From Aliirhizobium wenxiniae (GTDB lineage Bacteria > Pseudomonadota > Alphaproteobacteria > Rhizobiales > Rhizobiaceae): a stretch of DNA of 64,000 nucleotides. The position numbers and the translations under genes are program-made. The notes below the pieces were generated by a model that was not told the origin of the DNA, did no database searches, and was given only the letters and a program-made list of their open reading frames with translations. Location: the NCBI RefSeq assembly GCF_014201355.1, contig NZ_JACHEG010000002.1, positions 434,001-498,000 of the forward strand, given 5' to 3'. This document shows positions 1 through 64,000 of this stretch, piece after piece; positions within the stretch are counted from its first letter, which is position 1; every line of letters begins with the position of its first letter.

Positions 1-510
1 GCCTGGACCCTGGTCATCGGTCGCGGCGGAAACAGCGAGCTTCTGCGCACGCAGCTTTCGGCCAGCGTCAAGCCGATCGCCAACGTCCTTTTGATCATCG
101 CCGGCGGCGGGGCCTTCCAGCATGTTCTGGGAGATGCCAAGGTCGGGGATGCGATCATGCATCTGAGCCAGCAGTTCTCGCTCTCGCCGCTGCTTCTCGG
201 CTGGATCATCTCGATGCTGCTCTCGGTCTCGACCGGTTCCGCCACGGTCGGCATCGTCGGTGCATCGGGACTGCTCGCACCGCTCGTCGGACATGACCCG
301 TCGCTCAACGCCTCGCTTCTGGCACTCTCGGTCGGCTGCGGCTCGTTGTTCTTCAACTATGCCAACCATGCCGGTTTCTGGCTGGTGAAGGAATCCTTCG
401 GCATGACGATGGGCGAAGCAACGGCAACCATCTCGATCATCCAGTCGATCGTCTCGGTCGTCGGGCTGGTGATGGTGCTGCTGATGAACCTGGCGCCGCC
501 GCTGGTGTGA
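1..510 (+). CDS. GntP-family gluconate:proton symporter, C-terminal part
   Basis: The frame is open from the first base and ends at a TGA, so this is the last 169 codons of a permease whose start lies outside the window. The protein is strongly hydrophobic with several membrane segments. It contains the glycine-rich stretch IIAGGGAFQHVL and the segment STGSATVGIVGAS, which resemble the conserved C-terminal half of GntP/GntT gluconate permeases. It would import gluconate or a similar sugar acid through the inner membrane. It is convergent with the sensor kinase on its right, with a RIME repeat between them. The exact substrate cannot be told from this fragment. Confidence 0.8.
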   Translation, partial: AWTLVIGRGGNSELLRTQLSASVKPIANVLLIIAGGGAFQHVLGDAKVGDAIMHLSQQFSLSPLLLGWIISMLLSVSTGSATVGIVGASGLLAPLVGHDPSLNASLLALSVGCGSLFFNYANHAGFWLVKESFGMTMGEATATISIIQSIVSVVGLVMVLLMNLAPPLV

Positions 511-536
511 AGCAGCGGATACCTGTCTGTCCCGCC

Positions 537-671
537 AGCCCCTCATCCGGCTGCCACCACCTTCTCCCCGCTCGCGGGGAGAAGGACACAAACCTCAAGG
601 TCTCGGACCTCTCAAGCGTTAAGCAAGGCCGAGCGCAGCAAGCTGCGCTCCGGGTAAGAGGCAGCCTCACC
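537..671. repeat. RIME-like palindromic repeat
   Basis: This intergenic stretch starts with CCCCTCATCCGGCTGCC and carries the stem CCTTCTCCCCG/CGGGGAGAAGG around 559-585. A second diverged half ends in GTAAGAGGCAGCCTCACC. The same boundary sequences recur near 5182, 22928 and 46179, so it belongs to the dispersed Rhizobium intergenic mosaic element type. It fills the gap between two convergent genes and may act as a transcript 3' end. Confidence 0.75.
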
Positions 672-2096
672 TCACCCCTTTACAACCGGAAACACCATCG
701 TCACGGTCAGGCCTGGAGCCTCGGTCTCCGTCTCGTCGGTTGCGGAAAGCTCCAGCTTTCCGCCATGCAGCTCCATCACCGCTTCCACCAGCGACAGACC
801 AAGACCCGTACCGGGTTTCGAGCGGCTGGCATCAAGCCGGAAGAAGCGCTTCGTCACCTCGCCACGTTTGTCGGCCGGCACGCCCGGGCCGTTGTCGCAA
901 ACCGAAAGCCTCACCTCGTCGGCCGCAGACGTCAGCTTGACCTGGATGATCGGAGACTGACTGCCTTCGCTTGCATATTTGATCGCGTTGTCGAGCAGGT
1001 TGAAGATCGCCTGACCGATCAGTTCGCGATTGCCGTTGACGGCAATACCCTGATCGATCTCGGTGGTCAGTGTTATGCCCGCCTCTTCCGCAACCGGCTC
1101 GTAAAGCTCGGCGCTGTCGGCGGAAACGGCAGAGAGATCGACGCTCGACATTTCCGCCGCGATCGATCCCGCCTCGACGCGGGAGATCATCAGCAGCGCG
1201 TTGAAGGTGCGGATCAACTGATCGGATTCTGCGATGATGCCTTCGAGCGCGGCCCTGCGCGCATCCTCATCATCCTCGCCCAGAGCGTCAGCCGCCTTGT
1301 TGCGCAGCCGTGTCAGCGGTGTTTTCAGGTCATGGGCGATATTGTCGGAAACCTGCCGCAGGCCTTCGTTCAGCTTCTCGATCCGGCCCAGCATGGCGTT
1401 GAGCGATCCCGACATTCTATCGAACTCGTCACCGGAGCGGCCGACGGGAAGTCTCTGAGAGAGATCGCCCGCCATGATCTTCTGGCTTGCAGCCGACATC
1501 CGGTCGATGCGCTTCAGCGCATTGCGGCCGATACCGAACCAGATGACCAGTGCGCCAAGCCCCATGATCGCCAGCGCCACCATCAGCGCCTGCCGCACGA
1601 TATAACGGAAGCGGCTGGGGTCACCCAGATCGCGTCCGATCATCACGCGCAAGCCGTTGTCGACGCGCAGTACATTGGCGATGGCGAGATGTTTGCGCGA
1701 ACCGCCGATCTCGGCATAGGGCTCGTAGGAAAAGGGCATGTTCGTCCAGCCTTCCTGGTCGAGCACGCCAGGCTGGACGGAAGAGACGTTGCCGGCCAGC
1801 ATCTCGCCGTTCGGTCCGGCGATGACATAGAGATTTGCACCTGGCTGGCGCGCGCGCCGCTCCATGATGCGCAGCAAGAGGTTGACGCCGCCGCGCTCAT
1901 AGGCGCGCTGGATATCGGCCACTTCCTCGGTAATCGTCTGGCGCGTCTGCTGCACCAGCGTCTTTTCGGAAAGAGCGGTCACATAGATGACGAGAAACCC
2001 GGCGCAGATCGCGAAGAGGAGAATATACAGCGCCGAAAGCCTCACGGCCGTCGAGCGGAACATGAGGCGGGCGCGCTTGACGATGCGGGAAAGCAT
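672..2096 (-). CDS. Sensor histidine kinase (OmpR-system partner)
   Basis: A 474-residue inner-membrane kinase with two transmembrane segments (about 17-38 and 165-190) flanking a periplasmic domain. A HAMP linker follows, then the H-box NIAHDLKTPLTRLR with the phospho-accepting histidine. The ATPase domain has the N-box LLDNAIKYA and the G-boxes CDNGPGVP and GTGLGLSLVEA. Its ATG overlaps the stop codon of the response regulator by one base (TAATG), so the two are translationally coupled. It lies directly downstream of degP, so an envelope-stress role is possible, but this is inference. The signal is unknown. Confidence 0.92.
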   Translation of the reverse strand: MLSRIVKRARLMFRSTAVRLSALYILLFAICAGFLVIYVTALSEKTLVQQTRQTITEEVADIQRAYERGGVNLLLRIMERRARQPGANLYVIAGPNGEMLAGNVSSVQPGVLDQEGWTNMPFSYEPYAEIGGSRKHLAIANVLRVDNGLRVMIGRDLGDPSRFRYIVRQALMVALAIMGLGALVIWFGIGRNALKRIDRMSAASQKIMAGDLSQRLPVGRSGDEFDRMSGSLNAMLGRIEKLNEGLRQVSDNIAHDLKTPLTRLRNKAADALGEDDEDARRAALEGIIAESDQLIRTFNALLMISRVEAGSIAAEMSSVDLSAVSADSAELYEPVAEEAGITLTTEIDQGIAVNGNRELIGQAIFNLLDNAIKYASEGSQSPIIQVKLTSAADEVRLSVCDNGPGVPADKRGEVTKRFFRLDASRSKPGTGLGLSLVEAVMELHGGKLELSATDETETEAPGLTVTMVFPVVKG

Positions 2097-2854
2097 TACC
2101 CCTCGTCCTTGATCATGTAGCCGGCGCCACGAATGGTCTTCAACAGCGGCTTGTCGAAGTCCTTCTCGATCTTGGAGCGCAGGCGCGAGACATGCACGTC
2201 GATGACATTCGTCTGCGGGTCGAAGTGATAGTCCCAGACGTTTTCGAGCAGCATGGTGCGGGTCACGACCTGACCGGCATTCTTCATCAGATATTCGAGC
2301 AGGCGGAATTCGCGCGGCTGCAGCAGCACATCCTTGCCGGCGCGCTTCACCTCGTGAGAAAGCCGGTCGAGTTCCAGGTCGCCGACCCGGTAGACCATAT
2401 CCTGTTCCGGCGTGCCCTTGCGACGGCCGAGCACTTCGACACGCGCCAGAAGCTCGGAAAAGGCATAGGGTTTCGGCAGATAATCGTCGCCACCGGCGCG
2501 CAGGCCGGTCACGCGGTCATCCACCTGGCCGAGCGCCGAAAGGATCAGCACCGGCGCATTGACGCCGCGCTTGCGCAACTCGCTAATGACCGACAGGCCA
2601 TCACGGCGCGGCAACATGCGGTCGATGACCATCACGTCGTAGGAGTTTTCCGAGCCCATGAACAGGCCGCTTTCACCGTCGCTGGCGTGGTCCACGATGA
2701 TGCCGGCCTCGCGAAAGGCCTTGGTCATGTAGGCTGCCGCCTCGAGGTCGTCTTCGATAACCAGAATCTTCATGTGCGGGACAATAGCCTCGGCGGAAAC
2801 ATTTGCACTATCGGAATCTTCTGTCTTTGCCGAGGAAAACGACGGGGTCTGCAT
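2096..2854 (-). CDS. OmpR-family response regulator
   Basis: An N-terminal receiver domain begins at MKILVIEDD, with the acidic pocket and the phospho-acceptor aspartate in VMVIDRMLPRRDG and the conserved lysine in YLPKPYAF. A C-terminal winged helix follows (EVKRAGKDVLLQPREFRLLEY, then the TNVIDVHVSRLRSKI recognition region). I chose the start at 2854 because GGAG lies six bases before this ATG. It adds a 27-residue serine-rich leader before the canonical start MKILV at 2773, which has a weak ribosome site and is the alternative. It should control transcription with the overlapping kinase gene and lies just downstream of degP. Confidence 0.9.
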   Translation of the reverse strand: MQTPSFSSAKTEDSDSANVSAEAIVPHMKILVIEDDLEAAAYMTKAFREAGIIVDHASDGESGLFMGSENSYDVMVIDRMLPRRDGLSVISELRKRGVNAPVLILSALGQVDDRVTGLRAGGDDYLPKPYAFSELLARVEVLGRRKGTPEQDMVYRVGDLELDRLSHEVKRAGKDVLLQPREFRLLEYLMKNAGQVVTRTMLLENVWDYHFDPQTNVIDVHVSRLRSKIEKDFDKPLLKTIRGAGYMIKDEG

Positions 2855-2974
2855 GATGGTCTCCGTTACAAGAAGGGCGCCGACGTTTCCGACGGCGCCC
2901 CTTGATGAAGTTGATCCTGCGGTCAGGCCTGGAGGTGCCACCTCCGCAGTGTCACTCGAATGGTTTGCCCGGCA

Positions 2975-4552
2975 TCAGCCTTCGTTGATCGGCAGCGCCA
3001 CGAAGCGGCTCGAACCGTCGGCCTCGACCTGGAAGAGCGCACGGGTGCGTCCGTCCTTCTTGGCCTGTTCGAGAACCTTGCCTACATCGGCTGCGCTTTC
3101 GACCTTCTTGTTGTTGACCGAAAGAATCTTCTCGCCGTTCTTCAGGCCGCGGGCAGCAGCTTCACTGTCCGGATCGACATCGGTGACGGAAAGGCCGGAA
3201 CCGTCCTCAGCCGGGGCAACTGTGATGCCGAGGCTTGCCAGCGCCTGTTCGCTTGCCGGAGCCGGATCGTCCGGCTGCGTGGGTTCAGCCGAAGCTGCCT
3301 CATCGCTTGCCATGTTGCCGAGCGTCACCGGAATGGTCTGCTTCTTGCCATCGCGCCACAGATCGACGTCGACCTTGGTGTTCGGCGCAAAGGCTGCGAC
3401 ACGGCGGGCAAGATCACGGGCATCCTTGATCGGCTGGCCGTTGACCGCCTGAACGACGTCACCCTGCTTGATGCCGGCCTTCTGGCCCGGAGAGCCTTCC
3501 TGCGGGGCAACAACGAGCGCACCCGAAGCTTCCTTCAGGCCCAGCGAGTCGGCGATGTCCTGCGTTACCGGCTGGATTTGCACACCGAGCCAACCGCGTT
3601 CGACCTTGCCGTCCTTCATCAGGTCGGCGATCACGTCCTTGGCGGTGGAGGCCGGGATGGCGAAAGCGATACCGACATTGCCGCCCGACGGCGAGAAGAT
3701 CGCGGTGTTGATGCCGACGACCTGACCGTTGAGGTCGAAGGTCGGGCCGCCCGAATTGCCGCGGTTCACGGCTGCGTCGACCTGGATATAGTCGTCATAG
3801 GGACCGGAGCCGATGTCACGGCCGCGGGCCGAAACGATACCGGCGGTTACCGTGCCGCCGAGGCCGAACGGGTTACCGACAGCGACAACCCAGTCCCCGA
3901 CGCGAACCTTGCTGTCATCGGCAAAGGAGACATAGGTGAACTTGCGGGCCGGGGCATCGACCTTCAGCAGCGCGAGGTCGGTACGGCTGTCCTTGCCGAC
4001 GAGCTTGGCATCGAGTTCGGTGCCATCGTTCAGCACGACCGTATAGGCTTGGCCATCGGAAACGACGTGGTTGTTGGTGACGATGTAACCGTCTTCGGAA
4101 ATGAAGAAGCCGGAGCCCTGGGCGGTCGGACGCAGGTGGTGCGGGCGATTTGGCCCGCCGGGGCCACCGCGCTCTGCGCGGTCACGTGGGCCTGCGCCTG
4201 GGCCACCGGGACCACCTTGGCCACCCTGACCGCCGAATTCCTTGAAGAAACGCTTTAGCGGATGATCGTCAGGCAGCTGATCGAAGCCACGACCGCCGAA
4301 GTTGAAGGAGAAATTACTGTTGTCGTCGGAGACCGGCTGTGCGTCGGACTGGACGCGAACGGAAACGACTGCGGGGGAAACCGCAGACACGACGTCCGCG
4401 AAGCTCGGTGCCTGCGGCGCCGTTACCGAAACCGGAGCAGCAAATGAGGACATGACCTGGCCTGAGATGCCAGTGGACAGCATGACGGCGGCAAGGCCGG
4501 CAACGGTCGAGGTCTTCAGCACTGTCTTGAGGGAGGGACGTCCAAACGTCAT
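2975..4552 (-). CDS. degP: Periplasmic serine protease DegP/HtrA (Do family)
   Basis: A 525-residue secreted protease and chaperone for misfolded envelope proteins. An N-terminal signal peptide ends near SSFAAP. The trypsin-like domain shows the triad: histidine in VTNNHVVSDG, aspartate in DSRTDLALLKV and serine in RGNSGGPTFD. Two PDZ domains follow (around 300-390 and 430-520). A glycine/proline-rich loop (GGQGGQGGPGGPGAG) lies before the catalytic domain, as in many alphaproteobacterial DegP proteins. The start at 4552 gives a proper signal peptide and has AAGAAGG upstream; an in-frame upstream extension to 4618 lacks these. It sits between ccmH and the two-component system, the cycHJKL-degP order known in rhizobia. 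Confidence 0.96.
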   Translation of the reverse strand: MTFGRPSLKTVLKTSTVAGLAAVMLSTGISGQVMSSFAAPVSVTAPQAPSFADVVSAVSPAVVSVRVQSDAQPVSDDNSNFSFNFGGRGFDQLPDDHPLKRFFKEFGGQGGQGGPGGPGAGPRDRAERGGPGGPNRPHHLRPTAQGSGFFISEDGYIVTNNHVVSDGQAYTVVLNDGTELDAKLVGKDSRTDLALLKVDAPARKFTYVSFADDSKVRVGDWVVAVGNPFGLGGTVTAGIVSARGRDIGSGPYDDYIQVDAAVNRGNSGGPTFDLNGQVVGINTAIFSPSGGNVGIAFAIPASTAKDVIADLMKDGKVERGWLGVQIQPVTQDIADSLGLKEASGALVVAPQEGSPGQKAGIKQGDVVQAVNGQPIKDARDLARRVAAFAPNTKVDVDLWRDGKKQTIPVTLGNMASDEAASAEPTQPDDPAPASEQALASLGITVAPAEDGSGLSVTDVDPDSEAAARGLKNGEKILSVNNKKVESAADVGKVLEQAKKDGRTRALFQVEADGSSRFVALPINEG

Positions 4553-4685
4553 GGTGAAAGCTACCTTCTTCTCTTCGTCACTCAATCTTGGCCAGGCTGC
4601 CGATGGGCAACCCGCCATTGTTCGATGAGACAGATATAGGCGCCGTCACCTTAACTGCAGGTGGCTAGAGCATGAAATGTTCGTA

Positions 4686-4699
4686 ATATTTCGAAATAT
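4686..4699. promoter_or_regulatory. 14-bp perfect palindrome upstream of degP
   Basis: The sequence ATATTTCGAAATAT is a perfect palindrome in the 167-bp gap between the ccmH stop and the degP start, about 135 bases before the degP ATG. It could be an operator for degP or simply an AT-rich hairpin at the end of the ccm transcript. No factor can be named. Confidence 0.35.
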
Positions 4700-4719
4700 G
4701 CGGCCCGTTGGTCCAAGAC

Positions 4720-5169
4720 CTACCTGCCGAGCAATTCGTCGATTTTCGCTTTCTCTTCTGCACTTAACACCTCGGAAGAACGCCGCGCAGGCCTGCTCCT
4801 GACAAAAATGACGAGAGCGAAAATACCCGCGATCAGAAGTCCGATCGGCATCGACCAGAGAATGATCGTCTTGCCGCTGAGCCGCGGATTGAGAAGAACG
4901 AATTCGCCGTAACGCGACACGACGTAATCGACAACCTGTTTGTCCGTATCGCCATCGGTCAGCCGCTGGCGGACAAGAACTCGCAGATCCTTTGCAAGCT
5001 CGGCGTTGCTGTCATCGATCGACTGGTTCTGGCAGACCATGCAACGCAACTGCGCCGAAATCTGCCGCGCACGCTGTTCCAGCGCCGGGTCTTTCAGCAC
5101 CTCGTCGGGGTTGACGGCGAAGGCTTGGATGGGAGTGAAAAGGAAAAAGAGGGCAAGCATCAGCTTCAC
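4720..5169 (-). CDS. ccmH: Cytochrome c maturation protein CcmH (CycL)
   Basis: This is the periplasmic thiol reductant that prepares apocytochrome c for haem ligation with CcmF. The mature part has the [10 protein letters not shown] motif (LRCxxCQ redox pair), and the C-terminus has one membrane segment ([21 protein letters not shown] is its core region). I chose a GTG start at 5169 with GAGG seven bases upstream, which gives the expected signal peptide ([16 protein letters not shown]). The frame is also open to an ATG at 5271 overlapping the ccmF stop, but those 34 extra codons are encoded by a RIME repeat. The insertion probably separated the original coupled start from the gene. Confidence 0.92.
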
Positions 5170-5181
5170 TAGGAAGCCTCG

Positions 5182-5247
5182 CAGCCCCTCATCCGCCTGC
5201 CGGCTCCTTCTCTCCGCAAGGGGGGAAAGGGTTACTGTGAGGGGCAA
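5182..5247. repeat. RIME-like repeat inside the ccmF-ccmH junction
   Basis: The element reads CCCCTCATCCGCCTGCCGG at one end and TACTGTGAGGGGC at the other, with the inner stem CTTCTCTCC/GGGGGAAAGG imperfectly paired. It lies between the ATG pair that overlaps the ccmF stop (5268-5271) and the signal peptide of CcmH, and it is open in the ccmH frame. Confidence 0.8.
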
Positions 5248-5267
5248 TCGCAGACGTTCCAGTTCCA

Positions 5268-7256
5268 TCATTCCGCCGGCTCCATCACGGCTTTCACCGG
5301 CTTGGCCTTCCTAGACGGTGCGCCGACGCGCAAGCGTCGATCCGACAGAGACACGAAACCACCGACCATCATGATCAGGCAGCCGCCCCAGATGCACAGG
5401 ATCATCGGCTTCCACCAGATACGCACGACAATGCCACCGCCATCCATCGGATCACCGAGAGAGACATAGAGCTGGCTGAGCCCGAAGGTGAGGATACCGG
5501 CTTCCGTGGTCGGCATGCGACGCGCCGTGTAAAGCCGCTTGGACGACCAGACATCGGAGACCACAGCGCCACCGGAGCGTACCGTGAAGTGCCCCCGCTC
5601 CTCGGTGTAATTCGGCCCGACCGCCTCACGGAAACCGTCGAAAGTCAGCGAATAACCACCGGCGTCCGCTGTCTGCCCCTGCTTCATCTCGACGACGTGC
5701 TCGGTGCTGAAAGCCGATGCGGCAACAATACCGACAACGGTCACGCCGAGACCAAAATGTGCAAATGCCGTGCCCCAGGCCGAGCGTGGCAGACCTTTCA
5801 GGCGGCGCAGCGAGGTCATCACCGGCAGTTTACCGAAATTGCCGCGATACCAGAGGTCGGCGATTGCGCCGAGCATGCCCCAGCAGCCAATCGCCAGTCC
5901 GAAGATCGCGAGGACCGGGCCGCCGTTCTGCATATACCAGAGCAGCAGGCCTAAAAGCAGCGCGAGGCCGGCGAAAACCCAGAGCCGCTGCAGCGCCCCA
6001 TAAAGATCGGCCCGCTTCCAGGCAAGCATCGGCCCGAGCGGCACGGCAATCAGAAGCGGCAACATCAACAGACCGAAGGTCATGTTGAAGAACGGCGCGC
6101 CGACCGAGATTTTTTCGCCCGTCAGGGTCTCCAGCACCAGCGGATAGAGCGTGCCGGTCAAGACGGTCGCAGTCGAAACCGTCAGGATCAGGTTGTTCAG
6201 CACCAGCGAACCCTCGCGCGAGATCGGCGCGAACAGGCCACCAGCCTTCAAGGTCGGCGCCCGCCATGCAAACAGCATGAACGCTCCGCCGATAAAGATC
6301 GCCAGAATGCAGAGGATGAAGATACCGCGCGACGGATCGGTGGCAAACGCATGGACCGAAGTCAGCACGCCGGAGCGCACAAGGAAGGTACCGAGCAACG
6401 ACAGCGAAAAGGTCATGATCGCGAGAAGCACGGTCCAGATTTTCAAGGCCTCGCGCTTTTCCATGACCAGTGCCGAGTGCAGGAGGGCCGTGCCGGCAAG
6501 CCAGGGCATGAAGGAGGCGTTTTCGACCGGGTCCCAGAACCACCAGCCGCCCCAGCCGAGTTCGTAATAGGCCCAGTAGGAGCCCATGGCGATACCGGCG
6601 GTCAGGAAGGTCCAGGCGGCAAGCGTCCAGGGGCGAACCCAGCGTGCCCATGCCGCGTCGATGCGGCCTTCCATCAGTGCCGCCACCGCAAAGGAGAAGC
6701 AGACTGAAAAGCCGACATAACCGAGATAGAGAAGCGGCGGATGGATCGCGAGGCCGAAATCCTGCAGGATCGGGTTCAGGTCCTGACCTTCAGCCGGCGC
6801 CGGATCGAGGCGCAGGAACGGATTGGAGGTCAAAAGGATGAACAGCAGGAAAGCCAGGCTTATCCAGGCCTGCACGGCCAGAACATTGGCCTTCAGCGTT
6901 TCGGGGATGTTGCGGCCGAAGACGGCGACCAGCATGCTGAAGAACACGAGGATCAGCAGCCAGAGCATCATCGAGCCTTCGTGATTGCCCCAGACACCGG
7001 AATATTTGTAGATCAACGGCATCAGCGAATGGGAATTCTCCCAGACGTTCTTCACCGAAAAATCGGAAACCACATAGGCCCAGGTCAGCGCGGCGAATGA
7101 GAGCGCCACGAGGCCGAACATGACGAGCGAACCGGTCGTCGCCACCGCCATCATGCTGGCGTCACGCCGATGGACGCCGATCACCGGAAGAACAGAAACG
7201 ATGATTGCGGTCGCGAGCGCCAGTACCAGCGCGAAATGGCCGATCTCGACGATCAT
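5268..7256 (-). CDS. ccmF: Haem lyase CcmF (CycK)
   Basis: A 662-residue polytopic inner-membrane protein that attaches haem to apocytochrome c. It has the tryptophan-rich WWD signature [18 protein letters not shown] near residue 230 and many hydrophobic helices, and its length fits the family. Its ATG overlaps the ccmE stop as ATGA, and its own stop overlaps an ATG pair that may have been the original ccmH start. The order ccmI-ccmE-ccmF-ccmH is the standard cycHJKL operon. Confidence 0.97.
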
Positions 7257-7777
7257 GGCGTGGTGCTCCCGACAACCTGCCCGCTCTTGGCTCCAGCCTT
7301 GTCGCCCTCGCCATCCTTGGCCGGCGCCATGCCCTTGCCGGTTCCGTCTTCCCAGACGCCGTCCTTCTTCAGCCGGTCGGCCACTTCCTTGGGCATGTAG
7401 TTCTCGTCATGCTTGGCAAGCACGCTGTCGGCGACGAAAGCATGCGTCGCGGCATCGAAGGAACCTTCGGTGACGACCCCCTGCCCCTCGCGAAACAGGT
7501 CGGGCAGAATGCCGGTATAGCTTACCGGCACGGTCGCCTTGCCATCGGTCACGGCAAAGCTCACCGTTGATCCCTGGCCGCGTTTCACCGATCCATCCTC
7601 CACCAGACCGCCGAGCCGGATGCGGGTTCCGGGCTGCAGATTGGCCGTGGCCAGATCGCCCGGCATGAAGAAATAGGCGACGGACTGCGAGAAGGCGAAC
7701 ATCACGAGAAAAACGGCGATGATGATGAAGCTCATGCCGCCGGCGATTACGGCCAGTCGTTTCTGCTTGCGCGTCAT
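7253..7777 (-). CDS. ccmE: Haem chaperone CcmE (CycJ)
   Basis: A 174-residue membrane-anchored periplasmic haem carrier. One N-terminal membrane segment (about residues 9-30) is followed by the OB-fold domain with [17 protein letters not shown]. The haem-binding histidine is His123 in [10 protein letters not shown], with the companion tyrosine four residues later. The C-terminal tail is flexible and charged, as usual for the family. It overlaps ccmI and ccmF by ATGA at both ends, so translation is coupled through the operon. Confidence 0.97.
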
Positions 7778-8955
7778 TGGGTTACTCCCATCTTGGGGGT
7801 TGCTCCCGGATTTGCCGCGCCTTCGGCCGACAGTCCTATTTCCCGTGCGAGCGCGACAAGCTGCCTGCCCTCGCTTCCATCGGCGGAGAAATGCTCCAGC
7901 CCGGTCTTCAAGGCGGCTTCCGCCTTATCCCTGTCGCCGAGCACCATGTAGGATCTTACCAGCCTCAGCCAGCCCTCGATATTGTTCGGATCCGCTTCCA
8001 GCTTTGATGCGAGGCTGTCGACCATGCCGCGGATCATGTCCTGACGGTCGCCCTGCGACATATCCTGCGCTGCCGCTACATCATCAGCGCTCGGGGCGCC
8101 CAGAGAAGGCGGCGCGGCAGGCGCCGCAACGGTGCCGCCATTCTTGGCGATATGTTCGTTGATCAGGCCCATCCACGGAGCATCGCGGGGCGAAGCCTTG
8201 GCGATCTCCTCGAAGGTCGCTTTCGCGTCAGCCGCCTTGCCGGCCTGTTCCTGTGCCACGCCAACATAAAAGCGCGCGCGCACATCACCCGGCTCCAGCC
8301 GCACCGCTTCCTCGAAGGCAGAGCGGGCGTCCTCGGTCACTATACCGTCATTGGCAACGACCAGCGTCTCGCCGAGGCCCGACAGACGTGCCGCACTGGG
8401 TCCGATCAAGCGAATCGCGTTTCGATAAGCAAGTTCGGCGTCTCCAAGCCGTGCAGTACGGAAATAGATCGGCGCCAGAATATCCCAGCCGGAACCATCG
8501 TTCGGATTTTGCGCCAGGTGCCGCTCGGCTTTCGCCACCAGCAGCGACATGTCATTGCCTGGGTTCGCCAGCCGCGCTTCCAGCGGCTGATCGGGCAAAC
8601 CCGGGCTGCCCAGCATGATGTAAAGACAGAGCCCGATAGCAGGCGGCGCGACAGTCACGATACCGATCGCCATCCTGCGTAATCCGCTCGCCTTTGCCGC
8701 GTCCGCAGCATCTACATTTTCCTTACCCGCAGCGGCCAGCAACCGGCGACCGATCTCGGCGCGCGCATATTCCGCTTCCTCGGCGCTGATCAGGCCGCCG
8801 GCGCGATCCCGGTCCAGTTCCTTCATCTGGTCACGATAGACCTCGATCTCTCCGGCATTGTCAGGCGCAAGGGCCTCGGGACGCCGATAGAGCGGATAAA
8901 GCAGCGCTGCCGCGACGATCGCCGTCATGAGCGCAAGAAGGATCCATAAAATCAT
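7774..8955 (-). CDS. ccmI: Cytochrome c maturation protein CcmI (CycH)
   Basis: The apocytochrome c chaperone, 393 residues. The N-terminus has a membrane segment ([20 protein letters not shown]), and a second one occurs near residue 95-115 ([20 protein letters not shown]). The periplasmic part carries TPR-like repeats (for example [20 protein letters not shown] and [20 protein letters not shown]). It is the first gene of the ccm operon. I chose the ATG at 8955 rather than the in-frame TTG three codons upstream because it begins directly with the membrane helix; neither has a strong ribosome site. Confidence 0.93.
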
Positions 8956-9149
8956 GTTCGCCAATTACTGCAACGGCGGTGACATTCCAATCGGTCCCAT
9001 GCCGTTGACGTGAATTTGAGAGATCTCTGTGGCCCATGGCCACGTCACAGGTCAGGTCTTTAGAACGTTTCAAGACTGATGGGAATGTCTATCGACGGCT
9101 ATGACCTGTATCAAATTCACGAATCCGTGCGGGCATATCCGACACGAGT
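8956..9149. other. Gap upstream of ccmI
   Basis: This stretch lies between ccmI and the end of the lipoprotein gene and should hold the ccm operon promoter. I see no convincing sigma-70 elements, hairpin or small gene in it. Confidence 0.3.
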
Positions 9150-9581
9150 TCAGTTGAGCGGCGTCCAGGTCCCGTCGGAATTGCGGCATGCGGCGCCCCT
9201 CGCGAGCATGTCCCGGCCATCGACAGTAACCGTGTGCCGGTATTGTCGGCAATTCTGTGCGCCTACCTGATAAGGCGCGTTGGCGATGACCGTGCCGTTG
9301 GCGTTATCGCCCTTCCATTGAACGGACTGCCCGCCGGCCATCTCTTCCAGAGCCCGGTATTCAGCTTCCAATGCGCGTGAACGGTCGCTGGATGAAAGCT
9401 CTGCACCACTGCGCCCAACAATACCGCCCTGCAGGGCCGTAATATAGCCTGCCGAGGCAGACGGCTTGGGAGACAACAGCCCTCGCGCACCGGCCGCAGA
9501 ACGCGACGTCGACGTGCATCCGGAAACGACCGCTATTCCGCAAAGGGTCAACAGCACGGTTGAAAAGCTCGTGGGGCGCAT
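9150..9581 (-). CDS. Small surface lipoprotein, RT0821/Lpp0805-like
   Basis: A 143-residue predicted lipoprotein. The leader ends in the lipobox VVSGC, so the cysteine near residue 20 would be acylated. The C-terminal part (NAPYQVGAQNCRQYRHTV, then CRNSDGTWTPLN) resembles the small outer-membrane 17-kDa-antigen/RT0821 surface domain. The function is unknown beyond an envelope location. I chose the ATG at 9581 because it places the lipobox correctly; GGAG lies 14 bases upstream, which is far, and an upstream in-frame ATG exists at 9608. Confidence 0.75.
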   Translation of the reverse strand: MRPTSFSTVLLTLCGIAVVSGCTSTSRSAAGARGLLSPKPSASAGYITALQGGIVGRSGAELSSSDRSRALEAEYRALEEMAGGQSVQWKGDNANGTVIANAPYQVGAQNCRQYRHTVTVDGRDMLARGAACRNSDGTWTPLN

Positions 9582-9808
9582 CGCTTGCTTATGGTCTCCG
9601 ACTTGCATGCTCGGCAGAAAACAAGGTCTTCACATCAGCATCTCCGCCCGCCTGGAAAACAATTCCCTGGCCAGGTTGATCGAGACCGTTGCTGAGCCTT
9701 GTTCGTCCGCCTTTCACTTCAATGATATAGCAGGCGATGCGATCGTCCAGAAGATATGACAGCAAGTCTTTAGCAGTTGCTCATTGGCCACAGGTTTCCT
9801 GACCTGCG

Positions 9809-11254
9809 TCAGGCTGCGTCACGGGTCACGCCGGGCAGCAGAAGTCTCGCTCGCAATCCTCCGTGCGCACCACGGTCCAGATTGAAAGTACCGTTGTATT
9901 CAGAGGCGATTTCGCTGACGATCGAAAGGCCGAGACCGGCACCGGGCTTGCTTTCGTCCAGCCGTTTTCCGCGTTTCATCGCTATGGTGATCTGCTCCGG
10001 CTCGAGACCGGGACCATCATCCTCCACAATCAGCTCTACCCATGCCCTTCGGGCTGCCTCGCCTTCGGAACCCGGCGGCGGAGACGACGGGGCGATCGCT
10101 ACCCAGATATCGGTCTTGGCAAAACGCGCGGCATTTTCCAGAAGATTGCCAACCGTCTCTTCAAGGTCCTGCTGTTCCAGCGCCACCGCCAATGACGGCG
10201 GTGAAACGGAAAGGTGGAATTGCGTGTCCGGGTTTAACCTGCGCATGACGCGCACCAGCCGCTCCATCACCGGTTCGGCCTCGCTTCTGGCGAGAAGCGA
10301 ATCGCGCTGAGCGGCGATCCGGGCGCGATTGAGATAGGACTGGACCTGGCTCTGCATCGCTTCGGCCTGCGAGCGCACCAGATCGGACGGCACTTTCTCG
10401 CCCAGCCGCCCTTCGTTAAGCAGCACTGCAATCGGTGTTTTCAACGAATGGGCAAGATTACCCACCTGCATGCGCGCACGCTCCACGATGCGTCGATTGC
10501 TTTCGATCAGCGCATTGATATCGTTTGCCAAGGGCATGATTTCGCGAGGGAAACGTCCCTCCAGTCGTTCGACTTCGCCGCGGCGCACCCGCTCCAGTGA
10601 ACGGCGTGCGCCCTTCAACGGCAACAGGCCGAAAAGGATCGCCAGGCCATTGACGATCAGACTGCCAACGCCGAACACGGCAAGCGTGATATAGAGATTG
10701 CGCGAAAATCCGTGCACGTCATCTTCCACGACTGCCAGATTGCCCGAAACGCGAAACCGCGCCGCACGCCCTTCACCGTCGAGAACCACTTCGGTCTCGG
10801 CCACGAGCACCGTATTCCCGAAAGCATCATTGGTGCGGTAGAACCGTTCGTACCGATTGTTGAACGGCACGCTCAGAATGGTCGGCACCTTGATGTTCGA
10901 GGTTCCGAGCGAAGAAGACGACAGCGGCGTCGCCGCGAAAGTGCCGAGCGGCTCGATGATCCAGTACCAGCCCGTCTCCGGCTGCGAGAAACGCAGGTCA
11001 CCGAGTTGCGGATTGCCCGAAAGCTTGTTGTCCTCACCGATCGTCATCGAGTTGATGACGTTATAGAGTTGCGCACGCAGCAGATCGGTAAAAGCCCGTT
11101 CCGACGATTGCCGGTAGAGCTGCGAGATGACGATCGCGATCACCACCAGCGCCACGGCAGACCACGCGGTCGCCATCAGAAGCACGCGTGCGGTGAGTGA
11201 CCGAAATCCTCCCATGCCCAGGCTCGGGGGCTGTTTGGGGAGACTATTGGGCAT
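9809..11254 (-). CDS. feuQ: Sensor histidine kinase FeuQ
   Basis: A 481-residue inner-membrane kinase with two membrane segments around residues 24-46 and 185-210 and a periplasmic domain between. The phosphotransfer motif is GNLAHSLKTPIAVL, typical of the PhoQ-like group, followed by the N-box LLENAARFA and the G-boxes VEDDGPGLEPEQI and GAGLGLSIVSE. The start at 11254 overlaps the end of feuP by 11 bases. In Sinorhizobium, FeuP/FeuQ activates cyclic beta-glucan export and other osmoadaptive genes. That role is transferred here from the close regulator match and the presence of a FeuN-like gene. Confidence 0.85.
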   Translation of the reverse strand: MPNSLPKQPPSLGMGGFRSLTARVLLMATAWSAVALVVIAIVISQLYRQSSERAFTDLLRAQLYNVINSMTIGEDNKLSGNPQLGDLRFSQPETGWYWIIEPLGTFAATPLSSSSLGTSNIKVPTILSVPFNNRYERFYRTNDAFGNTVLVAETEVVLDGEGRAARFRVSGNLAVVEDDVHGFSRNLYITLAVFGVGSLIVNGLAILFGLLPLKGARRSLERVRRGEVERLEGRFPREIMPLANDINALIESNRRIVERARMQVGNLAHSLKTPIAVLLNEGRLGEKVPSDLVRSQAEAMQSQVQSYLNRARIAAQRDSLLARSEAEPVMERLVRVMRRLNPDTQFHLSVSPPSLAVALEQQDLEETVGNLLENAARFAKTDIWVAIAPSSPPPGSEGEAARRAWVELIVEDDGPGLEPEQITIAMKRGKRLDESKPGAGLGLSIVSEIASEYNGTFNLDRGAHGGLRARLLLPGVTRDAA

Positions 11255-11915
11255 CGGCCGGCGCTTGCATCCGGTAGCCAAGCCCACGCACGGTCTCGAT
11301 CAGATCAACACCGATTTTCTTGCGCAGTCGACCGACAAACACTTCGATCGTGTTGGAATCGCGATCGAAATCCTGGTCATACATATGCTCGACCAGTTCG
11401 GTTCGCGATACGACCGTGCCCATGTGGTGCATAAGATAAGACAGAAGGCGGAACTCGTGGGAGGTCAGCTTCAGGGCAATGCCATCGACCGTTGCCTTAG
11501 AGGCCTTGGTGTCGAGGCGTACCGGGCCACAGACGATCTCTGACGACGAGTGACCAGCCGCGCGACGGATCAGCGCCCGCACCCGCGCCAGCACCTCTTC
11601 GACATGGAAGGGTTTTGCCACATAGTCGTCAGCACCGGCGTCGATGCCGGCCACCTTGTCGCTCCAGCGATCACGCGCCGTCAGCATCAAAACCGGCATG
11701 CCCTTGCCGTTGGAACGCCATTTCTCAACGACTGTGATGCCGTCCATTTCAGGCAGGCCGATATCGAGAATCACCGCGTCGTAAGGTTCCGTATCACCAA
11801 GGAAATGACCTTCCTCGCCGTCGAATGCGGTATCGACGACATAGCCGGATTCTTTCAATGCGTCCGAAAGCTGGCGATTGAGATTGACGTCGTCTTCGAC
11901 CACGAGAATGCGCAT
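11244..11915 (-). CDS. feuP: Response regulator FeuP (OmpR/PhoB family)
   Basis: A 223-residue regulator. The receiver domain starts at MRILVVEDD, with the phospho-acceptor aspartate in AVILDIGLPEMDG and the lysine in YVAKPFHVEE. The winged helix carries LKLTSHEFRLLSYLMHHMG and SNTIEVFVGRLRKKIG. The wording of the whole chain closely resembles rhizobial FeuP as I remember it. The gene lies between feuN and feuQ and overlaps feuQ. The 102-bp gap to feuN contains a CCGAAAACCG-type hairpin. Confidence 0.87.
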   Translation of the reverse strand: MRILVVEDDVNLNRQLSDALKESGYVVDTAFDGEEGHFLGDTEPYDAVILDIGLPEMDGITVVEKWRSNGKGMPVLMLTARDRWSDKVAGIDAGADDYVAKPFHVEEVLARVRALIRRAAGHSSSEIVCGPVRLDTKASKATVDGIALKLTSHEFRLLSYLMHHMGTVVSRTELVEHMYDQDFDRDSNTIEVFVGRLRKKIGVDLIETVRGLGYRMQAPADAQ

Positions 11916-11960
11916 GAACCGTCCCCTGCATAAAATCTTGCAAGTATCTAGCGCATCAAC

Positions 11961-11983
11961 CCGAAAACCGCACCCGGTTTCGG
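11961..11983. repeat. Small GC hairpin between feuN and feuP
   Basis: CCGAAAACCG and CGGTTTCGG pair across a short loop with one bulged base. Similar small hairpins are common between rhizobial genes. Here it may reduce readthrough from feuN into feuP or protect the feuN transcript; no U-tract follows. Confidence 0.45.
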
Positions 11984-12017
11984 ATCCAAAAAGGCGCTGA
12001 TGTCTAGTATACCTCGC

Positions 12018-12281
12018 CTACATCGGCACCCGGACGGTGACCTTGCGCGGCCGTTCGCTGCCATTGCCCTGCACAAGGACCGTCACAATGCAGGTCTGGC
12101 CATCCGAGGACGGCTGGGCCGACAGAAGCTGTCCACCCGTGTCACGGACAACGCGCGAGGCGGCTGTGCCACAGTCGCCTGCAACAAGAACGAGATAGTC
12201 TCGAGCAGTCGCAGGCTTCCCAGGCAATGCTGCGAGTGCAGTGCCGGCAGCCAAAATCGCTATGATCGGCAGTCGCGCCAT
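12018..12281 (-). CDS. feuN: FeuN-like small periplasmic protein
   Basis: An 87-residue protein with an N-terminal signal peptide (MARLPIIAILAAGTALAALP) and a small mature domain with two cysteines (VLVAGDCGTAAS and DGQTCIVTVLVQ), which could form a disulphide. It is the first gene of the feuNPQ unit. In Sinorhizobium, FeuN is a small periplasmic protein that restrains FeuQ signalling, and I name this gene by size, location and signal peptide rather than by a verified alignment. An AGG precedes the ATG at short spacing. Confidence 0.68.
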   Translation of the reverse strand: MARLPIIAILAAGTALAALPGKPATARDYLVLVAGDCGTAASRVVRDTGGQLLSAQPSSDGQTCIVTVLVQGNGSERPRKVTVRVPM

Positions 12282-12336
12282 GTTTACCTGTTTCCACTCA
12301 ACCGACGAAAGGTCATGTCCAATGCATGTTATGGAT

Positions 12337-12364
12337 TATGTATCGGATGACGGCTGAATGGCAA
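12337..12364 (-). promoter_or_regulatory. Candidate promoter of feuNPQ
   Basis: On the minus strand TTGCCA and TACATA are separated by 16 bases, about 55 bases upstream of the feuN start. It is a plausible housekeeping-sigma promoter but rests only on motif likeness. Confidence 0.35.
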
Positions 12365-12388
12365 ATGAATGCTCCGTAATCCTCCCCT

Positions 12389-12619
12389 TCAGGATGGCCT
12401 GGAGGGGGCTTTTCCACCGATTGAGCCGGTTGCCACAAGGCGTCCGTAAAGCGCCAGAAGGCCACCCGCCGCCCCCGTAAGCGTCACTGCGATATCGGCC
12501 AGTTCCGCCTGATCCGCAGCCCCGATCTCAAGGCCAGCAAGCTGTAGCGCGGAGGCTGCAACAGCAATCAGGGCACCCCAGATCGTCTTCGACTGATACC
12601 AGTTCTTCATCAAATCCAT
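12389..12619 (-). CDS. Holin-like small membrane protein downstream of GTA gp15
   Basis: A 76-residue protein with two hydrophobic segments (TIWGALIAVAASALQLAGL and TGAAGGLLALYGRLVA) joined by an acidic stretch (GAADQAELADIA). This layout, with the MKNWYQSKT start, resembles small holin-like proteins found in prophage lysis regions. AAGGAG lies eight bases before the ATG at 12619. It is the last gene of the GTA strand, 18 bases after the gp15 stop, so it is probably co-transcribed. A role in releasing particles is inference. Confidence 0.65.
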   Translation of the reverse strand: MDLMKNWYQSKTIWGALIAVAASALQLAGLEIGAADQAELADIAVTLTGAAGGLLALYGRLVATGSIGGKAPSRPS

Positions 12620-12637
12620 CTGTTCATCTCCTTGTTA

Positions 12638-15600
12638 TCAAAGATTGATCGAAGATCGCGCAGGAATGCCCAAAGGAACCGCGCGTCCCATCTGCCTGAC
12701 TGCGAAATCGATACTTGTTTGCCGTTCACCGAAATCGGTAAGCTCGTCTTTTGCGGCATAGGAAAAGGACGGTTCGGCCACTTCAACGCTCCTCACCACA
12801 TCGCCATATGCCATCAGATCGATGCGATATCGCTCCTGTGGTTCGTCCATCGGGATGTCCAAGGCCTCCCAGCCATCTGCGTCCACCCGGCCGCATCGCG
12901 TCCAGCCTATGACGATGTCTCCATCAGCTCTCCTGTCGGCCCAAAGATGCACAGGTGCCAACGGAGTTTCGGCGCGCTCACCACCCGTAAACACCCGAGG
13001 TCCGGCCTGACCGCCACCGCTGCCAAGGCTCTCGGCGAGCCAGTTCAGCGACCGCCCGCGTTCCTCGCTGCCAAGCCCAAGCGACACCACCGCTTCATCC
13101 AGCACGACAAACGGACTACCAGACACGGCACCGGCCACCGTCGCATCCTGCGTGCCTGCAAGCCCCCGCAGCAGACCGGACAGCCGCCAGCGTTTTGGCG
13201 CGATCTCCTGCGCCGACAGAAAACCAATGATTTCCCAGGCACCATTCTGCGCCTTCACCGCGATCCGGTTTTCGCCGGAAAGAACCGCGCCTTCATCGGC
13301 CGATGCCAGCCCGCCAAAATGAAGATCCAGCTCCAGTACATTCGCATGATCGAACCGGCCAGAGACGCCGGGCCGCAGCGGCGAATACAGCGACCCGAGC
13401 CGTGCAGGGCGATCAATCGTCACCCGTGTGCGATATGCCTCGCTGGTTGCCGAGGAGGAGACCACCATGCGCCGCCACGGCCGGCAGTAACCGGCAACGC
13501 AGGCGAAACTTTCTGATGCGGCATCGGTCAGGCGCGGAAGGTCCATGAAGTGCAGGAGGGGCTGAAAGGCATCGGAAACGCCTCCGCCGCTTGTGTGGCC
13601 CCGGCTGATCGCCACATGCGAACCGGAAGGCGGCACCGCCACATGATGGCTCGCCTCGATCCGGCGGATCGCGCCGTCTTCGATACGCTCAACCACGAAT
13701 ATCCCATCAGGCCCATCAACGAGCCGGATCGCGTCACCCGTCCCGATTGCCTGGTCGGCCGGTGAAATCGCAAAATTCACGGTCCGCCTGGCAATACGGT
13801 TTGCCCGCAGGGCAGCTTCAACCGCAGCAAGCGCCGTCTCCTCAAAAAGCGTCGCCGGCAGATCGTAGCCCAGCACCCGCTTGCCTGCGGCCACAACCGG
13901 GCGCGAGCGCACGCTTGCCTGCTCGTAGTCCAGCACCGGATTGAAGAAACCCAATGCCGTCTCTGCAGGGAAATCGCTGTCGTGCCCCCGGTTTTCCGTC
14001 CATAGCGGTTCATCCTCGATATCAGCCAGAACATTGATTTCATGCGGTTCAAGGCTCGAGGCTAATCGCGAGCGAAACCGTATCCGTCCGCCGTCCTCGA
14101 CCGCATCGATCTGAAAGGCCTCCATCAGCGGCTCGATCAAGGCCCGCGCCGAAGTGAGGTCCGCCTGCACGAAACCGGTCAGGTCACCGCTGACTGCGGA
14201 AACATCGAAATCCTCGATGCCATGGTCAACAAGGATCGCGGCAATCGCATCGGCAAGCGTGGTGCCGCCAATACGCCCGTTAAGCCAGTGCCCGGTCCGC
14301 CAGTTGCTGCCGTCGCTCCAGAACGACAGATCATCCGGAAAGGCCGGCTGCGGGCGCGCGTCCCATGTCCAGACAAAAACATGGTCCGGATCGACCATGC
14401 CCTGCGGCGCTGTATTGCCTTGCCAATGATCGTGGTGCGCCTGAAGAAAACGCCGCTGCTGGCTGTCAGATCTTCCACCCGAAGAGAAGTACGGCAGATT
14501 GCTTTCTGCCGATTTCGGATCGACGAAGACATTCGGTTGATTGGCGCCCTTGTCGACCGCGGGACACCCCAGTTCGGTAAACCACACGCGCTTCATTCCC
14601 GGCATCCAGACCGTCGGCGTCGCCCGCTCAGCACCGTCTACACGATCGAAATGCAGGCTCGACCACCAGCTTTCGATATCCTTGTAACGAAAGACCCAGG
14701 GCTTGCCCGCCAGCCCGTCGGTTATGGGTGAACGAAGGCGATTTTGCCGGTCAGCCTCACTGGCATAATACCAGTCGTAACCTTCACCGGCAGCAATCTG
14801 CCCTTTCATGCCCGTCACGTCGTCGCGCGCAGCAAAGCCATCGGGGTTACGCTTTACGAGGTCATCGTCGCGCCAGTCGGCGAGCGGCATGTAATTGTCG
14901 ATGCCAACCGCATCGATGTCCGGAGAGGCCCAGAGCGGGTCAAGATGAAAGAAAACGTCGCCGCTATCGTCCTGCGGATGATAGCCGAAATATTCGCTCC
15001 AGTCGGCACCATAGGTTATCTTCGTCTCCGCTCCGACCCTCGCCCTGACATCCCCGGCAAGTTCGACCAGTTCATCAACAAAGGGAAACCGATCCGCCTC
15101 ATCGCGCAATTGCGTCAGCCCGCGCAGTTCAGAGCCAATGATAAAGCCGTCTACACCACCCGCATCGCCCACCATATCCGCATAATGCAGAACCATGCGG
15201 CGATAACCCTCGCTGTCTTGGCTGAAGGCCTCCACCTGGGCCCGAGCAACCGCCGTCCGGTCCACCGACCCGGCTTCTCCCGGGGCAGGATGACAGGTGA
15301 TCCTGCCCCGCCAGGGATAGGCCGCCTGTTCACTGCCGCCATAAGGATCGGGCAAACCGTTTCCCGCTGGAACATCCATCATCACGAACGGATAAAGATA
15401 GACCTTCAACCCACGCGCCTTGAGGTCCGCGATTGCCGCCCTGACGCTCCTGTCGCTTGGTGTACCACCATAGGCAGGCGCGCCGTCGCGCCGGCTGACC
15501 AGGTGGGCCTCACCGCGCCCGATGCCCGCTGCCGACCAGGTATCGCTTTCATCGCGCCGCGCCTCCACTTCGACACCCGGCCTGATCCGGCAGTGCCCTG

Positions 15601-16432
15601 CACGGAGATCCGTGCCGAACCACGAGACGACCAGCGCCACCCGCTGAAGGTTCGGGCAAAGAGCCTGCAACTCATCGAGCGAAGCCTGCCAGTCGGTCAG
15701 CGCCGTCGTCGTATGCCGGTTGATGATGCGGCCGCTGCCTTCACCGGTGCTCTCCGTTACCTGAACGGTCTGATATCCATGCTCCGTTGCTCCCGGAATG
15801 AGCGTTACCGCCCGGATCTGCGCCTCCAGCCTGCCAACCGGTCTCAGCACCTCGAATTGCAGGAGCGGAATACGATTGCCGAACGCATCGAGCGGCAGCC
15901 TTTCGAAGACGACATAGGCCAGCCCACGATAAGCCGGCGCCAATCCTTCTCCCTGTTTCGCCTCGATCAGCGGATCGGGCAGCTGCTCCTCGTCGCCGCG
16001 ATAGACGCGCATTTCGATCGCAGTCAGGTCGATTTCTCGGCCATCGGCCCAGACACGCCTCACCGAAGCGATCGGCCCCTCGCACAACCCGATGGCGAAA
16101 TTGGCAAAGTAGCGAAACGTCTCGACGCGCGGCCCCGTCACCTTGCCGCCAGTGCGTTCACGCGTCACCTCCTCCTCGAAACGCGTCGCCCATATCAGCG
16201 TACCGCCGATCCGCGCCGTCCCGTAAAGCCGGTTGATGGCAGCGCCTTCGTCTGCCCCCGGAATACGGGCCGTACCCAGCCTCGCGCCCGAAATCGTGCG
16301 ATTTCCGTTGATCAAGGCCCGATCGACGACACTGCCGGCGAGAGCACCCGCAGCCCGTCCGACAATCGCGGCGATCGGACCGAACACGCCGCCTAGGGCC
16401 GCACCGGCTGCCTGGAAAAGAAGAGTAGCCAT
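12638..16432 (-). CDS. GTA gp15, host-specificity/tail tip protein (TIM-barrel)
   Basis: A 1264-residue protein, close to the length of Rhodobacter GTA gp15. The N-terminus is a glycine/alanine-rich hydrophobic stretch (AAGAALGGVFGPIAAIVGRA). The middle (about 380-760) contains the glycoside-hydrolase-like TIM-barrel region typical of GTA gp15 (KITYGADWSEYFGY, FHLDPLWASPDIDAVGIDNY, PWVFRYKDIESWW). The last third resembles phage tail-tip J proteins. It should form the baseplate hub that contacts the recipient cell. GAGGAG precedes the ATG at 16432. Confidence 0.95.
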   Translation of the reverse strand: MATLLFQAAGAALGGVFGPIAAIVGRAAGALAGSVVDRALINGNRTISGARLGTARIPGADEGAAINRLYGTARIGGTLIWATRFEEEVTRERTGGKVTGPRVETFRYFANFAIGLCEGPIASVRRVWADGREIDLTAIEMRVYRGDEEQLPDPLIEAKQGEGLAPAYRGLAYVVFERLPLDAFGNRIPLLQFEVLRPVGRLEAQIRAVTLIPGATEHGYQTVQVTESTGEGSGRIINRHTTTALTDWQASLDELQALCPNLQRVALVVSWFGTDLRAGHCRIRPGVEVEARRDESDTWSAAGIGRGEAHLVSRRDGAPAYGGTPSDRSVRAAIADLKARGLKVYLYPFVMMDVPAGNGLPDPYGGSEQAAYPWRGRITCHPAPGEAGSVDRTAVARAQVEAFSQDSEGYRRMVLHYADMVGDAGGVDGFIIGSELRGLTQLRDEADRFPFVDELVELAGDVRARVGAETKITYGADWSEYFGYHPQDDSGDVFFHLDPLWASPDIDAVGIDNYMPLADWRDDDLVKRNPDGFAARDDVTGMKGQIAAGEGYDWYYASEADRQNRLRSPITDGLAGKPWVFRYKDIESWWSSLHFDRVDGAERATPTVWMPGMKRVWFTELGCPAVDKGANQPNVFVDPKSAESNLPYFSSGGRSDSQQRRFLQAHHDHWQGNTAPQGMVDPDHVFVWTWDARPQPAFPDDLSFWSDGSNWRTGHWLNGRIGGTTLADAIAAILVDHGIEDFDVSAVSGDLTGFVQADLTSARALIEPLMEAFQIDAVEDGGRIRFRSRLASSLEPHEINVLADIEDEPLWTENRGHDSDFPAETALGFFNPVLDYEQASVRSRPVVAAGKRVLGYDLPATLFEETALAAVEAALRANRIARRTVNFAISPADQAIGTGDAIRLVDGPDGIFVVERIEDGAIRRIEASHHVAVPPSGSHVAISRGHTSGGGVSDAFQPLLHFMDLPRLTDAASESFACVAGYCRPWRRMVVSSSATSEAYRTRVTIDRPARLGSLYSPLRPGVSGRFDHANVLELDLHFGGLASADEGAVLSGENRIAVKAQNGAWEIIGFLSAQEIAPKRWRLSGLLRGLAGTQDATVAGAVSGSPFVVLDEAVVSLGLGSEERGRSLNWLAESLGSGGGQAGPRVFTGGERAETPLAPVHLWADRRADGDIVIGWTRCGRVDADGWEALDIPMDEPQERYRIDLMAYGDVVRSVEVAEPSFSYAAKDELTDFGERQTSIDFAVRQMGRAVPLGIPARSSINL

Positions 16433-16601
16433 GGTCTCTCCTCACGCATCCGTCTTCACGACTGGATGCGCGCTAAAATTGCAATAACGTATCAATGTTT
16501 AGAAGCAAAAGCAGAAGTGCCGCAGCCAGCGCGGCACATCGGTCGAGACGGGCTCCACCGACTTTGGCAGAAGCCCTGCTTTCAAACCCGGAGGTGATGT
16601 T
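16433..16601. other. Structured leader between gp15 and a plus-strand micro-ORF
   Basis: The plus strand carries an AT-rich start (16470-16508) with TTGCAA and TAGAAG about 15 bases apart as a weak promoter candidate. A perfect hairpin GTGCCGC/GCGGCAC follows at 16517-16537, then a GGGCT/AGCCC pair, and finally CGGAGGTGATGTT before an ATG. On the minus strand the same hairpin lies between gp14 and gp15. Confidence 0.4.
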
Positions 16602-16691
16602 ATGAGGCTCAAGCCGATTGGCTTTACGCTTATCTGGAGGGTGACCCGGACGGGCTGGTCAATAGCCGTCCGGATCCACTTTACCAAGTAA
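16602..16691 (+). CDS. 29-residue cationic micro-ORF antisense to the GTA operon
   Basis: The ORF encodes a short peptide rich in arginine and hydrophobic residues (it begins MRLKPIGFTLIWRV and ends IAVRIHFTK), with a net charge of about +6. GGAGGTGA, a near-perfect match to the 16S rRNA tail, lies seven bases upstream, better than most genes here. It runs opposite to the GTA genes in the 325-bp gap between gp14 and gp15. I do not recognise the family. It could be a membrane-active peptide, a type I toxin-like peptide or a regulatory leader. Confidence 0.5.
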   Translation: MRLKPIGFTLIWRVTRTGWSIAVRIHFTK

Positions 16692-16697
16692 GTCCAC

Positions 16698-16725
16698 GGT
16701 GGCCGGGGTTGCACCCCCGCTCACC
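16698..16725. other. Hairpin after the micro-ORF
   Basis: GGTG..CGGGG and CCCCG..CACC pair with a two-base mismatch around a TTGCAC loop, seven bases after the micro-ORF stop. No U-tract follows on either strand, so it is a weak terminator at best. Confidence 0.3.
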
Positions 16726-16757
16726 ACTTCAGCAATATACGCCAGTTCATCGCCGTT

Positions 16758-17201
16758 TCAATCAATCCGGGTCCCCGGAAACCGATGCACGGCAGCGATC
16801 CGCCGCTTCCACGAGGGCACCAGCGCCGAACGCGTCACCGCCACCTGCTCATAGGCATGAATGAAATAGGTCGGCGCGACAAGAATACCGGCATGCTTGG
16901 CCGCACAATCCGGCCTCCAGCGAAATAGCAGCAGGTCTCCGGGCCTTGCTTCCGCGAACGGCAACGCCTTTCCGAACAGTCGCAGCGCTGCATCCGTCAG
17001 CCGGTCCTCGCCGCTACGTTCGGCCCAGTCCGGCGCATAGGCCGGCACCGCCTCCGGCTCATTGCCATAAAGCTCGCGCCAGATACCGCGGATCAGACCG
17101 ATACAGTCGCATCCCACATGCTTCGTCGCGCCCTGATGCCGGTAAGGCGTGCCGATCCAGCTTTCCGCCAGTACAACCATCCTGTTCGCCGCCCCGCTCA
17201 T
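16758..17201 (-). CDS. GTA gp14, NlpC/P60 cell-wall peptidase
   Basis: A 147-residue peptidase with the catalytic cysteine in VGCDCIGLIRG and the histidine in AAKHAGILV. It fits the phage cell-wall peptidase group of the NlpC/P60 superfamily. In the GTA particle it is thought to open recipient peptidoglycan during DNA entry. Its ATG overlaps the gp13 stop (ATGA). The tail ends in the basic segment SWKRRIAAVHRFPG. Confidence 0.93.
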   Translation of the reverse strand: MSGAANRMVVLAESWIGTPYRHQGATKHVGCDCIGLIRGIWRELYGNEPEAVPAYAPDWAERSGEDRLTDAALRLFGKALPFAEARPGDLLLFRWRPDCAAKHAGILVAPTYFIHAYEQVAVTRSALVPSWKRRIAAVHRFPGTRID

Positions 17202-18073
17202 TCGAAGATCGGTCCACCGTCATGGATCCGCTCGCCGTCCACATAGGAATAGGCAAAGTCAGAACCCGGCACATGCGGGAAACCGCGGAAATTCAGCTGG
17301 TTGGCAAAACGCTCCCGACACGTCGAGATGGTCTTGTCGCAGCCGGCCGTCACCACGAATGCCCGTCCGGGCTCGACATCCTCCTCAAGCGGCAGCCAGA
17401 GTGAGAATACCACGCTGCCGTCGTTGCGCCTGCCATGCGCGTCCACCTCGGCGAACAGACCGTCCGAAAAGACGATCCTGCCCTGGCGGAAGAAACCATC
17501 GGCGAAATGCGCCAGCCCCGAAACGAGCAACCGGCTCCGGTCCACCATCTCGACGACCGATCCTTCGCCGCGCCAGGCGGCAAGATCCATTCTGCACCTG
17601 CCATCTCCAAGGCTCGCGTCGCAACGGCGATTGTAAAGCCTGCCCTGCGGCTGGTTCAGCCTGTGTGCCAGGCTGCGCAATTCCGCCCGAAACTGGCCAC
17701 CGGCGCGCACCACTTCGCCGATCTCGCGCACATTCAGCAACATATGCTCATCCGGCGCTGCCCAGTTGACGAAAAACAGCTCGACCCGGGCGCCATCGTA
17801 ACGCCCGGCCGCCAGATCGCCCTCGTCGATCGCCGCATTCGAAAATCCGCCGGCAACCTCGTCGGCCTCCGCGCCGAGCCCGGACGCCTGCTCGCTTTCG
17901 CTTGCCGCAAAGCCGCTCGCCGCCAGAAAATTCGTGCCGTCGAAGCCAAGATCCCGGTCATGATCGGTAAAACCGATCACCACGCCATCGCGCCGCGTCA
18001 CCCGCCAGCAATGGCAGGTCGTCGTCGCCTGCCCGTCGAGATGCGTCTTCAGCGCGGGAGGGATCGTCCTCAT
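17198..18073 (-). CDS. GTA gp13, DUF2163 tail/baseplate protein
   Basis: A 291-residue protein beginning MRTIPPALKTHLDG. It carries the DUF2163 region (TCHCWRVTRRDGVVIGFTDH, FFVNWAAPDEHMLLNVREIG) and a cysteine-bearing C-terminal part (LYNRRCDASLGDGRCRMDL; CDKTISTCRERFANQLNFRG) like phage BR0599-type proteins. The Rhodobacter homologue is a baseplate component. The start at 18073 overlaps the gp12 stop as ATGA; longer upstream frames run through gp12 and are not real. Confidence 0.93.
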   Translation of the reverse strand: MRTIPPALKTHLDGQATTTCHCWRVTRRDGVVIGFTDHDRDLGFDGTNFLAASGFAASESEQASGLGAEADEVAGGFSNAAIDEGDLAAGRYDGARVELFFVNWAAPDEHMLLNVREIGEVVRAGGQFRAELRSLAHRLNQPQGRLYNRRCDASLGDGRCRMDLAAWRGEGSVVEMVDRSRLLVSGLAHFADGFFRQGRIVFSDGLFAEVDAHGRRNDGSVVFSLWLPLEEDVEPGRAFVVTAGCDKTISTCRERFANQLNFRGFPHVPGSDFAYSYVDGERIHDGGPIFE

Positions 18074-18708
18074 GCCAATATCTCCGTCAGGGGAATGGTC
18101 GGAATACGCCCGGCATCGAAATGCGCGAGATTGACATCGATACGATCGATATCGAAGCGCACCGGCACATCGAATTCGAAGCCCGCCCCGACCAGAGCGC
18201 CTGCCGCCGGCACATGGCCGGCAAGAAAGGTGAGCACCCCGGTCGTTGCATCGACCGACCAGGCGGTGCCTGCCGCTTCCACGCCATCCACGGAGACCCG
18301 CACCGTTGCCAAAACCGGTTTCACGATCCGCCGCGTCCAGCCACCGCCGGCGTCCTGATAGGCCTTCACCAGCTGGAAAGCCGCCGTCATGCCGTCGCCG
18401 GTGCCGATGATCTGGTCGGTCGCGGCAACCGTTCCGCCCGGCGGGCACGAGGCCCAGTCGACCGGATCGCGAAAACGAAAACCATAAAGCTGCCCGCGGC
18501 GGGCCTCGAAGAACTCCAGGACCGCATAGAGATCGGCAAGTGACCGGATGCCCGATCCGGCATCGTAACTGCGCCGGCTGTCGCGCCAGCGCTGATTGCG
18601 CTGTTCCCGCCCGTTCGAAAGATTGACGATATCCGTGCGCCGCACAGGCCCACCGCTCGCCCCGAGCGCCACCCGCAGCGGAAAGCGCACGTCATGAAAT
18701 CCGCTCAT
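18070..18708 (-). CDS. GTA gp12, DUF2460 distal tail protein
   Basis: A 212-residue protein of the TIGR02217/DUF2460 family. The start region (FHDVRFPLRVALGASGGP) and the central stretch EFFEARRGQLYGFRFRDPVDW are characteristic. In GTA particles it forms the distal tail ring joining tube and baseplate. It starts 12 bases after the tape-measure gene and overlaps gp13, within the tail operon. Confidence 0.94.
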   Translation of the reverse strand: MSGFHDVRFPLRVALGASGGPVRRTDIVNLSNGREQRNQRWRDSRRSYDAGSGIRSLADLYAVLEFFEARRGQLYGFRFRDPVDWASCPPGGTVAATDQIIGTGDGMTAAFQLVKAYQDAGGGWTRRIVKPVLATVRVSVDGVEAAGTAWSVDATTGVLTFLAGHVPAAGALVGAGFEFDVPVRFDIDRIDVNLAHFDAGRIPTIPLTEILA

Positions 18709-18720
18709 CGCATTCTCCCG

Positions 18721-19257
18721 TCAAAGCCCTCTGCGGCCACGCATGACACTGCGCGCCAGCATGGCCGAAACCTGCGCCTCGCTCTTGCGAAAGCTTGCCG
18801 CATCGGTCGCCGTCACGTTGAAGACCACCTGCGGCACAGCCCCGCCGCCGGCCGATGCCACGCCAAGCGAGCCGTCCGCGCCGCGTTTCAGCGGCAGGAT
18901 CGCTTCCGGTCCAGCCTCGCCCATCAGGCCAGTGCCGCCATTCATCGGGAAATAACTCGGCGCCCGAACGACCCCGCCATCGGCAAACGGTGTCACCGAC
19001 CCGATCAGCGATCCCACGGCATTGCCGAGCAATCCTTCCAGCGGCTTCAGGCCGGCCGAGAGCGCAATATCCGTCAACCGGTTGCCAAGCCCCCGCAAGA
19101 CATCCTCGAGGCCCTTGCCGCCCGTCGTTGCCGATCTGAGCGCTCCGGTCAGCGCGGCCCCAAAACGCTGCGACCGCGCCTCCAGATCAGCCATCACATC
19201 GGACAGTGCCTCCGCGCCGGCGAACGTTGCAGACAGATTGGTATCGTCGTTTTCCAT
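18721..19257 (-). CDS. GTA gp11, short tail tape measure protein
   Basis: A 178-residue protein with an alpha-helical N-terminal half and the conserved C-terminal stretches VTPFADGGVV and GEAGPEAILPLKRG, typical of tape measure C-termini. Its small size matches the short GTA tail. It follows the tail chaperone pair and precedes gp12. Confidence 0.93.
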   Translation of the reverse strand: MENDDTNLSATFAGAEALSDVMADLEARSQRFGAALTGALRSATTGGKGLEDVLRGLGNRLTDIALSAGLKPLEGLLGNAVGSLIGSVTPFADGGVVRAPSYFPMNGGTGLMGEAGPEAILPLKRGADGSLGVASAGGGAVPQVVFNVTATDAASFRKSEAQVSAMLARSVMRGRRGL

Positions 19258-19298
19258 TGTTATTCACTCCATGGGGCAGACCTCGGTAAAATTCATGC

Positions 19299-19529
19299 TC
19301 AATCCGGAAACACCCGCATCAACGCATCCAGCTCCGCCCTGCCGACCGCCATCGTGCGAGGCCGTGCACCACCAGCCATGAGAAAGAATTCGACCGGCGT
19401 CAGTGCCCAGAAATCCCGTGAGGAAAGCCGCAGCAGGCAGAAGCCGACATGCATGACGACATCCCAGGGAAATGGCGCCGATGCGCCTGCCCTGTCGTCA
19501 CTTGCGCCCTCTCCCGCTGCGGCATTCAA
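19299..19529 (-). CDS. GTA tail assembly chaperone gp10.1 (rcc01693 family)
   Basis: A 76-residue protein with the core PWDVVMHVGFCLLRLSSRDF and EFFLMAGG, matching the short phage tail assembly chaperone family seen in GTA clusters. It overlaps gp10 by ATGA and precedes the tape measure gene, the usual place of a chaperone that coats it. The first 15 residues are alanine/glycine-rich and may be unstructured. Confidence 0.88.
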   Translation of the reverse strand: MNAAAGEGASDDRAGASAPFPWDVVMHVGFCLLRLSSRDFWALTPVEFFLMAGGARPRTMAVGRAELDALMRVFPD

Positions 19530-19891
19530 GGGTTTGCGGCCGTGCCCTCCCCGCGCCCGGCAAAGGTCGCCGTCAAAAGGTCGGCGACAATGCCGGCATA
19601 GGTCGCAATCCCGCCCTCGACACTCATCGCAGCCACCTCGTCATCGGAGAGAAGATTGCCGCCGCCGCGCAGACCGGCACCGATGATGCGGATCATGTCG
19701 GCCGCTTTCAGCCTGCCGGATGAAAAGCGCGCAGCCAGCCGGTTGAGGTCTTCAACCGCAAAGGCCGTCTCCAGTTCCGCCAGTGCCCCGAGCGTCAGGC
19801 AAAGGATGCGGCGCTCGCCGTCCAGTACCGCCTCCACCTCGCCGCGTCGCCGGTTGGCCCGGCTGCCAATGACCACAGCCCCGGCCATCAC
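19526..19891 (-). CDS. GTA gp10, tail assembly chaperone
   Basis: A 121-residue protein with the family core LCLTLGALAELETAF followed by FSSGRLKAADMIRIIGAGLRGGG. It lies between the major tail gene and gp10.1 with ATGA overlaps at both ends, the arrangement of paired tail chaperones. Confidence 0.9.
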   Translation of the reverse strand: MMAGAVVIGSRANRRRGEVEAVLDGERRILCLTLGALAELETAFAVEDLNRLAARFSSGRLKAADMIRIIGAGLRGGGNLLSDDEVAAMSVEGGIATYAGIVADLLTATFAGRGEGTAANP

Positions 19892-20295
19892 AGCGCACCG
19901 AATGCCAGTGCACCGGCAGATTCGAGCGCCAGTTCAAACCGCACCTCGCCATTGTGCTCGCCGGAATATTCGAGTGCCGTCGCCTGGAACGGCCCGGTGA
20001 TGGTGCCGAAACCCGGAATGATCACCTGCCAGTCGAGGATCGCCGCAGAAAAGAAGGCGGCCCGCACCTTCTCGTCACTCGCCTGGTCCTTGAATATGCC
20101 GGCCCCGGTCAGGGATGCGCGCTGGACACCCGCGCCACCCAGCAATTCCCGCCAGCGCCCCACACTTTCCGCATCCGTTACATCCACCGTCTCGGCGTTG
20201 AAGGCGAGACGTCGTGATCGCAGTCCTGCCACGGTCATGAAAGTCCCGCCTTCATCGACCTTCAGAAGCAGGTCCCTGCCCTTCTGCGCTGCCAT
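19888..20295 (-). CDS. GTA gp9, major tail tube protein (TP901-1 type)
   Basis: A 135-residue protein starting MAAQKGRDLLLKVDEG. It has the tail-tube signatures TVAGLRSRRLAFNAETVDVTD and FQATALEYSGEHNGEV. It should polymerise into the tail tube. Its start lies about 110 bases from the oppositely oriented MFS transporter gene, so gp9 and its downstream genes probably have their own promoter or depend on readthrough across that gene. Confidence 0.93.
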   Translation of the reverse strand: MAAQKGRDLLLKVDEGGTFMTVAGLRSRRLAFNAETVDVTDAESVGRWRELLGGAGVQRASLTGAGIFKDQASDEKVRAAFFSAAILDWQVIIPGFGTITGPFQATALEYSGEHNGEVRFELALESAGALAFGAL

Positions 20296-20405
20296 GTTGC
20301 CATTCCTTCCTGATTGCTTGTCGTCTTCGGCCGCAAGGCCACTTTCCGCTGTTACGAGGACCTGCTACAGCCGTTGTCGCCAGTTCCCTTCGCGATGTCC
20401 CCGCC

Positions 20406-21629
20406 ATGCCTCATTCCCCCAGTTCGGTCAGAACCGTGAGCGTCCTCGCCATTGGGCAGTTGATCGGATGGGGCACGACATTCGAAGCGGTCGGGGCCAT
20501 CGGCCGCAAGCTCGGTTCTGATCTCGGCCTTGCAAACGAGATCGTCTTTGCCGGCCTCTCGGTCATGATGATGACGAGCGCCTTCGCAAGCCCGCTGACG
20601 GGCAGAATGCTGGAGCGTTTCGGCGCCTCGCGCGTACTTTCCATCGGAACCCTATTCTTCGCCGCAGGACTTTGCGTTCTGGCCAGCGCACAAGGGGTGA
20701 TCGGTTACATAACCGCCTGGATCATCCTCGGCCTTGGCGCAGCCCTTGCGCTCAATGCACCGGCTTTCACGGCCGTGGTCGAACGCGAGGGCGTCGAGGG
20801 AAAGCGCACGATTGCCATCCTGATGCTGTTCACCGGCCTGTCGCCGACGATTTCCTGGCCGCTGCTCAACCTGCTGCATGATCTTATCGGCTGGCGTTCG
20901 ACCTTCCTCTGGGCCGCCGGATTGCAGGTCTTCGTCTGCCTGCCGCTCTATCTGTTCGGCCTGCCGAAACCGGTCGCCCGCGAAGCGGCCCGCATATCGG
21001 CCAACACCGCACCGGTACCGCTGACTGCGGCCGGCAAGAAGGCAGCCTTCATCTTCGTGGCGCTCTCAACGGCAATCGCCTCCTTCGTCACCTTCGGCCT
21101 GTCGCCTTCTCTTCTGGAAGTGCTGCAACAGTCCGGCGCCACGCCCGAACTCGCCCTGCAGCTTGCCGCAGCGCGCGGCGTGCTCGGCATTTCGGCGCGC
21201 GGGTTCGATATGCTGCTCGGCAAGCGGGGCAATCCGTTTCTCACCTCGGTCAGCGGGATCAGCCTGATGGTTGCCGGCTTTACCAGCCTCCTCCTGTTAC
21301 CACCGTCAACCGTCAGCCTCTGGATTTTCGTCGCACTTTACGGCTTCGGCTCGGGCATATTGGTCGTCGCCCGCGCACTTCTGCCGCTGGCGCTGTTTTC
21401 GCCGAGCGAATACGGCCGTCAGGCATCACGGCTGATGATGCCGCAGAATATCGCCAACGCCATCGCCCCGATCCTGTTTACCGCACTGCTTGACCGAACC
21501 GGCGTATCCACCGCGCTCATTATCTCCATAATGCTCACGCTTGTCGCTCTCTGCTCGGTCATCCTTTTGATCTCGCTTGTCCGAAAAGCGCGCCGAACGG
21601 CGGGCACCATTACTCCGTCACAGCCCTGA
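20406..21629 (+). CDS. MFS transporter inserted in the GTA cluster
   Basis: A 407-residue membrane protein with about 12 hydrophobic segments and the loop LTGRMLERFGASRVLSIG typical of the major facilitator superfamily. The substrate is unknown. It is encoded opposite to the GTA genes. Its start faces gp9 across a 110-bp gap, and its last 20 bases overlap the end of gp8. No homologue belongs to the standard GTA set, so I regard it as an insertion or cargo gene. GTA transcripts that cross it must read its antisense strand. Confidence 0.92.
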   Translation: MPHSPSSVRTVSVLAIGQLIGWGTTFEAVGAIGRKLGSDLGLANEIVFAGLSVMMMTSAFASPLTGRMLERFGASRVLSIGTLFFAAGLCVLASAQGVIGYITAWIILGLGAALALNAPAFTAVVEREGVEGKRTIAILMLFTGLSPTISWPLLNLLHDLIGWRSTFLWAAGLQVFVCLPLYLFGLPKPVAREAARISANTAPVPLTAAGKKAAFIFVALSTAIASFVTFGLSPSLLEVLQQSGATPELALQLAAARGVLGISARGFDMLLGKRGNPFLTSVSGISLMVAGFTSLLLLPPSTVSLWIFVALYGFGSGILVVARALLPLALFSPSEYGRQASRLMMPQNIANAIAPILFTALLDRTGVSTALIISIMLTLVALCSVILLISLVRKARRTAGTITPSQP

Positions 21630-22008
21630 ACCGTATCTCGCTGAGATAGTACCTGGTCTTCTGCTCACGACGGCTGCGCGTACCGATCCTCAGCAGGCTC
21701 ACAAGCACAGCATCGTCGAGCGTCAGATCCGCATCGTTGAGAAGCGCCGTCACCTTCGCGGCGATCTCCTGGGCAAGTTTTCGCCCTTCGCCTTCCGACC
21801 AGATCTCCAGTACGAGAAAATGCTCCTCGCCGGCTTCCGTCACGGTGGAAAGATCACGCGTCTCCATTTCGCCGAAGATGATCGCCGGCAGTTTCGGCCG
21901 TGCCAGCAGACGATCGCGAATGCCGTCCGGCCCGATCAGCTCCGTCAGCCCGGCATCGCCGGAAAGCCGCTGGTGGATCGCCTTCAAAAGAGCATTTGCC
22001 GCGCTCAT
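21610..22008 (-). CDS. GTA gp8, DUF3168 tail terminator-like protein
   Basis: A 132-residue protein matching DUF3168 (ALLKAIHQRLSGDAGLTEL, LVLEIWSEGEGRKLAQEIA). In phages this family completes the tail near the head. It overlaps gp7 by ATGA and is convergent with the MFS gene, sharing 20 bases at the 3' ends. Confidence 0.9.
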   Translation of the reverse strand: MSAANALLKAIHQRLSGDAGLTELIGPDGIRDRLLARPKLPAIIFGEMETRDLSTVTEAGEEHFLVLEIWSEGEGRKLAQEIAAKVTALLNDADLTLDDAVLVSLLRIGTRSRREQKTRYYLSEIRFRAVTE

Positions 22009-22340
22009 GCCGCATCCTCCTCGCAGAGGCAGGTCAGGTAACGCCCCGTTTCATCCGGGTCCTGCACCAGCTTTATCGCAAACAGCCGTGCTCCCTTGCG
22101 CAAACGCTGTCCGGCGGAAACCCCTTCACGAAACCGCAGCCAGATGCGGTGGGTGATCGTGCCGATCTCGGCACCTGCCCGTTCCACAAGGCTCGTCGAC
22201 ACCGGCTCGATCTTCGCCCACATGGCGGCAGTCTCCATCCAGCTCACCGTGCCGCCGCCCTGCCCGTCCGGTGTGCTCGTCTGCTCTTCCAGCGACAACC
22301 GTGCCGTCATCTGGCCCGGATCGAAAAAGACGACCATCAC
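22005..22340 (-). CDS. GTA gp7, head closure/head-tail adaptor
   Basis: A 111-residue protein with the head-tail joining signatures DGQGGGTVSWMETAAMWAKIEP and ITHRIWLRFREGVSAGQRLR in part. It overlaps gp6 and gp8 by ATGA. It would form the stopper between portal adaptor and tail. Confidence 0.9.
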   Translation of the reverse strand: MMVVFFDPGQMTARLSLEEQTSTPDGQGGGTVSWMETAAMWAKIEPVSTSLVERAGAEIGTITHRIWLRFREGVSAGQRLRKGARLFAIKLVQDPDETGRYLTCLCEEDAA

Positions 22341-22906
22341 AGCCTCCGCATCCGGAAAGGGGCAATCAGTCGCTCGTAACCGTCAGGAACACCTGCCGGC
22401 TGCTGGTCGGCGGAGATGACACCGCGGAAGGCAAACATGTGGCCGAGATGGATCAGCATCGCCCGTTTCAGGGTGTCGGGCACATCCGTTCCCGCCTCGC
22501 CATAACCGGCGGAAAAGTCGATCTCGATACCGTTCACGGCCCGGCCCGGCGAAGGCACATCACGCAGCCACAGCCTTGCCGGGCGTCCCGCAGCATCGAG
22601 CAGATGATCTTCAAGCGAAACATCAATGGCCGCCCCATCCGCGTCATAAACCGTAACGGATTGAATCGCTTGCACCGGCGACTTCAAGATACGTATCACC
22701 CCGTCCTTCGGCCATCGGTCGAGATAAAACCGCCAGCCCTGGGCGATCAGGCAAAGCCCGGTCTCGCCTTCGAGAAAATCGCGCGCAGTCTTCACGAGCG
22801 ACAGAAGAAGCGCATCCTCATCGTCACCATCAAGCCGCAGATGCGCCTTCACCTCGGCAAGCGTCAACGGCTCCGCCAGAGGCGGATCGGTCAGGGCATA
22901 GGTCAT
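22337..22906 (-). CDS. GTA gp6, head-tail connector
   Basis: A 189-residue protein. The N-terminal stretch LAEVKAHLRLDGDDEDALL is the typical start of gp6-like connectors, followed by ARDFLEGETGLCL and GEAGTDVPDTLKRAMLIH. It is preceded by a RIME repeat and followed by gp7 with an ATGA overlap. Confidence 0.92.
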   Translation of the reverse strand: MTYALTDPPLAEPLTLAEVKAHLRLDGDDEDALLLSLVKTARDFLEGETGLCLIAQGWRFYLDRWPKDGVIRILKSPVQAIQSVTVYDADGAAIDVSLEDHLLDAAGRPARLWLRDVPSPGRAVNGIEIDFSAGYGEAGTDVPDTLKRAMLIHLGHMFAFRGVISADQQPAGVPDGYERLIAPFRMRRL

Positions 22907-22927
22907 CGGAATCCTTTGATGGGTAAA

Positions 22928-22997
22928 AAGCCCCTCATCCGCCTACCGGCACCTTCTCCCCGTGATGAAGGGGAGAGGGCTAGGGTGAGAGGCAGAC
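22928..22997. repeat. RIME-like repeat between capsid and gp6 genes
   Basis: The element runs from GCCCCTCATCCGCC to GGGTGAGAGGC with the inner stem CCTTCTCCCCG/AAGGGGAGAGG. It fills most of the 119-bp gap between gp5 and gp6. In the GTA transcript it would form a strong hairpin between the capsid and connector cistrons. Confidence 0.8.
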
Positions 22998-23025
22998 TTT
23001 GATCGGGATGGAGCAGAAAGCCCCG

Positions 23026-24294
23026 TCAGCTCGCCGCGAATTTCACCAGCTTGATCGCCTCGAAATTCTGCACCCCGCCGCCGACGCGCTTGGTGGTGTA
23101 GAACAGAACATAAGGCTTGGCCGAATAGGGATCGCGCAGGATACGAACTCCCGCCCGATCGACGACAAGATAACCCGAGCGGAAATCGCCAAACGCGATC
23201 GACAACGAACCGGCCGCGACATCCGGCATCTCCTCGGCTTCCGCCACCGGAAAGCCCATCAGCGTGGCGGGCTGGCCGGCCGATGCCGGCGGGCGCCACA
23301 TGTAATTGCCGTCGGCATCCTTGAACTTGCGGATATCGGCCTGCACCTTACGGTTCAGCATGAAGGTGCCGTTCTGCCTGTGCCCGGCCTTCAGCGAATA
23401 GATCGCATCGACCAGCGTGTCGGAAGGACCGGTGGATTTCCAGGCTCCCGCTGCCCCGGTCGCGATATAACCGAGATTGCCCCAGCTCCAGGCGCTGTCG
23501 GCCACCGTTGTGTAGGACAGAAATCCCTTCGGCTTGTTGACGCCATCGCCGCGAATGAAGGCGTCGCCCTCCTGTTCGGCAAAAACGATATCCACCTCGC
23601 CGGCGATCCAGGCCTCGATATCGACCGCCGCATCGTCGAGCAGCGCCTGAGTGGCCGCCGGCATGGCATAGAGTTCCATGGTCGGGAAGGACAGTTCGGC
23701 CAGCTGCGGCGCATTGGTCTGCGGCCGCGCCGCCGCCTCCGCCACCCAGCCGGTCGCAAGGCCGGTCGTGGCAAACGGCTTCTTCAGCACCGCGGAGGAA
23801 ACGGTCCGCACAGTCGAGAGCGCCCGCATCGGCGAGACGACGGAAACCCGCCGGCCGATCTCCGTGTCGGTCTCGTCCGGCACCAGATAACCGCCATCGG
23901 CACCGCTGCCCGCCGACATCGCCTTGGCTTCCAGCTCGCGCAGCCCCGCCTCGTCGCCGCGGCGAACATAGGCATCGAAGGCCGCCTTGTGCTCCACCAC
24001 GTCCGGCGACAGCTCGGCCCCACGGGCCGATCCGAGCTGCGGCCGTGCCTTCTTCAGAACAAGCTGGTCGACAAGCTTCTTCTGGTCGTCCATCGCCCGG
24101 TTGATCCGGTCGACCTTGTCACGGGTCACGATATCCGATGTCAGCTTCTGCTCGATCTCGCCGAGCCTGCGGTCGTTGACATCCTTGAAGGCCTCGAATG
24201 CCTCCATGAATTCGTCGAAAGCCGCCGTTACCGTCTCGGGTATGGCCTTCACTTCGGGCGCCACCTTGTTTGCCTGCATAACCTGCTCCGTCAT
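23026..24294 (-). CDS. GTA gp5, HK97-family major capsid protein
   Basis: A 422-residue capsid protein. The first 110 residues form a helical charged delta domain (EFMEAFEAFKDVNDRRLGEI) that the protease would remove. The HK97 fold follows, with GGYLVPDETDTEIGRRV, ELYAMPAATQALLDDA and AFIRGDGVNKPKGFLSY. It overlaps the protease gene by ATGA, a standard capsid module. Confidence 0.97.
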   Translation of the reverse strand: MTEQVMQANKVAPEVKAIPETVTAAFDEFMEAFEAFKDVNDRRLGEIEQKLTSDIVTRDKVDRINRAMDDQKKLVDQLVLKKARPQLGSARGAELSPDVVEHKAAFDAYVRRGDEAGLRELEAKAMSAGSGADGGYLVPDETDTEIGRRVSVVSPMRALSTVRTVSSAVLKKPFATTGLATGWVAEAAARPQTNAPQLAELSFPTMELYAMPAATQALLDDAAVDIEAWIAGEVDIVFAEQEGDAFIRGDGVNKPKGFLSYTTVADSAWSWGNLGYIATGAAGAWKSTGPSDTLVDAIYSLKAGHRQNGTFMLNRKVQADIRKFKDADGNYMWRPPASAGQPATLMGFPVAEAEEMPDVAAGSLSIAFGDFRSGYLVVDRAGVRILRDPYSAKPYVLFYTTKRVGGGVQNFEAIKLVKFAAS

Positions 24295-24896
24295 ATCGAT
24301 TTTCCCTTGAAGCTTGAGGTGAACATCATCTTCGCCGCCCGCCGCATCTGGCGGACGAGTTCGGTTTCCCGGTCGCGGAAGAACCGGGCATGCTTGACGT
24401 CGGAGACCCTGGCCGATGGCAGCATCGGAAAGGTCACGACGGAAATTTCCCAGAGATCGGCTTCGAGAATGCGCCGCACGCCGGTCTTGGCATCGGTGCG
24501 CGCCTTGACCGTGCGAAAGCCGATAGACAGCCCGTCCAGCGCACCGGATTTCATCAGCGAAAACACTTCGCGCGACCGCCCGACACCCGGCGCCAGCACA
24601 CCCTCGACATAAAGCCCGCGGGCATCCTCGCGGATCGTCTTCCAGGCGCCGATCGGCTCGTTCGGATCATGCTGGTAGAGCATCCGAACCCCCGGCGCGC
24701 CACGGGCGACAAGCGAGTTCAGAAATGCCCCGCGCTCGATCCTGTCCTTGCCGAGATCGACCTCGCCGAAGACGCTGGCATAACCGGAAAACGTGCCGTC
24801 GCCGGTAATGCCAGCCAGTTCCAGATTGGCGAATTTGCGTGCCGTTGGGCGCGCCGGAATACGCATGGGGGCGCGGTGCCCGCGGTCAGCGTGCAT
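24291..24896 (-). CDS. GTA gp4, HK97 prohead protease
   Basis: A 201-residue S78-family protease. The core FSGYASVFGEVDLGKDRI, the active-site stretch VRMLYQHDPNEPIGAW and the serine region SGALDGLSIGFR are visible. AGGAG lies before the ATG at 24896. It overlaps gp5 and should cleave the capsid delta domain. Confidence 0.96.
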   Translation of the reverse strand: MHADRGHRAPMRIPARPTARKFANLELAGITGDGTFSGYASVFGEVDLGKDRIERGAFLNSLVARGAPGVRMLYQHDPNEPIGAWKTIREDARGLYVEGVLAPGVGRSREVFSLMKSGALDGLSIGFRTVKARTDAKTGVRRILEADLWEISVVTFPMLPSARVSDVKHARFFRDRETELVRQMRRAAKMMFTSSFKGKSI

Positions 24897-25008
24897 GGAA
24901 ATCTCCTGAATTGAATGAAACCTTTACCCGGCCGCAGGGGCCTTAAGGATTGAGCCGCGACCCGCATCGCGGTATCCTGCACTGCGCCTCTCTTGAATGG
25001 AGGACGAC

Positions 25009-25215
25009 ATGCAGATGCTCTTTTTGATCGCACTCGGCATCGTATCCGGCACCGCCCTGATCGCAGGCGCGATCCGGCTGGCCCTTTATCCGCCCGGCAT
25101 TTTCAAAAAGGCCATCATGGCTGAACCGCTCGACAGGCCGGACCACGCGCTGGGAGACGCCGCCATGTATGCCGGCAGCGAAGGAAGCCACGGCAGCGGC
25201 GAGAGCCACGGCTGA
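25009..25215 (+). CDS. Small membrane protein, plus strand inside GTA cluster
   Basis: A 68-residue protein with one N-terminal hydrophobic segment (LFLIALGIVSGTALIAGAI), a short proline-bearing loop and a histidine/glycine/serine-rich tail (GSEGSHGSGESHG). I prefer the ATG at 25009 because GGAGG lies five bases upstream. It is opposite to the GTA genes and ends four bases from the gp3.5 stop. I do not recognise it. Confidence 0.6.
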   Translation: MQMLFLIALGIVSGTALIAGAIRLALYPPGIFKKAIMAEPLDRPDHALGDAAMYAGSEGSHGSGESHG

Positions 25216-25219
25216 CAGC

Positions 25220-25546
25220 CTAACGCCGCCCGCCATATCTTTCCGCCACGCGAGACAAAGCCCCCAGTACCCACCAGGCACAAAGGCTCGCCGCCGCCGA
25301 GCCTGCCAGCATCGTCTCCGCCCCCGACAACATGCCGGAAAGGCCGAGCCGTTCGGCCAGCCACAATCCCGTCGGCCCACCGAAGATCAGCCCGCAGGTC
25401 ATGCCCGTCGCAAAACGGCTTGCCGCCTCACGCCGGCTCTTCGGCAGAAGATAGATCAGCGACACGCCGGCCCCGGCAAAAGCCCCAGCCGTCTTCGCCG
25501 CCAAGACGCCAAACATCGCGCCCGGATCATGTCCAAGGTCAGCCAT
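25220..25546 (-). CDS. GTA gp3.5-position membrane protein (DUF6107-like)
   Basis: A 108-residue protein with three hydrophobic segments (MFGVLAAKTAGAFAGAGVSL, ATGMTCGLIFGGPTGLWLA and AGSAAASLCAWWVLGAL). It stands between portal and protease, where Rhodobacter GTA has gp3.5. I chose the ATG at 25546 because AAGGA lies seven bases upstream. I recall rhizobial proteins of this type as DUF6107, but this was not verified. Confidence 0.75.
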   Translation of the reverse strand: MADLGHDPGAMFGVLAAKTAGAFAGAGVSLIYLLPKSRREAASRFATGMTCGLIFGGPTGLWLAERLGLSGMLSGAETMLAGSAAASLCAWWVLGALSRVAERYGGRR

Positions 25547-25792
25547 TGTTAATTCCTTGTCCGTTAGAGGGGACGGCGCTCGGCGCTGCAATGATCGAAC
25601 GCCACTCCGTTCGGGCGAACGCTCAAGGCGTGCAGAACCACATGCGGCATTCTGTTACCGCCAAAGTCGTCGAGACTTTCACCAATATTCAGAATCGCTT
25701 GGGCGATAAATTTGAAAGGTTGAGTCCGGCACTTCACGGGTTGAGTGAAGGCGCTCATTCCACAGCCTCTTCACCCAAAGATACAAAGCGCA

Positions 25793-26097
25793 TTATTCGA
25801 ATGCGTCGTCGTCATCCTTATCAAGATCAGCTGGTCCCTGCCTGCCATGCAGGACCGAGACGATCGTGATGCGATCAAGCTGAATTACGTAATCCAGATT
25901 ATAGGGTGCCGATACGAACCGGCGAACGTCATCTGCAGGTGCGACGACGACACCGACATGGGGATGATCGCCAATCAGGCGAGCAGCCTTCTTTATCTGA
26001 TCCGAAAAGGCCACGGCAGAACGCCTGCCAAACTGGGCCAGATAGTGCCGTTACCTCTCGACATAGCGATCGCTTCCTGAGAGAAGCGCACTTGCAT
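25793..26097 (-). pseudogene. Broken ParE/RelE-type toxin gene
   Basis: The main frame gives a RelE/ParE-like C-terminal body (AFSDQIKKAARLIGDHPHVG, then FVSAPYNLDYVIQLD and ITIVSVLHGRQG). The expected N-terminus (MQVRFSQEA) starts at an ATG at 26097 that overlaps the antitoxin stop, but in another frame. In the body frame an in-frame TAA lies at 26053-26051 (after YVER, before RHYLAQFGRR), with no usable start codon upstream of GTG at 26014. So the toxin has at least one frameshift and a premature stop and is probably inactive. Confidence 0.72.
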
Positions 26098-26386
26098 CAG
26101 GCGGCATCCTCGCGGTTGAGGCAATCAAGTTCCGCGAAGAACTCTTCCGCGTCTACCGTTCGTCCGGCCTCCACGTCCTCAAGCCCCCGGCGGATACTGA
26201 GCATTTCCGCCCCCTCCGCCATGAGGTAATATTTCAGCGCCCGAACAATCACCCAGCTGCGGCTGCGATCGGCCGTTTCGGCGATCTTCTCGATATCGTC
26301 CAGATGTCCTGCGGCACGCGCAGGGTGATCGGATCGGATAGAACCGGCTTTTCTGCCGATTTGTCTGACTTTGCCTTTTCAGCCAT
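26097..26386 (-). pseudogene. Broken ParD/RHH-type antitoxin gene
   Basis: From the ATG at 26386 (GGAGG upstream) the frame reads MAEKAKSDKSAEKPVL, then DPITLRVPQDI, the start of a ribbon-helix-helix domain. It then shifts near 26307. The continuation in the next frame is clear (LDDIEKIAETADRSRSWVIV, then RALKYYL) and ends at a TGA overlapping the toxin ATG. One missing base explains the break. Together with the toxin this is a decayed type II module lodged between the portal and gp3.5 genes. Confidence 0.75.
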
Positions 26387-26399
26387 CGTATCCTCCGAG

Positions 26400-26422
26400 T
26401 TTGTAATACGGCGTATTACAAA
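26400..26422. promoter_or_regulatory. Perfect palindromic operator of the parDE remnant
   Basis: TTTGTAATACG and CGTATTACAAA form a perfect 11-bp inverted repeat around a single G, ending 13 bases before the antitoxin ATG. RHH antitoxins bind such palindromes to repress their own operon. It remains intact although both genes are broken, which suggests the damage is recent. Confidence 0.75.
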
Positions 26423-26444
26423 TCACACCCGCGGCGGTTTTCCA

Positions 26445-27650
26445 TCAATAACCCACCGCCTCGCGCTTCTCCTCGTCCGAGAGGAAATCCGCCGCTCCTA
26501 CCCGCGCCCACAAGGCTTCCCGTTCCGCACCCAGCCCGGCGATCCGGTCGAGATCCGGCTCCAGCCGCAATTCCCCGAAGATCTCGGAAAGCCAGGCGGA
26601 GAAGCTCGCGGCAGTCCGCGCAATCAGCGGCAGCACGGTCAGCCTGTAGAAGGCGCGGTTCGCCTCCTGGTAATTGGCATAGGTATTGTCGCCGGGAATG
26701 CCGATCAGCATCGGCGGTACACCCAGGGCAAGAGCGATATCGCGCGCGGCACCGTTTCTCGCCTCGATGAAATCCATGTCCTTCGGCGAAAGCCCCATCG
26801 CCTTCCAGTCCAGGCCGCCTTCAAGCAGCAGGGGCCGACCGGCATTGACGGCGCCGGAATACCCCGCCTCCAGCTCGTCCTTCAGCCGCTGATACTGGTC
26901 GGCCGAAAGATTGCCGCCATCCTTCGGCTGATAGACGAGTGCGCCGGAAGGCCGCGCGGAATTGTCGAGCAGAGCCTTGTTACAGCCCGCCGCCGCATTG
27001 GAAAGATCGAGTGCTGCCCCCGCCGCGACAAGCGGCGAAAAGCCGGAATGGTCATCGAGCGGGTGAAACAGTTTCAAGTGCAGCAGCGAAAGCCGCCCAT
27101 CCTCGGCTTCAGCCGCTAGCCTGCGCGTTCCTCCGCCTGCGCGATAATCATACCCCGTCACCCAGCCATCACGCCCCTCGACGACGCTCACCCGATCGGG
27201 CCGCAACAGGTGCAGTTCGCGCAAACTGCCGCCGATCGCCAACGGTTCGACATAGGCATTGCCGGAGAGGAGCAGATGCCCGTAGAGCGCCTCGAAAAAA
27301 TCCGGTCCGCCCTGCCGTCCGTTCGGGCGCAGAAGCAGTGAGAGCGCCGGATGATCCGCAACTTCCGCAGCGCCCTCGTAAGCCAGCCACGGTACAGCGG
27401 CCGCCGCCTCCGCAATCATCCGCACCGCCCGATATGCCACCGGATTGCGCATGAACCCTGTCCGCGCCAACGCCGCATAGGACCTGCCGGACCAATGCGG
27501 CGTTCCTTCGCTCGCAAGCACCGCAAAAGCGGACGCGACGCCCCCCGCCATCTTCACCTCGGCCACGGGCTCGCCGCCCGTCCCCTGATCTGCAGACACG
27601 GCTTTGCGTTCCCCCGTGGAAAGCCACGGCAGGCGAAAAGGAGATTTCAT
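26445..27650 (-). CDS. GTA gp3, HK97-family portal protein
   Basis: A 401-residue portal subunit. The N-terminus is basic, then RNPVAYRAVRMIAEAAAAVPW and LLRPNGRQGGPDFFEALYGH, and GNAYVEPL mark the portal fold. The C-terminus contains ALGVPPMLIGIPGDNTYANY, a strong family signature. AAGGA lies eight bases before the ATG. It forms the DNA entry vertex. Confidence 0.96.
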   Translation of the reverse strand: MKSPFRLPWLSTGERKAVSADQGTGGEPVAEVKMAGGVASAFAVLASEGTPHWSGRSYAALARTGFMRNPVAYRAVRMIAEAAAAVPWLAYEGAAEVADHPALSLLLRPNGRQGGPDFFEALYGHLLLSGNAYVEPLAIGGSLRELHLLRPDRVSVVEGRDGWVTGYDYRAGGGTRRLAAEAEDGRLSLLHLKLFHPLDDHSGFSPLVAAGAALDLSNAAAGCNKALLDNSARPSGALVYQPKDGGNLSADQYQRLKDELEAGYSGAVNAGRPLLLEGGLDWKAMGLSPKDMDFIEARNGAARDIALALGVPPMLIGIPGDNTYANYQEANRAFYRLTVLPLIARTAASFSAWLSEIFGELRLEPDLDRIAGLGAEREALWARVGAADFLSDEEKREAVGY

Positions 27651-27681
27651 TCCTGTGATCCTTCTTGGGTAAGACTTGAGC

Positions 27682-27990
27682 CTACCTGAGCGGCGTCTTT
27701 ACCGCCTTGTCGCTGTCATAGTCTGCGGCAATGCGCATCTCGCGAAGCGGCCGCACGGTTTCAGTCGATTTATGATAGATCGGATGCGCCTTGTAGGCTG
27801 CCAGCGCCGCCTCGTCCTCGAACTCGCCGTAGACGATGAAATCGACTTCCCGGTCCCACTGGTCGGTCTTCACGTTCGTGCCGATTTCCAGAAGCGACGC
27901 ATGCGGATTTGCGGTCAGCATCGAAAGCCCTGCCCGGACATCCTCGAGATTTTCGGACGTGGCCGTGAAAAACACGATATGGCGTATCAT
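27682..27990 (-). CDS. Dabb-domain protein (stress-responsive A/B barrel)
   Basis: A 102-residue protein beginning MIRHIVFFTATSENLEDV. It has the ferredoxin-like pattern of the Dabb family (VDFIVYGEFEDEAALAAY, HPIYHKSTETVRPL). I chose the ATG at 27990, preceded by GGAG at five bases. It shares the GTA strand and lies 31 bases before the portal gene but is not a known GTA component. Its role is unknown. Confidence 0.85.
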   Translation of the reverse strand: MIRHIVFFTATSENLEDVRAGLSMLTANPHASLLEIGTNVKTDQWDREVDFIVYGEFEDEAALAAYKAHPIYHKSTETVRPLREMRIAADYDSDKAVKTPLR

Positions 27991-28027
27991 CGAAACTCCG
28001 CAGCACCTCATTCGGACAGGTTGCCTG

Positions 28028-28696
28028 CTAACACGCGTCCCCGCCCGCATCAATGCGCCTCGGCAAAGCCAGCCGAAATGCCTTGGCGTATCCCGCCACA
28101 AGTTCCGCCCGATCCGTCCCGTTGACGATCTTTCGCGCACCGGTCCAGTCTCTCCTGCCGTCAGCGAAATAATCGCCGAGCCTGCGGCCGGTAAACGAAC
28201 CCTTGAGCATGCCACTGACAAGGATCGCGACTGCAACGCCCATTTCCATCGCACGCCCCGGCTCGGAGACGAGATCGATCCCGGTCAGTGCCGACATCGC
28301 CTCGTAATTTCTCCGATGCGTCAGTTGCACGAAGCCGCGGCCAAGCCAGGTCCTGCCTTCGGCATCCGGGCGCCAATAGGGGATCTTCACCGCGGGAATC
28401 CGACCTGCCTTGAAGGCTTTTTCCAGCCGGGCAATCGCTTCCTCATCATCGAGCGCCAGCGTCTCACGCACCGGCTGCATCGTCGCTGCTGTCTCATGGA
28501 AAGCTGTCGCCAGCACATAGGCCAGCGCATCGTCGCCACCCGCAGACTTTCGAGCGGCCACGCTCAGTTTCGTCCATCCGTCGAGAATCTTATTGAGCCC
28601 GTTAACCTCGCGCCATTTCAAACGCCCTGAAAACAGGCTCTTACGCACCTCGTCGAAGAAAATGCGACGTTCCGCCGCATTGTTAAGCTTACCCAT
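28028..28696 (-). CDS. GH19/chitinase-like endolysin
   Basis: A 222-residue protein of the lysozyme-like glycoside hydrolase 19 group. The likely catalytic glutamate is in YVLATAFHETAATMQPV. The substrate-cleft motif GRGFVQLTHRRNYEAM is typical of phage endolysins that cut peptidoglycan. It has no signal peptide, so release would need a holin. It lies between the terminase and portal genes on the GTA strand. A holin-like gene lies at the other end of the cluster. Confidence 0.85.
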   Translation of the reverse strand: MGKLNNAAERRIFFDEVRKSLFSGRLKWREVNGLNKILDGWTKLSVAARKSAGGDDALAYVLATAFHETAATMQPVRETLALDDEEAIARLEKAFKAGRIPAVKIPYWRPDAEGRTWLGRGFVQLTHRRNYEAMSALTGIDLVSEPGRAMEMGVAVAILVSGMLKGSFTGRRLGDYFADGRRDWTGARKIVNGTDRAELVAGYAKAFRLALPRRIDAGGDAC

Positions 28697-28869
28697 TTAC
28701 CGCTCGCCTTCACCTTGTTGCGACTTTCAATCGGTTTAAGAAAACTAAATCGTTTTAACGACTTAAAGGCTAATTTACTTTTGCCTCGGGCTATGGAACC
28801 AATATGGCCATGCGACGTTATGTCGACGCTTTTCCATGATGGTGCAGCGCAACAAAAAAGGAGATCATG
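28697..28869. promoter_or_regulatory. AT-rich divergent promoter region
   Basis: This gap separates the endolysin gene (minus) from a small plus-strand gene. It contains an AT-rich core (28728-28785) with three TTAA tetramers, two of them four bases apart. It probably holds promoters for both directions. The TTAA spacing does not fit a full CtrA site. Confidence 0.4.
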
Positions 28870-28992
28870 ATGATGCCGCAGCCCGCTCAGGCAGCCCCTT
28901 CGAAACCGATCCCGCAGGAAATCCTGGATCGCATGGAATCCGAATGGAAGCAGATGCAGGAAAACAATTCCCGCCAGCCGAACCAGCGCTGA
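28870..28992 (+). CDS. Small hydrophilic protein of 40 residues
   Basis: The ORF starts MMPQPAQAAPSKPIP, continues with a helical charged stretch (EILDRMESEWKQMQENN) and ends PNQR. AAGGAG lies six bases before the ATG at 28870. It is a plus-strand gene within the GTA region, followed by another small gene. No family is recognised. Confidence 0.55.
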   Translation: MMPQPAQAAPSKPIPQEILDRMESEWKQMQENNSRQPNQR

Positions 28993-29019
28993 GCCAGATA
29001 ACCCATCCGGATATCGCCG

Positions 29020-29355
29020 ATGTCCGGATGGCGTAACTACGTGGCACCGGTCCTTATGGGAACGGTGCTTTTGTTTGGTGCAAGCATGCTGGTCAGGGTG
29101 GCCATGGATCCATCCTGCGCCCCGCGACAAGCCGAGCATTCACGCCGAATGCAACAATCCGAACAAGCTCTCTTGCGGCTGTCGTCACTGCCGCGAAAAC
29201 AACAATGCCTGTTCTATCGCGAGCGCGCCGCACTCCTCGCCGAACAGATAAGACCAGGCGATCGGTGTTTCGGGCCGGGCCGCAACGGTGAAGCGCTGAG
29301 AAGGCAGACAGAGGCTCGACTTTACAAGGACCTTGCCGAAAGCTGTACGCTCTAA
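29020..29355 (+). CDS. Hypothetical protein with N-terminal membrane anchor
   Basis: A 111-residue protein with an N-terminal hydrophobic segment (VAPVLMGTVLLFGASMLV) and a basic, helical, cysteine-bearing remainder (MDPSCAPRQAEH, KQQCLFYRERAALLAEQ). It is convergent with the large terminase gene, 11 bases away. The ribosome site is poor. It may form an operon with the 40-residue gene just upstream. Confidence 0.5.
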   Translation: MSGWRNYVAPVLMGTVLLFGASMLVRVAMDPSCAPRQAEHSRRMQQSEQALLRLSSLPRKQQCLFYRERAALLAEQIRPGDRCFGPGRNGEALRRQTEARLYKDLAESCTL

Positions 29356-29366
29356 AGCGCATTGCA

Positions 29367-30947
29367 TCATATCCCCCGCACCCGCGGTTCGCCCTGCCCT
29401 TCCAGCACCAGCGCTGTCAGCGCCCAGACCAGCGCATCCAGCCTGTCAGGTGAACGCCCCGATGACAGCCCATCGGGACCAAAATCGCACATCTGGTCCT
29501 CCAGTTCGATAAACCGCCCTGCATGCGCCACCCTTCCCTGTTCATAGAGCGCCGCCACCGGCTCGGCACGCAGAAACTTTCCGCGTGTTGCGCGCACCAT
29601 GGTGATCGGCAGTGCGACGTCGACGCTTCGAAGCATCGCCGTCACCATCTCGCCGCCCTGGTTGACCTCGGCGACGATCCTGTCGGCAGCAAACCGCCGA
29701 TAGGCCTTCACGACAGACTGCGCCCACTGGGCGGGCGTTGCGCCCTCAATGGAACAATCCGCCAGCACCACGGCACGCCCCTCCGGTTCCAGCCCGGCCA
29801 CGACGATGCCGCAACAGGAATTCTGTCCTATGCCTGCGGGCGGATCGACCGCAACGACGATCCGCCTTAATGCCGGTACGACCCGGATCACACAGGCCTC
29901 GATCTCTAAGCGGCGCCACAGCGCGTCCTCGCGGTCCTCGATCAGTTCGCCCGCCAGTTCCTGCCGGCCCAGCCTCGTGCCGCCATACCGGCGTTCCAGT
30001 GCCTCGATGAAACCAGGCGCCAGGTTTTTCCGGTTGTCGCCGGTCGCGATCCTGACCAACCGGGTGGAAGGATCGGCGATCAGCCGTTTCAATACCGGCA
30101 CCGGTCGCGGCGTCGTCGTCACCAGTTGGCGCGGATCGGTCCCTAACCGCAGGCCGAATTGCAGCATGTCGAAAGTCTCTTCCGCATGTTTCCATTTTCC
30201 AAGCTCGTCGCACCAGGCATAATGAAACTGCGGCCCGCGCAGCGCCTCGGGGTCTTCGGAGGAAAATATCTGCGCCACCGCTCCGTTCGGCCAGACAAGC
30301 CGACGCCGCGAGATTTCAAAGTCCGGAGAGTTCCCGCGCGCAATCCGGCAGATACCGGATACGCCGTCGATCATCACCTCGCGGGCGTCACCCAACGTTT
30401 CCGCCACCAGCGCAATCCTCAGATTGGACCGCTCCTCAGCAGAAGCCAGCTTATGCACCCATTCGGCCCCGGCCCGCGTCTTGCCCGATCCGCGTCCACC
30501 CATGACCAACCAGGTGCGCCAGTCACCTGCGGGCGGCCTCTGTTCCGGTCGACCGTTGACGTCCCAGTCCCGTTCATAGCGAGAGACGAACCGTGCCGGT
30601 ACGACAAGCCCTTCCACCTCGACGACCGCTGAAGGTTGCGCCGCCGCTGTCGAAGATGCTTCAGCCGTCTCTATTTCATGCGCATGGCTTGCCCCTCGCG
30701 CCAATATGTTTTCCGCGCTGGTGACCGCCATGCATTCACTCTCATGCTGCTCGTCGATACCCTGCATGCCTGCCTGATGTTGGGCAGCGATACGATTTTT
30801 CTGCTTGGCGAGACGCCTCGCGTCGGATGCCCGTGCACGACGCTCAGCCCGTGCCCGATGGCGGATCGGTGCCCGCTCGTCGAGGCTCGGCATCAGAGGC
30901 AGCACCGTTTCGGATCCATGTAGCAAGAAGACTTTTGGCCCGTTCAT
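29367..30947 (-). CDS. terL: GTA gp2, large terminase (packaging ATPase/nuclease)
   Basis: The ATPase has Walker A in VMGGRGSGKTRAGAEW, a Walker B-like acidic segment in FHYAWCDELGKW and the coupling motif LVTTTPRPVPVLKRL. The nuclease domain has VVAVDPPAGIG and RSPDRLDALVWAL. It drives headful packaging of host DNA. The 526-residue frame is about 100 residues longer at the N-terminus than the ATPase needs. The extension is charged and low in complexity and overlaps the small terminase gene by 104 bases. The true start may be internal, for example the ATG at 30731, just after that gene. Confidence 0.94.
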   Translation of the reverse strand: MNGPKVFLLHGSETVLPLMPSLDERAPIRHRARAERRARASDARRLAKQKNRIAAQHQAGMQGIDEQHESECMAVTSAENILARGASHAHEIETAEASSTAAAQPSAVVEVEGLVVPARFVSRYERDWDVNGRPEQRPPAGDWRTWLVMGGRGSGKTRAGAEWVHKLASAEERSNLRIALVAETLGDAREVMIDGVSGICRIARGNSPDFEISRRRLVWPNGAVAQIFSSEDPEALRGPQFHYAWCDELGKWKHAEETFDMLQFGLRLGTDPRQLVTTTPRPVPVLKRLIADPSTRLVRIATGDNRKNLAPGFIEALERRYGGTRLGRQELAGELIEDREDALWRRLEIEACVIRVVPALRRIVVAVDPPAGIGQNSCCGIVVAGLEPEGRAVVLADCSIEGATPAQWAQSVVKAYRRFAADRIVAEVNQGGEMVTAMLRSVDVALPITMVRATRGKFLRAEPVAALYEQGRVAHAGRFIELEDQMCDFGPDGLSSGRSPDRLDALVWALTALVLEGQGEPRVRGI

Positions 30948-31413
30948 CCGCCTTGTCCGCTATCAGCCTCTGCAGGCGGTCTTTCGCCTCTCCATAACCG
31001 CCCTCATCGGCCACGCGCTCGGCCTCGATCTCGCGATCCCGCGCCAGCTGCCTTTGAAGACTGTCGACCTTTTCGAGCGTGCGCACGATCAGGCTCATTG
31101 CGTCGGTCGCCGCCTTCACGTCGGCGCGCGCCAGCTTTTGCGCCGCGTCGTCGCCATCCGTCAGCGCCCCGGCCGCGCTCTCGCGCATCTTTCTGAAGGT
31201 GGAAAACTGTTCGCGCATCTCCACCGTCATGTCGTTTAATAGCTTGCGCAATTCGTCGCTCGCAGAAACGCCGCCATCCGCCGACTTGATCTCCAGCGCA
31301 ATCCGCACTTCATCCGCCAGCGCGACATCCTCCGTCGGCATCTCGTCGCCATAGGCCGCGCGATCCCGCCAGATGCCGAACAGGCCCGGATCGAAACTGT
31401 CGAACTCATCCAT
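30844..31413 (-). CDS. GTA gp1, small terminase-like DNA-packaging protein
   Basis: A 189-residue acidic protein with a long helical, coiled-coil-like middle (ADEVRIALEIKSADGG, MREQFSTFRKMRESAAGAL, VRTLEKVDSLQRQLARD). It is the first gene of the GTA strand, immediately before the large terminase, the position of Rhodobacter GTA gp1, which is the small terminase. I chose the ATG at 31413 because GGAG lies six bases upstream; in-frame ATGs at 31425 and 31440 are alternatives. Confidence 0.75.
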   Translation of the reverse strand: MDEFDSFDPGLFGIWRDRAAYGDEMPTEDVALADEVRIALEIKSADGGVSASDELRKLLNDMTVEMREQFSTFRKMRESAAGALTDGDDAAQKLARADVKAATDAMSLIVRTLEKVDSLQRQLARDREIEAERVADEGGYGEAKDRLQRLIADKADERAKSLLATWIRNGAASDAEPRRAGTDPPSGTG

Positions 31414-31585
31414 GGCAGGCTCCATGAAGCGCACAGGCAAATCGCCACCAGCCTCTTCGGCTGCAGCGTTTCGTTCCCGTATCGCAATGTCGGATTAGAA
31501 TGATTGCACAAGGCCTGACGCGCAAACACAGGCGCACGCCCTTCGAAGCCTGTGCCTTCAAGCGCAGCTCTTCGACTATGCCTGA

Positions 31586-31614
31586 ACCCTATCAAAGCAC
31601 CGTCACGCCGTCAA
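31586..31614 (-). promoter_or_regulatory. Candidate promoter of the GTA operon
   Basis: On the minus strand TTGACG and TAGGGT are separated by 17 bases, about 170 bases before the gp1 start. No full CtrA box is seen in this 329-bp gap. The rest of the gap (31414-31742) holds no gene that I can support; it also contains the start region of the plus-strand aldolase gene. Confidence 0.35.
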
Positions 31615-31742
31615 GGATTATTTTCCTATTCCGATGTTTTTCGTAAAAAGTCGCGGCGCCCCCTGTTCCCACGGTCTCAAGCCCTTGCGATCGTGTTGCA
31701 ATCGCTCATAGTGGCCGCCTGTTCGTTTCGCCGGAGAATTCG

Positions 31743-32645
31743 ATGCCGACCACACCGCCCGCCTTTACCGGCCTTTCCGCCTTCCCGCTGACGCCTGCGG
31801 ACGAAGCCGGCCGCGTCGATACCGATGCCCTGCAGCGACTGCTTTCTCGCATTGTCGAAGCGAAGACGAATTCGATCGGCCTGCTCGGCAGCACCGGAAC
31901 CTATATGTACCTCTCCCGTGAGGAACGGCGTCGGGCTGTGGAAGCCGCGGTCGAATGCGTTGGCGGCAGGCTCCCGCTGATCGTCGGCGTCGGCACGCTG
32001 CGCACCGACGATGCGGTGGCGCTCGCCCGGGATGCGGCGGCAGCCGGCGCCCAGGCACTGCTTCTTGCGCCGGTCTCCTACACGCCGCTCACCGAGGAAG
32101 AGGCGTTTCGCCATTTCGAAGCGGTCGCCGCCGCAACCGACCTGCCGCTTTCAATCTACAACAACCCCTCGACCACGCATTTTTCTTTCAGCGAGGCACT
32201 GATCGAGCGCCTGGCCGGCCTTGCCAATGTGAGCGCCGTGAAGATGCCGCTGCCCAAGGGCGGCGATTTTTCAGGCGAGATCGCACGGTTGAGAGCCGCC
32301 ACGCCGGCCGATTTCGCCATTGGCTATAGCGGTGACTGGGAGTGCCCGCATGCACTGCTTGCCGGTTCGGATTGCTGGTACAGCGTCGTCGCCGGTCTAT
32401 TCCCCAAGCCGTCGCTGGCCCTGACCAGCGCGGCGATCAGCGGCAACGTGGAAGAAACGACACGGCTGGATACTTCCTTCCACCCTCTCTGGCAGCTGTT
32501 CAAAACGCATGGCAGCCTGCGCGTGGTCTATGCGGCAGCGAACCTCATGGGCATCACCAAAGCCCAGCCGCCGCGCCCGGTCCTGCCGCTCGGTTCGGAG
32601 GCCGTTCGGGATATCGAAGCCGCCATCTCGCTTCTGAAGGACTAG
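31743..32645 (+). CDS. DapA-family aldolase (dihydrodipicolinate synthase-like)
   Basis: A 300-residue TIM-barrel class I aldolase/lyase. The N-terminal FPLTPADEAGRVD, the glycine-rich IGLLGSTGTYMYL, the tyrosine in LSIYNNPSTTHF and the Schiff-base lysine in VSAVKMPLPKGG are present. The lysine context differs from the usual GIKEAS of true DapA, so it is more likely a paralogue acting on another keto acid. GGAG lies six bases before the ATG. Its stop overlaps the convergent selO stop. Confidence 0.88.
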   Translation: MPTTPPAFTGLSAFPLTPADEAGRVDTDALQRLLSRIVEAKTNSIGLLGSTGTYMYLSREERRRAVEAAVECVGGRLPLIVGVGTLRTDDAVALARDAAAAGAQALLLAPVSYTPLTEEEAFRHFEAVAAATDLPLSIYNNPSTTHFSFSEALIERLAGLANVSAVKMPLPKGGDFSGEIARLRAATPADFAIGYSGDWECPHALLAGSDCWYSVVAGLFPKPSLALTSAAISGNVEETTRLDTSFHPLWQLFKTHGSLRVVYAAANLMGITKAQPPRPVLPLGSEAVRDIEAAISLLKD

Positions 32646-34123
32646 GTTCCGCAGAAGGTTCGCGTTACCCTTTCTTCAGCTGTTGGCGGCGTCATGTAAT
32701 CGGCAAATCCGGGACGCTCCTCATAGGGCTTTTCAAGCGCTGCGAGCAGTCGGGCAAAGAAAGAAAAGTCGCCGTAATTGGCAGCCGAAATCGCCTCCTG
32801 AATGCGATGGTTACGCGGGATGATCGCCGGATTGACGGCCCGCATCGCACCTGCCCGGCGAGCGTCATCTTGAGGCTCCAGCGCCAGCCGGTCGCGCCAC
32901 AGCCCCAGCCATTCCACAGCCTTGGAAGGATCGGCGAACTGGCTCAGGAACCGTTCGTCCAGCCCTTCTGCCGCATCTGCCAAGCCGCGGAAAACAAGCG
33001 TGAAATCCGCTTCCTGATCCTGCATTGCCGAAAGCAGTTGCTGAACCAGTTCGCCATCACCATCGGCTTCACTTGAAAGCCCGATCTTGGCCCTGAACAC
33101 CCTGATCCATTCCGCCTGAAATCGCTCGCCGAACTCTCCCAACACCTCGTTCGCCGCGTCGACTGCCCTGTCCTGATCCTGGTCGATGACCGGCAGCAGG
33201 CATTCCGCCAGTCTGGCGATGTTCCACTGGCCGATGCCCGGCTGGTTGCGATAGGCATAACGGCCGCCATGGTCGATCGAGGAAAACACCTTCATCTGAT
33301 GGTATTCATCGAGAAAGGCGCAAGGGCCGAAATCGATCGTTTCCCCGGATATGGTCATGTTGTCGGTGTTCATCACCCCATGGACGAAACCGACGCCGAG
33401 CCAGCGCGCGATCAGATCCGCCTGCCGGAATGCCACGGACTGCAACAGTGCCGCATACGGGTTCTCAGCCGTCTTCAGCTCGGGGTAATGCCGGTCGATA
33501 ACGTAGTCGGCCAGTTCCCTTATGCCATCCGTGTCGCCGCGTGCAGCAAAGAACTGGAAAGTGCCGACCCGCACATGGCTTGCCGCGACACGAACGAAAA
33601 CGGCTCCTTGCTCCACCGTCTCGCGATAAACCTGCTCGCCTGTGGTCACCGCCGCCAGCGCCCGTGTTGCAGGAATGCCGAGCGCAGCCATGGCCTCGGA
33701 CACGATATATTCCCGCAGCACCGGCCCCAAAGCTGCCCTGCCGTCGCCACGGCGTGAAAATGGCGTCGGGCCTGCGCCTTTAAGCTGGATATCGCGGCGA
33801 ATACCGCCCTGATCCACCACTTCGCCAAGCAGGATCGCACGACCGTCGCCAAGCTGCGGCACGAAACTGCCGAACTGGTGGCCGGCATAAGCCATGGCAA
33901 GCGGCATAGCCCCTTGCGGCACCACGTTGCCGGAAAATGTCGCCGCCAGCCGGTCCGGATCGGAGAGATCGGCCTCGACGCCAAGCTCTTTCGCCAAAGC
34001 CTCGTTGAACACGATCAGCTTCGGCCCCTCGACCGGCTCGGGGTAAACCGAGGCGTAAAACCTGTCGGGCAGGCGGGCATAGGAGTTGTCGAAGTGGAAC
34101 AAGCATGTCTCCATCGGGCACAT
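32642..34123 (-). CDS. selO: Protein adenylyltransferase SelO (YdiU/UPF0061)
   Basis: A pseudokinase-fold enzyme that transfers AMP to proteins in the redox-stress response. The hallmarks are YAGHQFGSFVPQLGDGRAI, DIQLKGAGPTPFSRRGDGRA, VHGVMNTDNMTISG and FGPCAFLDEY. The start is uncertain: ATG 34123 has AAAAGG four bases upstream, and ATG 34114 begins nearer the family start (METCLFHFDNSYARLP). It is convergent with the DapA-like gene and shares four bases at the 3' end. Confidence 0.95.
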   Translation of the reverse strand: MCPMETCLFHFDNSYARLPDRFYASVYPEPVEGPKLIVFNEALAKELGVEADLSDPDRLAATFSGNVVPQGAMPLAMAYAGHQFGSFVPQLGDGRAILLGEVVDQGGIRRDIQLKGAGPTPFSRRGDGRAALGPVLREYIVSEAMAALGIPATRALAAVTTGEQVYRETVEQGAVFVRVAASHVRVGTFQFFAARGDTDGIRELADYVIDRHYPELKTAENPYAALLQSVAFRQADLIARWLGVGFVHGVMNTDNMTISGETIDFGPCAFLDEYHQMKVFSSIDHGGRYAYRNQPGIGQWNIARLAECLLPVIDQDQDRAVDAANEVLGEFGERFQAEWIRVFRAKIGLSSEADGDGELVQQLLSAMQDQEADFTLVFRGLADAAEGLDERFLSQFADPSKAVEWLGLWRDRLALEPQDDARRAGAMRAVNPAIIPRNHRIQEAISAANYGDFSFFARLLAALEKPYEERPGFADYMTPPTAEERVTRTFCGT

Positions 34124-34307
34124 CGGGCCTTTTGCCCAATATGGGAAATAGCAGGCGACGAACAAGCCGAAACATCAGTGCCTGGCCACACCGAATGATA
34201 AAGCGCCCACACTATCTTATTGAGCACCCTTTCCTTTTCCGCATCGTCTCATAATTACAGTTTCGTGATCGGCGCAGGACGCGCCGCAAATTATGGAGAC
34301 TGGGGCT

Positions 34308-34475
34308 ATGGGTTTGTCGCTTCTGATCAGCATCCTGATCACCTTCCTCGTGATCGTGCTGGTACTTTATCTTGTCAACATGCTGCCGCTTGACGCCAAG
34401 GTCCGCCAGATCGTGCGGGTTGTCGTCATCATCATCGGCATCATTTCGCTTCTGAAATATCTGGCGGTGTTCTAG
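34308..34475 (+). CDS. Small Thivi_2564-family membrane protein
   Basis: A 55-residue protein of two hydrophobic helices (LLISILITFLVIVLVLYLV and IVRVVVIIIGIISLLKYL) joined by NMLPLDAKVRQ, the pattern of the Thivi_2564 family. GGAG and GGGG lie before the ATG at 34308; an in-frame ATG at 34293 is the alternative. The function is unknown. Confidence 0.78.
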   Translation: MGLSLLISILITFLVIVLVLYLVNMLPLDAKVRQIVRVVVIIIGIISLLKYLAVF

Positions 34476-34494
34476 CCCTTCCCGACCCAACCAT

Positions 34495-34529
34495 TTGCCC
34501 GGGCGGATCATTTGGGTCTGCCCGGGCAA
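34495..34529. terminator. Hairpin between convergent small genes
   Basis: TTGCCCGGGCGGA and TCTGCCCGGGCAA form a 13-bp stem (one G-U pair) with a nine-base loop, 20 bases after the small membrane gene stop. It lacks a U-tract but could end transcripts from both sides. Confidence 0.5.
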
Positions 34530-34567
34530 TGGCGGCTTTCGCCTTGGGAGCCTGCCATCTCGAAATG

Positions 34568-34792
34568 TCAGGAATTCATCGATTTCAGATGGGTGACGAC
34601 TTCCGCCTGACGCTTGTCATCGAGAACTTCCACCCGGTCGTGCCAGAAGCGTGATGCCTCCTCGGGTTCGTCGTCCCACTTTCGGGTCGTGACGAAATTA
34701 TCGTCGAGCTTGGCAAGCCGCGTTCCGCCGAGCCTGCGATATTCCTCGGCCAGTTCCAGAGCATGCGTCTTTTCTCCATGTGCCTCAACCAT
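34568..34792 (-). CDS. Conserved small hypothetical protein
   Basis: A 74-residue hydrophilic protein (MVEAHGEKTHALELAEEYRR at the start, KWDDEPEEASRFWHDRV in the middle). I chose the ATG at 34792, which has AAAGGA six bases upstream. I recognise no domain. Charge and composition suggest a soluble cytoplasmic protein. Confidence 0.65.
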   Translation of the reverse strand: MVEAHGEKTHALELAEEYRRLGGTRLAKLDDNFVTTRKWDDEPEEASRFWHDRVEVLDDKRQAEVVTHLKSMNS

Positions 34793-34883
34793 GTGCATTC
34801 CTTTCCTTTGTGCCTCTGAAGGTTAGAAACAGGAAGGTCGCCGTCCGGTTCCCGCGTGACGCGGGAGGAATGCTGAAGGCAGG

Positions 34884-36107
34884 CTAGTTGGTCAGCCGGT
34901 TCACCGGCTTGATCGCGTTGTCTGCAATCGACTTGAACGATGCAACCAGTGCTTCCATCGTGTTGGGTTCGTAATAGTTGCCAGCTGCCGAGGCGCAGTA
35001 TTTCAACAGTTCCTGCCCTTTGATCGGCGCCATGAAGGCGACGGTGTAGATCTTTATTCCGGCCGTCTTTGCTGCCGCGCATCCGTCACGCACGTTCTGG
35101 TCGAGCCTCGGGCTCCAGTCCACGCTATTGCCGGTCATATCACCATCGGTCATCAGGATCATGATGCGATCCGATGTCTTGTTACCTTTCTTGGCCTGCT
35201 CGACGCTCTCGGTGTCGGTACCGTAGATGTTGCTCTTGATGTTGGAGGTCGCGGTGGTAACTGCCGCTGTAGCGTCCGTTCCACCAACCGGGTTAAGCGT
35301 CATGGCATTGACGTAATTCCTTGCAGCCGTCGTTCCCCAGGCGACCGCCGACTGCCCCTTGATGCCGTTGGTATAGGAGATCGTGCCGGTGCGGACAAAG
35401 CGGGTCTTGGGATCGGATTTGTCGAGCGCGTCAAACATCGTGGCTGCAGCCTGTTTCAGCGCCTCCACCTTGGTCACATAAACGGTCTGCTGGCCGATAC
35501 AGATACCGAGCAGGTTGATGACGCATTTCGTGCCCTTCACCGTCGTCGTGTTCTCCGCCATCGAAGCCGATTCATCGAGCAGGATTTCCATCGATATGCC
35601 GTTGCTTGCCGCCGCCGCTCCGTCAGCCCCAGTACCGCTTCCCGTGCCCGATATCGTGTTGCTCGAGGCATTCACGGGATAGGTTCGCCCGGCGAAAAAA
35701 CTGGTAAGCGGCGTCAGCGGAATATTGGCAGAAGAGGTCACCGAGACCGAATAGCTCTTGGCCCCCGTCGATGCGTCCGTGTTGGTGACGATTGCCACAG
35801 TCGTCGCGTTCTTGATCGTCGCTGTGTCGGTGGTGTTCATATAATTGGCCAACTGGCCCGCCAGAAAATCCTTGCCAAGCTTCTGGCCGGCCGCGGTATC
35901 GGAACCGTTGGCCATAGCACCCGAAACAGCAAGGGCCGCGGCATCCGTCGCCTCCTGCAACTGGCGTTTCGAAACCATCAGATTGGCGGTGTCGACCGCC
36001 AGCCCGGCGCCTCCCAGCAACATGGGCAGGATGAGCGCAGTCATCATCCCGAAGTTGCCAGCCGGGTCGGAAACGATGCTGCGATTGGCTCTATCGAATA
36101 TTAGCAT
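34884..36107 (-). CDS. TadG-like pilus assembly protein with VWA domain
   Basis: A 407-residue protein. The N-terminal TadE/TadG membrane segment (FGMMTALILPMLLGGAGLAV, then VDTANLMVSKRQLQEATDAAAL) is followed by a von Willebrand A domain with the MIDAS motif DESASMAE and a second element in MILMTDGDMTGN. TadG proteins belong to Flp/Tad pilus machinery at the cell surface. No other tad genes are in the window, so it is an orphan here. TTAATTAAC occurs upstream at 36161-36169. Confidence 0.88.
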   Translation of the reverse strand: MLIFDRANRSIVSDPAGNFGMMTALILPMLLGGAGLAVDTANLMVSKRQLQEATDAAALAVSGAMANGSDTAAGQKLGKDFLAGQLANYMNTTDTATIKNATTVAIVTNTDASTGAKSYSVSVTSSANIPLTPLTSFFAGRTYPVNASSNTISGTGSGTGADGAAAASNGISMEILLDESASMAENTTTVKGTKCVINLLGICIGQQTVYVTKVEALKQAAATMFDALDKSDPKTRFVRTGTISYTNGIKGQSAVAWGTTAARNYVNAMTLNPVGGTDATAAVTTATSNIKSNIYGTDTESVEQAKKGNKTSDRIMILMTDGDMTGNSVDWSPRLDQNVRDGCAAAKTAGIKIYTVAFMAPIKGQELLKYCASAAGNYYEPNTMEALVASFKSIADNAIKPVNRLTN

Positions 36108-36226
36108 GACGGCATTTAACGCAAAGAAGCGCTATTCGTGTCGCCATACATTCAAACTTGCTTAATTAACGATAATCGGGACTCAAGACGTTGTTCTGCA
36201 ATGGGAATACCAGGCTCCCGGCCGCC

Positions 36227-36415
36227 TCAGGTGAGATAGGGCGCAAGCTCAAGCAGTTGATTTTCCTGTCTCACGCCGATCCTGTAAAGATAGATGAGAT
36301 TGGCAGCCAGACGCCGGGGCTCTCCGCCGTCCTCCCAGCCCTCCGCCCGCAGTTGGCAATAGACACGCCGGATCATCAGGATATCTCCCGCAGCAATGAC
36401 GCTTTCGGCCATCAT
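36227..36415 (-). CDS. Small hypothetical protein
   Basis: A 62-residue protein (MMAESVIAAGDILMIRRVY at the start, RRLAANLIYLYRIGV in the middle). GAGGAGG lies six bases before the ATG at 36415, a strong ribosome site that decides this start over an upstream one at 36457. The function is unknown. Confidence 0.6.
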   Translation of the reverse strand: MMAESVIAAGDILMIRRVYCQLRAEGWEDGGEPRRLAANLIYLYRIGVRQENQLLELAPYLT

Positions 36416-36576
36416 GGCCGCCCTCCTCGAAAGCATGCTGAAACCGGCCCGGCTCACAAGCTGACGCAGCTCAGGGCACCGGCATTAATGCTATAAAAAG
36501 GATTTTGTATACTGAACTTGACACTTTCAGCCCGCAAAACAATAAGAATTTATATTATTAATGAAGCGGGTATATT

Positions 36577-37608
36577 ATGCAACAGACACTGCATGCCAAC
36601 AACATTGGTTTTCTTCGACTGCTGTTTGCTTCTCTCGTAATAGTCTCTCACGCGTCAGAGATCATCGACGGTAATAGATCCCGAGAAATATTGTCTGGCG
36701 CGCTTGGAGCGCGGACATTCGCGGAGCTTGCCGTGGACGGGTTCTTTCTTCTTAGCGGTTATCTGATCACTCAAAGTTATGACCGCTCCAGCAACCCAAT
36801 TTCATTTCTGAAAAAACGCGCTTTCCGTATCTATCCGGGTTATCTGGTCGCGGTCTTTATTTGCCTGGCGCTTGCACCTTTGACAGGCGCTGCAATCGGT
36901 TATTACGGGATGGGTGATCTGCTTCGCCTCACCCTGGAAATCGTAACGCTTCACGGCCCCTCGCAACCCGGCTTCATAGGATTACCCTATGAAATCCTGA
37001 ACGGTTCGCTTTGGACGATCTCTTACGAATTCCGTTGCTACATATTCGCCTTGCTCGTCGGCCTCGTCGGTCTGAGCCGAAAACGCTTTGCCTTTGCTGC
37101 GATATCGGCGGCACTGCTCCTCATGACGATGATGCCTTTGGATATCCAGATCCCCAACAGGATCGCATTTTTCACCGGTTATTATTCCGAAAGCGTCCGT
37201 CTGTTTGCGAACTTCTCTGTCGGCGCATGCTTCTATCTGTTCCGCCGGGAAATTCCGTTCACCAAAAGCCTTGCCATTGCCAGCACCGCCGCTCTTGTTG
37301 TGATGATGTTCCTTGAACACTTCGAAATCGCAGCTTTCGCCGTCTTTGGCGGCTATCTGATCTTCTGGTTCTCCTTTGCAGTAAAATCAGAGGTGATATC
37401 GCGGATAAACAGTGACGATGACGTTTCCTACGGAGTGTATCTATATGGCTGGCCGATTTCGGGCGCCCTTCTCTATTTCGCTGGCGTCCAATCACCAGCC
37501 ATGATGATCGCGCTGAGCCTGCCCTTGGCCTATATGGCTGGTTATTTCAGCTGGATCCTCGTGGAACGGCCATTCCTCCGCAGGTCACCGAAAACGATAA
37601 AGACCTGA
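36577..37608 (+). CDS. Acyltransferase-3 family membrane protein (OafA-like)
   Basis: A 343-residue polytopic protein starting NIGFLRLLFASLVIVSHAS, with the family histidine, followed by AVDGFFLLSGYLI and FLKKRAFRIYPGYLV. It has about ten membrane helices. Such enzymes O-acetylate or acylate surface polysaccharides or lipids. The gene and its upstream region are clearly more AT-rich than the neighbours, which points to horizontal acquisition. It stands alone, without other polysaccharide genes. Confidence 0.92.
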   Translation: MQQTLHANNIGFLRLLFASLVIVSHASEIIDGNRSREILSGALGARTFAELAVDGFFLLSGYLITQSYDRSSNPISFLKKRAFRIYPGYLVAVFICLALAPLTGAAIGYYGMGDLLRLTLEIVTLHGPSQPGFIGLPYEILNGSLWTISYEFRCYIFALLVGLVGLSRKRFAFAAISAALLLMTMMPLDIQIPNRIAFFTGYYSESVRLFANFSVGACFYLFRREIPFTKSLAIASTAALVVMMFLEHFEIAAFAVFGGYLIFWFSFAVKSEVISRINSDDDVSYGVYLYGWPISGALLYFAGVQSPAMMIALSLPLAYMAGYFSWILVERPFLRRSPKTIKT

Positions 37609-37810
37609 TCGCCTCCGCTGGGAGGCTATTCAGCGAGACGCAATGGCGAGGGTGGCGCTGTGTGTGAAACGCTCCGTTGAGGATGCCACAGAGATCAGGA
37701 CACGGCTCATCACCGCATGCCGTATCCTGCCGCCTGGGCAGGATACGGTCGATATTCGTCATTTGGAGGTTTACGCCCGGCCGTAGCTCCGAGCGGCATG
37801 CCGCCAACGG
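37609..37810. other. Gap with two hairpins after the acyltransferase gene
   Basis: GCCTCC/GGAGGC with a four-base loop (37611-37626) lies directly after the acyltransferase stop. CGTATCCTGCC/GGCAGGATACG with a five-base loop (37721-37747) is a perfect 11-bp stem before the convergent dgdA end. Neither has a U-tract. I see no gene here. Confidence 0.5.
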
Positions 37811-40113
<2,303 letters not shown>

Positions 40114-40119
40114 CCCGTT

Positions 40120-41067
40120 TCAGCCGAGCCGGATATCGGGATCGAGGCTGATCTGGTTGCGGCCGCGCATCTTGGCCGCATAAAGCGCCAGATCGGCGCG
40201 GCGATAGATCTCATCCGCTTTCGTACCCCGTTCAGCAAAGGAGATGCCGGCCGAAAAAGTGTAGCGGAAACTCGTCTGCTCCGGCAGTGGCCGCGAGAGC
40301 CTGACCGCCTCGAGCATGCGCCCGACGATCACCTCGGCATCCTCCGCCGTGGTATTGGGCAGGATGAGGACGAATTCCTCGCCGCCAACGCGGCCAAGGA
40401 CATCCGTCCTGCGCACATGCTGTTGCAGGGTGGTGGCGAAATCGCGCAACACCGCATCTCCCACCGAATGGCCGAAGCGATCGTTGATATATTTGAAATT
40501 GTCGATGTCGAGCACCGCGACACAACCGACAGAACCATGCTCGTCCTCCACCACACCAGCGGGAGCAGCGAGCATGTCGGCAAGCTTGGCCATGACGAAA
40601 CGGCGGCTCGGTATGCCGGTCAGTTCGTCGGTATGGGAGGCCTTGATCGCGTCGTCGCGGTCCTGCCGCAAGGCACGCTCGTCGGGACGGATGGAGGTGA
40701 TGTCGCTCGCCACGCAAAGCATCCAGCCGTCATCCTGCGTCGTCTCTGTCATCCACAGCCAGCGGCCATCGTGGAGGTCGGTTTCGAAGGCGCGAAAACC
40801 GGCCTTGCCGCGCCGGGAGATGGTGGACGCCAGCCATGCCTCGAAGTTCTCTACCTTGATGACGGTGCCGCGCCTTGCGTGGAAATTGCGACGCATCAGC
40901 TCCGACCAGAGCGGATGTTCGCTTTCTTCAATGAACCATGCCGCGCGAAAGGCGCGGTTGGCATAACGCAGCCGGTCCCCTTCGTCATAGACGGCCACGC
41001 AAACGCCGGCGGCTTCCATCAGCCGGGCGGCCTGCAACATCGTTCTGCTATCGTCCAAGGCTTTCAT
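40120..41067 (-). CDS. PAS-GGDEF diguanylate cyclase
   Basis: A 315-residue protein. The N-terminal PAS-like region (MEAAGVCVAVYDEGDRLRYA, TETTQDDGWMLCVASDIT) leads to a GGDEF domain with the active-site GGEEF in GRVGGEEFVLIL. An inhibitory RxxD site (RRTD) stands exactly five residues before it, so feedback by c-di-GMP is expected. It has no membrane segment, so it is probably cytoplasmic. It is convergent with dgdR. Confidence 0.93.
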   Translation of the reverse strand: MKALDDSRTMLQAARLMEAAGVCVAVYDEGDRLRYANRAFRAAWFIEESEHPLWSELMRRNFHARRGTVIKVENFEAWLASTISRRGKAGFRAFETDLHDGRWLWMTETTQDDGWMLCVASDITSIRPDERALRQDRDDAIKASHTDELTGIPSRRFVMAKLADMLAAPAGVVEDEHGSVGCVAVLDIDNFKYINDRFGHSVGDAVLRDFATTLQQHVRRTDVLGRVGGEEFVLILPNTTAEDAEVIVGRMLEAVRLSRPLPEQTSFRYTFSAGISFAERGTKADEIYRRADLALYAAKMRGRNQISLDPDIRLG

Positions 41068-41255
41068 GCCCTCAGGAATGGTGTAACTGGTCGGCGTCCG
41101 TATATCCGATACCTATGAAAGATCGGTTATGGCAGGTTCAGCTGCCCCTCATCGAGCTTGTTTTTCAAGGTTTGCCCAGACTTTCGGACATCCGTTGCTC
41201 CTCGCTGATATAAATACCAGAAATGTGCAGAATTCGAATGAGGGCATGCTGATAT

Positions 41256-42158
41256 TCAGCGCGCCAATTCCCCGGCAACTTCCCCGATTAACCCACGCAG
41301 CCAGCGATGCGCCGGGTCGTTGCGGTGGCGGACATGCCAGGCCATCTGGACGGGAAAAGTGCCGAGATCGACTGGCGGGGGAAGCACCTTCAGCCGCGGA
41401 TCGAGCGCGATACGCCGGCAGATCAATGCCGGAAGTGTGGTGCAGTAATCAGTGACGGCGACAAGTTCCGGGATGGAGAGGAAATGGGTGACTGACACCG
41501 CCACCTCACGCTTCAGCCCCTGTCTTTCCAGCGACTGGAACAGACCGGCGCGCAACCGGCCGGGCGGCAGCATGTTGACATGTTTCAGCCGCTCATATTG
41601 CTCCTTGGAGATGCTGTCACCTATATCGGGATGATCGGCACGGACAACGCAGGCAAGTCCATCCTCCATCAGATGCTGGACGACGAGATTATCCGGAGGA
41701 TCGGTCATGCGGCCGAGCACCATCGCCGTCGTGCCGGACATCACGCCCGTCTCGGCGATATCGCTGCCGAAGGGCGTCAACCGCAGGCGGATGCCGGGCG
41801 CCACCTGCCGTAGCCGCTCGACGATGGCCGGCACCAGCACGAATTCCACATAGTCGTTGGGCGCGATGGTGAAGAGGCGTTCAGCGCTCGACGGGTCGAA
41901 ATCCTGCTGGCCGAGAATGACGTCATCCAGTTTCGCCAGCGCCTCGGCAATCGCCGGCGCAATCTCTTCGGCGAGTTCGGTCGGCCGGATGCCGTATCGC
42001 TCACGCACGAAAAGCGGATCGCGAAAGGTCTCGCGCAACCGGTTGAGCGTGTTGGACAGCGCCGGCTGGGTGATGCCGAGGCGTTCGGCGGCGCGGGTGA
42101 CATTGCGCTCCTCCATCAGCACAACGAAGACCGGCAGCAGGTTGAGGTCGTATCTCAT
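41256..42158 (-). CDS. LysR-family regulator of the DJ-1/ABM/AKR operon
   Basis: A 300-residue regulator beginning MRYDLNLLPVFVVLMEERNV, with the HTH AAERLGITQPALSNTLNRLR, like the NodD/SyrM-type branch. The effector domain includes FTIAPNDYVEFVLVPAIVE. It is divergent from the DJ-1-like gene by 70 bases, so it probably controls that operon. The effector is unknown. Confidence 0.88.
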   Translation of the reverse strand: MRYDLNLLPVFVVLMEERNVTRAAERLGITQPALSNTLNRLRETFRDPLFVRERYGIRPTELAEEIAPAIAEALAKLDDVILGQQDFDPSSAERLFTIAPNDYVEFVLVPAIVERLRQVAPGIRLRLTPFGSDIAETGVMSGTTAMVLGRMTDPPDNLVVQHLMEDGLACVVRADHPDIGDSISKEQYERLKHVNMLPPGRLRAGLFQSLERQGLKREVAVSVTHFLSIPELVAVTDYCTTLPALICRRIALDPRLKVLPPPVDLGTFPVQMAWHVRHRNDPAHRWLRGLIGEVAGELAR

Positions 42159-42228
42159 TCAAGCACAACGCCTATTCAGTTATAACGCATGGATTATGCC
42201 TGGAATAAATTAAATAAATTTCCGAAAT

Positions 42229-43053
42229 GTGTCGAGGAGGCGCATCGTCAGGCTGTCCAAAACGGACGGGGTACTTATCATCGGGTCCAATGCGACCCGT
42301 ATCGAAACCAAAGACGGCCGCACCGGTGCGACCGGCCAATATCTCAACGAAACGGTGGTGCCGATGCTGGCGCTGATCAATGCAGGCTACGAGGTCGTGC
42401 TGGCAACGCCGAACGGAGCGAAGCCGCATATGGACGAGGCATCCGACAGCGCCGAACATTTCGGCGGCGATGTTTCTGCCTACGAAAAGGCCAGGGCCTT
42501 CTGGGCAAACGACACGTCGATGAACAGCGGCCTAACCCTGCGCGGCGCAATAGAACAGGGGCTCGACAATTTTGCGGCTATCTTCGTTCCCGGCGGCCAG
42601 GGTCCGGTCGTTGACCTGATGATCGACCCCGACATGGGCGAAATCGCACGGCATTTCCACGAAAAGGGCAAGCCTTCCGCCTATCTGTGCCACGGCCCGA
42701 TGGCGACGGTTGCCGCCATGCGGCATGCCCGCGAATTCCGCTCGGCACTGGTGGCCGGCGATGAGGCCAAGGCCCGCGAATGGGCCAAGGGCTGGCAATA
42801 TGCGGGCTACAAGATGACAGTCTTTTCCGACACGGAAGAAAAGGTCGTCGAGGACTATATTCTGCATGCCAAGCTCTATTTCAACATGATCGAGGCGCTG
42901 ACGGCGGCAGGTGGTGATGTAAGCAAGACCAAGGTGGATTTCGAACCGAATGTCGTTATCGACCGCGAACTGATCACCGGCCAGAACCCACGCTCGGACC
43001 ACCCGATCGCTGCGGCACTGATCGAGGCGCTGGATCGCAGGCAGGGTGTTTGA
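42229..43053 (+). CDS. DJ-1/PfpI (Hsp31-like) family protein
   Basis: A 274-residue protein. The nucleophile elbow AYLCHGPMA carries the reactive cysteine, with the upstream glutamate in the NGAKPHMDEAS region. The family acts as glyoxalase III, deglycase or chaperone against reactive carbonyls. The only normal start codon upstream is a GTG at 42229, which lies before the strong GAGGAGG at 42234-42240, so the ribosome site falls inside the predicted gene and the true start is unclear. It is first in an operon with an ABM monooxygenase and an aldo-keto reductase. Confidence 0.85.
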   Translation: MSRRRIVRLSKTDGVLIIGSNATRIETKDGRTGATGQYLNETVVPMLALINAGYEVVLATPNGAKPHMDEASDSAEHFGGDVSAYEKARAFWANDTSMNSGLTLRGAIEQGLDNFAAIFVPGGQGPVVDLMIDPDMGEIARHFHEKGKPSAYLCHGPMATVAAMRHAREFRSALVAGDEAKAREWAKGWQYAGYKMTVFSDTEEKVVEDYILHAKLYFNMIEALTAAGGDVSKTKVDFEPNVVIDRELITGQNPRSDHPIAAALIEALDRRQGV

Positions 43054-43124
43054 AAGGCCGATCTCGTCCGGGGGCGGCCTGAGAGACCACGCCCCCGGTT
43101 CCGTTTCAGTAAAAGGAAGACGCC

Positions 43125-43424
43125 ATGATCGAGAACAACACAAAAATCGTCGCCATCCTCACCGCCCTGCCCGGCAAGGCCTCTGAACTGCAGGCGCTAC
43201 TTTCCGACACCGCACCTTCCTGCCGTGCCGAACCGGGCAATCTGCGCTGGGATGTCTGGCAGGACCGGGCCAATCCCGAGCGCTTCATCCTCGACGAACT
43301 CTATATCGATGCGGGCGCGGTTGAAGCCCATCGCGAGACGCCCCATTTCAAAAACTACGCTTCAAAGATCAATAGCCTCGCCGAGCGGACCGCCTATGTG
43401 GTCACTCCCGTCGATCTCGGCTGA
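43125..43424 (+). CDS. Antibiotic biosynthesis monooxygenase (ABM) domain protein
   Basis: A 99-residue dimeric ferredoxin-like protein (KIVAILTALPGKASELQALL, PGNLRWDVWQDRANPERFIL, YIDAGAVEAHRETPHFKNY). Such proteins act as quinol or small-molecule monooxygenases without cofactors. AGGAAG lies before the ATG. It lies 71 bases after the DJ-1-like gene and 26 bases before the aldo-keto reductase. Confidence 0.88.
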   Translation: MIENNTKIVAILTALPGKASELQALLSDTAPSCRAEPGNLRWDVWQDRANPERFILDELYIDAGAVEAHRETPHFKNYASKINSLAERTAYVVTPVDLG

Positions 43425-43450
43425 CACCCCTGAAAACAAGGATAGAACCC

Positions 43451-44458
43451 ATGGCACTCAAGGATATTCTGCCGAGCAGGCTCGGTTTCGGCGCAGCCCC
43501 GCTCGGCAACATGTTTCGCGATATTCCCGAGGATGAGGCGCGCGCCACGGTGGAAGCCGCCTGGACCGACGGCATCCGTTATTACGACAACGCTCCTTTT
43601 TATGGCGCAGGCCTTGCCGAAATCCGCATGGGCGATGCGCTGAAAGACAAGCCGCGTGGTGAGTATGTGATCTCGACCAAGGTCGGCCGCTATATTCTCG
43701 ACGAGCTCGAGGATGTCAGCGCCCGCGAGCAGGGCGAGAAGGCAGGTGTGTTCAGCCATGGCCTACCAAACAAGGTGGTCAACGATTACAGCCATGACGG
43801 CACGCTCCGCTCGATCGAACAGAGCCTGAAACGGCTGAAGACGGACCATATCGAGATCGCCTTCGTGCATGATCTGGCGCAGGACTTCTGGGGCGACCGG
43901 TGGCTGGAAAAGTTCGAAGAGGCCCGCAATGGCGCCTTCAAGGCGCTCGACCGGCTGCGCGACGAAGGGGTGATCAAGGCCTGGGGGCTTGGCGTCAACA
44001 AGGTCGAGCCGATCGAGCTGGTTCTGGAACTGGACGAACCGAAGCCCGATGCCTTCCTGCTTGCCGGTCGCTACACGCTGCTCGACCATGACAAGGCCTT
44101 GCAGCGGGTGATGCCGATGGTGGCCGAGCGGGGCTTGGGTGTCGTCGTCGGCGGGCCATACAGTTCCGGCGCTCTGGTCGGCGGGCCGAATTTCGAATAT
44201 GCGCCGATCAAGCCTGACATGGCTGCGAAGATCGCCAGGATCAAGGCGATTGCCGATCGCCACGGGGTGAGCATGAAGGCCGCCGGCCTGCAGTTCTCGC
44301 TCGCCAACCCCGCCGTTGCAGCCGTCATACCCGGCGCCAGCCAGCCCTCGCGTATCGCCGAGGACAGCGCTGCCCTGAAGGAAATCGTGCCTGCCGATTT
44401 CTGGCGCGAGTTGCGGGCGGAAAAGCTGGTGAACCCGGCTGCTCCGCTGCCGGTATAA
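43451..44458 (+). CDS. Aldo/keto reductase (pyridoxal/fucose dehydrogenase-like)
   Basis: A 335-residue NADPH-dependent TIM barrel. The catalytic set is visible: aspartate and tyrosine in RYYDNAPFYGAG, lysine in VISTKVGRYI and histidine in IAFVHDLAQD. It begins LGFGAAPLGNMF, like the D-threo-aldose/pyridoxal 4-dehydrogenase group. With the DJ-1 and ABM genes it suggests carbonyl or quinone detoxification or sugar oxidation. A strong hairpin follows. Confidence 0.92.
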   Translation: MALKDILPSRLGFGAAPLGNMFRDIPEDEARATVEAAWTDGIRYYDNAPFYGAGLAEIRMGDALKDKPRGEYVISTKVGRYILDELEDVSAREQGEKAGVFSHGLPNKVVNDYSHDGTLRSIEQSLKRLKTDHIEIAFVHDLAQDFWGDRWLEKFEEARNGAFKALDRLRDEGVIKAWGLGVNKVEPIELVLELDEPKPDAFLLAGRYTLLDHDKALQRVMPMVAERGLGVVVGGPYSSGALVGGPNFEYAPIKPDMAAKIARIKAIADRHGVSMKAAGLQFSLANPAVAAVIPGASQPSRIAEDSAALKEIVPADFWRELRAEKLVNPAAPLPV

Positions 44459-44488
44459 ACCCCGCCTCGAAGACAATGCCCCCGATGG

Positions 44489-44511
44489 GCCCCGGCGAAA
44501 ATCGCCGGGGC
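44489..44511. terminator. Bidirectional terminator hairpin
   Basis: GCCCCGGCGA and TCGCCGGGGC form a perfect 10-bp stem with an AAA loop between the aldo-keto reductase and the convergent ABC permease gene. ATTTAGTTT follows on the plus strand, a weak U-rich tail. Confidence 0.75.
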
Positions 44512-44519
44512 ATTTAGTT

Positions 44520-45338
44520 TCAGTTCGCCATGGTCGAGCGGTGCGCCCAGCCGGTCATGCGGCGTTCGATCCATGCCATCAGCGAATACATGGCGATGCC
44601 TTCAACGGCGAGCGCCAGAAGGCCGGCGAAGACCAGCGGCACGTTGAACTGGCTCTGGGCCGAGGCCATCATGTTGCCGAGGCCGTAATTGGAGGCGACT
44701 GTTTCACTCAGGACCGAGCCGACAAAGGCAAGCGTAATGGCGATCTTCAGCGAGCCGAAGAAATAGGGCATGGAGCGCGGAATGCCGACCTTCAGCATGA
44801 TGTCGAGCTTCTTTGCTCCGAGCGCCCGTAGAACATCCTCCGTCTCCGGCTCGATCGTCGCCAGACCCGTCGCGACATTCACGACGATCGGGAAGAAGGA
44901 GATCAGGAAGGCGGTGATGACGGCCGGAATGGTGCCGATGCCGAACCAGATGACGAGGATCGGCACGACGGCGACCTTCGGGATGGCGTTGAAGCCGATC
45001 ATGATCGGGTAGAGCCCGGCATAGATGGTCTTCGACCAGCCGATGAACAGGCCAATCGCCAGCCCCCCGACCACCGCCAGACCGAAACCGAGCGTGGTGG
45101 TGAACAGCGTCTGCGCCGAGTTCTTCAGAAGCGGCGACCAGTATTGCACGACCGCCTGAAAGATGCGGCTCGGGGCCGGCAGGATGGTGACCGGCGTGCC
45201 GAGGCCGCGCACCAGCAGTTCCCAGAAGAGAAATAGGCCAAGCGTGAAAAGCCAGGGTGCTGCCTTGACCCAATTGATGCGGGCGGGCTGTTTTGCGACG
45301 ATCGCCGGAGCGGTGGAATTCTCTGTCGTGATGGTCAT
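44520..45338 (-). CDS. ABC transporter permease (SsuC/TauC type)
   Basis: A 272-residue permease with about six membrane segments. The cytoplasmic coupling loop reads EDVLRALGAKKLDIMLKVGI and PRSMPYFFGSL. Its ATG overlaps the ATPase stop (ATGA). It belongs to the sulphonate/nitrate/thiamine-precursor importer class. Confidence 0.93.
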   Translation of the reverse strand: MTITTENSTAPAIVAKQPARINWVKAAPWLFTLGLFLFWELLVRGLGTPVTILPAPSRIFQAVVQYWSPLLKNSAQTLFTTTLGFGLAVVGGLAIGLFIGWSKTIYAGLYPIMIGFNAIPKVAVVPILVIWFGIGTIPAVITAFLISFFPIVVNVATGLATIEPETEDVLRALGAKKLDIMLKVGIPRSMPYFFGSLKIAITLAFVGSVLSETVASNYGLGNMMASAQSQFNVPLVFAGLLALAVEGIAMYSLMAWIERRMTGWAHRSTMAN

Positions 45339-46123
45339 GCTACCGCCCTCGCCTGCGCGATCTCGCCGTGCAGTTGATGTACGAGGTCGTTGAACCTCGT
45401 CTCATACATGATTTCCAGATCACGCGGCCGCTCGAAGGGAACGCGATGTTCCTTCAGGATACGGCCGGGACGCGCACTCATGACAAAGATCTTGTCGGCC
45501 AGAAAGGCCGCTTCGCGCAGGTCATGGGTAACGAGCACGATGGTGACACCCTGTGCCGCATGAAGGTCGCGGATGACGCACCACAGTTCTTCGCGGGTAA
45601 AGGCATCGAGCGCCCCGAAAGGTTCGTCGAGCATCAGCAGTTCCGGCTCGTGGATGAGCGCGCGACACAGATTGGCGCGCTGCTGCATGCCGCCGGAAAG
45701 CTGCCAGGGGAATTTCGCGCCAAACCCTTTCAGGCCAACGAGTTCAAGCAGATGCTCGACCTTTTCGATGTATTCTCGTCTGTTGGCGCGCAGACGGTGG
45801 CGGTGCCTTTCAACGATTTCGAGCGGCAGGAGGATGTTTTCCAGCGTCGTGCGCCAGGGCAACATGGTCGGGTTCTGGAAGGCCATGCCGACGATCGAGA
45901 CGGGCTGCGTGACATGCTGGCCGGCGACGATGACGGTGCCGACCTGCGGGATATGCAGACCGGTGACGAGCTTCATCAGCGTGGACTTGCCGCAGCCGGA
46001 CGGCCCGACAACAGCGGCGAAATCGCCCTTGTCGACGCGCATGGCGAGGCCGGAGACCGCAAGCGTGCCTTCCGCGCCGCCATAACGCATGTCGACATCA
46101 TCGATGGAAACGAGGTGTGCCAT
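45335..46123 (-). CDS. ABC transporter ATP-binding protein (SsuB/TauB type)
   Basis: A 262-residue ATPase with Walker A GPSGCGKST, Q-loop in GMAFQNPTMLPWR, signature LSGGMQQRANLCRAL, Walker B LLMLDEPFGALD and the switch histidine in VTHDLREA. It pairs with the overlapping permease. The binding-protein gene lies upstream, separated by a RIME repeat. Confidence 0.95.
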   Translation of the reverse strand: MAHLVSIDDVDMRYGGAEGTLAVSGLAMRVDKGDFAAVVGPSGCGKSTLMKLVTGLHIPQVGTVIVAGQHVTQPVSIVGMAFQNPTMLPWRTTLENILLPLEIVERHRHRLRANRREYIEKVEHLLELVGLKGFGAKFPWQLSGGMQQRANLCRALIHEPELLMLDEPFGALDAFTREELWCVIRDLHAAQGVTIVLVTHDLREAAFLADKIFVMSARPGRILKEHRVPFERPRDLEIMYETRFNDLVHQLHGEIAQARAVA

Positions 46124-46178
46124 GGGGTGTTCTTTCGATTTGGTATTTGCGGCTGCCCGCCATTCGGCTGGTGTCGGT

Positions 46179-46323
46179 GCTGCCCCTCATCCGCCTGCCG
46201 GCACCCTCTACCCGTTAGGACGGGGAGAAGGACACAAGCCGAGACCTCTATGTCCCTCTCCAGCATTGAGCAGGGCAAGTCCCCTCTCCCCGCATGCGGG
46301 GAGAGGGTTAGGGTGATGGGCAA
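46179..46323. repeat. Long RIME-like mosaic repeat
   Basis: The element begins CCCCTCATCCGCCTGCCGG and ends CTCTCCCCGCATGCGGGGAGAG followed by GGTTAGGGTGATGGGC. A middle part GAAGGACACAAGCCGAGACC resembles the one near 585-610. It has two palindromic halves and lies between the binding-protein gene and the ATPase gene of one transporter, so the two parts may be expressed at different levels. Confidence 0.8.
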
Positions 46324-46346
46324 AGCCGAGAGCTACGAGCGCTACT

Positions 46347-47378
46347 TTACGGCAGCATCCGCTCCGCCTTTTCTGGCAGGAAGCTGGCGTCGAAGACCTG
46401 TTCGGCCTTGATCGCGCCCTTTAGCCCCATCGAGATCTTCAGCGTTTCGATGGAGGCGGAGAGCCTTGCCAAGTCGACACCGCCGAACCCGTTTTCAACG
46501 ACATAAGGCGTCTTGATGTTCATGGCGTTGGCCATGTTCAGACGCTGGATCTCGATATCCGGGTTAAGCGTCTCGTTGCGCTTCAGAACGGCATCGACAC
46601 CTTCCTTCGGGTTGGCGACTGCGGCGGCAAAGCCCTTGGCCAGCGCCTTCATGAAACCCTTCACGGCTTCGGGATTTTCCTTGGCAAAATCGGTATTTAC
46701 CAGCACCGAGTTGCCATAGAGATTCAAGCCGTGCTCGGCCATCAGGATGGTCGCGATATCGTCGTCGGCAATCCCTTGCGCCTTCAGGTTGAGGATGACC
46801 GAGAAGGCGAAACCGAAGACGGCATCGACATCGCCCTTGGCCAGCATCGGCTCGCGAACCGGGAAGCCGATCGACTCGATGGTAATCTTGCTGTCGTCGA
46901 TCTTGGCCACCTGCTTGAAGGCCTTCCACTGGGCGAATGCGCCATCCGGCGGCGGAGCGCCAAGCTTCTTGCCTTCGAGCGACTTCGGATCGGTGGTAAC
47001 GCCGAGCGACTTGCGGCCGACGACTGCAAAGGTCGGGCGCTCATAGATCATCATCGCCGCCTTGACCTTCTGCGACGGGTCCTCGTCGAGGAACTTGATC
47101 AGCGAGTTGATGTCGCCGAAACCCATCTGGTAGGTGCCGGTTGCGACACGCGGGATCGCCTCGACCGAACCATTGCCGGTATCGATCGTGACGTTGAGAC
47201 CTTCTTCCTTGAAATAACCCTTGTCGACGGCGAGCAGGAAGCCGGCGGCCGGGCCTTCGAATTTCCAGTCGAGCGTGAACTTGATGTTGGTTTCGGCAAA
47301 GGCCGGGGCGGAGAAACCGGTGCCCAAAGCCACCGTAGCCAGGGCGGCCAGTTTAGTCAGATATCTACGAGTCAGCAT
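46347..47378 (-). CDS. ABC transporter substrate-binding protein (NMT1/SsuA-like)
   Basis: A 343-residue periplasmic protein with a signal peptide (LAALATVALGTGFSAPAFA). The NMT1/SsuA-type fold is marked by FTLDWKFEGPAAGFLLAVDK, GYFKEEGLNVTI and GVTTDPKSLEGKKLGAPPPD. The ligand could be a thiamine precursor, a sulphonate or a similar small molecule. I chose the ATG at 47378 with AGGGG upstream; an adjacent ATG at 47381 is equally possible. Confidence 0.9.
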   Translation of the reverse strand: MLTRRYLTKLAALATVALGTGFSAPAFAETNIKFTLDWKFEGPAAGFLLAVDKGYFKEEGLNVTIDTGNGSVEAIPRVATGTYQMGFGDINSLIKFLDEDPSQKVKAAMMIYERPTFAVVGRKSLGVTTDPKSLEGKKLGAPPPDGAFAQWKAFKQVAKIDDSKITIESIGFPVREPMLAKGDVDAVFGFAFSVILNLKAQGIADDDIATILMAEHGLNLYGNSVLVNTDFAKENPEAVKGFMKALAKGFAAAVANPKEGVDAVLKRNETLNPDIEIQRLNMANAMNIKTPYVVENGFGGVDLARLSASIETLKISMGLKGAIKAEQVFDASFLPEKAERMLP

Positions 47379-47657
47379 CATGTTCCCCTGCTGGTTGTTA
47401 TTGACCCATAGAAAACGACAAATCGCCAACCGCGCAAGTCTCCCTGCACATTTTATCATCAATATTTCGCGTGCTTATTTTCAAATCACAATTCTGGAGA
47501 CATCGGCTTTAAGCCAGCCGTTCGCGCACCCCGGCGCGGAGAACACGCCCTGTCATCAGCGGCCAGTTAACTGTGACGGAAAAGAATAAAAGCGGACTCT
47601 AAAATAGATTTGCCGAACCGGGCATTTGGCCTATTTTCTCCAACTGGAGGACGAAGA
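47379..47657. other. AT-rich gap upstream of the ABC importer
   Basis: This 279-bp stretch should contain the importer promoter (minus) and the promoter of a small plus-strand gene. It holds no other gene that I can support, and I see no riboswitch-like element. Confidence 0.35.
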
Positions 47658-47747
47658 ATGCGCATAAAGCTGTTTCTGGTCTGCGTCGCGGTTTTGACCA
47701 TAGCTTGGCTTACAGGCCTGTTTGCACTCGTATGGTCTCTGTTTTGA
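47658..47747 (+). CDS. 29-residue single-pass membrane peptide
   Basis: The ORF starts MRIKLFLVCVAVL and continues as one hydrophobic helix to a TGA. GGAGG lies seven bases before the ATG, a strong ribosome site. It is convergent with the ExoX-like gene. I do not recognise a family; size and shape resemble small regulatory membrane peptides. Confidence 0.5.
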   Translation: MRIKLFLVCVAVLTIAWLTGLFALVWSLF

Positions 47748-47756
47748 AGCCGGAAA

Positions 47757-47966
47757 TTATCTTCTACGGCTTTTTTCCGCGAAGGACAGGGCGACGACGG
47801 CACCGAAGTAGCCGACCTGCATGAAGACGAGAGAGGCAATACCAAAGCCGGCAGCCCACCACGCCCCATCGCCTGAAATCAGACTAGCGCAAGCAACAAA
47901 GGCAGACGCGAGCAACATCTTGAGGAAACCGCAAGGCAGCTGAAGGTGACGAAAAAGCTTTTCCAT
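47757..47966 (-). CDS. ExoX/SyrA-like small membrane protein
   Basis: A 69-residue protein with two hydrophobic segments (FLKMLLASAFVACASLIS and GFGIASLVFMQVGYFGAVVAL) and a basic end (EKSRRR). The LVFMQVGYF segment fits the exopolysaccharide-production-repressor family (ExoX, SyrA). These small proteins modulate exopolysaccharide synthesis in rhizobia. A CtrA-type box lies 16 bases upstream of its ATG. The assignment is by motif memory. Confidence 0.65.
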   Translation of the reverse strand: MEKLFRHLQLPCGFLKMLLASAFVACASLISGDGAWWAAGFGIASLVFMQVGYFGAVVALSFAEKSRRR

Positions 47967-47981
47967 GCACTCCCCCAATAG

Positions 47982-47998
47982 TTAACTAGAATTTAACC
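47982..47998. promoter_or_regulatory. CtrA-type box upstream of the ExoX-like gene
   Basis: TTAACTAGAATTTAACC fits the full CtrA consensus TTAA-N7-TTAA exactly. Its position, 16-32 bases upstream of the start codon, suggests control of the small membrane protein by the cell-cycle regulator CtrA. Confidence 0.6.
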
Positions 47999-48273
47999 AT
48001 ACCTTATATTGTAAACGGGTCATACCCCATATGAGGGAGATTACTTCGAATCATCGAAGCACCCTTTCATCTACCCGCACAGCCCTGTCGGGGCACAATA
48101 ACGCGCTGCCGGTGCAGCCAGCATGAGGCATATTCAGCTATGGATGCGATCCGTCCACGCAACGGAATATGAGCATGGCGAAATCGCCGCCTTGCGGGGA
48201 GAGGAATACAGGTCGGATGCGGGACGTGAGCCGGCCTGAGGCCTGAAACCTCAAGCCGGGCCACGCGTTTTTT

Positions 48274-48786
48274 TCAGGGCGCTTCGCCAGCAAGCCTTGC
48301 CAACGCCTCGCCATCCAGCCGGTAGAACAGCTTCTCCGGTTTTGCGACGCCGCCGATCTCATCATAAAATGCCAAAAGCCTGTCGTCCTGCGCGTCTGCG
48401 GTCCAGTCTATCCTCGACAATCCCTGCCGGCCGGCCAAGGCGGCAAGTTCCCGCATCAGGGCCCGCCCGACGCCGAGACCGCGAGACATTCTGCCGACAT
48501 AAAGCTCCTTGAGGAAAATGCCCGGTTTCAAGCCCGGTCCCGGATAGATCGCACTGAATGCACATAAGGCAATCACGTTTTCTTGCTGCTCAGCGACGAG
48601 AATTTCTGCACCTTGCGGCCTCGCCTGCAGCCCGGCAATGATTTCCGCACGCGCAGGACACGGCACCTCATAGTGAGCCTGCATCTCCTCCATCAATGCC
48701 GCCAGCCGCGGCAGCGCGGCATCATGCTTCTGCAAGAGGCGGATGCGGGCCGCAGCCCTGTTCGGATCTTCTTGCGAATTGGACAT
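48274..48786 (-). CDS. GNAT-family N-acetyltransferase
   Basis: A 170-residue GNAT protein. The acetyl-CoA-binding loop reads SRGLGVGRALMRELA, preceded by KPGIFLKELYVGR and followed by IDWTADAQDDRLLAFYDEIG. The acceptor is unknown. The start at 48786 has AGAGG seven bases upstream. Confidence 0.88.
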   Translation of the reverse strand: MSNSQEDPNRAAARIRLLQKHDAALPRLAALMEEMQAHYEVPCPARAEIIAGLQARPQGAEILVAEQQENVIALCAFSAIYPGPGLKPGIFLKELYVGRMSRGLGVGRALMRELAALAGRQGLSRIDWTADAQDDRLLAFYDEIGGVAKPEKLFYRLDGEALARLAGEAP

Positions 48787-48991
48787 GAAACAGCCTCTGA
48801 AGAATATCTCCCATATCATTGGCACCTATCCGTTACGGGCAACTTAAGGCAAGAAGCTCAATATCGGTGCCATGCTGCAGCGTCTTCGGACGCAGATGGG
48901 CATCTCGGGAGGAGTGAGGAGCGCGGCGCTCGTCAAGGCACTCGACGCTGGCTTTTGGCCGATCAACTGCCCCTGATCGACTTGACTGCGC
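48787..48991. other. Gap without supported gene
   Basis: A 35-codon plus-strand frame from 48874 (MLQRLRTQMGISGG) has no ribosome site, and I do not call it. I see no hairpin with a U-tract. Confidence 0.3.
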
Positions 48992-49369
48992 CTATTTCAA
49001 ACCGAAAGCCCAGCGGGCGGTCCTGCACTCGGGATCTCCGGGGGCGCAAGCGCGGCATACGTCGGGACGAACCTCGTAGACCAGACATGAGGTACTCTCA
49101 CCAACACGGCCGGACAGCGCCGAACATCGCTGATCCTCGCACCGCATACCCCGCTGGTCCGCAGCAACAAACTGCGGCGGAACCAAGTCGAGAGCTTCAT
49201 CGGTTTCCATTGTGAAGCGCGGCCATTCGGAGGAATAGGAACAGCAGGCGCCACAGGCCTGGCAATCCGGAAGGTCAGCAACACCCGGATCGTCTGAAGA
49301 CTGGTTGTCGTCAAGGGCGTCATCAAAATCCCGCCCAATGCGGCCTGATGAGGCGCCGTCTGTCGTCAT
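48992..49369 (-). CDS. YkgJ-family cysteine cluster protein
   Basis: A 125-residue protein with a zinc/iron-type cysteine cluster: CQACGACCSYSS, then CEDQRCSAL, SCLVYEVRPDVCRAC and a late cysteine in DPECRTARW. The ATG overlaps the stop of the gene before it (ATGA), so the two are coupled. The biochemical role of the family is not settled. Confidence 0.85.
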   Translation of the reverse strand: MTTDGASSGRIGRDFDDALDDNQSSDDPGVADLPDCQACGACCSYSSEWPRFTMETDEALDLVPPQFVAADQRGMRCEDQRCSALSGRVGESTSCLVYEVRPDVCRACAPGDPECRTARWAFGLK

Positions 49370-49680
49370 TTGTGCTTCAGCAGCCACATCTTGCCCGCCA
49401 TGGTTATTCCGTACGGGGTTTCGCCGGCCTCGGCATCGGGGTCAAGCCCCTTGAGAAGGCCGTAGCCCGTTAGCTGTTCGAGAGTGGCGGTCGTCGCGAA
49501 CTTTACCTTCAGCGGCCGCTCCTTGAAGCGATCGGATTTCGCGTAGGTTTCGGTGGCGCCAAGATGGGTCCAGCGCTTCCCGTCCTGAGGGTGGAGGTCG
49601 CCGAATTTTGCGAGCTTCAATCCCCTGATCTGGGTCGGTGTCAATTCAACGGTCAACGCAGCAGTTGTCGTGCTGTTCAT
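49366..49680 (-). CDS. Hypothetical protein coupled to the YkgJ-like gene
   Basis: A 104-residue basic protein (LTPTQIRGLKLAKFGDLHP, ATETYAKSDRFKERPLK, GITMAGKMWLLKHK). I do not recognise the family. The overlap with the YkgJ-like gene suggests a joint function. It may be a small winged-helix-like protein, but this is only a guess from length and charge. Confidence 0.6.
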   Translation of the reverse strand: MNSTTTAALTVELTPTQIRGLKLAKFGDLHPQDGKRWTHLGATETYAKSDRFKERPLKVKFATTATLEQLTGYGLLKGLDPDAEAGETPYGITMAGKMWLLKHK

Positions 49681-49757
49681 GTCTTTGTTTCCTTCTCTTC
49701 ACAACAGGCGTCAATGCCGCTCACGACCAGCTTCAAGCAGGTCTGTTTCGAAACCGC

Positions 49758-49961
49758 TCAGGTTTTCCGGACGGTCGCGTCGGCCGCGTTTTGCGCCTCC
49801 ATGGCGAGACGCGCCTCGCGCAACCGGGACGTCTTTTCCTGACGGGCCTTGGTAACTGCATCGAGCTCATCGCGGGTACGGTTGCCGGCAGTACTCGAAG
49901 CCTGTGTCTTGTCGAATGCCTTCTCGGCAATCTGTCGTGCTTTGCTGTGATGCTCGGTCAT
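49758..49961 (-). CDS. Small charged hypothetical protein
   Basis: A 67-residue helical, highly charged protein (MTEHHSKARQIAEKAFDKTQ at the start, ARQEKTSRLREARLAMEAQ in the middle). No domain is recognised. Proteins of this kind are common next to stress genes in rhizobia. It is on the same strand as the two genes after it. Confidence 0.55.
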   Translation of the reverse strand: MTEHHSKARQIAEKAFDKTQASSTAGNRTRDELDAVTKARQEKTSRLREARLAMEAQNAADATVRKT

Positions 49962-50099
49962 TGTCTTCCTCGGTTTGTGCGCCGTGGCGCTTCGATCAGA
50001 AGTCCGGACCTATTTTCCCAAATCCGGATGTACAGACCTGAAACTGCTACAGCGCCATTTGAGCACCATCGACAGCGTGATCCGCTCTTCAACGGCAAT

Positions 50100-50125
50100 A
50101 AAAAAGGCCAGGCAGCTGCCTGACC
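50100..50125 (-). terminator. Rho-independent terminator of cspA
   Basis: On the minus strand GGTCAGGCAG and CTGCCTGGCC form a nearly perfect stem (one G-U pair), followed directly by six U residues, 65 bases after the cspA stop. Confidence 0.85.
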
Positions 50126-50189
50126 TCCTGTGGCCCCATGCTTTCGACAGTGCCGGTACATCCGTGGTCACACGAAAGCGGATACCAAT

Positions 50190-50399
50190 TCAGACAGCCT
50201 GAAGGTTGCAGGCCGACATCTTGCCGGACTTGCGGTCGCGCTCCAGATCGAAGGAGACCTTCTGGCCTTCTACGAGTTCGCGCATGCCCGAACGCTCGAC
50301 AGCGGAGATGTGGACGAATGCGTCAGCTTCGCCGTTGTCAGGCTGGATGAAGCCGAAGCCCTTGGTGGAATTGAACCATTTAACTGTGCCAGTGGTCAT
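50190..50399 (-). CDS. cspA: Cold-shock protein CspA
   Basis: A 69-residue OB-fold nucleic-acid chaperone. The RNA-binding motifs [15 protein letters not shown] and [15 protein letters not shown] are present. It should melt RNA structure at low temperature or in stationary phase. The start at 50399 has AAAGG upstream. A strong terminator follows and a long leader precedes it. Confidence 0.97.
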
Positions 50400-50770
50400 G
50401 ATGAACCCTTTCATAGCAACATAGAGGGACCGCAACGCCAAAGCGCCGCGGATGATGATAACGATGCTTTAAAGGGAGGGTCGTTCAATACGCGGTGCCA
50501 TTCGCGCAGTAACCAAATCTCGGCAAGAAAAATATCGATAAGCTTTAGATAATGGAGCGGAGGCGGAAAGTCAAATTTCGGCCCGCCGACGAGAACAGAG
50601 GCCGAGCCATGTCACGTCGTTTTTGGATTGGACTTATCCGTCACGGTCTGCCAAAAGCCCCGCCAAGGACGCGACTGCCGTTAACTTTAGAACGGGGTCG
50701 GGCGATAGATTGACGTCACGTCGTTGCCGCGAGATCACGCTGGCCGTCCTTTAAACTCCTTGAACCTTTG
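50400..50770. other. cspA leader and promoter region
   Basis: This 371-bp gap holds no gene. Its left part would be the untranslated leader of cspA (about 140 bases), and its centre the promoter. The right part up to the GntR gene shows nothing that I can name. Confidence 0.5.
50546..50574 (-). promoter_or_regulatory. Candidate cspA promoter
   Basis: On the minus strand TTGACT and TATCTA are separated by exactly 17 bases. The predicted transcript starts about 140 bases before the cspA ATG, which fits the long leaders of cold-shock genes. Confidence 0.6.
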
Positions 50771-51430
50771 TCATCCCCTGCCCTCGACGACCTTGATCAG
50801 GTCTTCGCGGACGGAACCGATATGGGTGACGAGCAGTTCGCCGGCCTTTTCAAATCGGCGAGCGCGGATGAGGCCGATCAGTTCGGCATGTTCGAACATC
50901 GCCTTTTCCATCGCCGCCTCGTTGGAAAGCTGCAGGCGGGTATAGCGGTCGCTGGTCTGCAGAAGCGAGGCGACGATCTGCTGGCTTCTTGGCATATCGG
51001 CGCGGTGATACATGGCCATGTGCAGGTCGGCATTCAGCCGGCCGTATTCATCCCGCTCGCCCGAGGCGATCGCCTTGACGTAATCGGCCTGACGCTCGTC
51101 GAGCTCGGCCAGATCCTTCTCGTTCAGCGCCGGAGCGGAAGCCAGAAGCAGCCGCGGCTCCAGCATGATCCTCAAGTCGAACACGTCGTCGATTTCGGCG
51201 CGCGACAGTTCCGAGACGATCGCGCCCTTTTGCGGCAGGATTTTCACCAGCCCTTCCGCCTCCAGCTGGAACAGCACCTCGCGCACCGGAATGCGGCTGA
51301 CGCCGTAGGTTTCAGCCAGCGCGTCCTGCCGCAGCTGCGTGCCGCCGGCATATTTGCCGGACAGGATCGCCTGGCGGATTTCGGTGATGAGGGCGCCGGA
51401 AAGCGTCTTGTGTTTCAGTTTTAAGGCCAT
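50771..51430 (-). CDS. GntR-family (FCD) regulator of the TRAP transporter
   Basis: A 219-residue regulator. The winged helix reads LRQDALAETYGVSRIPVREV and LFQLEAEGLVKILPQKG. The FCD ligand domain follows with metal-type histidines (LNADLHMAMYHRADMP, MFEHAELIGLI). It is divergent from the dctQ-like gene by 92 bases and probably represses the TRAP operon until a sugar acid or dicarboxylate binds. Confidence 0.92.
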   Translation of the reverse strand: MALKLKHKTLSGALITEIRQAILSGKYAGGTQLRQDALAETYGVSRIPVREVLFQLEAEGLVKILPQKGAIVSELSRAEIDDVFDLRIMLEPRLLLASAPALNEKDLAELDERQADYVKAIASGERDEYGRLNADLHMAMYHRADMPRSQQIVASLLQTSDRYTRLQLSNEAAMEKAMFEHAELIGLIRARRFEKAGELLVTHIGSVREDLIKVVEGRG

Positions 51431-51465
51431 GCAACCCCGCTACACCATTTCCATCGAAAAGCCAG

Positions 51466-51495
51466 TTGACTCTCGAAATGTATAAAATCTACATT
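51466..51495 (+). promoter_or_regulatory. TRAP operon promoter with GntR-type operator
   Basis: TTGACT (51466-51471) and TACATT (51490-51495) are 18 bases apart. The inverted repeat AATGTA-N7-TACATT (51477-51495) overlaps the -10 element. Binding of the divergent GntR regulator there would block transcription. Confidence 0.6.
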
Positions 51496-51522
51496 ATACC
51501 CAATAAAGAGGGAACTGAAATT

Positions 51523-52152
51523 ATGACGACTGCCTTGACGGAGAACGGGCTGCCGCCCGGTTCGCCTCCTATAGCCGCACGCGCAATCATCGGACTGTCG
51601 GAAGGCGTGCTTGCCGTGGAAAAGCTCCTTGTCGGATTTTTCATGGCGCTGGTGCTTTTCCTCATCCTGCTCAATGTGGTGACCCGTTATGGCGGCATGC
51701 CGCTTTACTGGGTCGATGAGGCGGCAGTTTACGCCATGGTCTGGCTCACCTTCATCGGCGGTTCGGCTCTCACCCGCCTGCGGCTCGATTTCGCCGTGAC
51801 GCTCCTGAGCGACAAGTTGCAGAGGAAGAATGCCGAACGCCTGCAGGCCTTCGCGACCTTGCTTGCCATGCTGTTTTCCATCGGGCTCGGCGTGATGTGC
51901 TGGAACTGGATGGACCCGATCGGCATTGCGGCTGCCGGCTTCGACGCCAAGGAATATGCCGGCGAGAGCTTCAACTTCCTCTATACCGAATATACCCAGA
52001 CGCTGAACTGGCCGGTCTGGGCGATCAGCCTCGTCGTGCCGCTGTTTGCCGTCACCATGACGATCCATACCGCCGCCAATCTCGTCGAGGAAATGAAGTT
52101 CGCTCCGAAACGGCAGCGGCTTGCATTTGCCAATGCAGAAGGGGTCAACTGA
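51523..52152 (+). CDS. TRAP transporter small permease (DctQ-like)
   Basis: A 209-residue membrane protein with four hydrophobic segments (LVGFFMALVLFLILLNVVT is the first). The family signature YWVDEAAVYAMVWLTFIGG is present. It pairs with the large permease whose ATG overlaps its stop (TGATG). GAGGGA precedes the ATG at 51523; upstream frames run into the promoter. Confidence 0.93.
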   Translation: MTTALTENGLPPGSPPIAARAIIGLSEGVLAVEKLLVGFFMALVLFLILLNVVTRYGGMPLYWVDEAAVYAMVWLTFIGGSALTRLRLDFAVTLLSDKLQRKNAERLQAFATLLAMLFSIGLGVMCWNWMDPIGIAAAGFDAKEYAGESFNFLYTEYTQTLNWPVWAISLVVPLFAVTMTIHTAANLVEEMKFAPKRQRLAFANAEGVN

Positions 52153-53420
52153 TGGTCACGACCGCTTTCTTTACCTTCTTCATGCTGGTCGGCGTGCCGA
52201 TCGGGCTCTGCCTCTGCATGGCGGCGGCAGTCTATATCTGGGCGACGGGCAATACGCTTCTGTTCGCCAGCTTTCCGGTTCAGCTTTTCGGTGGGGTCGA
52301 CAATTACGGCCTGATCTCCATTCCGCTTTTCGTGCTGATCGGCGAAGTGATGAATGGCGGCGGCATTACCCGCCGCATCATCGACATGACCATGGCCTTT
52401 GTCGGCGCGATGAAGGGCGGGCTTGCCTATGTGAACCTGCTCGCCAACATGTTCGTCTCCTCGATCCTCGGCTCGGCCACGGCACAGGTCGCCATCATGG
52501 CGCAGATGATGGTGCCGGAGATGGAAAAGAAGGGGTATGACAAGACCTTTGCGGCCGGGCTAACCGCTTATGCCGGTATGCTCGGGCCGATCATTCCGCC
52601 GTCGATCATGTTCGTCGTCTATTCGGTCCTGGCGCAGGTTCCGGTCGGCGACATGCTGACCGCTGGGATGCTGCCCGGCATTCTGCTGACCGCGATCTTC
52701 TGTGTCGTCATCGCGCTGATGGGCTGGTTCTGCTACGACTACCCACGCGGCGACGTGATGACGCTGAAACAGCGTTTCCGAATCGTGCTCGGTGCATTGC
52801 CGACGCTGTCCATCCCGATCATCATCGTCGGCTCGATCATGGCGGGCATTGCCAATGCGACGGAAGCTGCCGCCGTCGGCGTGGTCGCGGCGGTTCTCGT
52901 CGGGCGTTACTGGATCGGCGACCTGAAATTCTCCGACCTGCCGCTGATGCTGTTGAAAGCCGGCATCTATTCCGCCGTCGTGCTGCTGCTGGTCGCCGCC
53001 GCCGCCGTGTTCTCCTGGGTTCTGGTCTACGGCATGGTGCCGCAGAATGTCGCCGCCTGGGTGCAGACGATCGCTTCCGACCCGATCACCTTCATGCTTC
53101 TCGTCAACGTCATCCTGCTCGTCATAGGCACCGTCATCGACGGCGCGCCGGGGCTGATCATGACGGTGCCGATCCTGTTGCCGATCGCGACCGAGGTCTA
53201 CGGCATCGACCCGATCCATTTCGGCGTCGTCGTCACGGTCAACCTGGTGCTCGGCTTCCTGTCGCCGCCGGTCGGCCTGTGCTTCTTCGTCGCCTCGGCG
53301 GTGACGGGGGCGAAACCGGGCAAGATGTTTATCGTCACCCTGCCCTTCTTCTTCGCCTCCTGCGTGCTGCTCGTGCTTCTGTCGATCTTTCCGATCCTGT
53401 CGACCTATTTCGTCAGATAA
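52152..53420 (+). CDS. TRAP transporter large permease (DctM-like)
   Basis: A 422-residue protein with about 12 membrane segments. The signatures LISIPLFVLIGEVMNGGGI and GLTAYAGMLGPIIPPSIMFV are typical. It carries out sodium-driven import of an organic acid delivered by the binding protein. I chose the start at 52152 from the TGATG overlap; a longer frame from 51897 runs inside the small permease gene. Confidence 0.94.
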   Translation: MVTTAFFTFFMLVGVPIGLCLCMAAAVYIWATGNTLLFASFPVQLFGGVDNYGLISIPLFVLIGEVMNGGGITRRIIDMTMAFVGAMKGGLAYVNLLANMFVSSILGSATAQVAIMAQMMVPEMEKKGYDKTFAAGLTAYAGMLGPIIPPSIMFVVYSVLAQVPVGDMLTAGMLPGILLTAIFCVVIALMGWFCYDYPRGDVMTLKQRFRIVLGALPTLSIPIIIVGSIMAGIANATEAAAVGVVAAVLVGRYWIGDLKFSDLPLMLLKAGIYSAVVLLLVAAAAVFSWVLVYGMVPQNVAAWVQTIASDPITFMLLVNVILLVIGTVIDGAPGLIMTVPILLPIATEVYGIDPIHFGVVVTVNLVLGFLSPPVGLCFFVASAVTGAKPGKMFIVTLPFFFASCVLLVLLSIFPILSTYFVR

Positions 53421-53456
53421 CTGCCCCAAAACCATAAAACTCCAGAGGATTAGACC

Positions 53457-54464
53457 ATGACCGTTACCCGCAGATCATTCCTCCGCAACTCGACGATGGC
53501 GGCAGCCGGCGCCGTTGCCGCCGGTACGCTCTCGATGCCGAACGTGCTACGCGCGCAGGAGGCAAAAACCTTCCGCCTCGGCATCACCACCCCGCCCGGC
53601 CATCCGTGGAACAATGCGGCGCTGAAGGTCGGCGAAATGCTGAAGGCCGAGACCAAGGGCCGTCTCGACCTCGCCGTCTTCCCGGCAAACCAGCTCGGCA
53701 CCGAAGCGGTGATGATGCAGCAGATGCAGGCCGGTTCGCTCGATTTCGGCTGGATCATGACCGCCGAACTCGGTTCGCGCATTCCCTCGATTGCCGCGAT
53801 CAACGCGCCTTATGTCGTCGATTCCACCGCAAAGGTGGCAAAGCTGGTGCGTGATCCGCTGGCGATGAAGATGCTCGACGTCCTGCCGAAGGAAACCGGC
53901 ACGCTGGGTCTCGCCTGGGGCATCACCACGATGCGCGTCGTCTTCACCGCCAAGGAGATCGGCGGCATCAACGACCTGAACGGCATGAAGCTGCGTATCA
54001 ACACGACGCCGGCCTATCGCGACTTCTACCAGTTGCTTGGCACCGCGCCGACCCCGATCCCGACGCCGCAGGTGTTCGACGCGATGTCGAACGGCCAGGT
54101 GGACGGGCTCGAGGCCGATCTCGACTTCTCGTGGAACCAACGCTTCGACAAGGTTTCGAAGACGATGCTGAAGATGAACGCGATCTTCATGCCCTGCGTG
54201 GCACTTGCCTCCGGCCGCGTGTGGAAGGATGTGCCGGCCGCCGACCGTGAGCTGATCACAAAGTTGACCAAGGAAGCGCTCGACGCCCAGATCGATGCGA
54301 CCGTCGCCAACGAAGCAAAACTGCTCGACGAGTTCGGCAAGGTCATCGCGGTCAAGGATGTACAGGTCGCCGATGCGGGCAAGGTGATTGCCGAATACGA
54401 CAAGATCTGGCTGCCCAAGGCTCCGATCCTGGCCGACCTGCGCAAGCTGGGCGCAACTCTGTAA
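53457..54464 (+). CDS. TRAP transporter substrate-binding protein (DctP-like)
   Basis: A 335-residue periplasmic protein with a twin-arginine-type signal (TRRSFLRNSTMAAAGAVAAG). The binding-protein fold has HPWNNAALKVGEMLKAETKG and the ligand arginine region DLNGMKLRINTTPAYRDFYQ. The ligand is unknown. It is the third TRAP gene here, and a clear terminator follows. Confidence 0.93.
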   Translation: MTVTRRSFLRNSTMAAAGAVAAGTLSMPNVLRAQEAKTFRLGITTPPGHPWNNAALKVGEMLKAETKGRLDLAVFPANQLGTEAVMMQQMQAGSLDFGWIMTAELGSRIPSIAAINAPYVVDSTAKVAKLVRDPLAMKMLDVLPKETGTLGLAWGITTMRVVFTAKEIGGINDLNGMKLRINTTPAYRDFYQLLGTAPTPIPTPQVFDAMSNGQVDGLEADLDFSWNQRFDKVSKTMLKMNAIFMPCVALASGRVWKDVPAADRELITKLTKEALDAQIDATVANEAKLLDEFGKVIAVKDVQVADAGKVIAEYDKIWLPKAPILADLRKLGATL

Positions 54465-54502
54465 GGACTGGTTTTCGAGGAAGCCTGCCAAGGGCTTTTA
54501 TG

Positions 54503-54534
54503 CGGCGCGCCTCCGGTGGGGGCGCGCCGTTTTT
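54503..54534 (+). terminator. Rho-independent terminator of the TRAP operon
   Basis: CGGCGCGCC and GGCGCGCCG form a perfect 9-bp stem with a nine-base loop, followed by five T residues, 39 bases after the binding-protein stop. Confidence 0.9.
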
Positions 54535-54560
54535 CTTGCTGTTGGCGCCGAACGCTCCGA

Positions 54561-54697
54561 CTGATCTCTCCCCTTGTGGGGGAGATGTCACGAAGTGACA
54601 GAGGGGGGTGATACGGCGAACTCGGCTGGCAATGGGTGTGTGGCGAAGCGCCCCCCTCTGCCCTGCCGGGCATCTCCCCCACAAGGGGGGAGATCAG
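54561..54697. repeat. Long imperfect palindromic repeat
   Basis: The outer arms CTGATCTCTCCCCTTGTGGG and CCCACAAGGGGGGAGATCAG are inverted repeats. Inner arms (GAGGGGGG near 54602 and CCCCCCTCT near 54651) pair as well, with a unique centre. The structure resembles dispersed rhizobial repeats but differs from the CCCCTCATCCG type. It lies between the TRAP terminator and the convergent EamA gene. Confidence 0.8.
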
Positions 54698-54725
54698 CCA
54701 GACGCCAAGCCTTCGCTCGCCACGC

Positions 54726-55601
54726 CTACCGCGCAAACCTCTTCGCCGCGGCGACGCAGAGGATGACGCCGAGGGTGACGATGAACATGGAGGAGGTCAC
54801 CTGCTCGCCGAGCAGGAGCGCTGCCAGTGCCAGACCGAAAAACGGCTGGATGAGCTGCAGCTGGCCGACTGTCGCGGTGCCGCCCTGCGAGAGGCCGCGA
54901 TACCAGAAGATGAAGCCGATCAGCATCGAGAAGAGCGAGACATAGGCCAGACCCGCATAGGCCGGGCCACCGACGCCTGCGAATGTCTCCGGCATCAGCG
55001 CAAGCGCGCCGACCAACATGACCGGTAGAGAAATGACCAGCGCCCAGCAGATGACCTGCCAGCCGCCCAGCCGCTTCGACAAGGCTGCGCCTTCGGCATA
55101 ACCGAGGCCGCAGACGATGATCGCCGCTAGCATCAGCCAGTCGCCGAAGGAGAGGCCGATCGAGGCTACCGTTCCGCCCTGCGCCAGAGCAAAACCGGTG
55201 ACGAGAAGGCTGCCGAGGATGGCGAAAATCCAGAAGGCAGGCTTTGGCCGTTCACCGCCGCGAATGACGCCGAAGATCGCGGTTGCAAGCGGTAGAAGCC
55301 CGATGAAGACGACCGAATGGGCTGACGAGATATGCTGCAGCGCCAGTGCGGTGAGCAGCGGAAAACCGAGGACGCAGCCGAGCGCGACGATGACGAGCGA
55401 GACGATCTCGCTGCTTTGCGGCCGTTTCTGCCGGAAGGCGAGAAGCAGGAGAAGCGACAGGAGACCGGCGATCGTGCCGCGGGCGACCGTCAGGAACAGC
55501 GGATCGAAACCGATCACAGCAAGCCTCGTTGCCGGCAGCGAACCGGAAAAGATCAGCACGCCGATAAAACCGTTGATCCAACCCGACAGACCGCGATCCA
55601 T
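54726..55601 (-). CDS. EamA-family (DMT) transporter
   Basis: A 291-residue protein with ten hydrophobic helices in two EamA halves (DPLFLTVARGTIAGLLSL; LAYVSLFSMLIGFIFWYRGL). The start at 55601 has GGAG six bases upstream. It is divergent from a MocR-type regulator, a common pairing in which the regulator controls the exporter, often of amino acids or vitamin B6-related compounds. The substrate is unknown. Confidence 0.9.
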   Translation of the reverse strand: MDRGLSGWINGFIGVLIFSGSLPATRLAVIGFDPLFLTVARGTIAGLLSLLLLLAFRQKRPQSSEIVSLVIVALGCVLGFPLLTALALQHISSAHSVVFIGLLPLATAIFGVIRGGERPKPAFWIFAILGSLLVTGFALAQGGTVASIGLSFGDWLMLAAIIVCGLGYAEGAALSKRLGGWQVICWALVISLPVMLVGALALMPETFAGVGGPAYAGLAYVSLFSMLIGFIFWYRGLSQGGTATVGQLQLIQPFFGLALAALLLGEQVTSSMFIVTLGVILCVAAAKRFAR

Positions 55602-55667
55602 GTCATTCTCCAGTATTTCGATCGACTGGGGTGCCGATATCGAGTTCATTGCGATGGTGCGGCATAC

Positions 55668-55697
55668 GTCCTTCTCCCCGCATGCTGGGAGAGGAGG
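55668..55697. repeat. Fragment of a RIME-like repeat
   Basis: GTCCTTCTCCCCGCATGCTGG and GGAGAGGAGG are the inner-stem part of the CCCCTCATCCG-type element, without its ends. It lies in the divergent promoter region of the EamA gene and the MocR-type gene. Confidence 0.55.
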
Positions 55698-55806
55698 CAA
55701 GACGCATCATCCTTATCCTCCCGAAACCATGGCTTCACCAGAAACAGTCTGATACAATTATCCAAAACTGTTATGGTTCAATCACCAGTACGGATGAGGC
55801 AAAAGC

Positions 55807-57201
55807 ATGGATCTGACGACAGGATCAGCGGCGACCAAGGCCGAGATGGTGATGCGTTTCGTTCGCCAGAGAATAAGCGGACGGACACTGACGCCCGGGG
55901 CAAAGCTGCCTTCGGTGCGGTCGCTTTCGGGCACGCTTTCGGTTTCCACATCGACGGTGGTCGATGCCTATGAGCGGCTGGTGGCGGAAGGGGCGATCGT
56001 CTCGCGGCCGGGATCGGGGTTTTATGTCGCCAACCAGGCGGCGCCCTTTTCACCTGCCGAGGCGGGGCCGAAACTCGACCGGGCGGTCGATCCGTTCTGG
56101 ATCTCGCGGCAATCGCTGGAAAGCAGCGAAGACAGCCTAAAACCCGGCTGCGGCTGGTTGCCGCCTTCATGGCTTCCGGAAGAGGCGATGCGCAAGTCGC
56201 TCAGGGTCTTGTCGCGGGCAGAGCCTTCATCGCTTGCGGATTACGGCACGCCGCTGGGGCTTTATCCGCTGCGACGGCTGATATCACGCCGGATGGGCGA
56301 GCGCGGCATCGAGGCCTCGCCGGAAGAGATCATGCTGACGGAATCCGGCACGCAGGCGATCGACCTTCTCTGCCGGTTCCTGATCGAGCCCGGCGATACC
56401 GTACTGGTCGACGATCCGTGTTACTTCAATTTTCACGCATTGTTGCGGGCGCATCGGGCGAAGATCGTCGGCGTGCCCTACACTGCAAACGGGCCGGATC
56501 TCGCGGCTTTCGCGGCCATTGTTTCCGAGCATCGGCCAAGGCTCTACATCACCAATTCGGCGATCCACAATCCGACCGGGGCCGTGCTTTCACCGGTCAC
56601 GGCACATCGGGTGCTGAAGATCGCGGAAGAGTTCGACCTGACGATCGTCGAGGACGATATCTTTGCCGATTTCGAGACGGTTGCGGCACCGAGACTTGCC
56701 GCATTCGACGGGCTGGAACGGGTGATCCATATCGGCAGTTTTTCGAAAACGCTGTCGGCTGCGGCGCGCTGTGGCTTCATCGCGGCGCGTCCGGACTGGA
56801 TCGAGGGGCTGACGGATCTCAAGATCGCCACATCCTTTGCCGGCGGGCGGATGACTGAAGAGGTCGTTCATGCAGCGCTGTCCGATGGCAGCTATCGCAA
56901 GCATCTCGACACATTGAGGGCAAGGCTTTCCAAGGCGATGGCCGAGGTGACGGAGAGGCTTGCCGCAATCGGCATCGAGCCGGTGCTGCGGCCGCAATCG
57001 GGCATGTTTTTATGGTGCCGGCTTCCCGGTGAGACCGACGCTGCCGAGGTGGCGCGCGCCTGCCTGCAAAAACAGATCGTGCTCGCCCCCGGCAATGCCT
57101 TCAGCCTATCGCAATCGGCGAAAAACTGCATGCGTTTCAACGTCTCGCAAACGCTCGATCCGCGCATTTTCGAGACGCTGAAAGGCGTGTTGAAGGCCTG
57201 A
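55807..57201 (+). CDS. MocR/PdxR-type regulator (GntR-aminotransferase fusion)
   Basis: A 464-residue protein. The N-terminal GntR winged helix (MRFVRQRISGRTLTPGAKLP, then VRSLSGTLSVSTSTVVDAYE) is followed by a class I aminotransferase domain with the PLP lysine in HIGSFSKTLSAAARCG and the aspartate in IVEDDIFADF. Such proteins sense PLP or amino acids. It is divergent from the EamA exporter and probably controls it. Confidence 0.93.
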   Translation: MDLTTGSAATKAEMVMRFVRQRISGRTLTPGAKLPSVRSLSGTLSVSTSTVVDAYERLVAEGAIVSRPGSGFYVANQAAPFSPAEAGPKLDRAVDPFWISRQSLESSEDSLKPGCGWLPPSWLPEEAMRKSLRVLSRAEPSSLADYGTPLGLYPLRRLISRRMGERGIEASPEEIMLTESGTQAIDLLCRFLIEPGDTVLVDDPCYFNFHALLRAHRAKIVGVPYTANGPDLAAFAAIVSEHRPRLYITNSAIHNPTGAVLSPVTAHRVLKIAEEFDLTIVEDDIFADFETVAAPRLAAFDGLERVIHIGSFSKTLSAAARCGFIAARPDWIEGLTDLKIATSFAGGRMTEEVVHAALSDGSYRKHLDTLRARLSKAMAEVTERLAAIGIEPVLRPQSGMFLWCRLPGETDAAEVARACLQKQIVLAPGNAFSLSQSAKNCMRFNVSQTLDPRIFETLKGVLKA

Positions 57202-57204
57202 CGA

Positions 57205-58653
57205 TCAGTTCGCCTTGAGCTTCACGCCGAAGCCGAGAAGGAAGCTCACCAGCGCGCCGAGGGCGGCTGTGCCGTAGAGCCATGCGGCGGTATCGCCTGC
57301 CGTTCCCGTTGCAAGGCTTGCCGTCAGGCCGGTTGCGGTGGCGATCGTGCCGGAAAGGGCGGCACCGACCGCATAACCTGCCGTCGACATGGTGGGCAGA
57401 AGCGCGCTGGCACGGTCGCGGTCAGCGCCTTCGGCAGCAGTCATCGCCGCTTCGTTGACATTGGCCCAGGCGAGGCCGAAGCCGATGCCGATCAGGACCT
57501 GGCCGAAGATTACCAGCGGCAGCCATTGCAGGCCGATGGCGATTGCCAGCGCGACAAAACCGATGAGATGGAAGAGCGGCCCGACCCACATGGTCGCATG
57601 CCGCCATGCCAGCGCCTCGTAACGGCTGGCGAACATGGCGACGAGGCTCCAGACCAGCGCCATGGTGACGACGATATAACCGACGACCGCGGGGCCGAGG
57701 CGGAAAACCTCGCTGACAAGAAGCGCCAGATAGGTGCTGCCGGCGGAATGCCCGGCCGACATCAGGAACAGCATCACGAAGGCACGGCCGAGCACCGAAC
57801 CGGAGCGAAAGGTGCCGGCGGGGAAAAGTCGCGGACCGAAACGGCCGTCGAGGACGACGACCGAAAGCAGCGCCAGAACGCCGAAAACCAGAAGTGCCGC
57901 CTGCCAGACCGGCTCTCCGCTTGCCGAGGAGAGCGCGAAGATGAGCGCGGTGACGACGCAGAGCCCGACGGAAACGGGCGCGAAACTTGCCGCCCTGCCC
58001 TCGCCGGTCTTCGGCTCGGTCAGGAAGGTGAACAGCGCAAGGGTGATGAGAAACGGCGTCACGGCCAGGAATGAGGAACGCCAGGAGATCGCCTCGGTCA
58101 TCAACCCGCCGATCAGCGGCCCGAGCAGCGCCGTTACCGCCCAGACGGTCGCTTCGACGGCAAAGACTCGGGCGATCAGGGAGGAGGAGAAATTCGCCGG
58201 GATAAGACTGTAGCAGATCGCCACGATCAGGCCGTCGGCGATGCCCTGCAACAGGCGCCCGAAGACGATCCAGCCGAAGTCGGGTGCGAAAAAGGCGTTA
58301 AACCCACCGAGCGCAAAGAGGAGAGACGAGAGGGCGAGTGCCCTGCGCACGCCGAGCAGGTCGCGGAGGGAAGCAGCCGCCGTGCCGCCGGCGATCGAAC
58401 CGATAAAATAGAGGCTGTAGACCCAGCTGTACCAGTCCCGCCCGCCAAGCTCGGCAGCGGCAAGCGGCATGGCGGCGACGATGGCGAACTGGTTGAAGGC
58501 ATGCAGGCCGATGCCGCTCGAGATCAGCGCCAGCATGCGGCCGCTTTCTCCGCTCAACAGGCTCGCATAACCCGAGGCTTCGGCCTCAGCCGGTGCTCCA
58601 TCCCGCCTGATATCCCCCATTGGGCCATCCGGCTCCCCGATCACTTCCGTCAT
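57205..58653 (-). CDS. MFS exporter beside soxR
   Basis: A 482-residue protein with about 12-14 membrane segments. The loop ASLRDLLGVRRALALSSLLF and the motif VFGRLLQGIADGLIVAICYS fit drug-type MFS exporters. It is divergent from soxR with a SoxR box between them, so it is probably a SoxR target that exports redox-active compounds. Confidence 0.9.
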   Translation of the reverse strand: MTEVIGEPDGPMGDIRRDGAPAEAEASGYASLLSGESGRMLALISSGIGLHAFNQFAIVAAMPLAAAELGGRDWYSWVYSLYFIGSIAGGTAAASLRDLLGVRRALALSSLLFALGGFNAFFAPDFGWIVFGRLLQGIADGLIVAICYSLIPANFSSSLIARVFAVEATVWAVTALLGPLIGGLMTEAISWRSSFLAVTPFLITLALFTFLTEPKTGEGRAASFAPVSVGLCVVTALIFALSSASGEPVWQAALLVFGVLALLSVVVLDGRFGPRLFPAGTFRSGSVLGRAFVMLFLMSAGHSAGSTYLALLVSEVFRLGPAVVGYIVVTMALVWSLVAMFASRYEALAWRHATMWVGPLFHLIGFVALAIAIGLQWLPLVIFGQVLIGIGFGLAWANVNEAAMTAAEGADRDRASALLPTMSTAGYAVGAALSGTIATATGLTASLATGTAGDTAAWLYGTAALGALVSFLLGFGVKLKAN

Positions 58654-58723
58654 TGCATTCAGACCTTTTCATGCGCGCCTGCTTCAGCCAGGCCTTTCCT
58701 GTTCAGGATCGGCACCGTAAAAT

Positions 58724-58739
58724 CTCAACCTTGGTTGAG
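58724..58739. promoter_or_regulatory. SoxR box between the MFS exporter and soxR
   Basis: CTCAACC and GGTTGAG form a perfect inverted repeat around TT, close to the SoxR consensus CCTCAAGTTAACTTGAGG. It lies 15 bases before the soxR ATG and 71 bases before the exporter ATG. Confidence 0.75.
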
Positions 58740-58753
58740 GTCAACGGTAAAAA

Positions 58754-59224
58754 ATGACGAAATCCGAAAAGATCAAAACGCTTCAGGGGATCAGTGTGGG
58801 AGAGGTTGCGGAACGCTCCGGCGTGGCCATCTCGACGCTGCATTTCTACGAGGCGGAAGGGCTGATCGAGAGCTGGCGCAATGGCGGCAACCACCGGCGC
58901 TACAGTCGTGATGTTCTGCGGCGTATCGCCGTTATCCGGGTGGCGCAACGGGCCGGCGTGCCGTTGAAGGAGGTTGCCGAGGCGCTGAAAACCCTGCCGC
59001 AGGGACGCACGCCGAATGCAAAGGACTGGGCGCGGCTTTCGGCCGTATGGAAGGCGGAACTGGACCAACGGATAGAGACCCTTTCGCGCCTGCGTGACGA
59101 ATTGACCGGCTGTATCGGCTGTGGTTGCCTGTCCTTGAAAGCCTGCCCCTTGCGCAATCCCGGCGACCGGCTGGCTGCCGATGGAAACGGCCCGCTGCTG
59201 CTTTCCGGCAGCGGAGAAAATTGA
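58754..59224 (+). CDS. soxR: Redox-sensitive activator SoxR (MerR family)
   Basis: A 156-residue regulator. The MerR-type HTH reads [20 protein letters not shown] and the dimer helix follows. The iron-sulphur cluster motif is [12 protein letters not shown], the C-x2-C-x-C-x5-C pattern unique to SoxR. It responds to redox-cycling compounds. In alphaproteobacteria it usually controls exporters and reductases rather than soxS, which fits the divergent MFS gene. Confidence 0.96.
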
Positions 59225-59393
59225 TTCGCGAATCGGATTAAGCAAAATGCTCCAGCGCACAAATCAAAGGCAAATTGCTCAGGCAATCAGCGCCTCATGA
59301 TTGATTTTTCGGCGCGTGACATTTTTGCTACAGCCTTTTTAGCAATCGCTCCTACATCCTGATCATCACGCAATGCTTATGGAGGGAAAATCC
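59225..59393. other. Leader of the outer membrane protein gene
   Basis: The 169-bp gap contains a diverged short interspersed repeat (GATTCGCGAATCGGATTAAG near 59222-59241) and AT-rich sequence before the porin-type gene. It should include its promoter; no single element is convincing. Confidence 0.35.
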
Positions 59394-60029
59394 ATGAAGG
59401 GTCTTTTCATTCTCGCCGCTTCCGTCGCCGCTCTCAGCGCATCGACCGCAGCCTATGCAGCAGACGCCGTGGAGCAGATACCGACCGCACCGGTTGCGGT
59501 CGAAACCGCGCCGGCCTTTACCTGGGAAGGTTTCTATCTCGGTGCCCATACCGGTTATGGCTGGGGTGATGGTGACCTTGAGGGCGTGGGCTCGGACAAT
59601 TTCGATGGATGGCGCCTCGGTGCGTTTACCGGCTATAACTGGCAGTTCTCCAACGGTTTCGTTGCCGGTATCGAAGGTGACGTGAACTACGACTGGAACA
59701 ACGAAGACATCGGTGCCGGCTTCGATGCCGAGAGCGGCTTCTCCGGTTCCGTGCGCGGCCGTGTCGGTTACGCCTTTGACCGCACGCTGGTTTATGCCGC
59801 CGGCGGCTGGACTGCGACCAATGTCGAGGTTAACGGGCCTGCCGGCTTCAACGACGACGACACCCTGCATGGCTGGACGATCGGCGCCGGTGTCGACCAT
59901 GCCTTTACCGACAAAATCTTCGGCCGGCTGGAATACCGCTATAACGACTATGGCAACGGCGATATCGGCGGACTGGACGTCGATTTCAACCAGCACGTCT
60001 TCCAGGTCGGCGTGGGTGTGAAGTTCTAA
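59394..60029 (+). CDS. Outer membrane beta-barrel protein (Omp25/Omp31-like)
   Basis: A 211-residue protein with a signal peptide (FILAASVAALSASTAAYA) and an eight-strand barrel pattern (FTWEGFYLGAHTGYGWG, FVAGIEGDVNYDWNN, TLVYAAGGWTATNVEV). It ends in the outer-membrane insertion signal HVFQVGVGVKF with terminal phenylalanine. GGAGGG lies seven bases before the ATG. A strong terminator follows, so it is monocistronic and likely abundant. Confidence 0.93.
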   Translation: MKGLFILAASVAALSASTAAYAADAVEQIPTAPVAVETAPAFTWEGFYLGAHTGYGWGDGDLEGVGSDNFDGWRLGAFTGYNWQFSNGFVAGIEGDVNYDWNNEDIGAGFDAESGFSGSVRGRVGYAFDRTLVYAAGGWTATNVEVNGPAGFNDDDTLHGWTIGAGVDHAFTDKIFGRLEYRYNDYGNGDIGGLDVDFNQHVFQVGVGVKF

Positions 60030-60058
60030 ATTTATCGCCTGAACAGGCACGAGGAGAA

Positions 60059-60092
60059 GCTGTCTGCACGAGGTGTGCGGGCGGCTTTTTTT
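60059..60092 (+). terminator. Rho-independent terminator of the outer membrane protein gene
   Basis: GCTGTCTGCAC and GTGCGGGCGGC pair over 11 bases (with G-U pairs) around the loop GAGGT, followed by seven T residues. Confidence 0.85.
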
Positions 60093-60115
60093 GTTGGTGA
60101 TACGCCGGATGAACC

Positions 60116-60553
60116 TCAGGAACGGCGCTTTGTCAGGCGGATATCGAGATGGCCGATATCCTGCTCATTACCCCAGCCGAGAGACCGATAAAAACCGGCC
60201 GCCCGGGTCTCTCTGCCGGTTTCGAGCCAGATTTCGCTGTGGTGCCTGAAAAGCTCTGCCTCGGCGGCGGAGACGAGCTGCCTGCCAAGTCCCCTTCCCG
60301 CAAAGGCTGGAAGAACGAAGGCAGCAAAAAGCGATGCTTCATCGATATCGATCATCGAGAAGCCTACGACCTGATAATCAACGACCGCCACCCAGGCGCA
60401 GGAAGATGCGGCGATCATTTCGGCAACCGCTTCCTTGGTAATGCCCATCTGCGAAAGCTGCTCGATGGAGAGATGGTTCTCCCGTACCGAGGTGCGCACC
60501 CGGAACACGGCCGGGATATCGGATAAAAGGGCGGGTCTGATTTCTGCGGGCAT
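60116..60553 (-). CDS. GNAT-family N-acetyltransferase
   Basis: A 145-residue GNAT protein. The start MPAEIRPALLSDIPAVFRVR, the acetyl-CoA loop FAGRGLGRQLVSAAEAELF and the end region ETRAAGFYRSLGWGNEQ are typical. The acceptor is unknown. I chose the ATG at 60553 because it matches the family start; its ribosome site is weak. Confidence 0.87.
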   Translation of the reverse strand: MPAEIRPALLSDIPAVFRVRTSVRENHLSIEQLSQMGITKEAVAEMIAASSCAWVAVVDYQVVGFSMIDIDEASLFAAFVLPAFAGRGLGRQLVSAAEAELFRHHSEIWLETGRETRAAGFYRSLGWGNEQDIGHLDIRLTKRRS

Positions 60554-60705
60554 GGTTCGGGCTCTTGGCAAACGGGGTGGATCGCAATCCGGGAGAAGAT
60601 TGACATGGCGGGTATGGAGCACGATAGCGGCAACAGGCCGACACCGCGGGACGCGTCGAAGCGTTTCCGCTTTTCTTTGAAACGCGAAATCGCTCTATCT
60701 CTTTG

Positions 60706-60760
60706 TTTTGACGCAATTCCGAACGCAAAACCGGTTCTCACGTTTGCTGAAATTGCTCTA
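60706..60760. repeat. Short interspersed palindromic repeat
   Basis: The stretch contains GACGCAATTCCGAACGCAAA and a near inverted half (CGTTTGCTGAAATTGC), pairing GCAATT with AATTGC and GCAAA with TTTGC. Repeats of this form are frequent between Agrobacterium and Rhizobium genes. It ends 17 bases before the next gene. Confidence 0.65.
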
Positions 60761-60777
60761 AAACCACAGGCAGCACC

Positions 60778-61323
60778 ATGCAACCCATCAGCACCGAACG
60801 CACCCTTATCACCCTTGTCCGGACAGACGATGCGGAGGATCTTCGCACCTATTATCTGCGCAATACCGAGCATCTTGCCCGTTGGGAGCCGTTGCGCTTG
60901 GAGGATTATCATTCAGTGGATGCATGGAAGGATCGCGCGCGCGATTTCGCCGGCGAGGCGCTCAGGGGTTTTGCCTACAGGTATGTCGTGCGGTTCAAGG
61001 GCAGTCGCGAAATCATCGCGGTCGCAAATTTCACCAATGTGGTGCGCGGCGCCTTCCTTGCCTGTCATCTCGGCTATTCGATCGATAGCGAGATGCAGGG
61101 CAAAAACATCATGTTCGAGGTGCTCGATACCTTAATCCCGCATGTGTTCAACACTTATGGACTGCACCGGGTAATGGCGAATTACATACCGGAAAACGCC
61201 CGCAGCGGCGCGCTTCTTGCCCGCCTCGGCTTCGAGGTGGAAGGACGCGCCAGGGACTATCTCAAGATCAACGGAGAATGGCGCGACCATGTGTTGACGG
61301 CGCGGATCAACGATGCCCGATGA
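60778..61323 (+). CDS. RimJ/RimL-type GNAT acetyltransferase
   Basis: A 181-residue protein like ribosomal-protein alanine acetyltransferases: STERTLITLVRTDDAEDL, then LGYSIDSEMQGKNIMFEVLD and YGLHRVMANYIPENARSGAL. The C-terminal LGFEVEGRARDYLKINGEWR is very characteristic. It would acetylate an N-terminal amine or a small molecule. It lies 29 bases before the kinase gene. Confidence 0.92.
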   Translation: MQPISTERTLITLVRTDDAEDLRTYYLRNTEHLARWEPLRLEDYHSVDAWKDRARDFAGEALRGFAYRYVVRFKGSREIIAVANFTNVVRGAFLACHLGYSIDSEMQGKNIMFEVLDTLIPHVFNTYGLHRVMANYIPENARSGALLARLGFEVEGRARDYLKINGEWRDHVLTARINDAR

Positions 61324-61352
61324 GCTTATCTAAAAGAGGCAGGGAGAGGTGA

Positions 61353-61961
61353 ATGATCATTGTCATCGAGGGTATCAGTGCTGCGGGCAAGACCACATGG
61401 TGCCGGAAGCATGCGCAGGCTCATCTGATCCGGGAAAGCTATCCGGCCGATCGCAAGGAACAGCCCGAGATTGGACTGGCGACAGCGCATTACTGGGCGG
61501 ACTGGAATGCCAAACGGTGGAGCGATGCGCTTTCGATGGAACAGGCGACCGGCCATGCAATCTGCGACACGGATCCGCTGAAGCTGCATTACAACTGGTG
61601 CATGTTGCAGATCGGCGCTCTTGCGAGGTCCCAATGGGAGCTGCAGCTTGAGACGAGCCGCGCAACATTTCTGGAAAGACGGATCGGTTTTGCCGACGCC
61701 TATCTCGTCAAGATGATAGACCCGGTGATCGCCCGGCAACAGCGGGACAGCGATACGTCACGCCAGCGCGACCGGTTCGATCAGAATGTGCTGCTGCAGC
61801 CGGCGCTGATCCGATGGTACAAGCAGATGGAAAAAGTTCTCGGCGGGCGCATGTGCTGGGAATTGCCCGAGACAGGTTTTTCGCCCGACGACATTTCCGC
61901 CAACCCGTTCCGCTACGATATCGGCGCGTTCGATGCGTTCATTGCGTCACTCGACGAGTGA
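61353..61961 (+). CDS. P-loop nucleoside/nucleotide kinase-like protein
   Basis: A 202-residue protein that begins MIIVIEGISAAGKTTWC, a Walker A motif. An acidic motif occurs in AICDTDPLKLHYNWCM and an arginine-rich lid in ARQQRDSDTSRQRDRFDQN. This is the layout of small P-loop kinases (dNK/thymidylate kinase-like), but I cannot name the substrate. AGAGG precedes the ATG. Confidence 0.8.
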   Translation: MIIVIEGISAAGKTTWCRKHAQAHLIRESYPADRKEQPEIGLATAHYWADWNAKRWSDALSMEQATGHAICDTDPLKLHYNWCMLQIGALARSQWELQLETSRATFLERRIGFADAYLVKMIDPVIARQQRDSDTSRQRDRFDQNVLLQPALIRWYKQMEKVLGGRMCWELPETGFSPDDISANPFRYDIGAFDAFIASLDE

Positions 61962-61984
61962 TCCAGCGGAATGCCGATCGGGCT

Positions 61985-62902
61985 TCACCCGTGGCTCGAA
62001 TTGTTCGGCACGACCGGCTCCTCATCCTTCACCTTTGCGCGGTGGAAGATGAACATGCCGGCGATGACGATGATGGCGGCGCCAGCAAGCGTCTGAGCAT
62101 CGGGGAAATCGCCGAAGAAGGCCCAGCCGAAAACGATTGCCCATAACAGCAGCGTATATTGCAGCGGGGCGAGAACCGAGGCCGGCGCGAGCTTGAGCGA
62201 GCGGGTGATCAGGAGATGCGCCGAGCAGGAGACGACGCCGAGCAAAAGCAGCGCGAAAAGTTCGCTGCCGGTGAACGGGCTCCAGTTGCCGACGCTGAAC
62301 CAGATGCCGGCAACAAGGGCGCCGAGTGTCTGCCAGGTCACCAGCGTCACATCGGGCGTCGAGCGCAGCACGCGGCCAAGCACAAGCGAAAGGGCGAAGG
62401 ACAGGCTGCCGACCAGGGCGAAGACCGACGGCCAGGATAGCATCGCCTCCGACGGGCGAAGCGCGATGATGACGCCGATGAAACCGACAAGGACCGCCAG
62501 CCAGCGCCGCCAGCCGATCCTCTCTCCGAGGAAGAAATGCGAAATCGCCGCGACATAGATCGGTCCGGCCATGTAGAAGGTCATCACGTCGGCAAGCGGC
62601 AGGTAGACGACAGCGGCGTAAAACAGCCCTGTATCTGCGGTCGCCATGACCACACGAGCAAACTGCAGGCCCGGCTTTTCGACCTTGAAAAGCGAGGCTG
62701 TCGAATTGCGGGCCAAAAGCGGCCCTAGAACGAGAAACGCACCGAGCGAACGCAGCAGCAGGACCTGCCCGACGGAAAAACTGGCGACCAGCCATTTGCC
62801 CATGGCATCGTTGAGCGCGAACATCAGGTCGCCGAGCAACATCAGAAGAATGCCGGTCAGAATGACGTTGCCGCCGATGGCATAGGCCGTTGTTGCTTTC
62901 AT
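61985..62902 (-). CDS. EamA-family (DMT) transporter, second copy
   Basis: A 305-residue protein with ten membrane helices (GDLMFALNDAMGKWLVASF, LLRSLGAFLVLGPLLARN, PLADVMTFYMAGPIYVAAIS, GERIGWRRWLAVLVGFIGV). It resembles RhaT/S-adenosylmethionine-type exporters of the DMT group. The substrate is unknown. The start at 62902 follows the family pattern; GGAG lies 12 bases upstream, farther than ideal. Confidence 0.9.
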   Translation of the reverse strand: MKATTAYAIGGNVILTGILLMLLGDLMFALNDAMGKWLVASFSVGQVLLLRSLGAFLVLGPLLARNSTASLFKVEKPGLQFARVVMATADTGLFYAAVVYLPLADVMTFYMAGPIYVAAISHFFLGERIGWRRWLAVLVGFIGVIIALRPSEAMLSWPSVFALVGSLSFALSLVLGRVLRSTPDVTLVTWQTLGALVAGIWFSVGNWSPFTGSELFALLLLGVVSCSAHLLITRSLKLAPASVLAPLQYTLLLWAIVFGWAFFGDFPDAQTLAGAAIIVIAGMFIFHRAKVKDEEPVVPNNSSHG

Positions 62903-63105
62903 GATCTTTCGGCGCTCCGCGACGCCATTTTCGATGGCGACCGGGAACAAGCCGGGAAAAAGACCCCGAGCCATACCGGGATCGTCTCGATACCTGTTGG
63001 AATGGGCGCTCCATACTCCTCGGGCCAACCTGATTGCAAGGGATATTAAAGCAGGACGTCATATTGTCCTGCGGCAATCAGGGTCAGAGCCGACAGAAGC
63101 TTGCC

Positions 63106-63579
63106 TCAACCCCGGCGAGCGGCATCGATTGCGGCAACGTCGATCTTTTTCATCGTCATCATCACATCGAAAGCACGTTTGGCCTCGGCGCCGCCAATTC
63201 CAAGCGCCTCCATCAGCGTGCGCGGCGTGATCTGCCAGGAAATGCCCCAGCGATCCCTGCACCAGCCGCAATCACTTTCCTCGCCGCCATTCTCTACGAT
63301 GGCATTCCAGTAACGGTCCGTCTCCTCCTGATCCTCGGTGGAAATCTGGAAGGAGAAGGATTCGTTGTGCTTGAAATGCGGGCCGCCATTGAGGCCAACG
63401 CAGGCCACACCGGCAACGGTGAATTCAACCACCAGAACATCGCCCTCGACGCCATCCGGATAGTCGCCGGGTGCGCGGATCACGGCGCCAACGGCGCTAT
63501 CGGGAAATGTCTGCGCATAAAACCGGGCCGCATCCTCGGCATCCTTGTTGTACCACAGGCAAATGGTGTTCTTGTTCAT
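63106..63579 (-). CDS. PhnB-like VOC-superfamily protein
   Basis: A 157-residue protein with the start NTICLWYNKDAEDAARFYAQ, then FPDSAVGAVIRAP and VNGG-like FTVAGVACVGLNGGPHFKHN. The second half is DRYWNAIVENGGEESDCGWC and RDRWGISWQITPRTL, the PhnB (3-demethylubiquinone-9 3-methyltransferase-like) pattern. The activity is unknown. GGGAG lies seven bases before the ATG at 63579. Confidence 0.9.
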   Translation of the reverse strand: MNKNTICLWYNKDAEDAARFYAQTFPDSAVGAVIRAPGDYPDGVEGDVLVVEFTVAGVACVGLNGGPHFKHNESFSFQISTEDQEETDRYWNAIVENGGEESDCGWCRDRWGISWQITPRTLMEALGIGGAEAKRAFDVMMTMKKIDVAAIDAARRG

Positions 63580-63772
63580 GGCAGGTCTCCCGTTGCTGCT
63601 GCGTCCGGCTCTCCCATTTTGGGCGGATCGCAGATCCATCTCGCATTGAAGACGTAGGGCTGATCGCCGATCCGACAGCAGGTTTGATTTTTTCCGATGA
63701 AATAGTGATCGGCGATGTTGCGGCCGCTCGCTTGAAGGATTATCGCAAGATCCATGGAATAGAGGTATATAA

Positions 63773-64000
63773 ATGAAATTTATCAATATCTTGACATCAA
63801 TATCGGTGGTGGCTGCCTTGAGTGCCTGTGCGCCTACGCGCGCGCAATATGATGCGCTGCAGACGACGCTTGAAGGCAGCCCCCAGGTGCGTGCGCAGGC
63901 AATTGCCGATTGCACGAAGAGGCACTGGTCTTCGGAAAGAACCGGAAATCTGGCCAAGCTGATGAATGTGCGGGAAAAGCAGGCGAAATCGACATTCTGC
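63773..64000 (+). CDS. Lipoprotein, N-terminal part cut by the window end
   Basis: The gene starts at an ATG with AGAGG seven bases upstream and stays open to the last base (76 codons). A lipoprotein signal ends in the lipobox ALSAC, followed by a helical, basic stretch (YDALQTTLEGSPQVRAQAIA, DCTKRHWSSERTGNLAKL). The rest lies outside the window and the family is not recognised. Confidence 0.7.
   Translation, partial: MKFINILTSISVVAALSACAPTRAQYDALQTTLEGSPQVRAQAIADCTKRHWSSERTGNLAKLMNVREKQAKSTFC

What the first reader, a model, noticed from the sequence alone, without database searches (positions are those of the whole stretch)
12389..31413. Complete GTA structural cluster with multiple insertions
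All genes of the Rhodobacter-type GTA structural set (gp1 to gp15, with gp3.5 and gp10.1) appear intact and in order on one strand, most joined by ATGA overlaps. Established knowledge: such clusters package host DNA in Rhodobacter, Bartonella and Caulobacter. Unusual here: six or more extra elements interrupt the cluster, some on the opposite strand, while every structural frame stays open. This suggests selection to keep the particle despite the split transcript.
Basis: partly seen in the sequence, partly recalled or inferred. Interest (0 to 1): 0.75.

Follow-up and report, generated by a model that had tools for sequence, protein, structure and literature searches.

The report
GTA cluster hiding a peptide gene
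A soil bacterium related to Rhizobium carries an intact, selection-maintained set of genes for a virus-like particle of the kind that carries its host's own DNA between cells, with likely cell-bursting genes and one likely switch; inside the set, on the opposite strand, lies a gene for a 29-residue peptide from a family for which I found no description.

Summary
The cluster is real: gp1-gp15 are open, in order, on the minus strand. It is an RcGTA-type cluster, a known kind, in a Rhizobium/Neorhizobium-clade genome. dN/dS is 0.04-0.37 for the gp genes. The inserts are mostly old and sit at the same module junctions in named relatives. In six relatives with collapsed clusters, MFS, Dabb and sp41 survive (16 of 18 cells), structural genes do not (1 of 96), and the lysozyme-like GH19 and holin-like sp76 mostly go too (2 of 12). 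I read GH19 plus sp76 as the GTA lysis pair. A 'split transcript' is not supported: a GafYZ-type pair lies about 20 kb beyond the window, and an AGGA-N6-TCCT-type box occurs exactly twice in the 6.4-Mb genome, before gp1 and before gafY. One promoter plus antitermination is likelier. The surprise is the gp14|gp15 insert: a covarying structured RNA on the opposite strand encoding a 29-aa amphipathic peptide, in 56 of 247 family genomes, often in tandem, and in Rhizobium phages, with no Pfam, NCBIfam or Rfam family above cut-off. Particle production is untested.

The parts
31614..31627 (-). AGGAAAATAATCCT box, candidate GafY-binding element, next to -35 TTGACG (31614-31609) and -10 TAGGGT (31591-31586)
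   Evidence: exact in 59 of 69 gp1 upstreams; only two exact sites in G000, here and before gafY
30844..31413 (-). gp1
   Evidence: position; conserved synteny; dN/dS 0.17-0.25 against four relatives; no family match
29367..30947 (-). gp2 large terminase
   Evidence: Terminase_6N 1e-30, Terminase_6C 1e-23
29020..29355 (+). sp111+, ORF with one hydrophobic segment, opposite strand
   Evidence: 2 of 110 loci (30 of the 110 are short), also L143-L145 and L160
28867..28992 (+). sp41+, 41-aa ORF, opposite strand, divergent from GH19
   Evidence: 46 of 110 loci (30 of the 110 are short); intact in 6 of 6 deeply decayed clusters
28028..28696 (-). GH19-type lysozyme-like gene, candidate GTA endolysin
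   Evidence: phrog_181 endolysin 5e-28; H67, E68, E78 and G119-R-G-x-V-Q-x-T126 invariant in 75 of 75; intact in 1 of 6 collapsed clusters
27682..27990 (-). Dabb-domain gene, passenger
   Evidence: Dabb 2e-17; intact in 5 of 6 collapsed clusters
26445..27650 (-). gp3 portal
   Evidence: TIGR01537 9e-68
25790..26430 (-). broken RHH antitoxin / ParE-like toxin pair, no full open frame
   Evidence: RHH_1 fragment below cut-off and reading of the sequence; RHH ORFs in 42 and ParE-like ORFs in 31 of 80 named loci at this junction
25220..25546 (-). gp3.5 position, DUF6107
   Evidence: PF19602 3e-44; dN/dS 0.04-0.12
25009..25215 (+). sp68+, ORF with one hydrophobic segment, opposite strand
   Evidence: 12 of 110 loci
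24291..24896 (-). gp4 prohead protease
   Evidence: TIGR01543 6e-33
23026..24294 (-). gp5 major capsid protein
   Evidence: TIGR01554 3e-121
22337..22906 (-). gp6 head-tail connector
   Evidence: TIGR02215 1e-71
22005..22340 (-). gp7 head closure
   Evidence: TIGR01563 4e-18
21610..22008 (-). gp8 tail completion
   Evidence: PF11367 2e-29
20406..21629 (+). MFS transporter, opposite strand, passenger
   Evidence: MFS_1 3e-26; ArsK-like below cut-off; intact in 5 of 6 collapsed clusters
19888..20295 (-). gp9 major tail protein
   Evidence: TIGR02126 3e-30
19526..19891 (-). gp10
   Evidence: Phage_TAC_11 5e-29
19299..19529 (-). gp10.1 tail assembly chaperone
   Evidence: Phage_TAC_6 2e-16
18721..19257 (-). 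gp11 tape measure, 178 aa
   Evidence: RcGTA_tape 141 bits, cut-off 220
18070..18708 (-). gp12 distal tail
   Evidence: TIGR02217 1e-89
17198..18070 (-). gp13 baseplate hub (start codon assumed at the gp12 end)
   Evidence: TIGR02218 1e-94
16758..17201 (-). gp14 NlpC/P60 peptidase
   Evidence: TIGR02219 2e-59
16489..16736 (+). structured RNA element on the opposite strand
   Evidence: 78-pair model, 31 pairs with two-sided changes, 0 of 500 shuffles reach that number; alifold -167.4 against -64.2 sd 5.2
16602..16691 (+). 29-aa peptide ORF with strong Shine-Dalgarno (GGAGGTGAT)
12638..16432 (-). gp15 baseplate megatron
   Evidence: NF048004 1641 bits
12389..12619 (-). sp76, candidate GTA holin
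   Evidence: best PHROG has no function (phrog_29088, 4e-9), second is holin phrog_34682 3e-5; one hydrophobic segment; dN/dS 0.05-0.12; intact in 26 of 28 full-capsid genomes examined against 1 of 6 collapsed clusters; on the capsid contig, 7-16 kb away, in 29 of 31 genus genomes with full capsid gene

Best explanation
This is an RcGTA-type gene transfer agent cluster kept by purifying selection. It most likely works as follows. (1) GafY (DnaA_C-type) binds the AGGA-N6-TCCT-type box before gp1, and the one at its own promoter. (2) GafZ (DUF6456) loads on RNA polymerase and carries it about 19 kb through all structural genes and through the opposite-strand inserts. (3) Terminase, portal, protease and capsid build a head that packages host DNA; gp6-gp15 build connector, tail and baseplate. 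(4) The in-cluster GH19 lysozyme and the holin-like sp76 lyse the producer. MFS, Dabb and sp41 are passengers held at module junctions; the ParDE-like pair is broken here but has open frames in relatives. The gp14|gp15 insert is an independent small-peptide gene with a structured mRNA, read against the GTA operon. Shown by computation: gene content, selection, junction pattern, co-decay, shared box, RNA covariation. Inferred: every functional step.
For: Family matches for the structural set. dN/dS 0.04-0.37. Synteny in named relatives. No spacer over 100 bp at gp4|5 (0 of 80), gp6|7 (0 of 74), gp9|10 (0 of 70), gp12|13 (0 of 67), while gp8|gp9 exceeds 300 bp in 51 of 72. Co-decay: passengers 16 of 18, structural 1 of 96, GH19+sp76 2 of 12 (Fisher passengers against lysis pair p 0.0001, not corrected for kinship); sp76 is intact in 26 of 28 full-capsid genomes by the same rule, GH19 in all 74 of 80 named loci where it is found. 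GafY-like Bac_DnaA_C 6e-13 beside GafZ-like DUF6456 5e-41; DUF6456 rings only in Caulobacter among 14 control genomes. Exact box twice in G000 where about 0.25 is expected from base composition; 63 of 63 exact sites in 80 loci lie upstream of gp1.
Against: No particle, transcript or lysis data exist here. DUF6456 matches in all 57 genus genomes including the ten without a full capsid gene, so it is not strictly coupled to the GTA. The box pattern was derived partly from the two promoters it marks; 6 of 69 gp1 upstreams show no box within 330 bp, though three of these have one further up. GH19 is intact though divergent in one collapsed cluster (G027) and sp76 in another (G069). The holin assignment is weak (E 3e-5; the best PHROG has no function; DUF7940 E 0.044). 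The six collapsed clusters may share ancestry. I found no terminator to be read through: 11 terminator-like sites against 17.7 expected. That DUF6456 is the GafZ domain is my recall, supported only by the Caulobacter control and the neighbouring DnaA_C gene.
Confidence: 0.72

Rival explanations
1. The cluster is a relic on its way out: frames are open only because decay is recent, and no particle is made.
For: 10 of 57 genus genomes lack a full capsid gene and six clusters are collapsed; the TA pair inside this cluster is already broken.
Against: dN/dS 0.04-0.37 against five relatives with dS up to about 1.15; every structural frame open.
Confidence: 0.15
2. The inserts split the cluster into separately transcribed units: several plus-strand inserts start just upstream of a GTA gene (sp41|GH19, sp68|gp4, MFS|gp9), giving divergent promoters.
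For: Geometry; sp41 and MFS recur at these junctions.
Against: The gp1 box is absent from all internal junctions in 80 loci, although promoters without that box are not excluded; promoter-like sites are near chance, 6 against 3.9; many relatives lack sp68 or MFS.
Confidence: 0.2
3. The gp14|gp15 element is a non-coding intergenic palindromic repeat (REP type), and the ORF follows from the hairpin.
For: Multicopy and tandem; strong palindromes; pN/pS only 0.73 within the GTA copies, against 0.75 and 1.24 in the other two frames of that strand.
Against: GGAGG invariant and ATG invariant but for one sequence; ORF in 47 of 51 copies read, 31 exactly 29 aa; in 31 copies pN/pS 0.60 in frame against 0.89 and 1.47 in shifted frames, third position most diverse; strict hydrophobic alternation on both sides of the turn.
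Confidence: 0.12

Closest known systems
RcGTA of Rhodobacter capsulatus and other RcGTA-like clusters
   Same: Same gene set and order gp1-gp15, one strand, HK97-type head and siphovirus-like tail
   Different: Here a lysozyme-like gene lies inside the cluster and a holin-like gene directly after gp15. R. capsulatus uses a holin-endolysin mechanism (PMC13236601, passages); that its genes lie outside the main cluster is recalled
RcGTA-like clusters of Agrobacterium and Rhizobium sp. IRBG74
   Same: A lysozyme gene between large terminase and portal was reported there, homologous to ORF29 of Rhizobium phage 16-3 (PMC11409702 section 10)
   Different: The words holin and endolysin do not occur in that paper's main text; co-decay, box, junction map and peptide gene were not in the passages and the section I saw
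CcGTA of Caulobacter crescentus
   Same: GafY- and GafZ-like genes as a split pair; a shared element at GTA and gafYZ promoters; antitermination plausible (PMC11150451, passages)
   Different: CcGTA lyses by LypABC and no holin-endolysin was found there (PMC13236601, passages); the Caulobacter paper found a GafY motif difficult to predict by MEME
Type I toxin-antitoxin mRNAs such as hok
   Same: Short cationic peptide, highly structured mRNA with SD paired to the 3' end, tandem copies, presence on phages and plasmids
   Different: Predicted amphipathic beta-hairpin without a hydrophobic helix, whereas membrane type I toxins are described as alpha-helical (PMC8309996, passages); no toxicity or antisense RNA shown. 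The 3'-end pairing of such mRNAs is partly recalled

Membership tests
RcGTA-like gene transfer agent | RcGTA structural set in order on one strand | tested here: met
   gp11 below cut-off, gp1 and gp3.5 by position
RcGTA-like gene transfer agent | Fixed chromosomal place, vertical inheritance | tested here: met
   In 10 of 10 capsid-less genus genomes the flanking RR ortholog lies beside cluster remnants; no tree was built
RcGTA-like gene transfer agent | Purifying selection on particle genes | tested here: met
   dN/dS 0.04-0.37
RcGTA-like gene transfer agent | Packages random host DNA into particles | not testable with these tools
   needs culture
GafYZ/GafA-controlled GTA | GafY (DnaA_C) and GafZ (DUF6456) homologs | tested here: met
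   the domain names for GafY and GafZ are recalled
GafYZ/GafA-controlled GTA | Shared regulatory element at GTA and gafYZ promoters | tested here: met
   box in 16 of 20 gafY stretches by a relaxed pattern; binding not tested
GafYZ/GafA-controlled GTA | Antitermination over the cluster | not testable with these tools
   needs RNA-seq or reporters
Holin-endolysin lysis | Endolysin with conserved catalytic-type residues | tested here: met
   the GH19 Pfam match itself is below cut-off, 19.7 of 25.5 bits; activity untested
Holin-endolysin lysis | Holin | tested here: inconclusive
   phrog_34682 E 3e-5 behind a PHROG of unknown function, one hydrophobic segment
Type I toxin-antitoxin | Small peptide under 60 aa with structured, SD-sequestered mRNA | tested here: met
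   (SD helix 5 paired in 95.1% of cells)
Type I toxin-antitoxin | Alpha-helical transmembrane segment | tested here: not met
   highest 19-residue hydropathy 0.85 over 31 peptides
Type I toxin-antitoxin | Antisense antitoxin RNA and toxicity | not testable with these tools
   needs expression tests; not filed as a type I TA

The most novel reading that the evidence does not exclude
The gp14|gp15 insert belongs to an undescribed gene family of the Rhizobiaceae (GTDB sense) and their phages: a structured mRNA that hides its ribosome site by pairing with its own 3' end and encodes a ~29-residue cationic, strictly alternating beta-hairpin peptide that acts on membranes as a regulated toxin, a beta-hairpin kind unlike the alpha-helical ones described. 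At this locus the GTA transcript is its antisense RNA, so starting GTA production silences the peptide, and losing the GTA locus or its transcript would release it. All three in-cluster placements found (gp14|gp15; gp2|GH19 in G017; gp2|gp3 in G227) lie antisense to the GTA genes. That it is a real translated family with a structured mRNA I hold at about 0.85; the toxin and GTA-antisense reading is the probability given here.
Probability: 0.25. Interest if true: 0.8.

Novelty: new variant of a known kind. Interest (0 to 1): 0.6.

Why it matters
In the papers I saw, GTA lysis and its switch are worked out in Rhodobacter and Caulobacter, which differ from each other. The Rhizobiaceae clusters offer a third arrangement, with a testable promoter element found exactly at two places in the genome and a candidate lysis pair in the cluster. 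Naturally collapsed clusters separate particle genes from passengers without any experiment. The peptide family, multicopy in some genomes, present in Rhizobium phages and mostly unannotated there, would give rhizobial genetics a new class of small gene to test.

Tried and rejected
Internal divergent promoters as the cause of insert tolerance: looked for the gp1 box at the junctions of 80 loci, none found. Promoter and terminator scans: near or below chance. Direct repeats like the 150-bp terGTA repeats of Caulobacter: none of that size in the cluster, longest 43 nt at 72%. Genome-wide regulon from the box with one mismatch: 18 further sites against 8 for the reversed control; in the ten I inspected no GTA-like gene stood out downstream, by eye and without a family search. 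GafZ as a GTA-coupled marker: rejected, matched in 57 of 57. The minus-strand reading of the gp14|gp15 insert (x71 frame): rejected, the longest open stretch differs from locus to locus. Enrichment of the peptide family in GTA clusters: three placements against 0.2 to 0.6 expected, too few to claim. TA modules as guardians of the cluster: ParDE-, HicAB- and TacAT-like and a weak Phd-like match at three junctions, but no genome-wide background computed, so not claimed. The whole 250-nt element was not made into a covariance model because of its length; a 148-column core was used. Not done: structure prediction, a tree of losses, searches for head-spike or tail-fibre genes elsewhere in the genome.
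Full report
What is there. The window is G000:C2:434001-498000 of a 6.43-Mb genome whose nearest named capsid relatives are 'Rhizobiales bacterium' AFS isolates and Rhizobium wenxiniae HU50. From 31413 down to 12389 on the minus strand lies a complete RcGTA-type cluster. Family matches name gp2-gp10.1 and gp12-gp15 except gp3.5. gp11 reaches only 141 of the 220 bits its RcGTA model asks for; gp1 and gp3.5 (DUF6107) are assigned by position.

Selection. Against five relatives, dN/dS is 0.04-0.12 for the capsid, 0.05-0.09 for the portal, 0.07-0.23 for the terminase and at most 0.37 for any gp gene (gp10.1); gp1 could be compared with four. Of 57 genomes of the genus, 47 have a full orthologous capsid gene and 10 do not: the particle is kept by most, lost by some.

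The inserts. The 80 named loci L031-L110 are the best 80 of 549 relatives by capsid similarity, not a random sample. In them the spacers between consecutive cluster genes were measured. No spacer over 100 bp occurs at gp4|gp5 (0 of 80), gp6|gp7 (0 of 74), gp9|gp10 (0 of 70) or gp12|gp13 (0 of 67); few at gp7|gp8 (3 of 74), gp13|gp14 (3 of 66), gp10|gp10.1 (2 of 70) and gp1|gp2 (4 of 69). Spacers over 300 bp are common at gp2|GH19 (45 of 72), GH19|gp3 (48 of 74), gp3|gp3.5 (57 of 78), gp8|gp9 (51 of 72) and gp14|gp15 (25 of 65). The same families recur: MFS at gp8|gp9 on the opposite strand in 43 loci, an RHH antitoxin at gp3|gp3.5 in 42 and a ParE-like partner in 31, Dabb in 39. GH19 is intact in 74 of 80 loci; of the six misses, three loci (L049, L072, L110) do not reach it and three (L039, L078, L087) show none. 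In the window the RHH/ParE pair is broken. Other TA kinds sit in relatives: HicB (7 loci) and HicA (3) at GH19|gp3, TacA-like (9) with a GNAT partner (10) at gp8|gp9, a Phd-like match below cut-off (2) at gp8|gp9 (one representative each searched).

Co-decay. In the ten genomes without a full capsid gene I fetched the locus and scored each gene as intact if one ORF covers at least 85% of the window protein. Three are partial losses (G028, G073, G024), one locus is cut by a contig end (G068), six are collapsed (G027, G031, G035, G065, G069, G077); only these six are counted below. The sixteen numbered gp genes without gp3.5 are intact in 1 of 96 cells (gp8 in G031); MFS 5 of 6, Dabb 5 of 6, sp41 6 of 6, gp3.5 3 of 6, GH19 1 of 6, sp76 1 of 6. 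Passengers 16 of 18 against lysis candidates 2 of 12 gives Fisher p 0.0001, without correction for shared ancestry. Baselines by the same rule: in the named loci where a match is found, GH19 is intact in 74 of 74, Dabb 39 of 39, MFS 46 of 48, sp41 in only 34 of 67, so the rule is harsh on very short genes; sp76 is intact in 8 of 15 named loci, most of which end near it, and in 26 of 28 full-capsid genomes with complete stretches (1 of 6 against 26 of 28, p 0.0004). So GH19 and sp76 behave like GTA genes; MFS, Dabb and sp41 do not; gp3.5 is in between. The two exceptions are a divergent GH19 (40% identity) in G027 and sp76 in G069.

Lysis. GH19 matches an endolysin PHROG at 5e-28; H67, E68, E78 and the G-R-G-x-V-Q-x-T motif are invariant in 75 of 75 sequences. 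Pfam's GH19 model is matched only below its cut-off. sp76's best PHROG has no known function (4e-9), the next is a holin (3e-5); it has one hydrophobic segment by a simple scan. Of the 31 genus genomes with a full capsid gene, 29 carry sp76 on the same contig, 7-16 kb away, and two on another contig. A lysozyme at this place was already reported in Agrobacterium and Rhizobium sp. IRBG74 clusters (PMC11409702, section 10).

Switch. A GafY-like ORF (Bac_DnaA_C 6e-13) and a GafZ-like ORF (DUF6456 5e-41) overlap about 20 kb beyond the window end. Aligned gp1 upstreams share a block reading, in the window, ATAGGAAAATAATCCTTGACGGCGTGACGGT, then a -10. Upstreams of gafY share AGGAAA followed by an A/T-rich stretch and TCC (19 of 20 stretches aligned, L177 gave no match; a relaxed pattern hits 16 of 20). 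The exact pattern AGGAAAWWARTCCY has two sites in the whole genome, C2:465614 before gp1 and C2:519422 before gafY, where base composition predicts 0.25. In 80 loci all 63 exact sites lie upstream of gp1: 59 within 450 bp and four further upstream. No copy lies at an internal junction. In Caulobacter GafZ is an antiterminator that reads through a terminator in the cluster, and GafY's motif was hard to predict by MEME (PMC11150451, passages). I infer that the same read-through lets this cluster tolerate opposite-strand genes. Against strict coupling, DUF6456 matches in 57 of 57 genus genomes, including the ten without a full capsid gene; in G031 and G072 only fragments match.

The peptide gene. 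The 325-bp gp14|gp15 insert is single-copy in the genome by DNA search and has no DNA match in the plasmid or phage collections. Aligned over 25 loci and folded on the plus strand it reaches -167.4 kcal/mol (-141.3 on the minus strand; 60 column shuffles of the plus strand mean -64.2, sd 5.2). The 78-pair model has 93.0% paired cells and 31 pairs with changes on both sides; 0 of 500 shuffles reach the observed value in four of five measures and 2 of 500 in the fifth; slid versions pair 35-42%. The structure was derived from this alignment, which favours it over slid versions. G-U cells exceed A-C cells on both strands, more so on the plus strand (171:64 against 87:46). The plus strand holds an invariant GGAGG and an ATG kept in all but one sequence, followed by a short ORF; in 20 of 25 loci the peptide is exactly 29 aa. 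Helix 5 pairs the Shine-Dalgarno region with the 3' end (95.1% of cells). The coding signal within these 25 loci alone is weak: pN/pS 0.73 in frame, 0.75 and 1.24 in the other frames.

The family. A covariance model of a 148-column core finds the element in 56 of 247 genomes of the GTDB family, up to 12 copies each, with tandem copies 309-425 nt apart in the arrays I measured. I read 51 of the 58 matches in the fetched loci (six double fetches and L204, which has the same peptide as L205, were left out); these loci were the best matches and tandem arrays, not a random draw. By a motif-based reading 47 of 51 have the ORF, 31 exactly 29 aa; pN/pS is 0.60 in frame, 0.89 and 1.47 in shifted frames. 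Over the 31 peptides, positions 8, 10, 12, 19, 21, 23, 25 and 27 are hydrophobic in 94-100% and the positions between in 0-35%; net charge +3 to +7; no 19-residue hydrophobic segment. That is the pattern of an amphipathic beta-hairpin; no structure was predicted. Two family peptides match 11 phage records (10 Rhizobium phages of 115-122 kb and one freshwater record) and plasmid records of Sinorhizobium, Pararhizobium, Shinella, Rhizobium and Roseibium at E 1e-4 to 1e-2; no feature is annotated under the match except in the freshwater record (the plasmid gene table is incomplete). All six fetched stretches match the RNA model. Pfam and NCBIfam give nothing above cut-off for six peptides; Rfam nothing at gathering score in the window and only one sub-threshold match each (E 0.087; Brucella sRNA 120, E 0.15). 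Literature searches (peptide letters) and passages of PMC5082802, PMC10117765 and PMC8309996 did not show it; the library is partial, so absence from print is not proven.

Placement. In three lineages the element lies in a GTA cluster, each time antisense: gp14|gp15 here, gp2|GH19 in G017, gp2|gp3 in tandem in G227. The other listed copies I compared with capsid positions lie elsewhere. Expected placements are 0.2-0.6, so enrichment is only suggestive.

Verdict. The GTA cluster is a good new member of a known kind with variant features (in-cluster lysis candidates, candidate promoter box, ordered junctions). The unexpected item is the peptide gene family.

Noticed in passing
window 12638-22906: Against G007 (L143), dS is 0.36-0.84 for gp6-gp14 (and 0.70 for gp3.5) but 0.04-0.30 for gp2, sp41, GH19, gp5, gp15 and sp76, with MFS (0.23) low in between: the tail block looks exchanged by homologous recombination around the MFS gene.
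   Followed up: partly
L060, L081, L108, L097, L153: Clusters lacking blocks of tail genes: gp9 or gp10 to gp14 with gp15 sequence kept (L060, L081, L108), gp7-gp15 (L097), or gp12-gp14 and most of gp15 (L153 = G022).
   Followed up: no
L148 and L160 (G028): A close relative lacks the capsid gene and the first half of gp6, with gp3, gp12 and gp15 broken: early GTA decay.
   Followed up: partly
window 28867-28992: sp41+, a 41-aa opposite-strand ORF, is kept in all six collapsed clusters: a small gene of unknown function apparently independent of the GTA.
   Followed up: partly
window 25790-26430: Type II TA modules of several kinds (ParDE-, HicAB-, TacAT-like) occupy GTA junctions in relatives; the one here is broken.
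   Followed up: partly
L162-L181, upstream of gafY: A conserved palindrome GAATTAATTC lies just before the gafY start in 18 of the 19 aligned upstreams, a possible operator for a RogA-like repressor.
   Followed up: no
L239 (MW462191.1 5432-10515): A freshwater contig filed as a phage but carrying metabolic genes has two tandem copies of the peptide element; one is annotated as a hypothetical protein.
   Followed up: no
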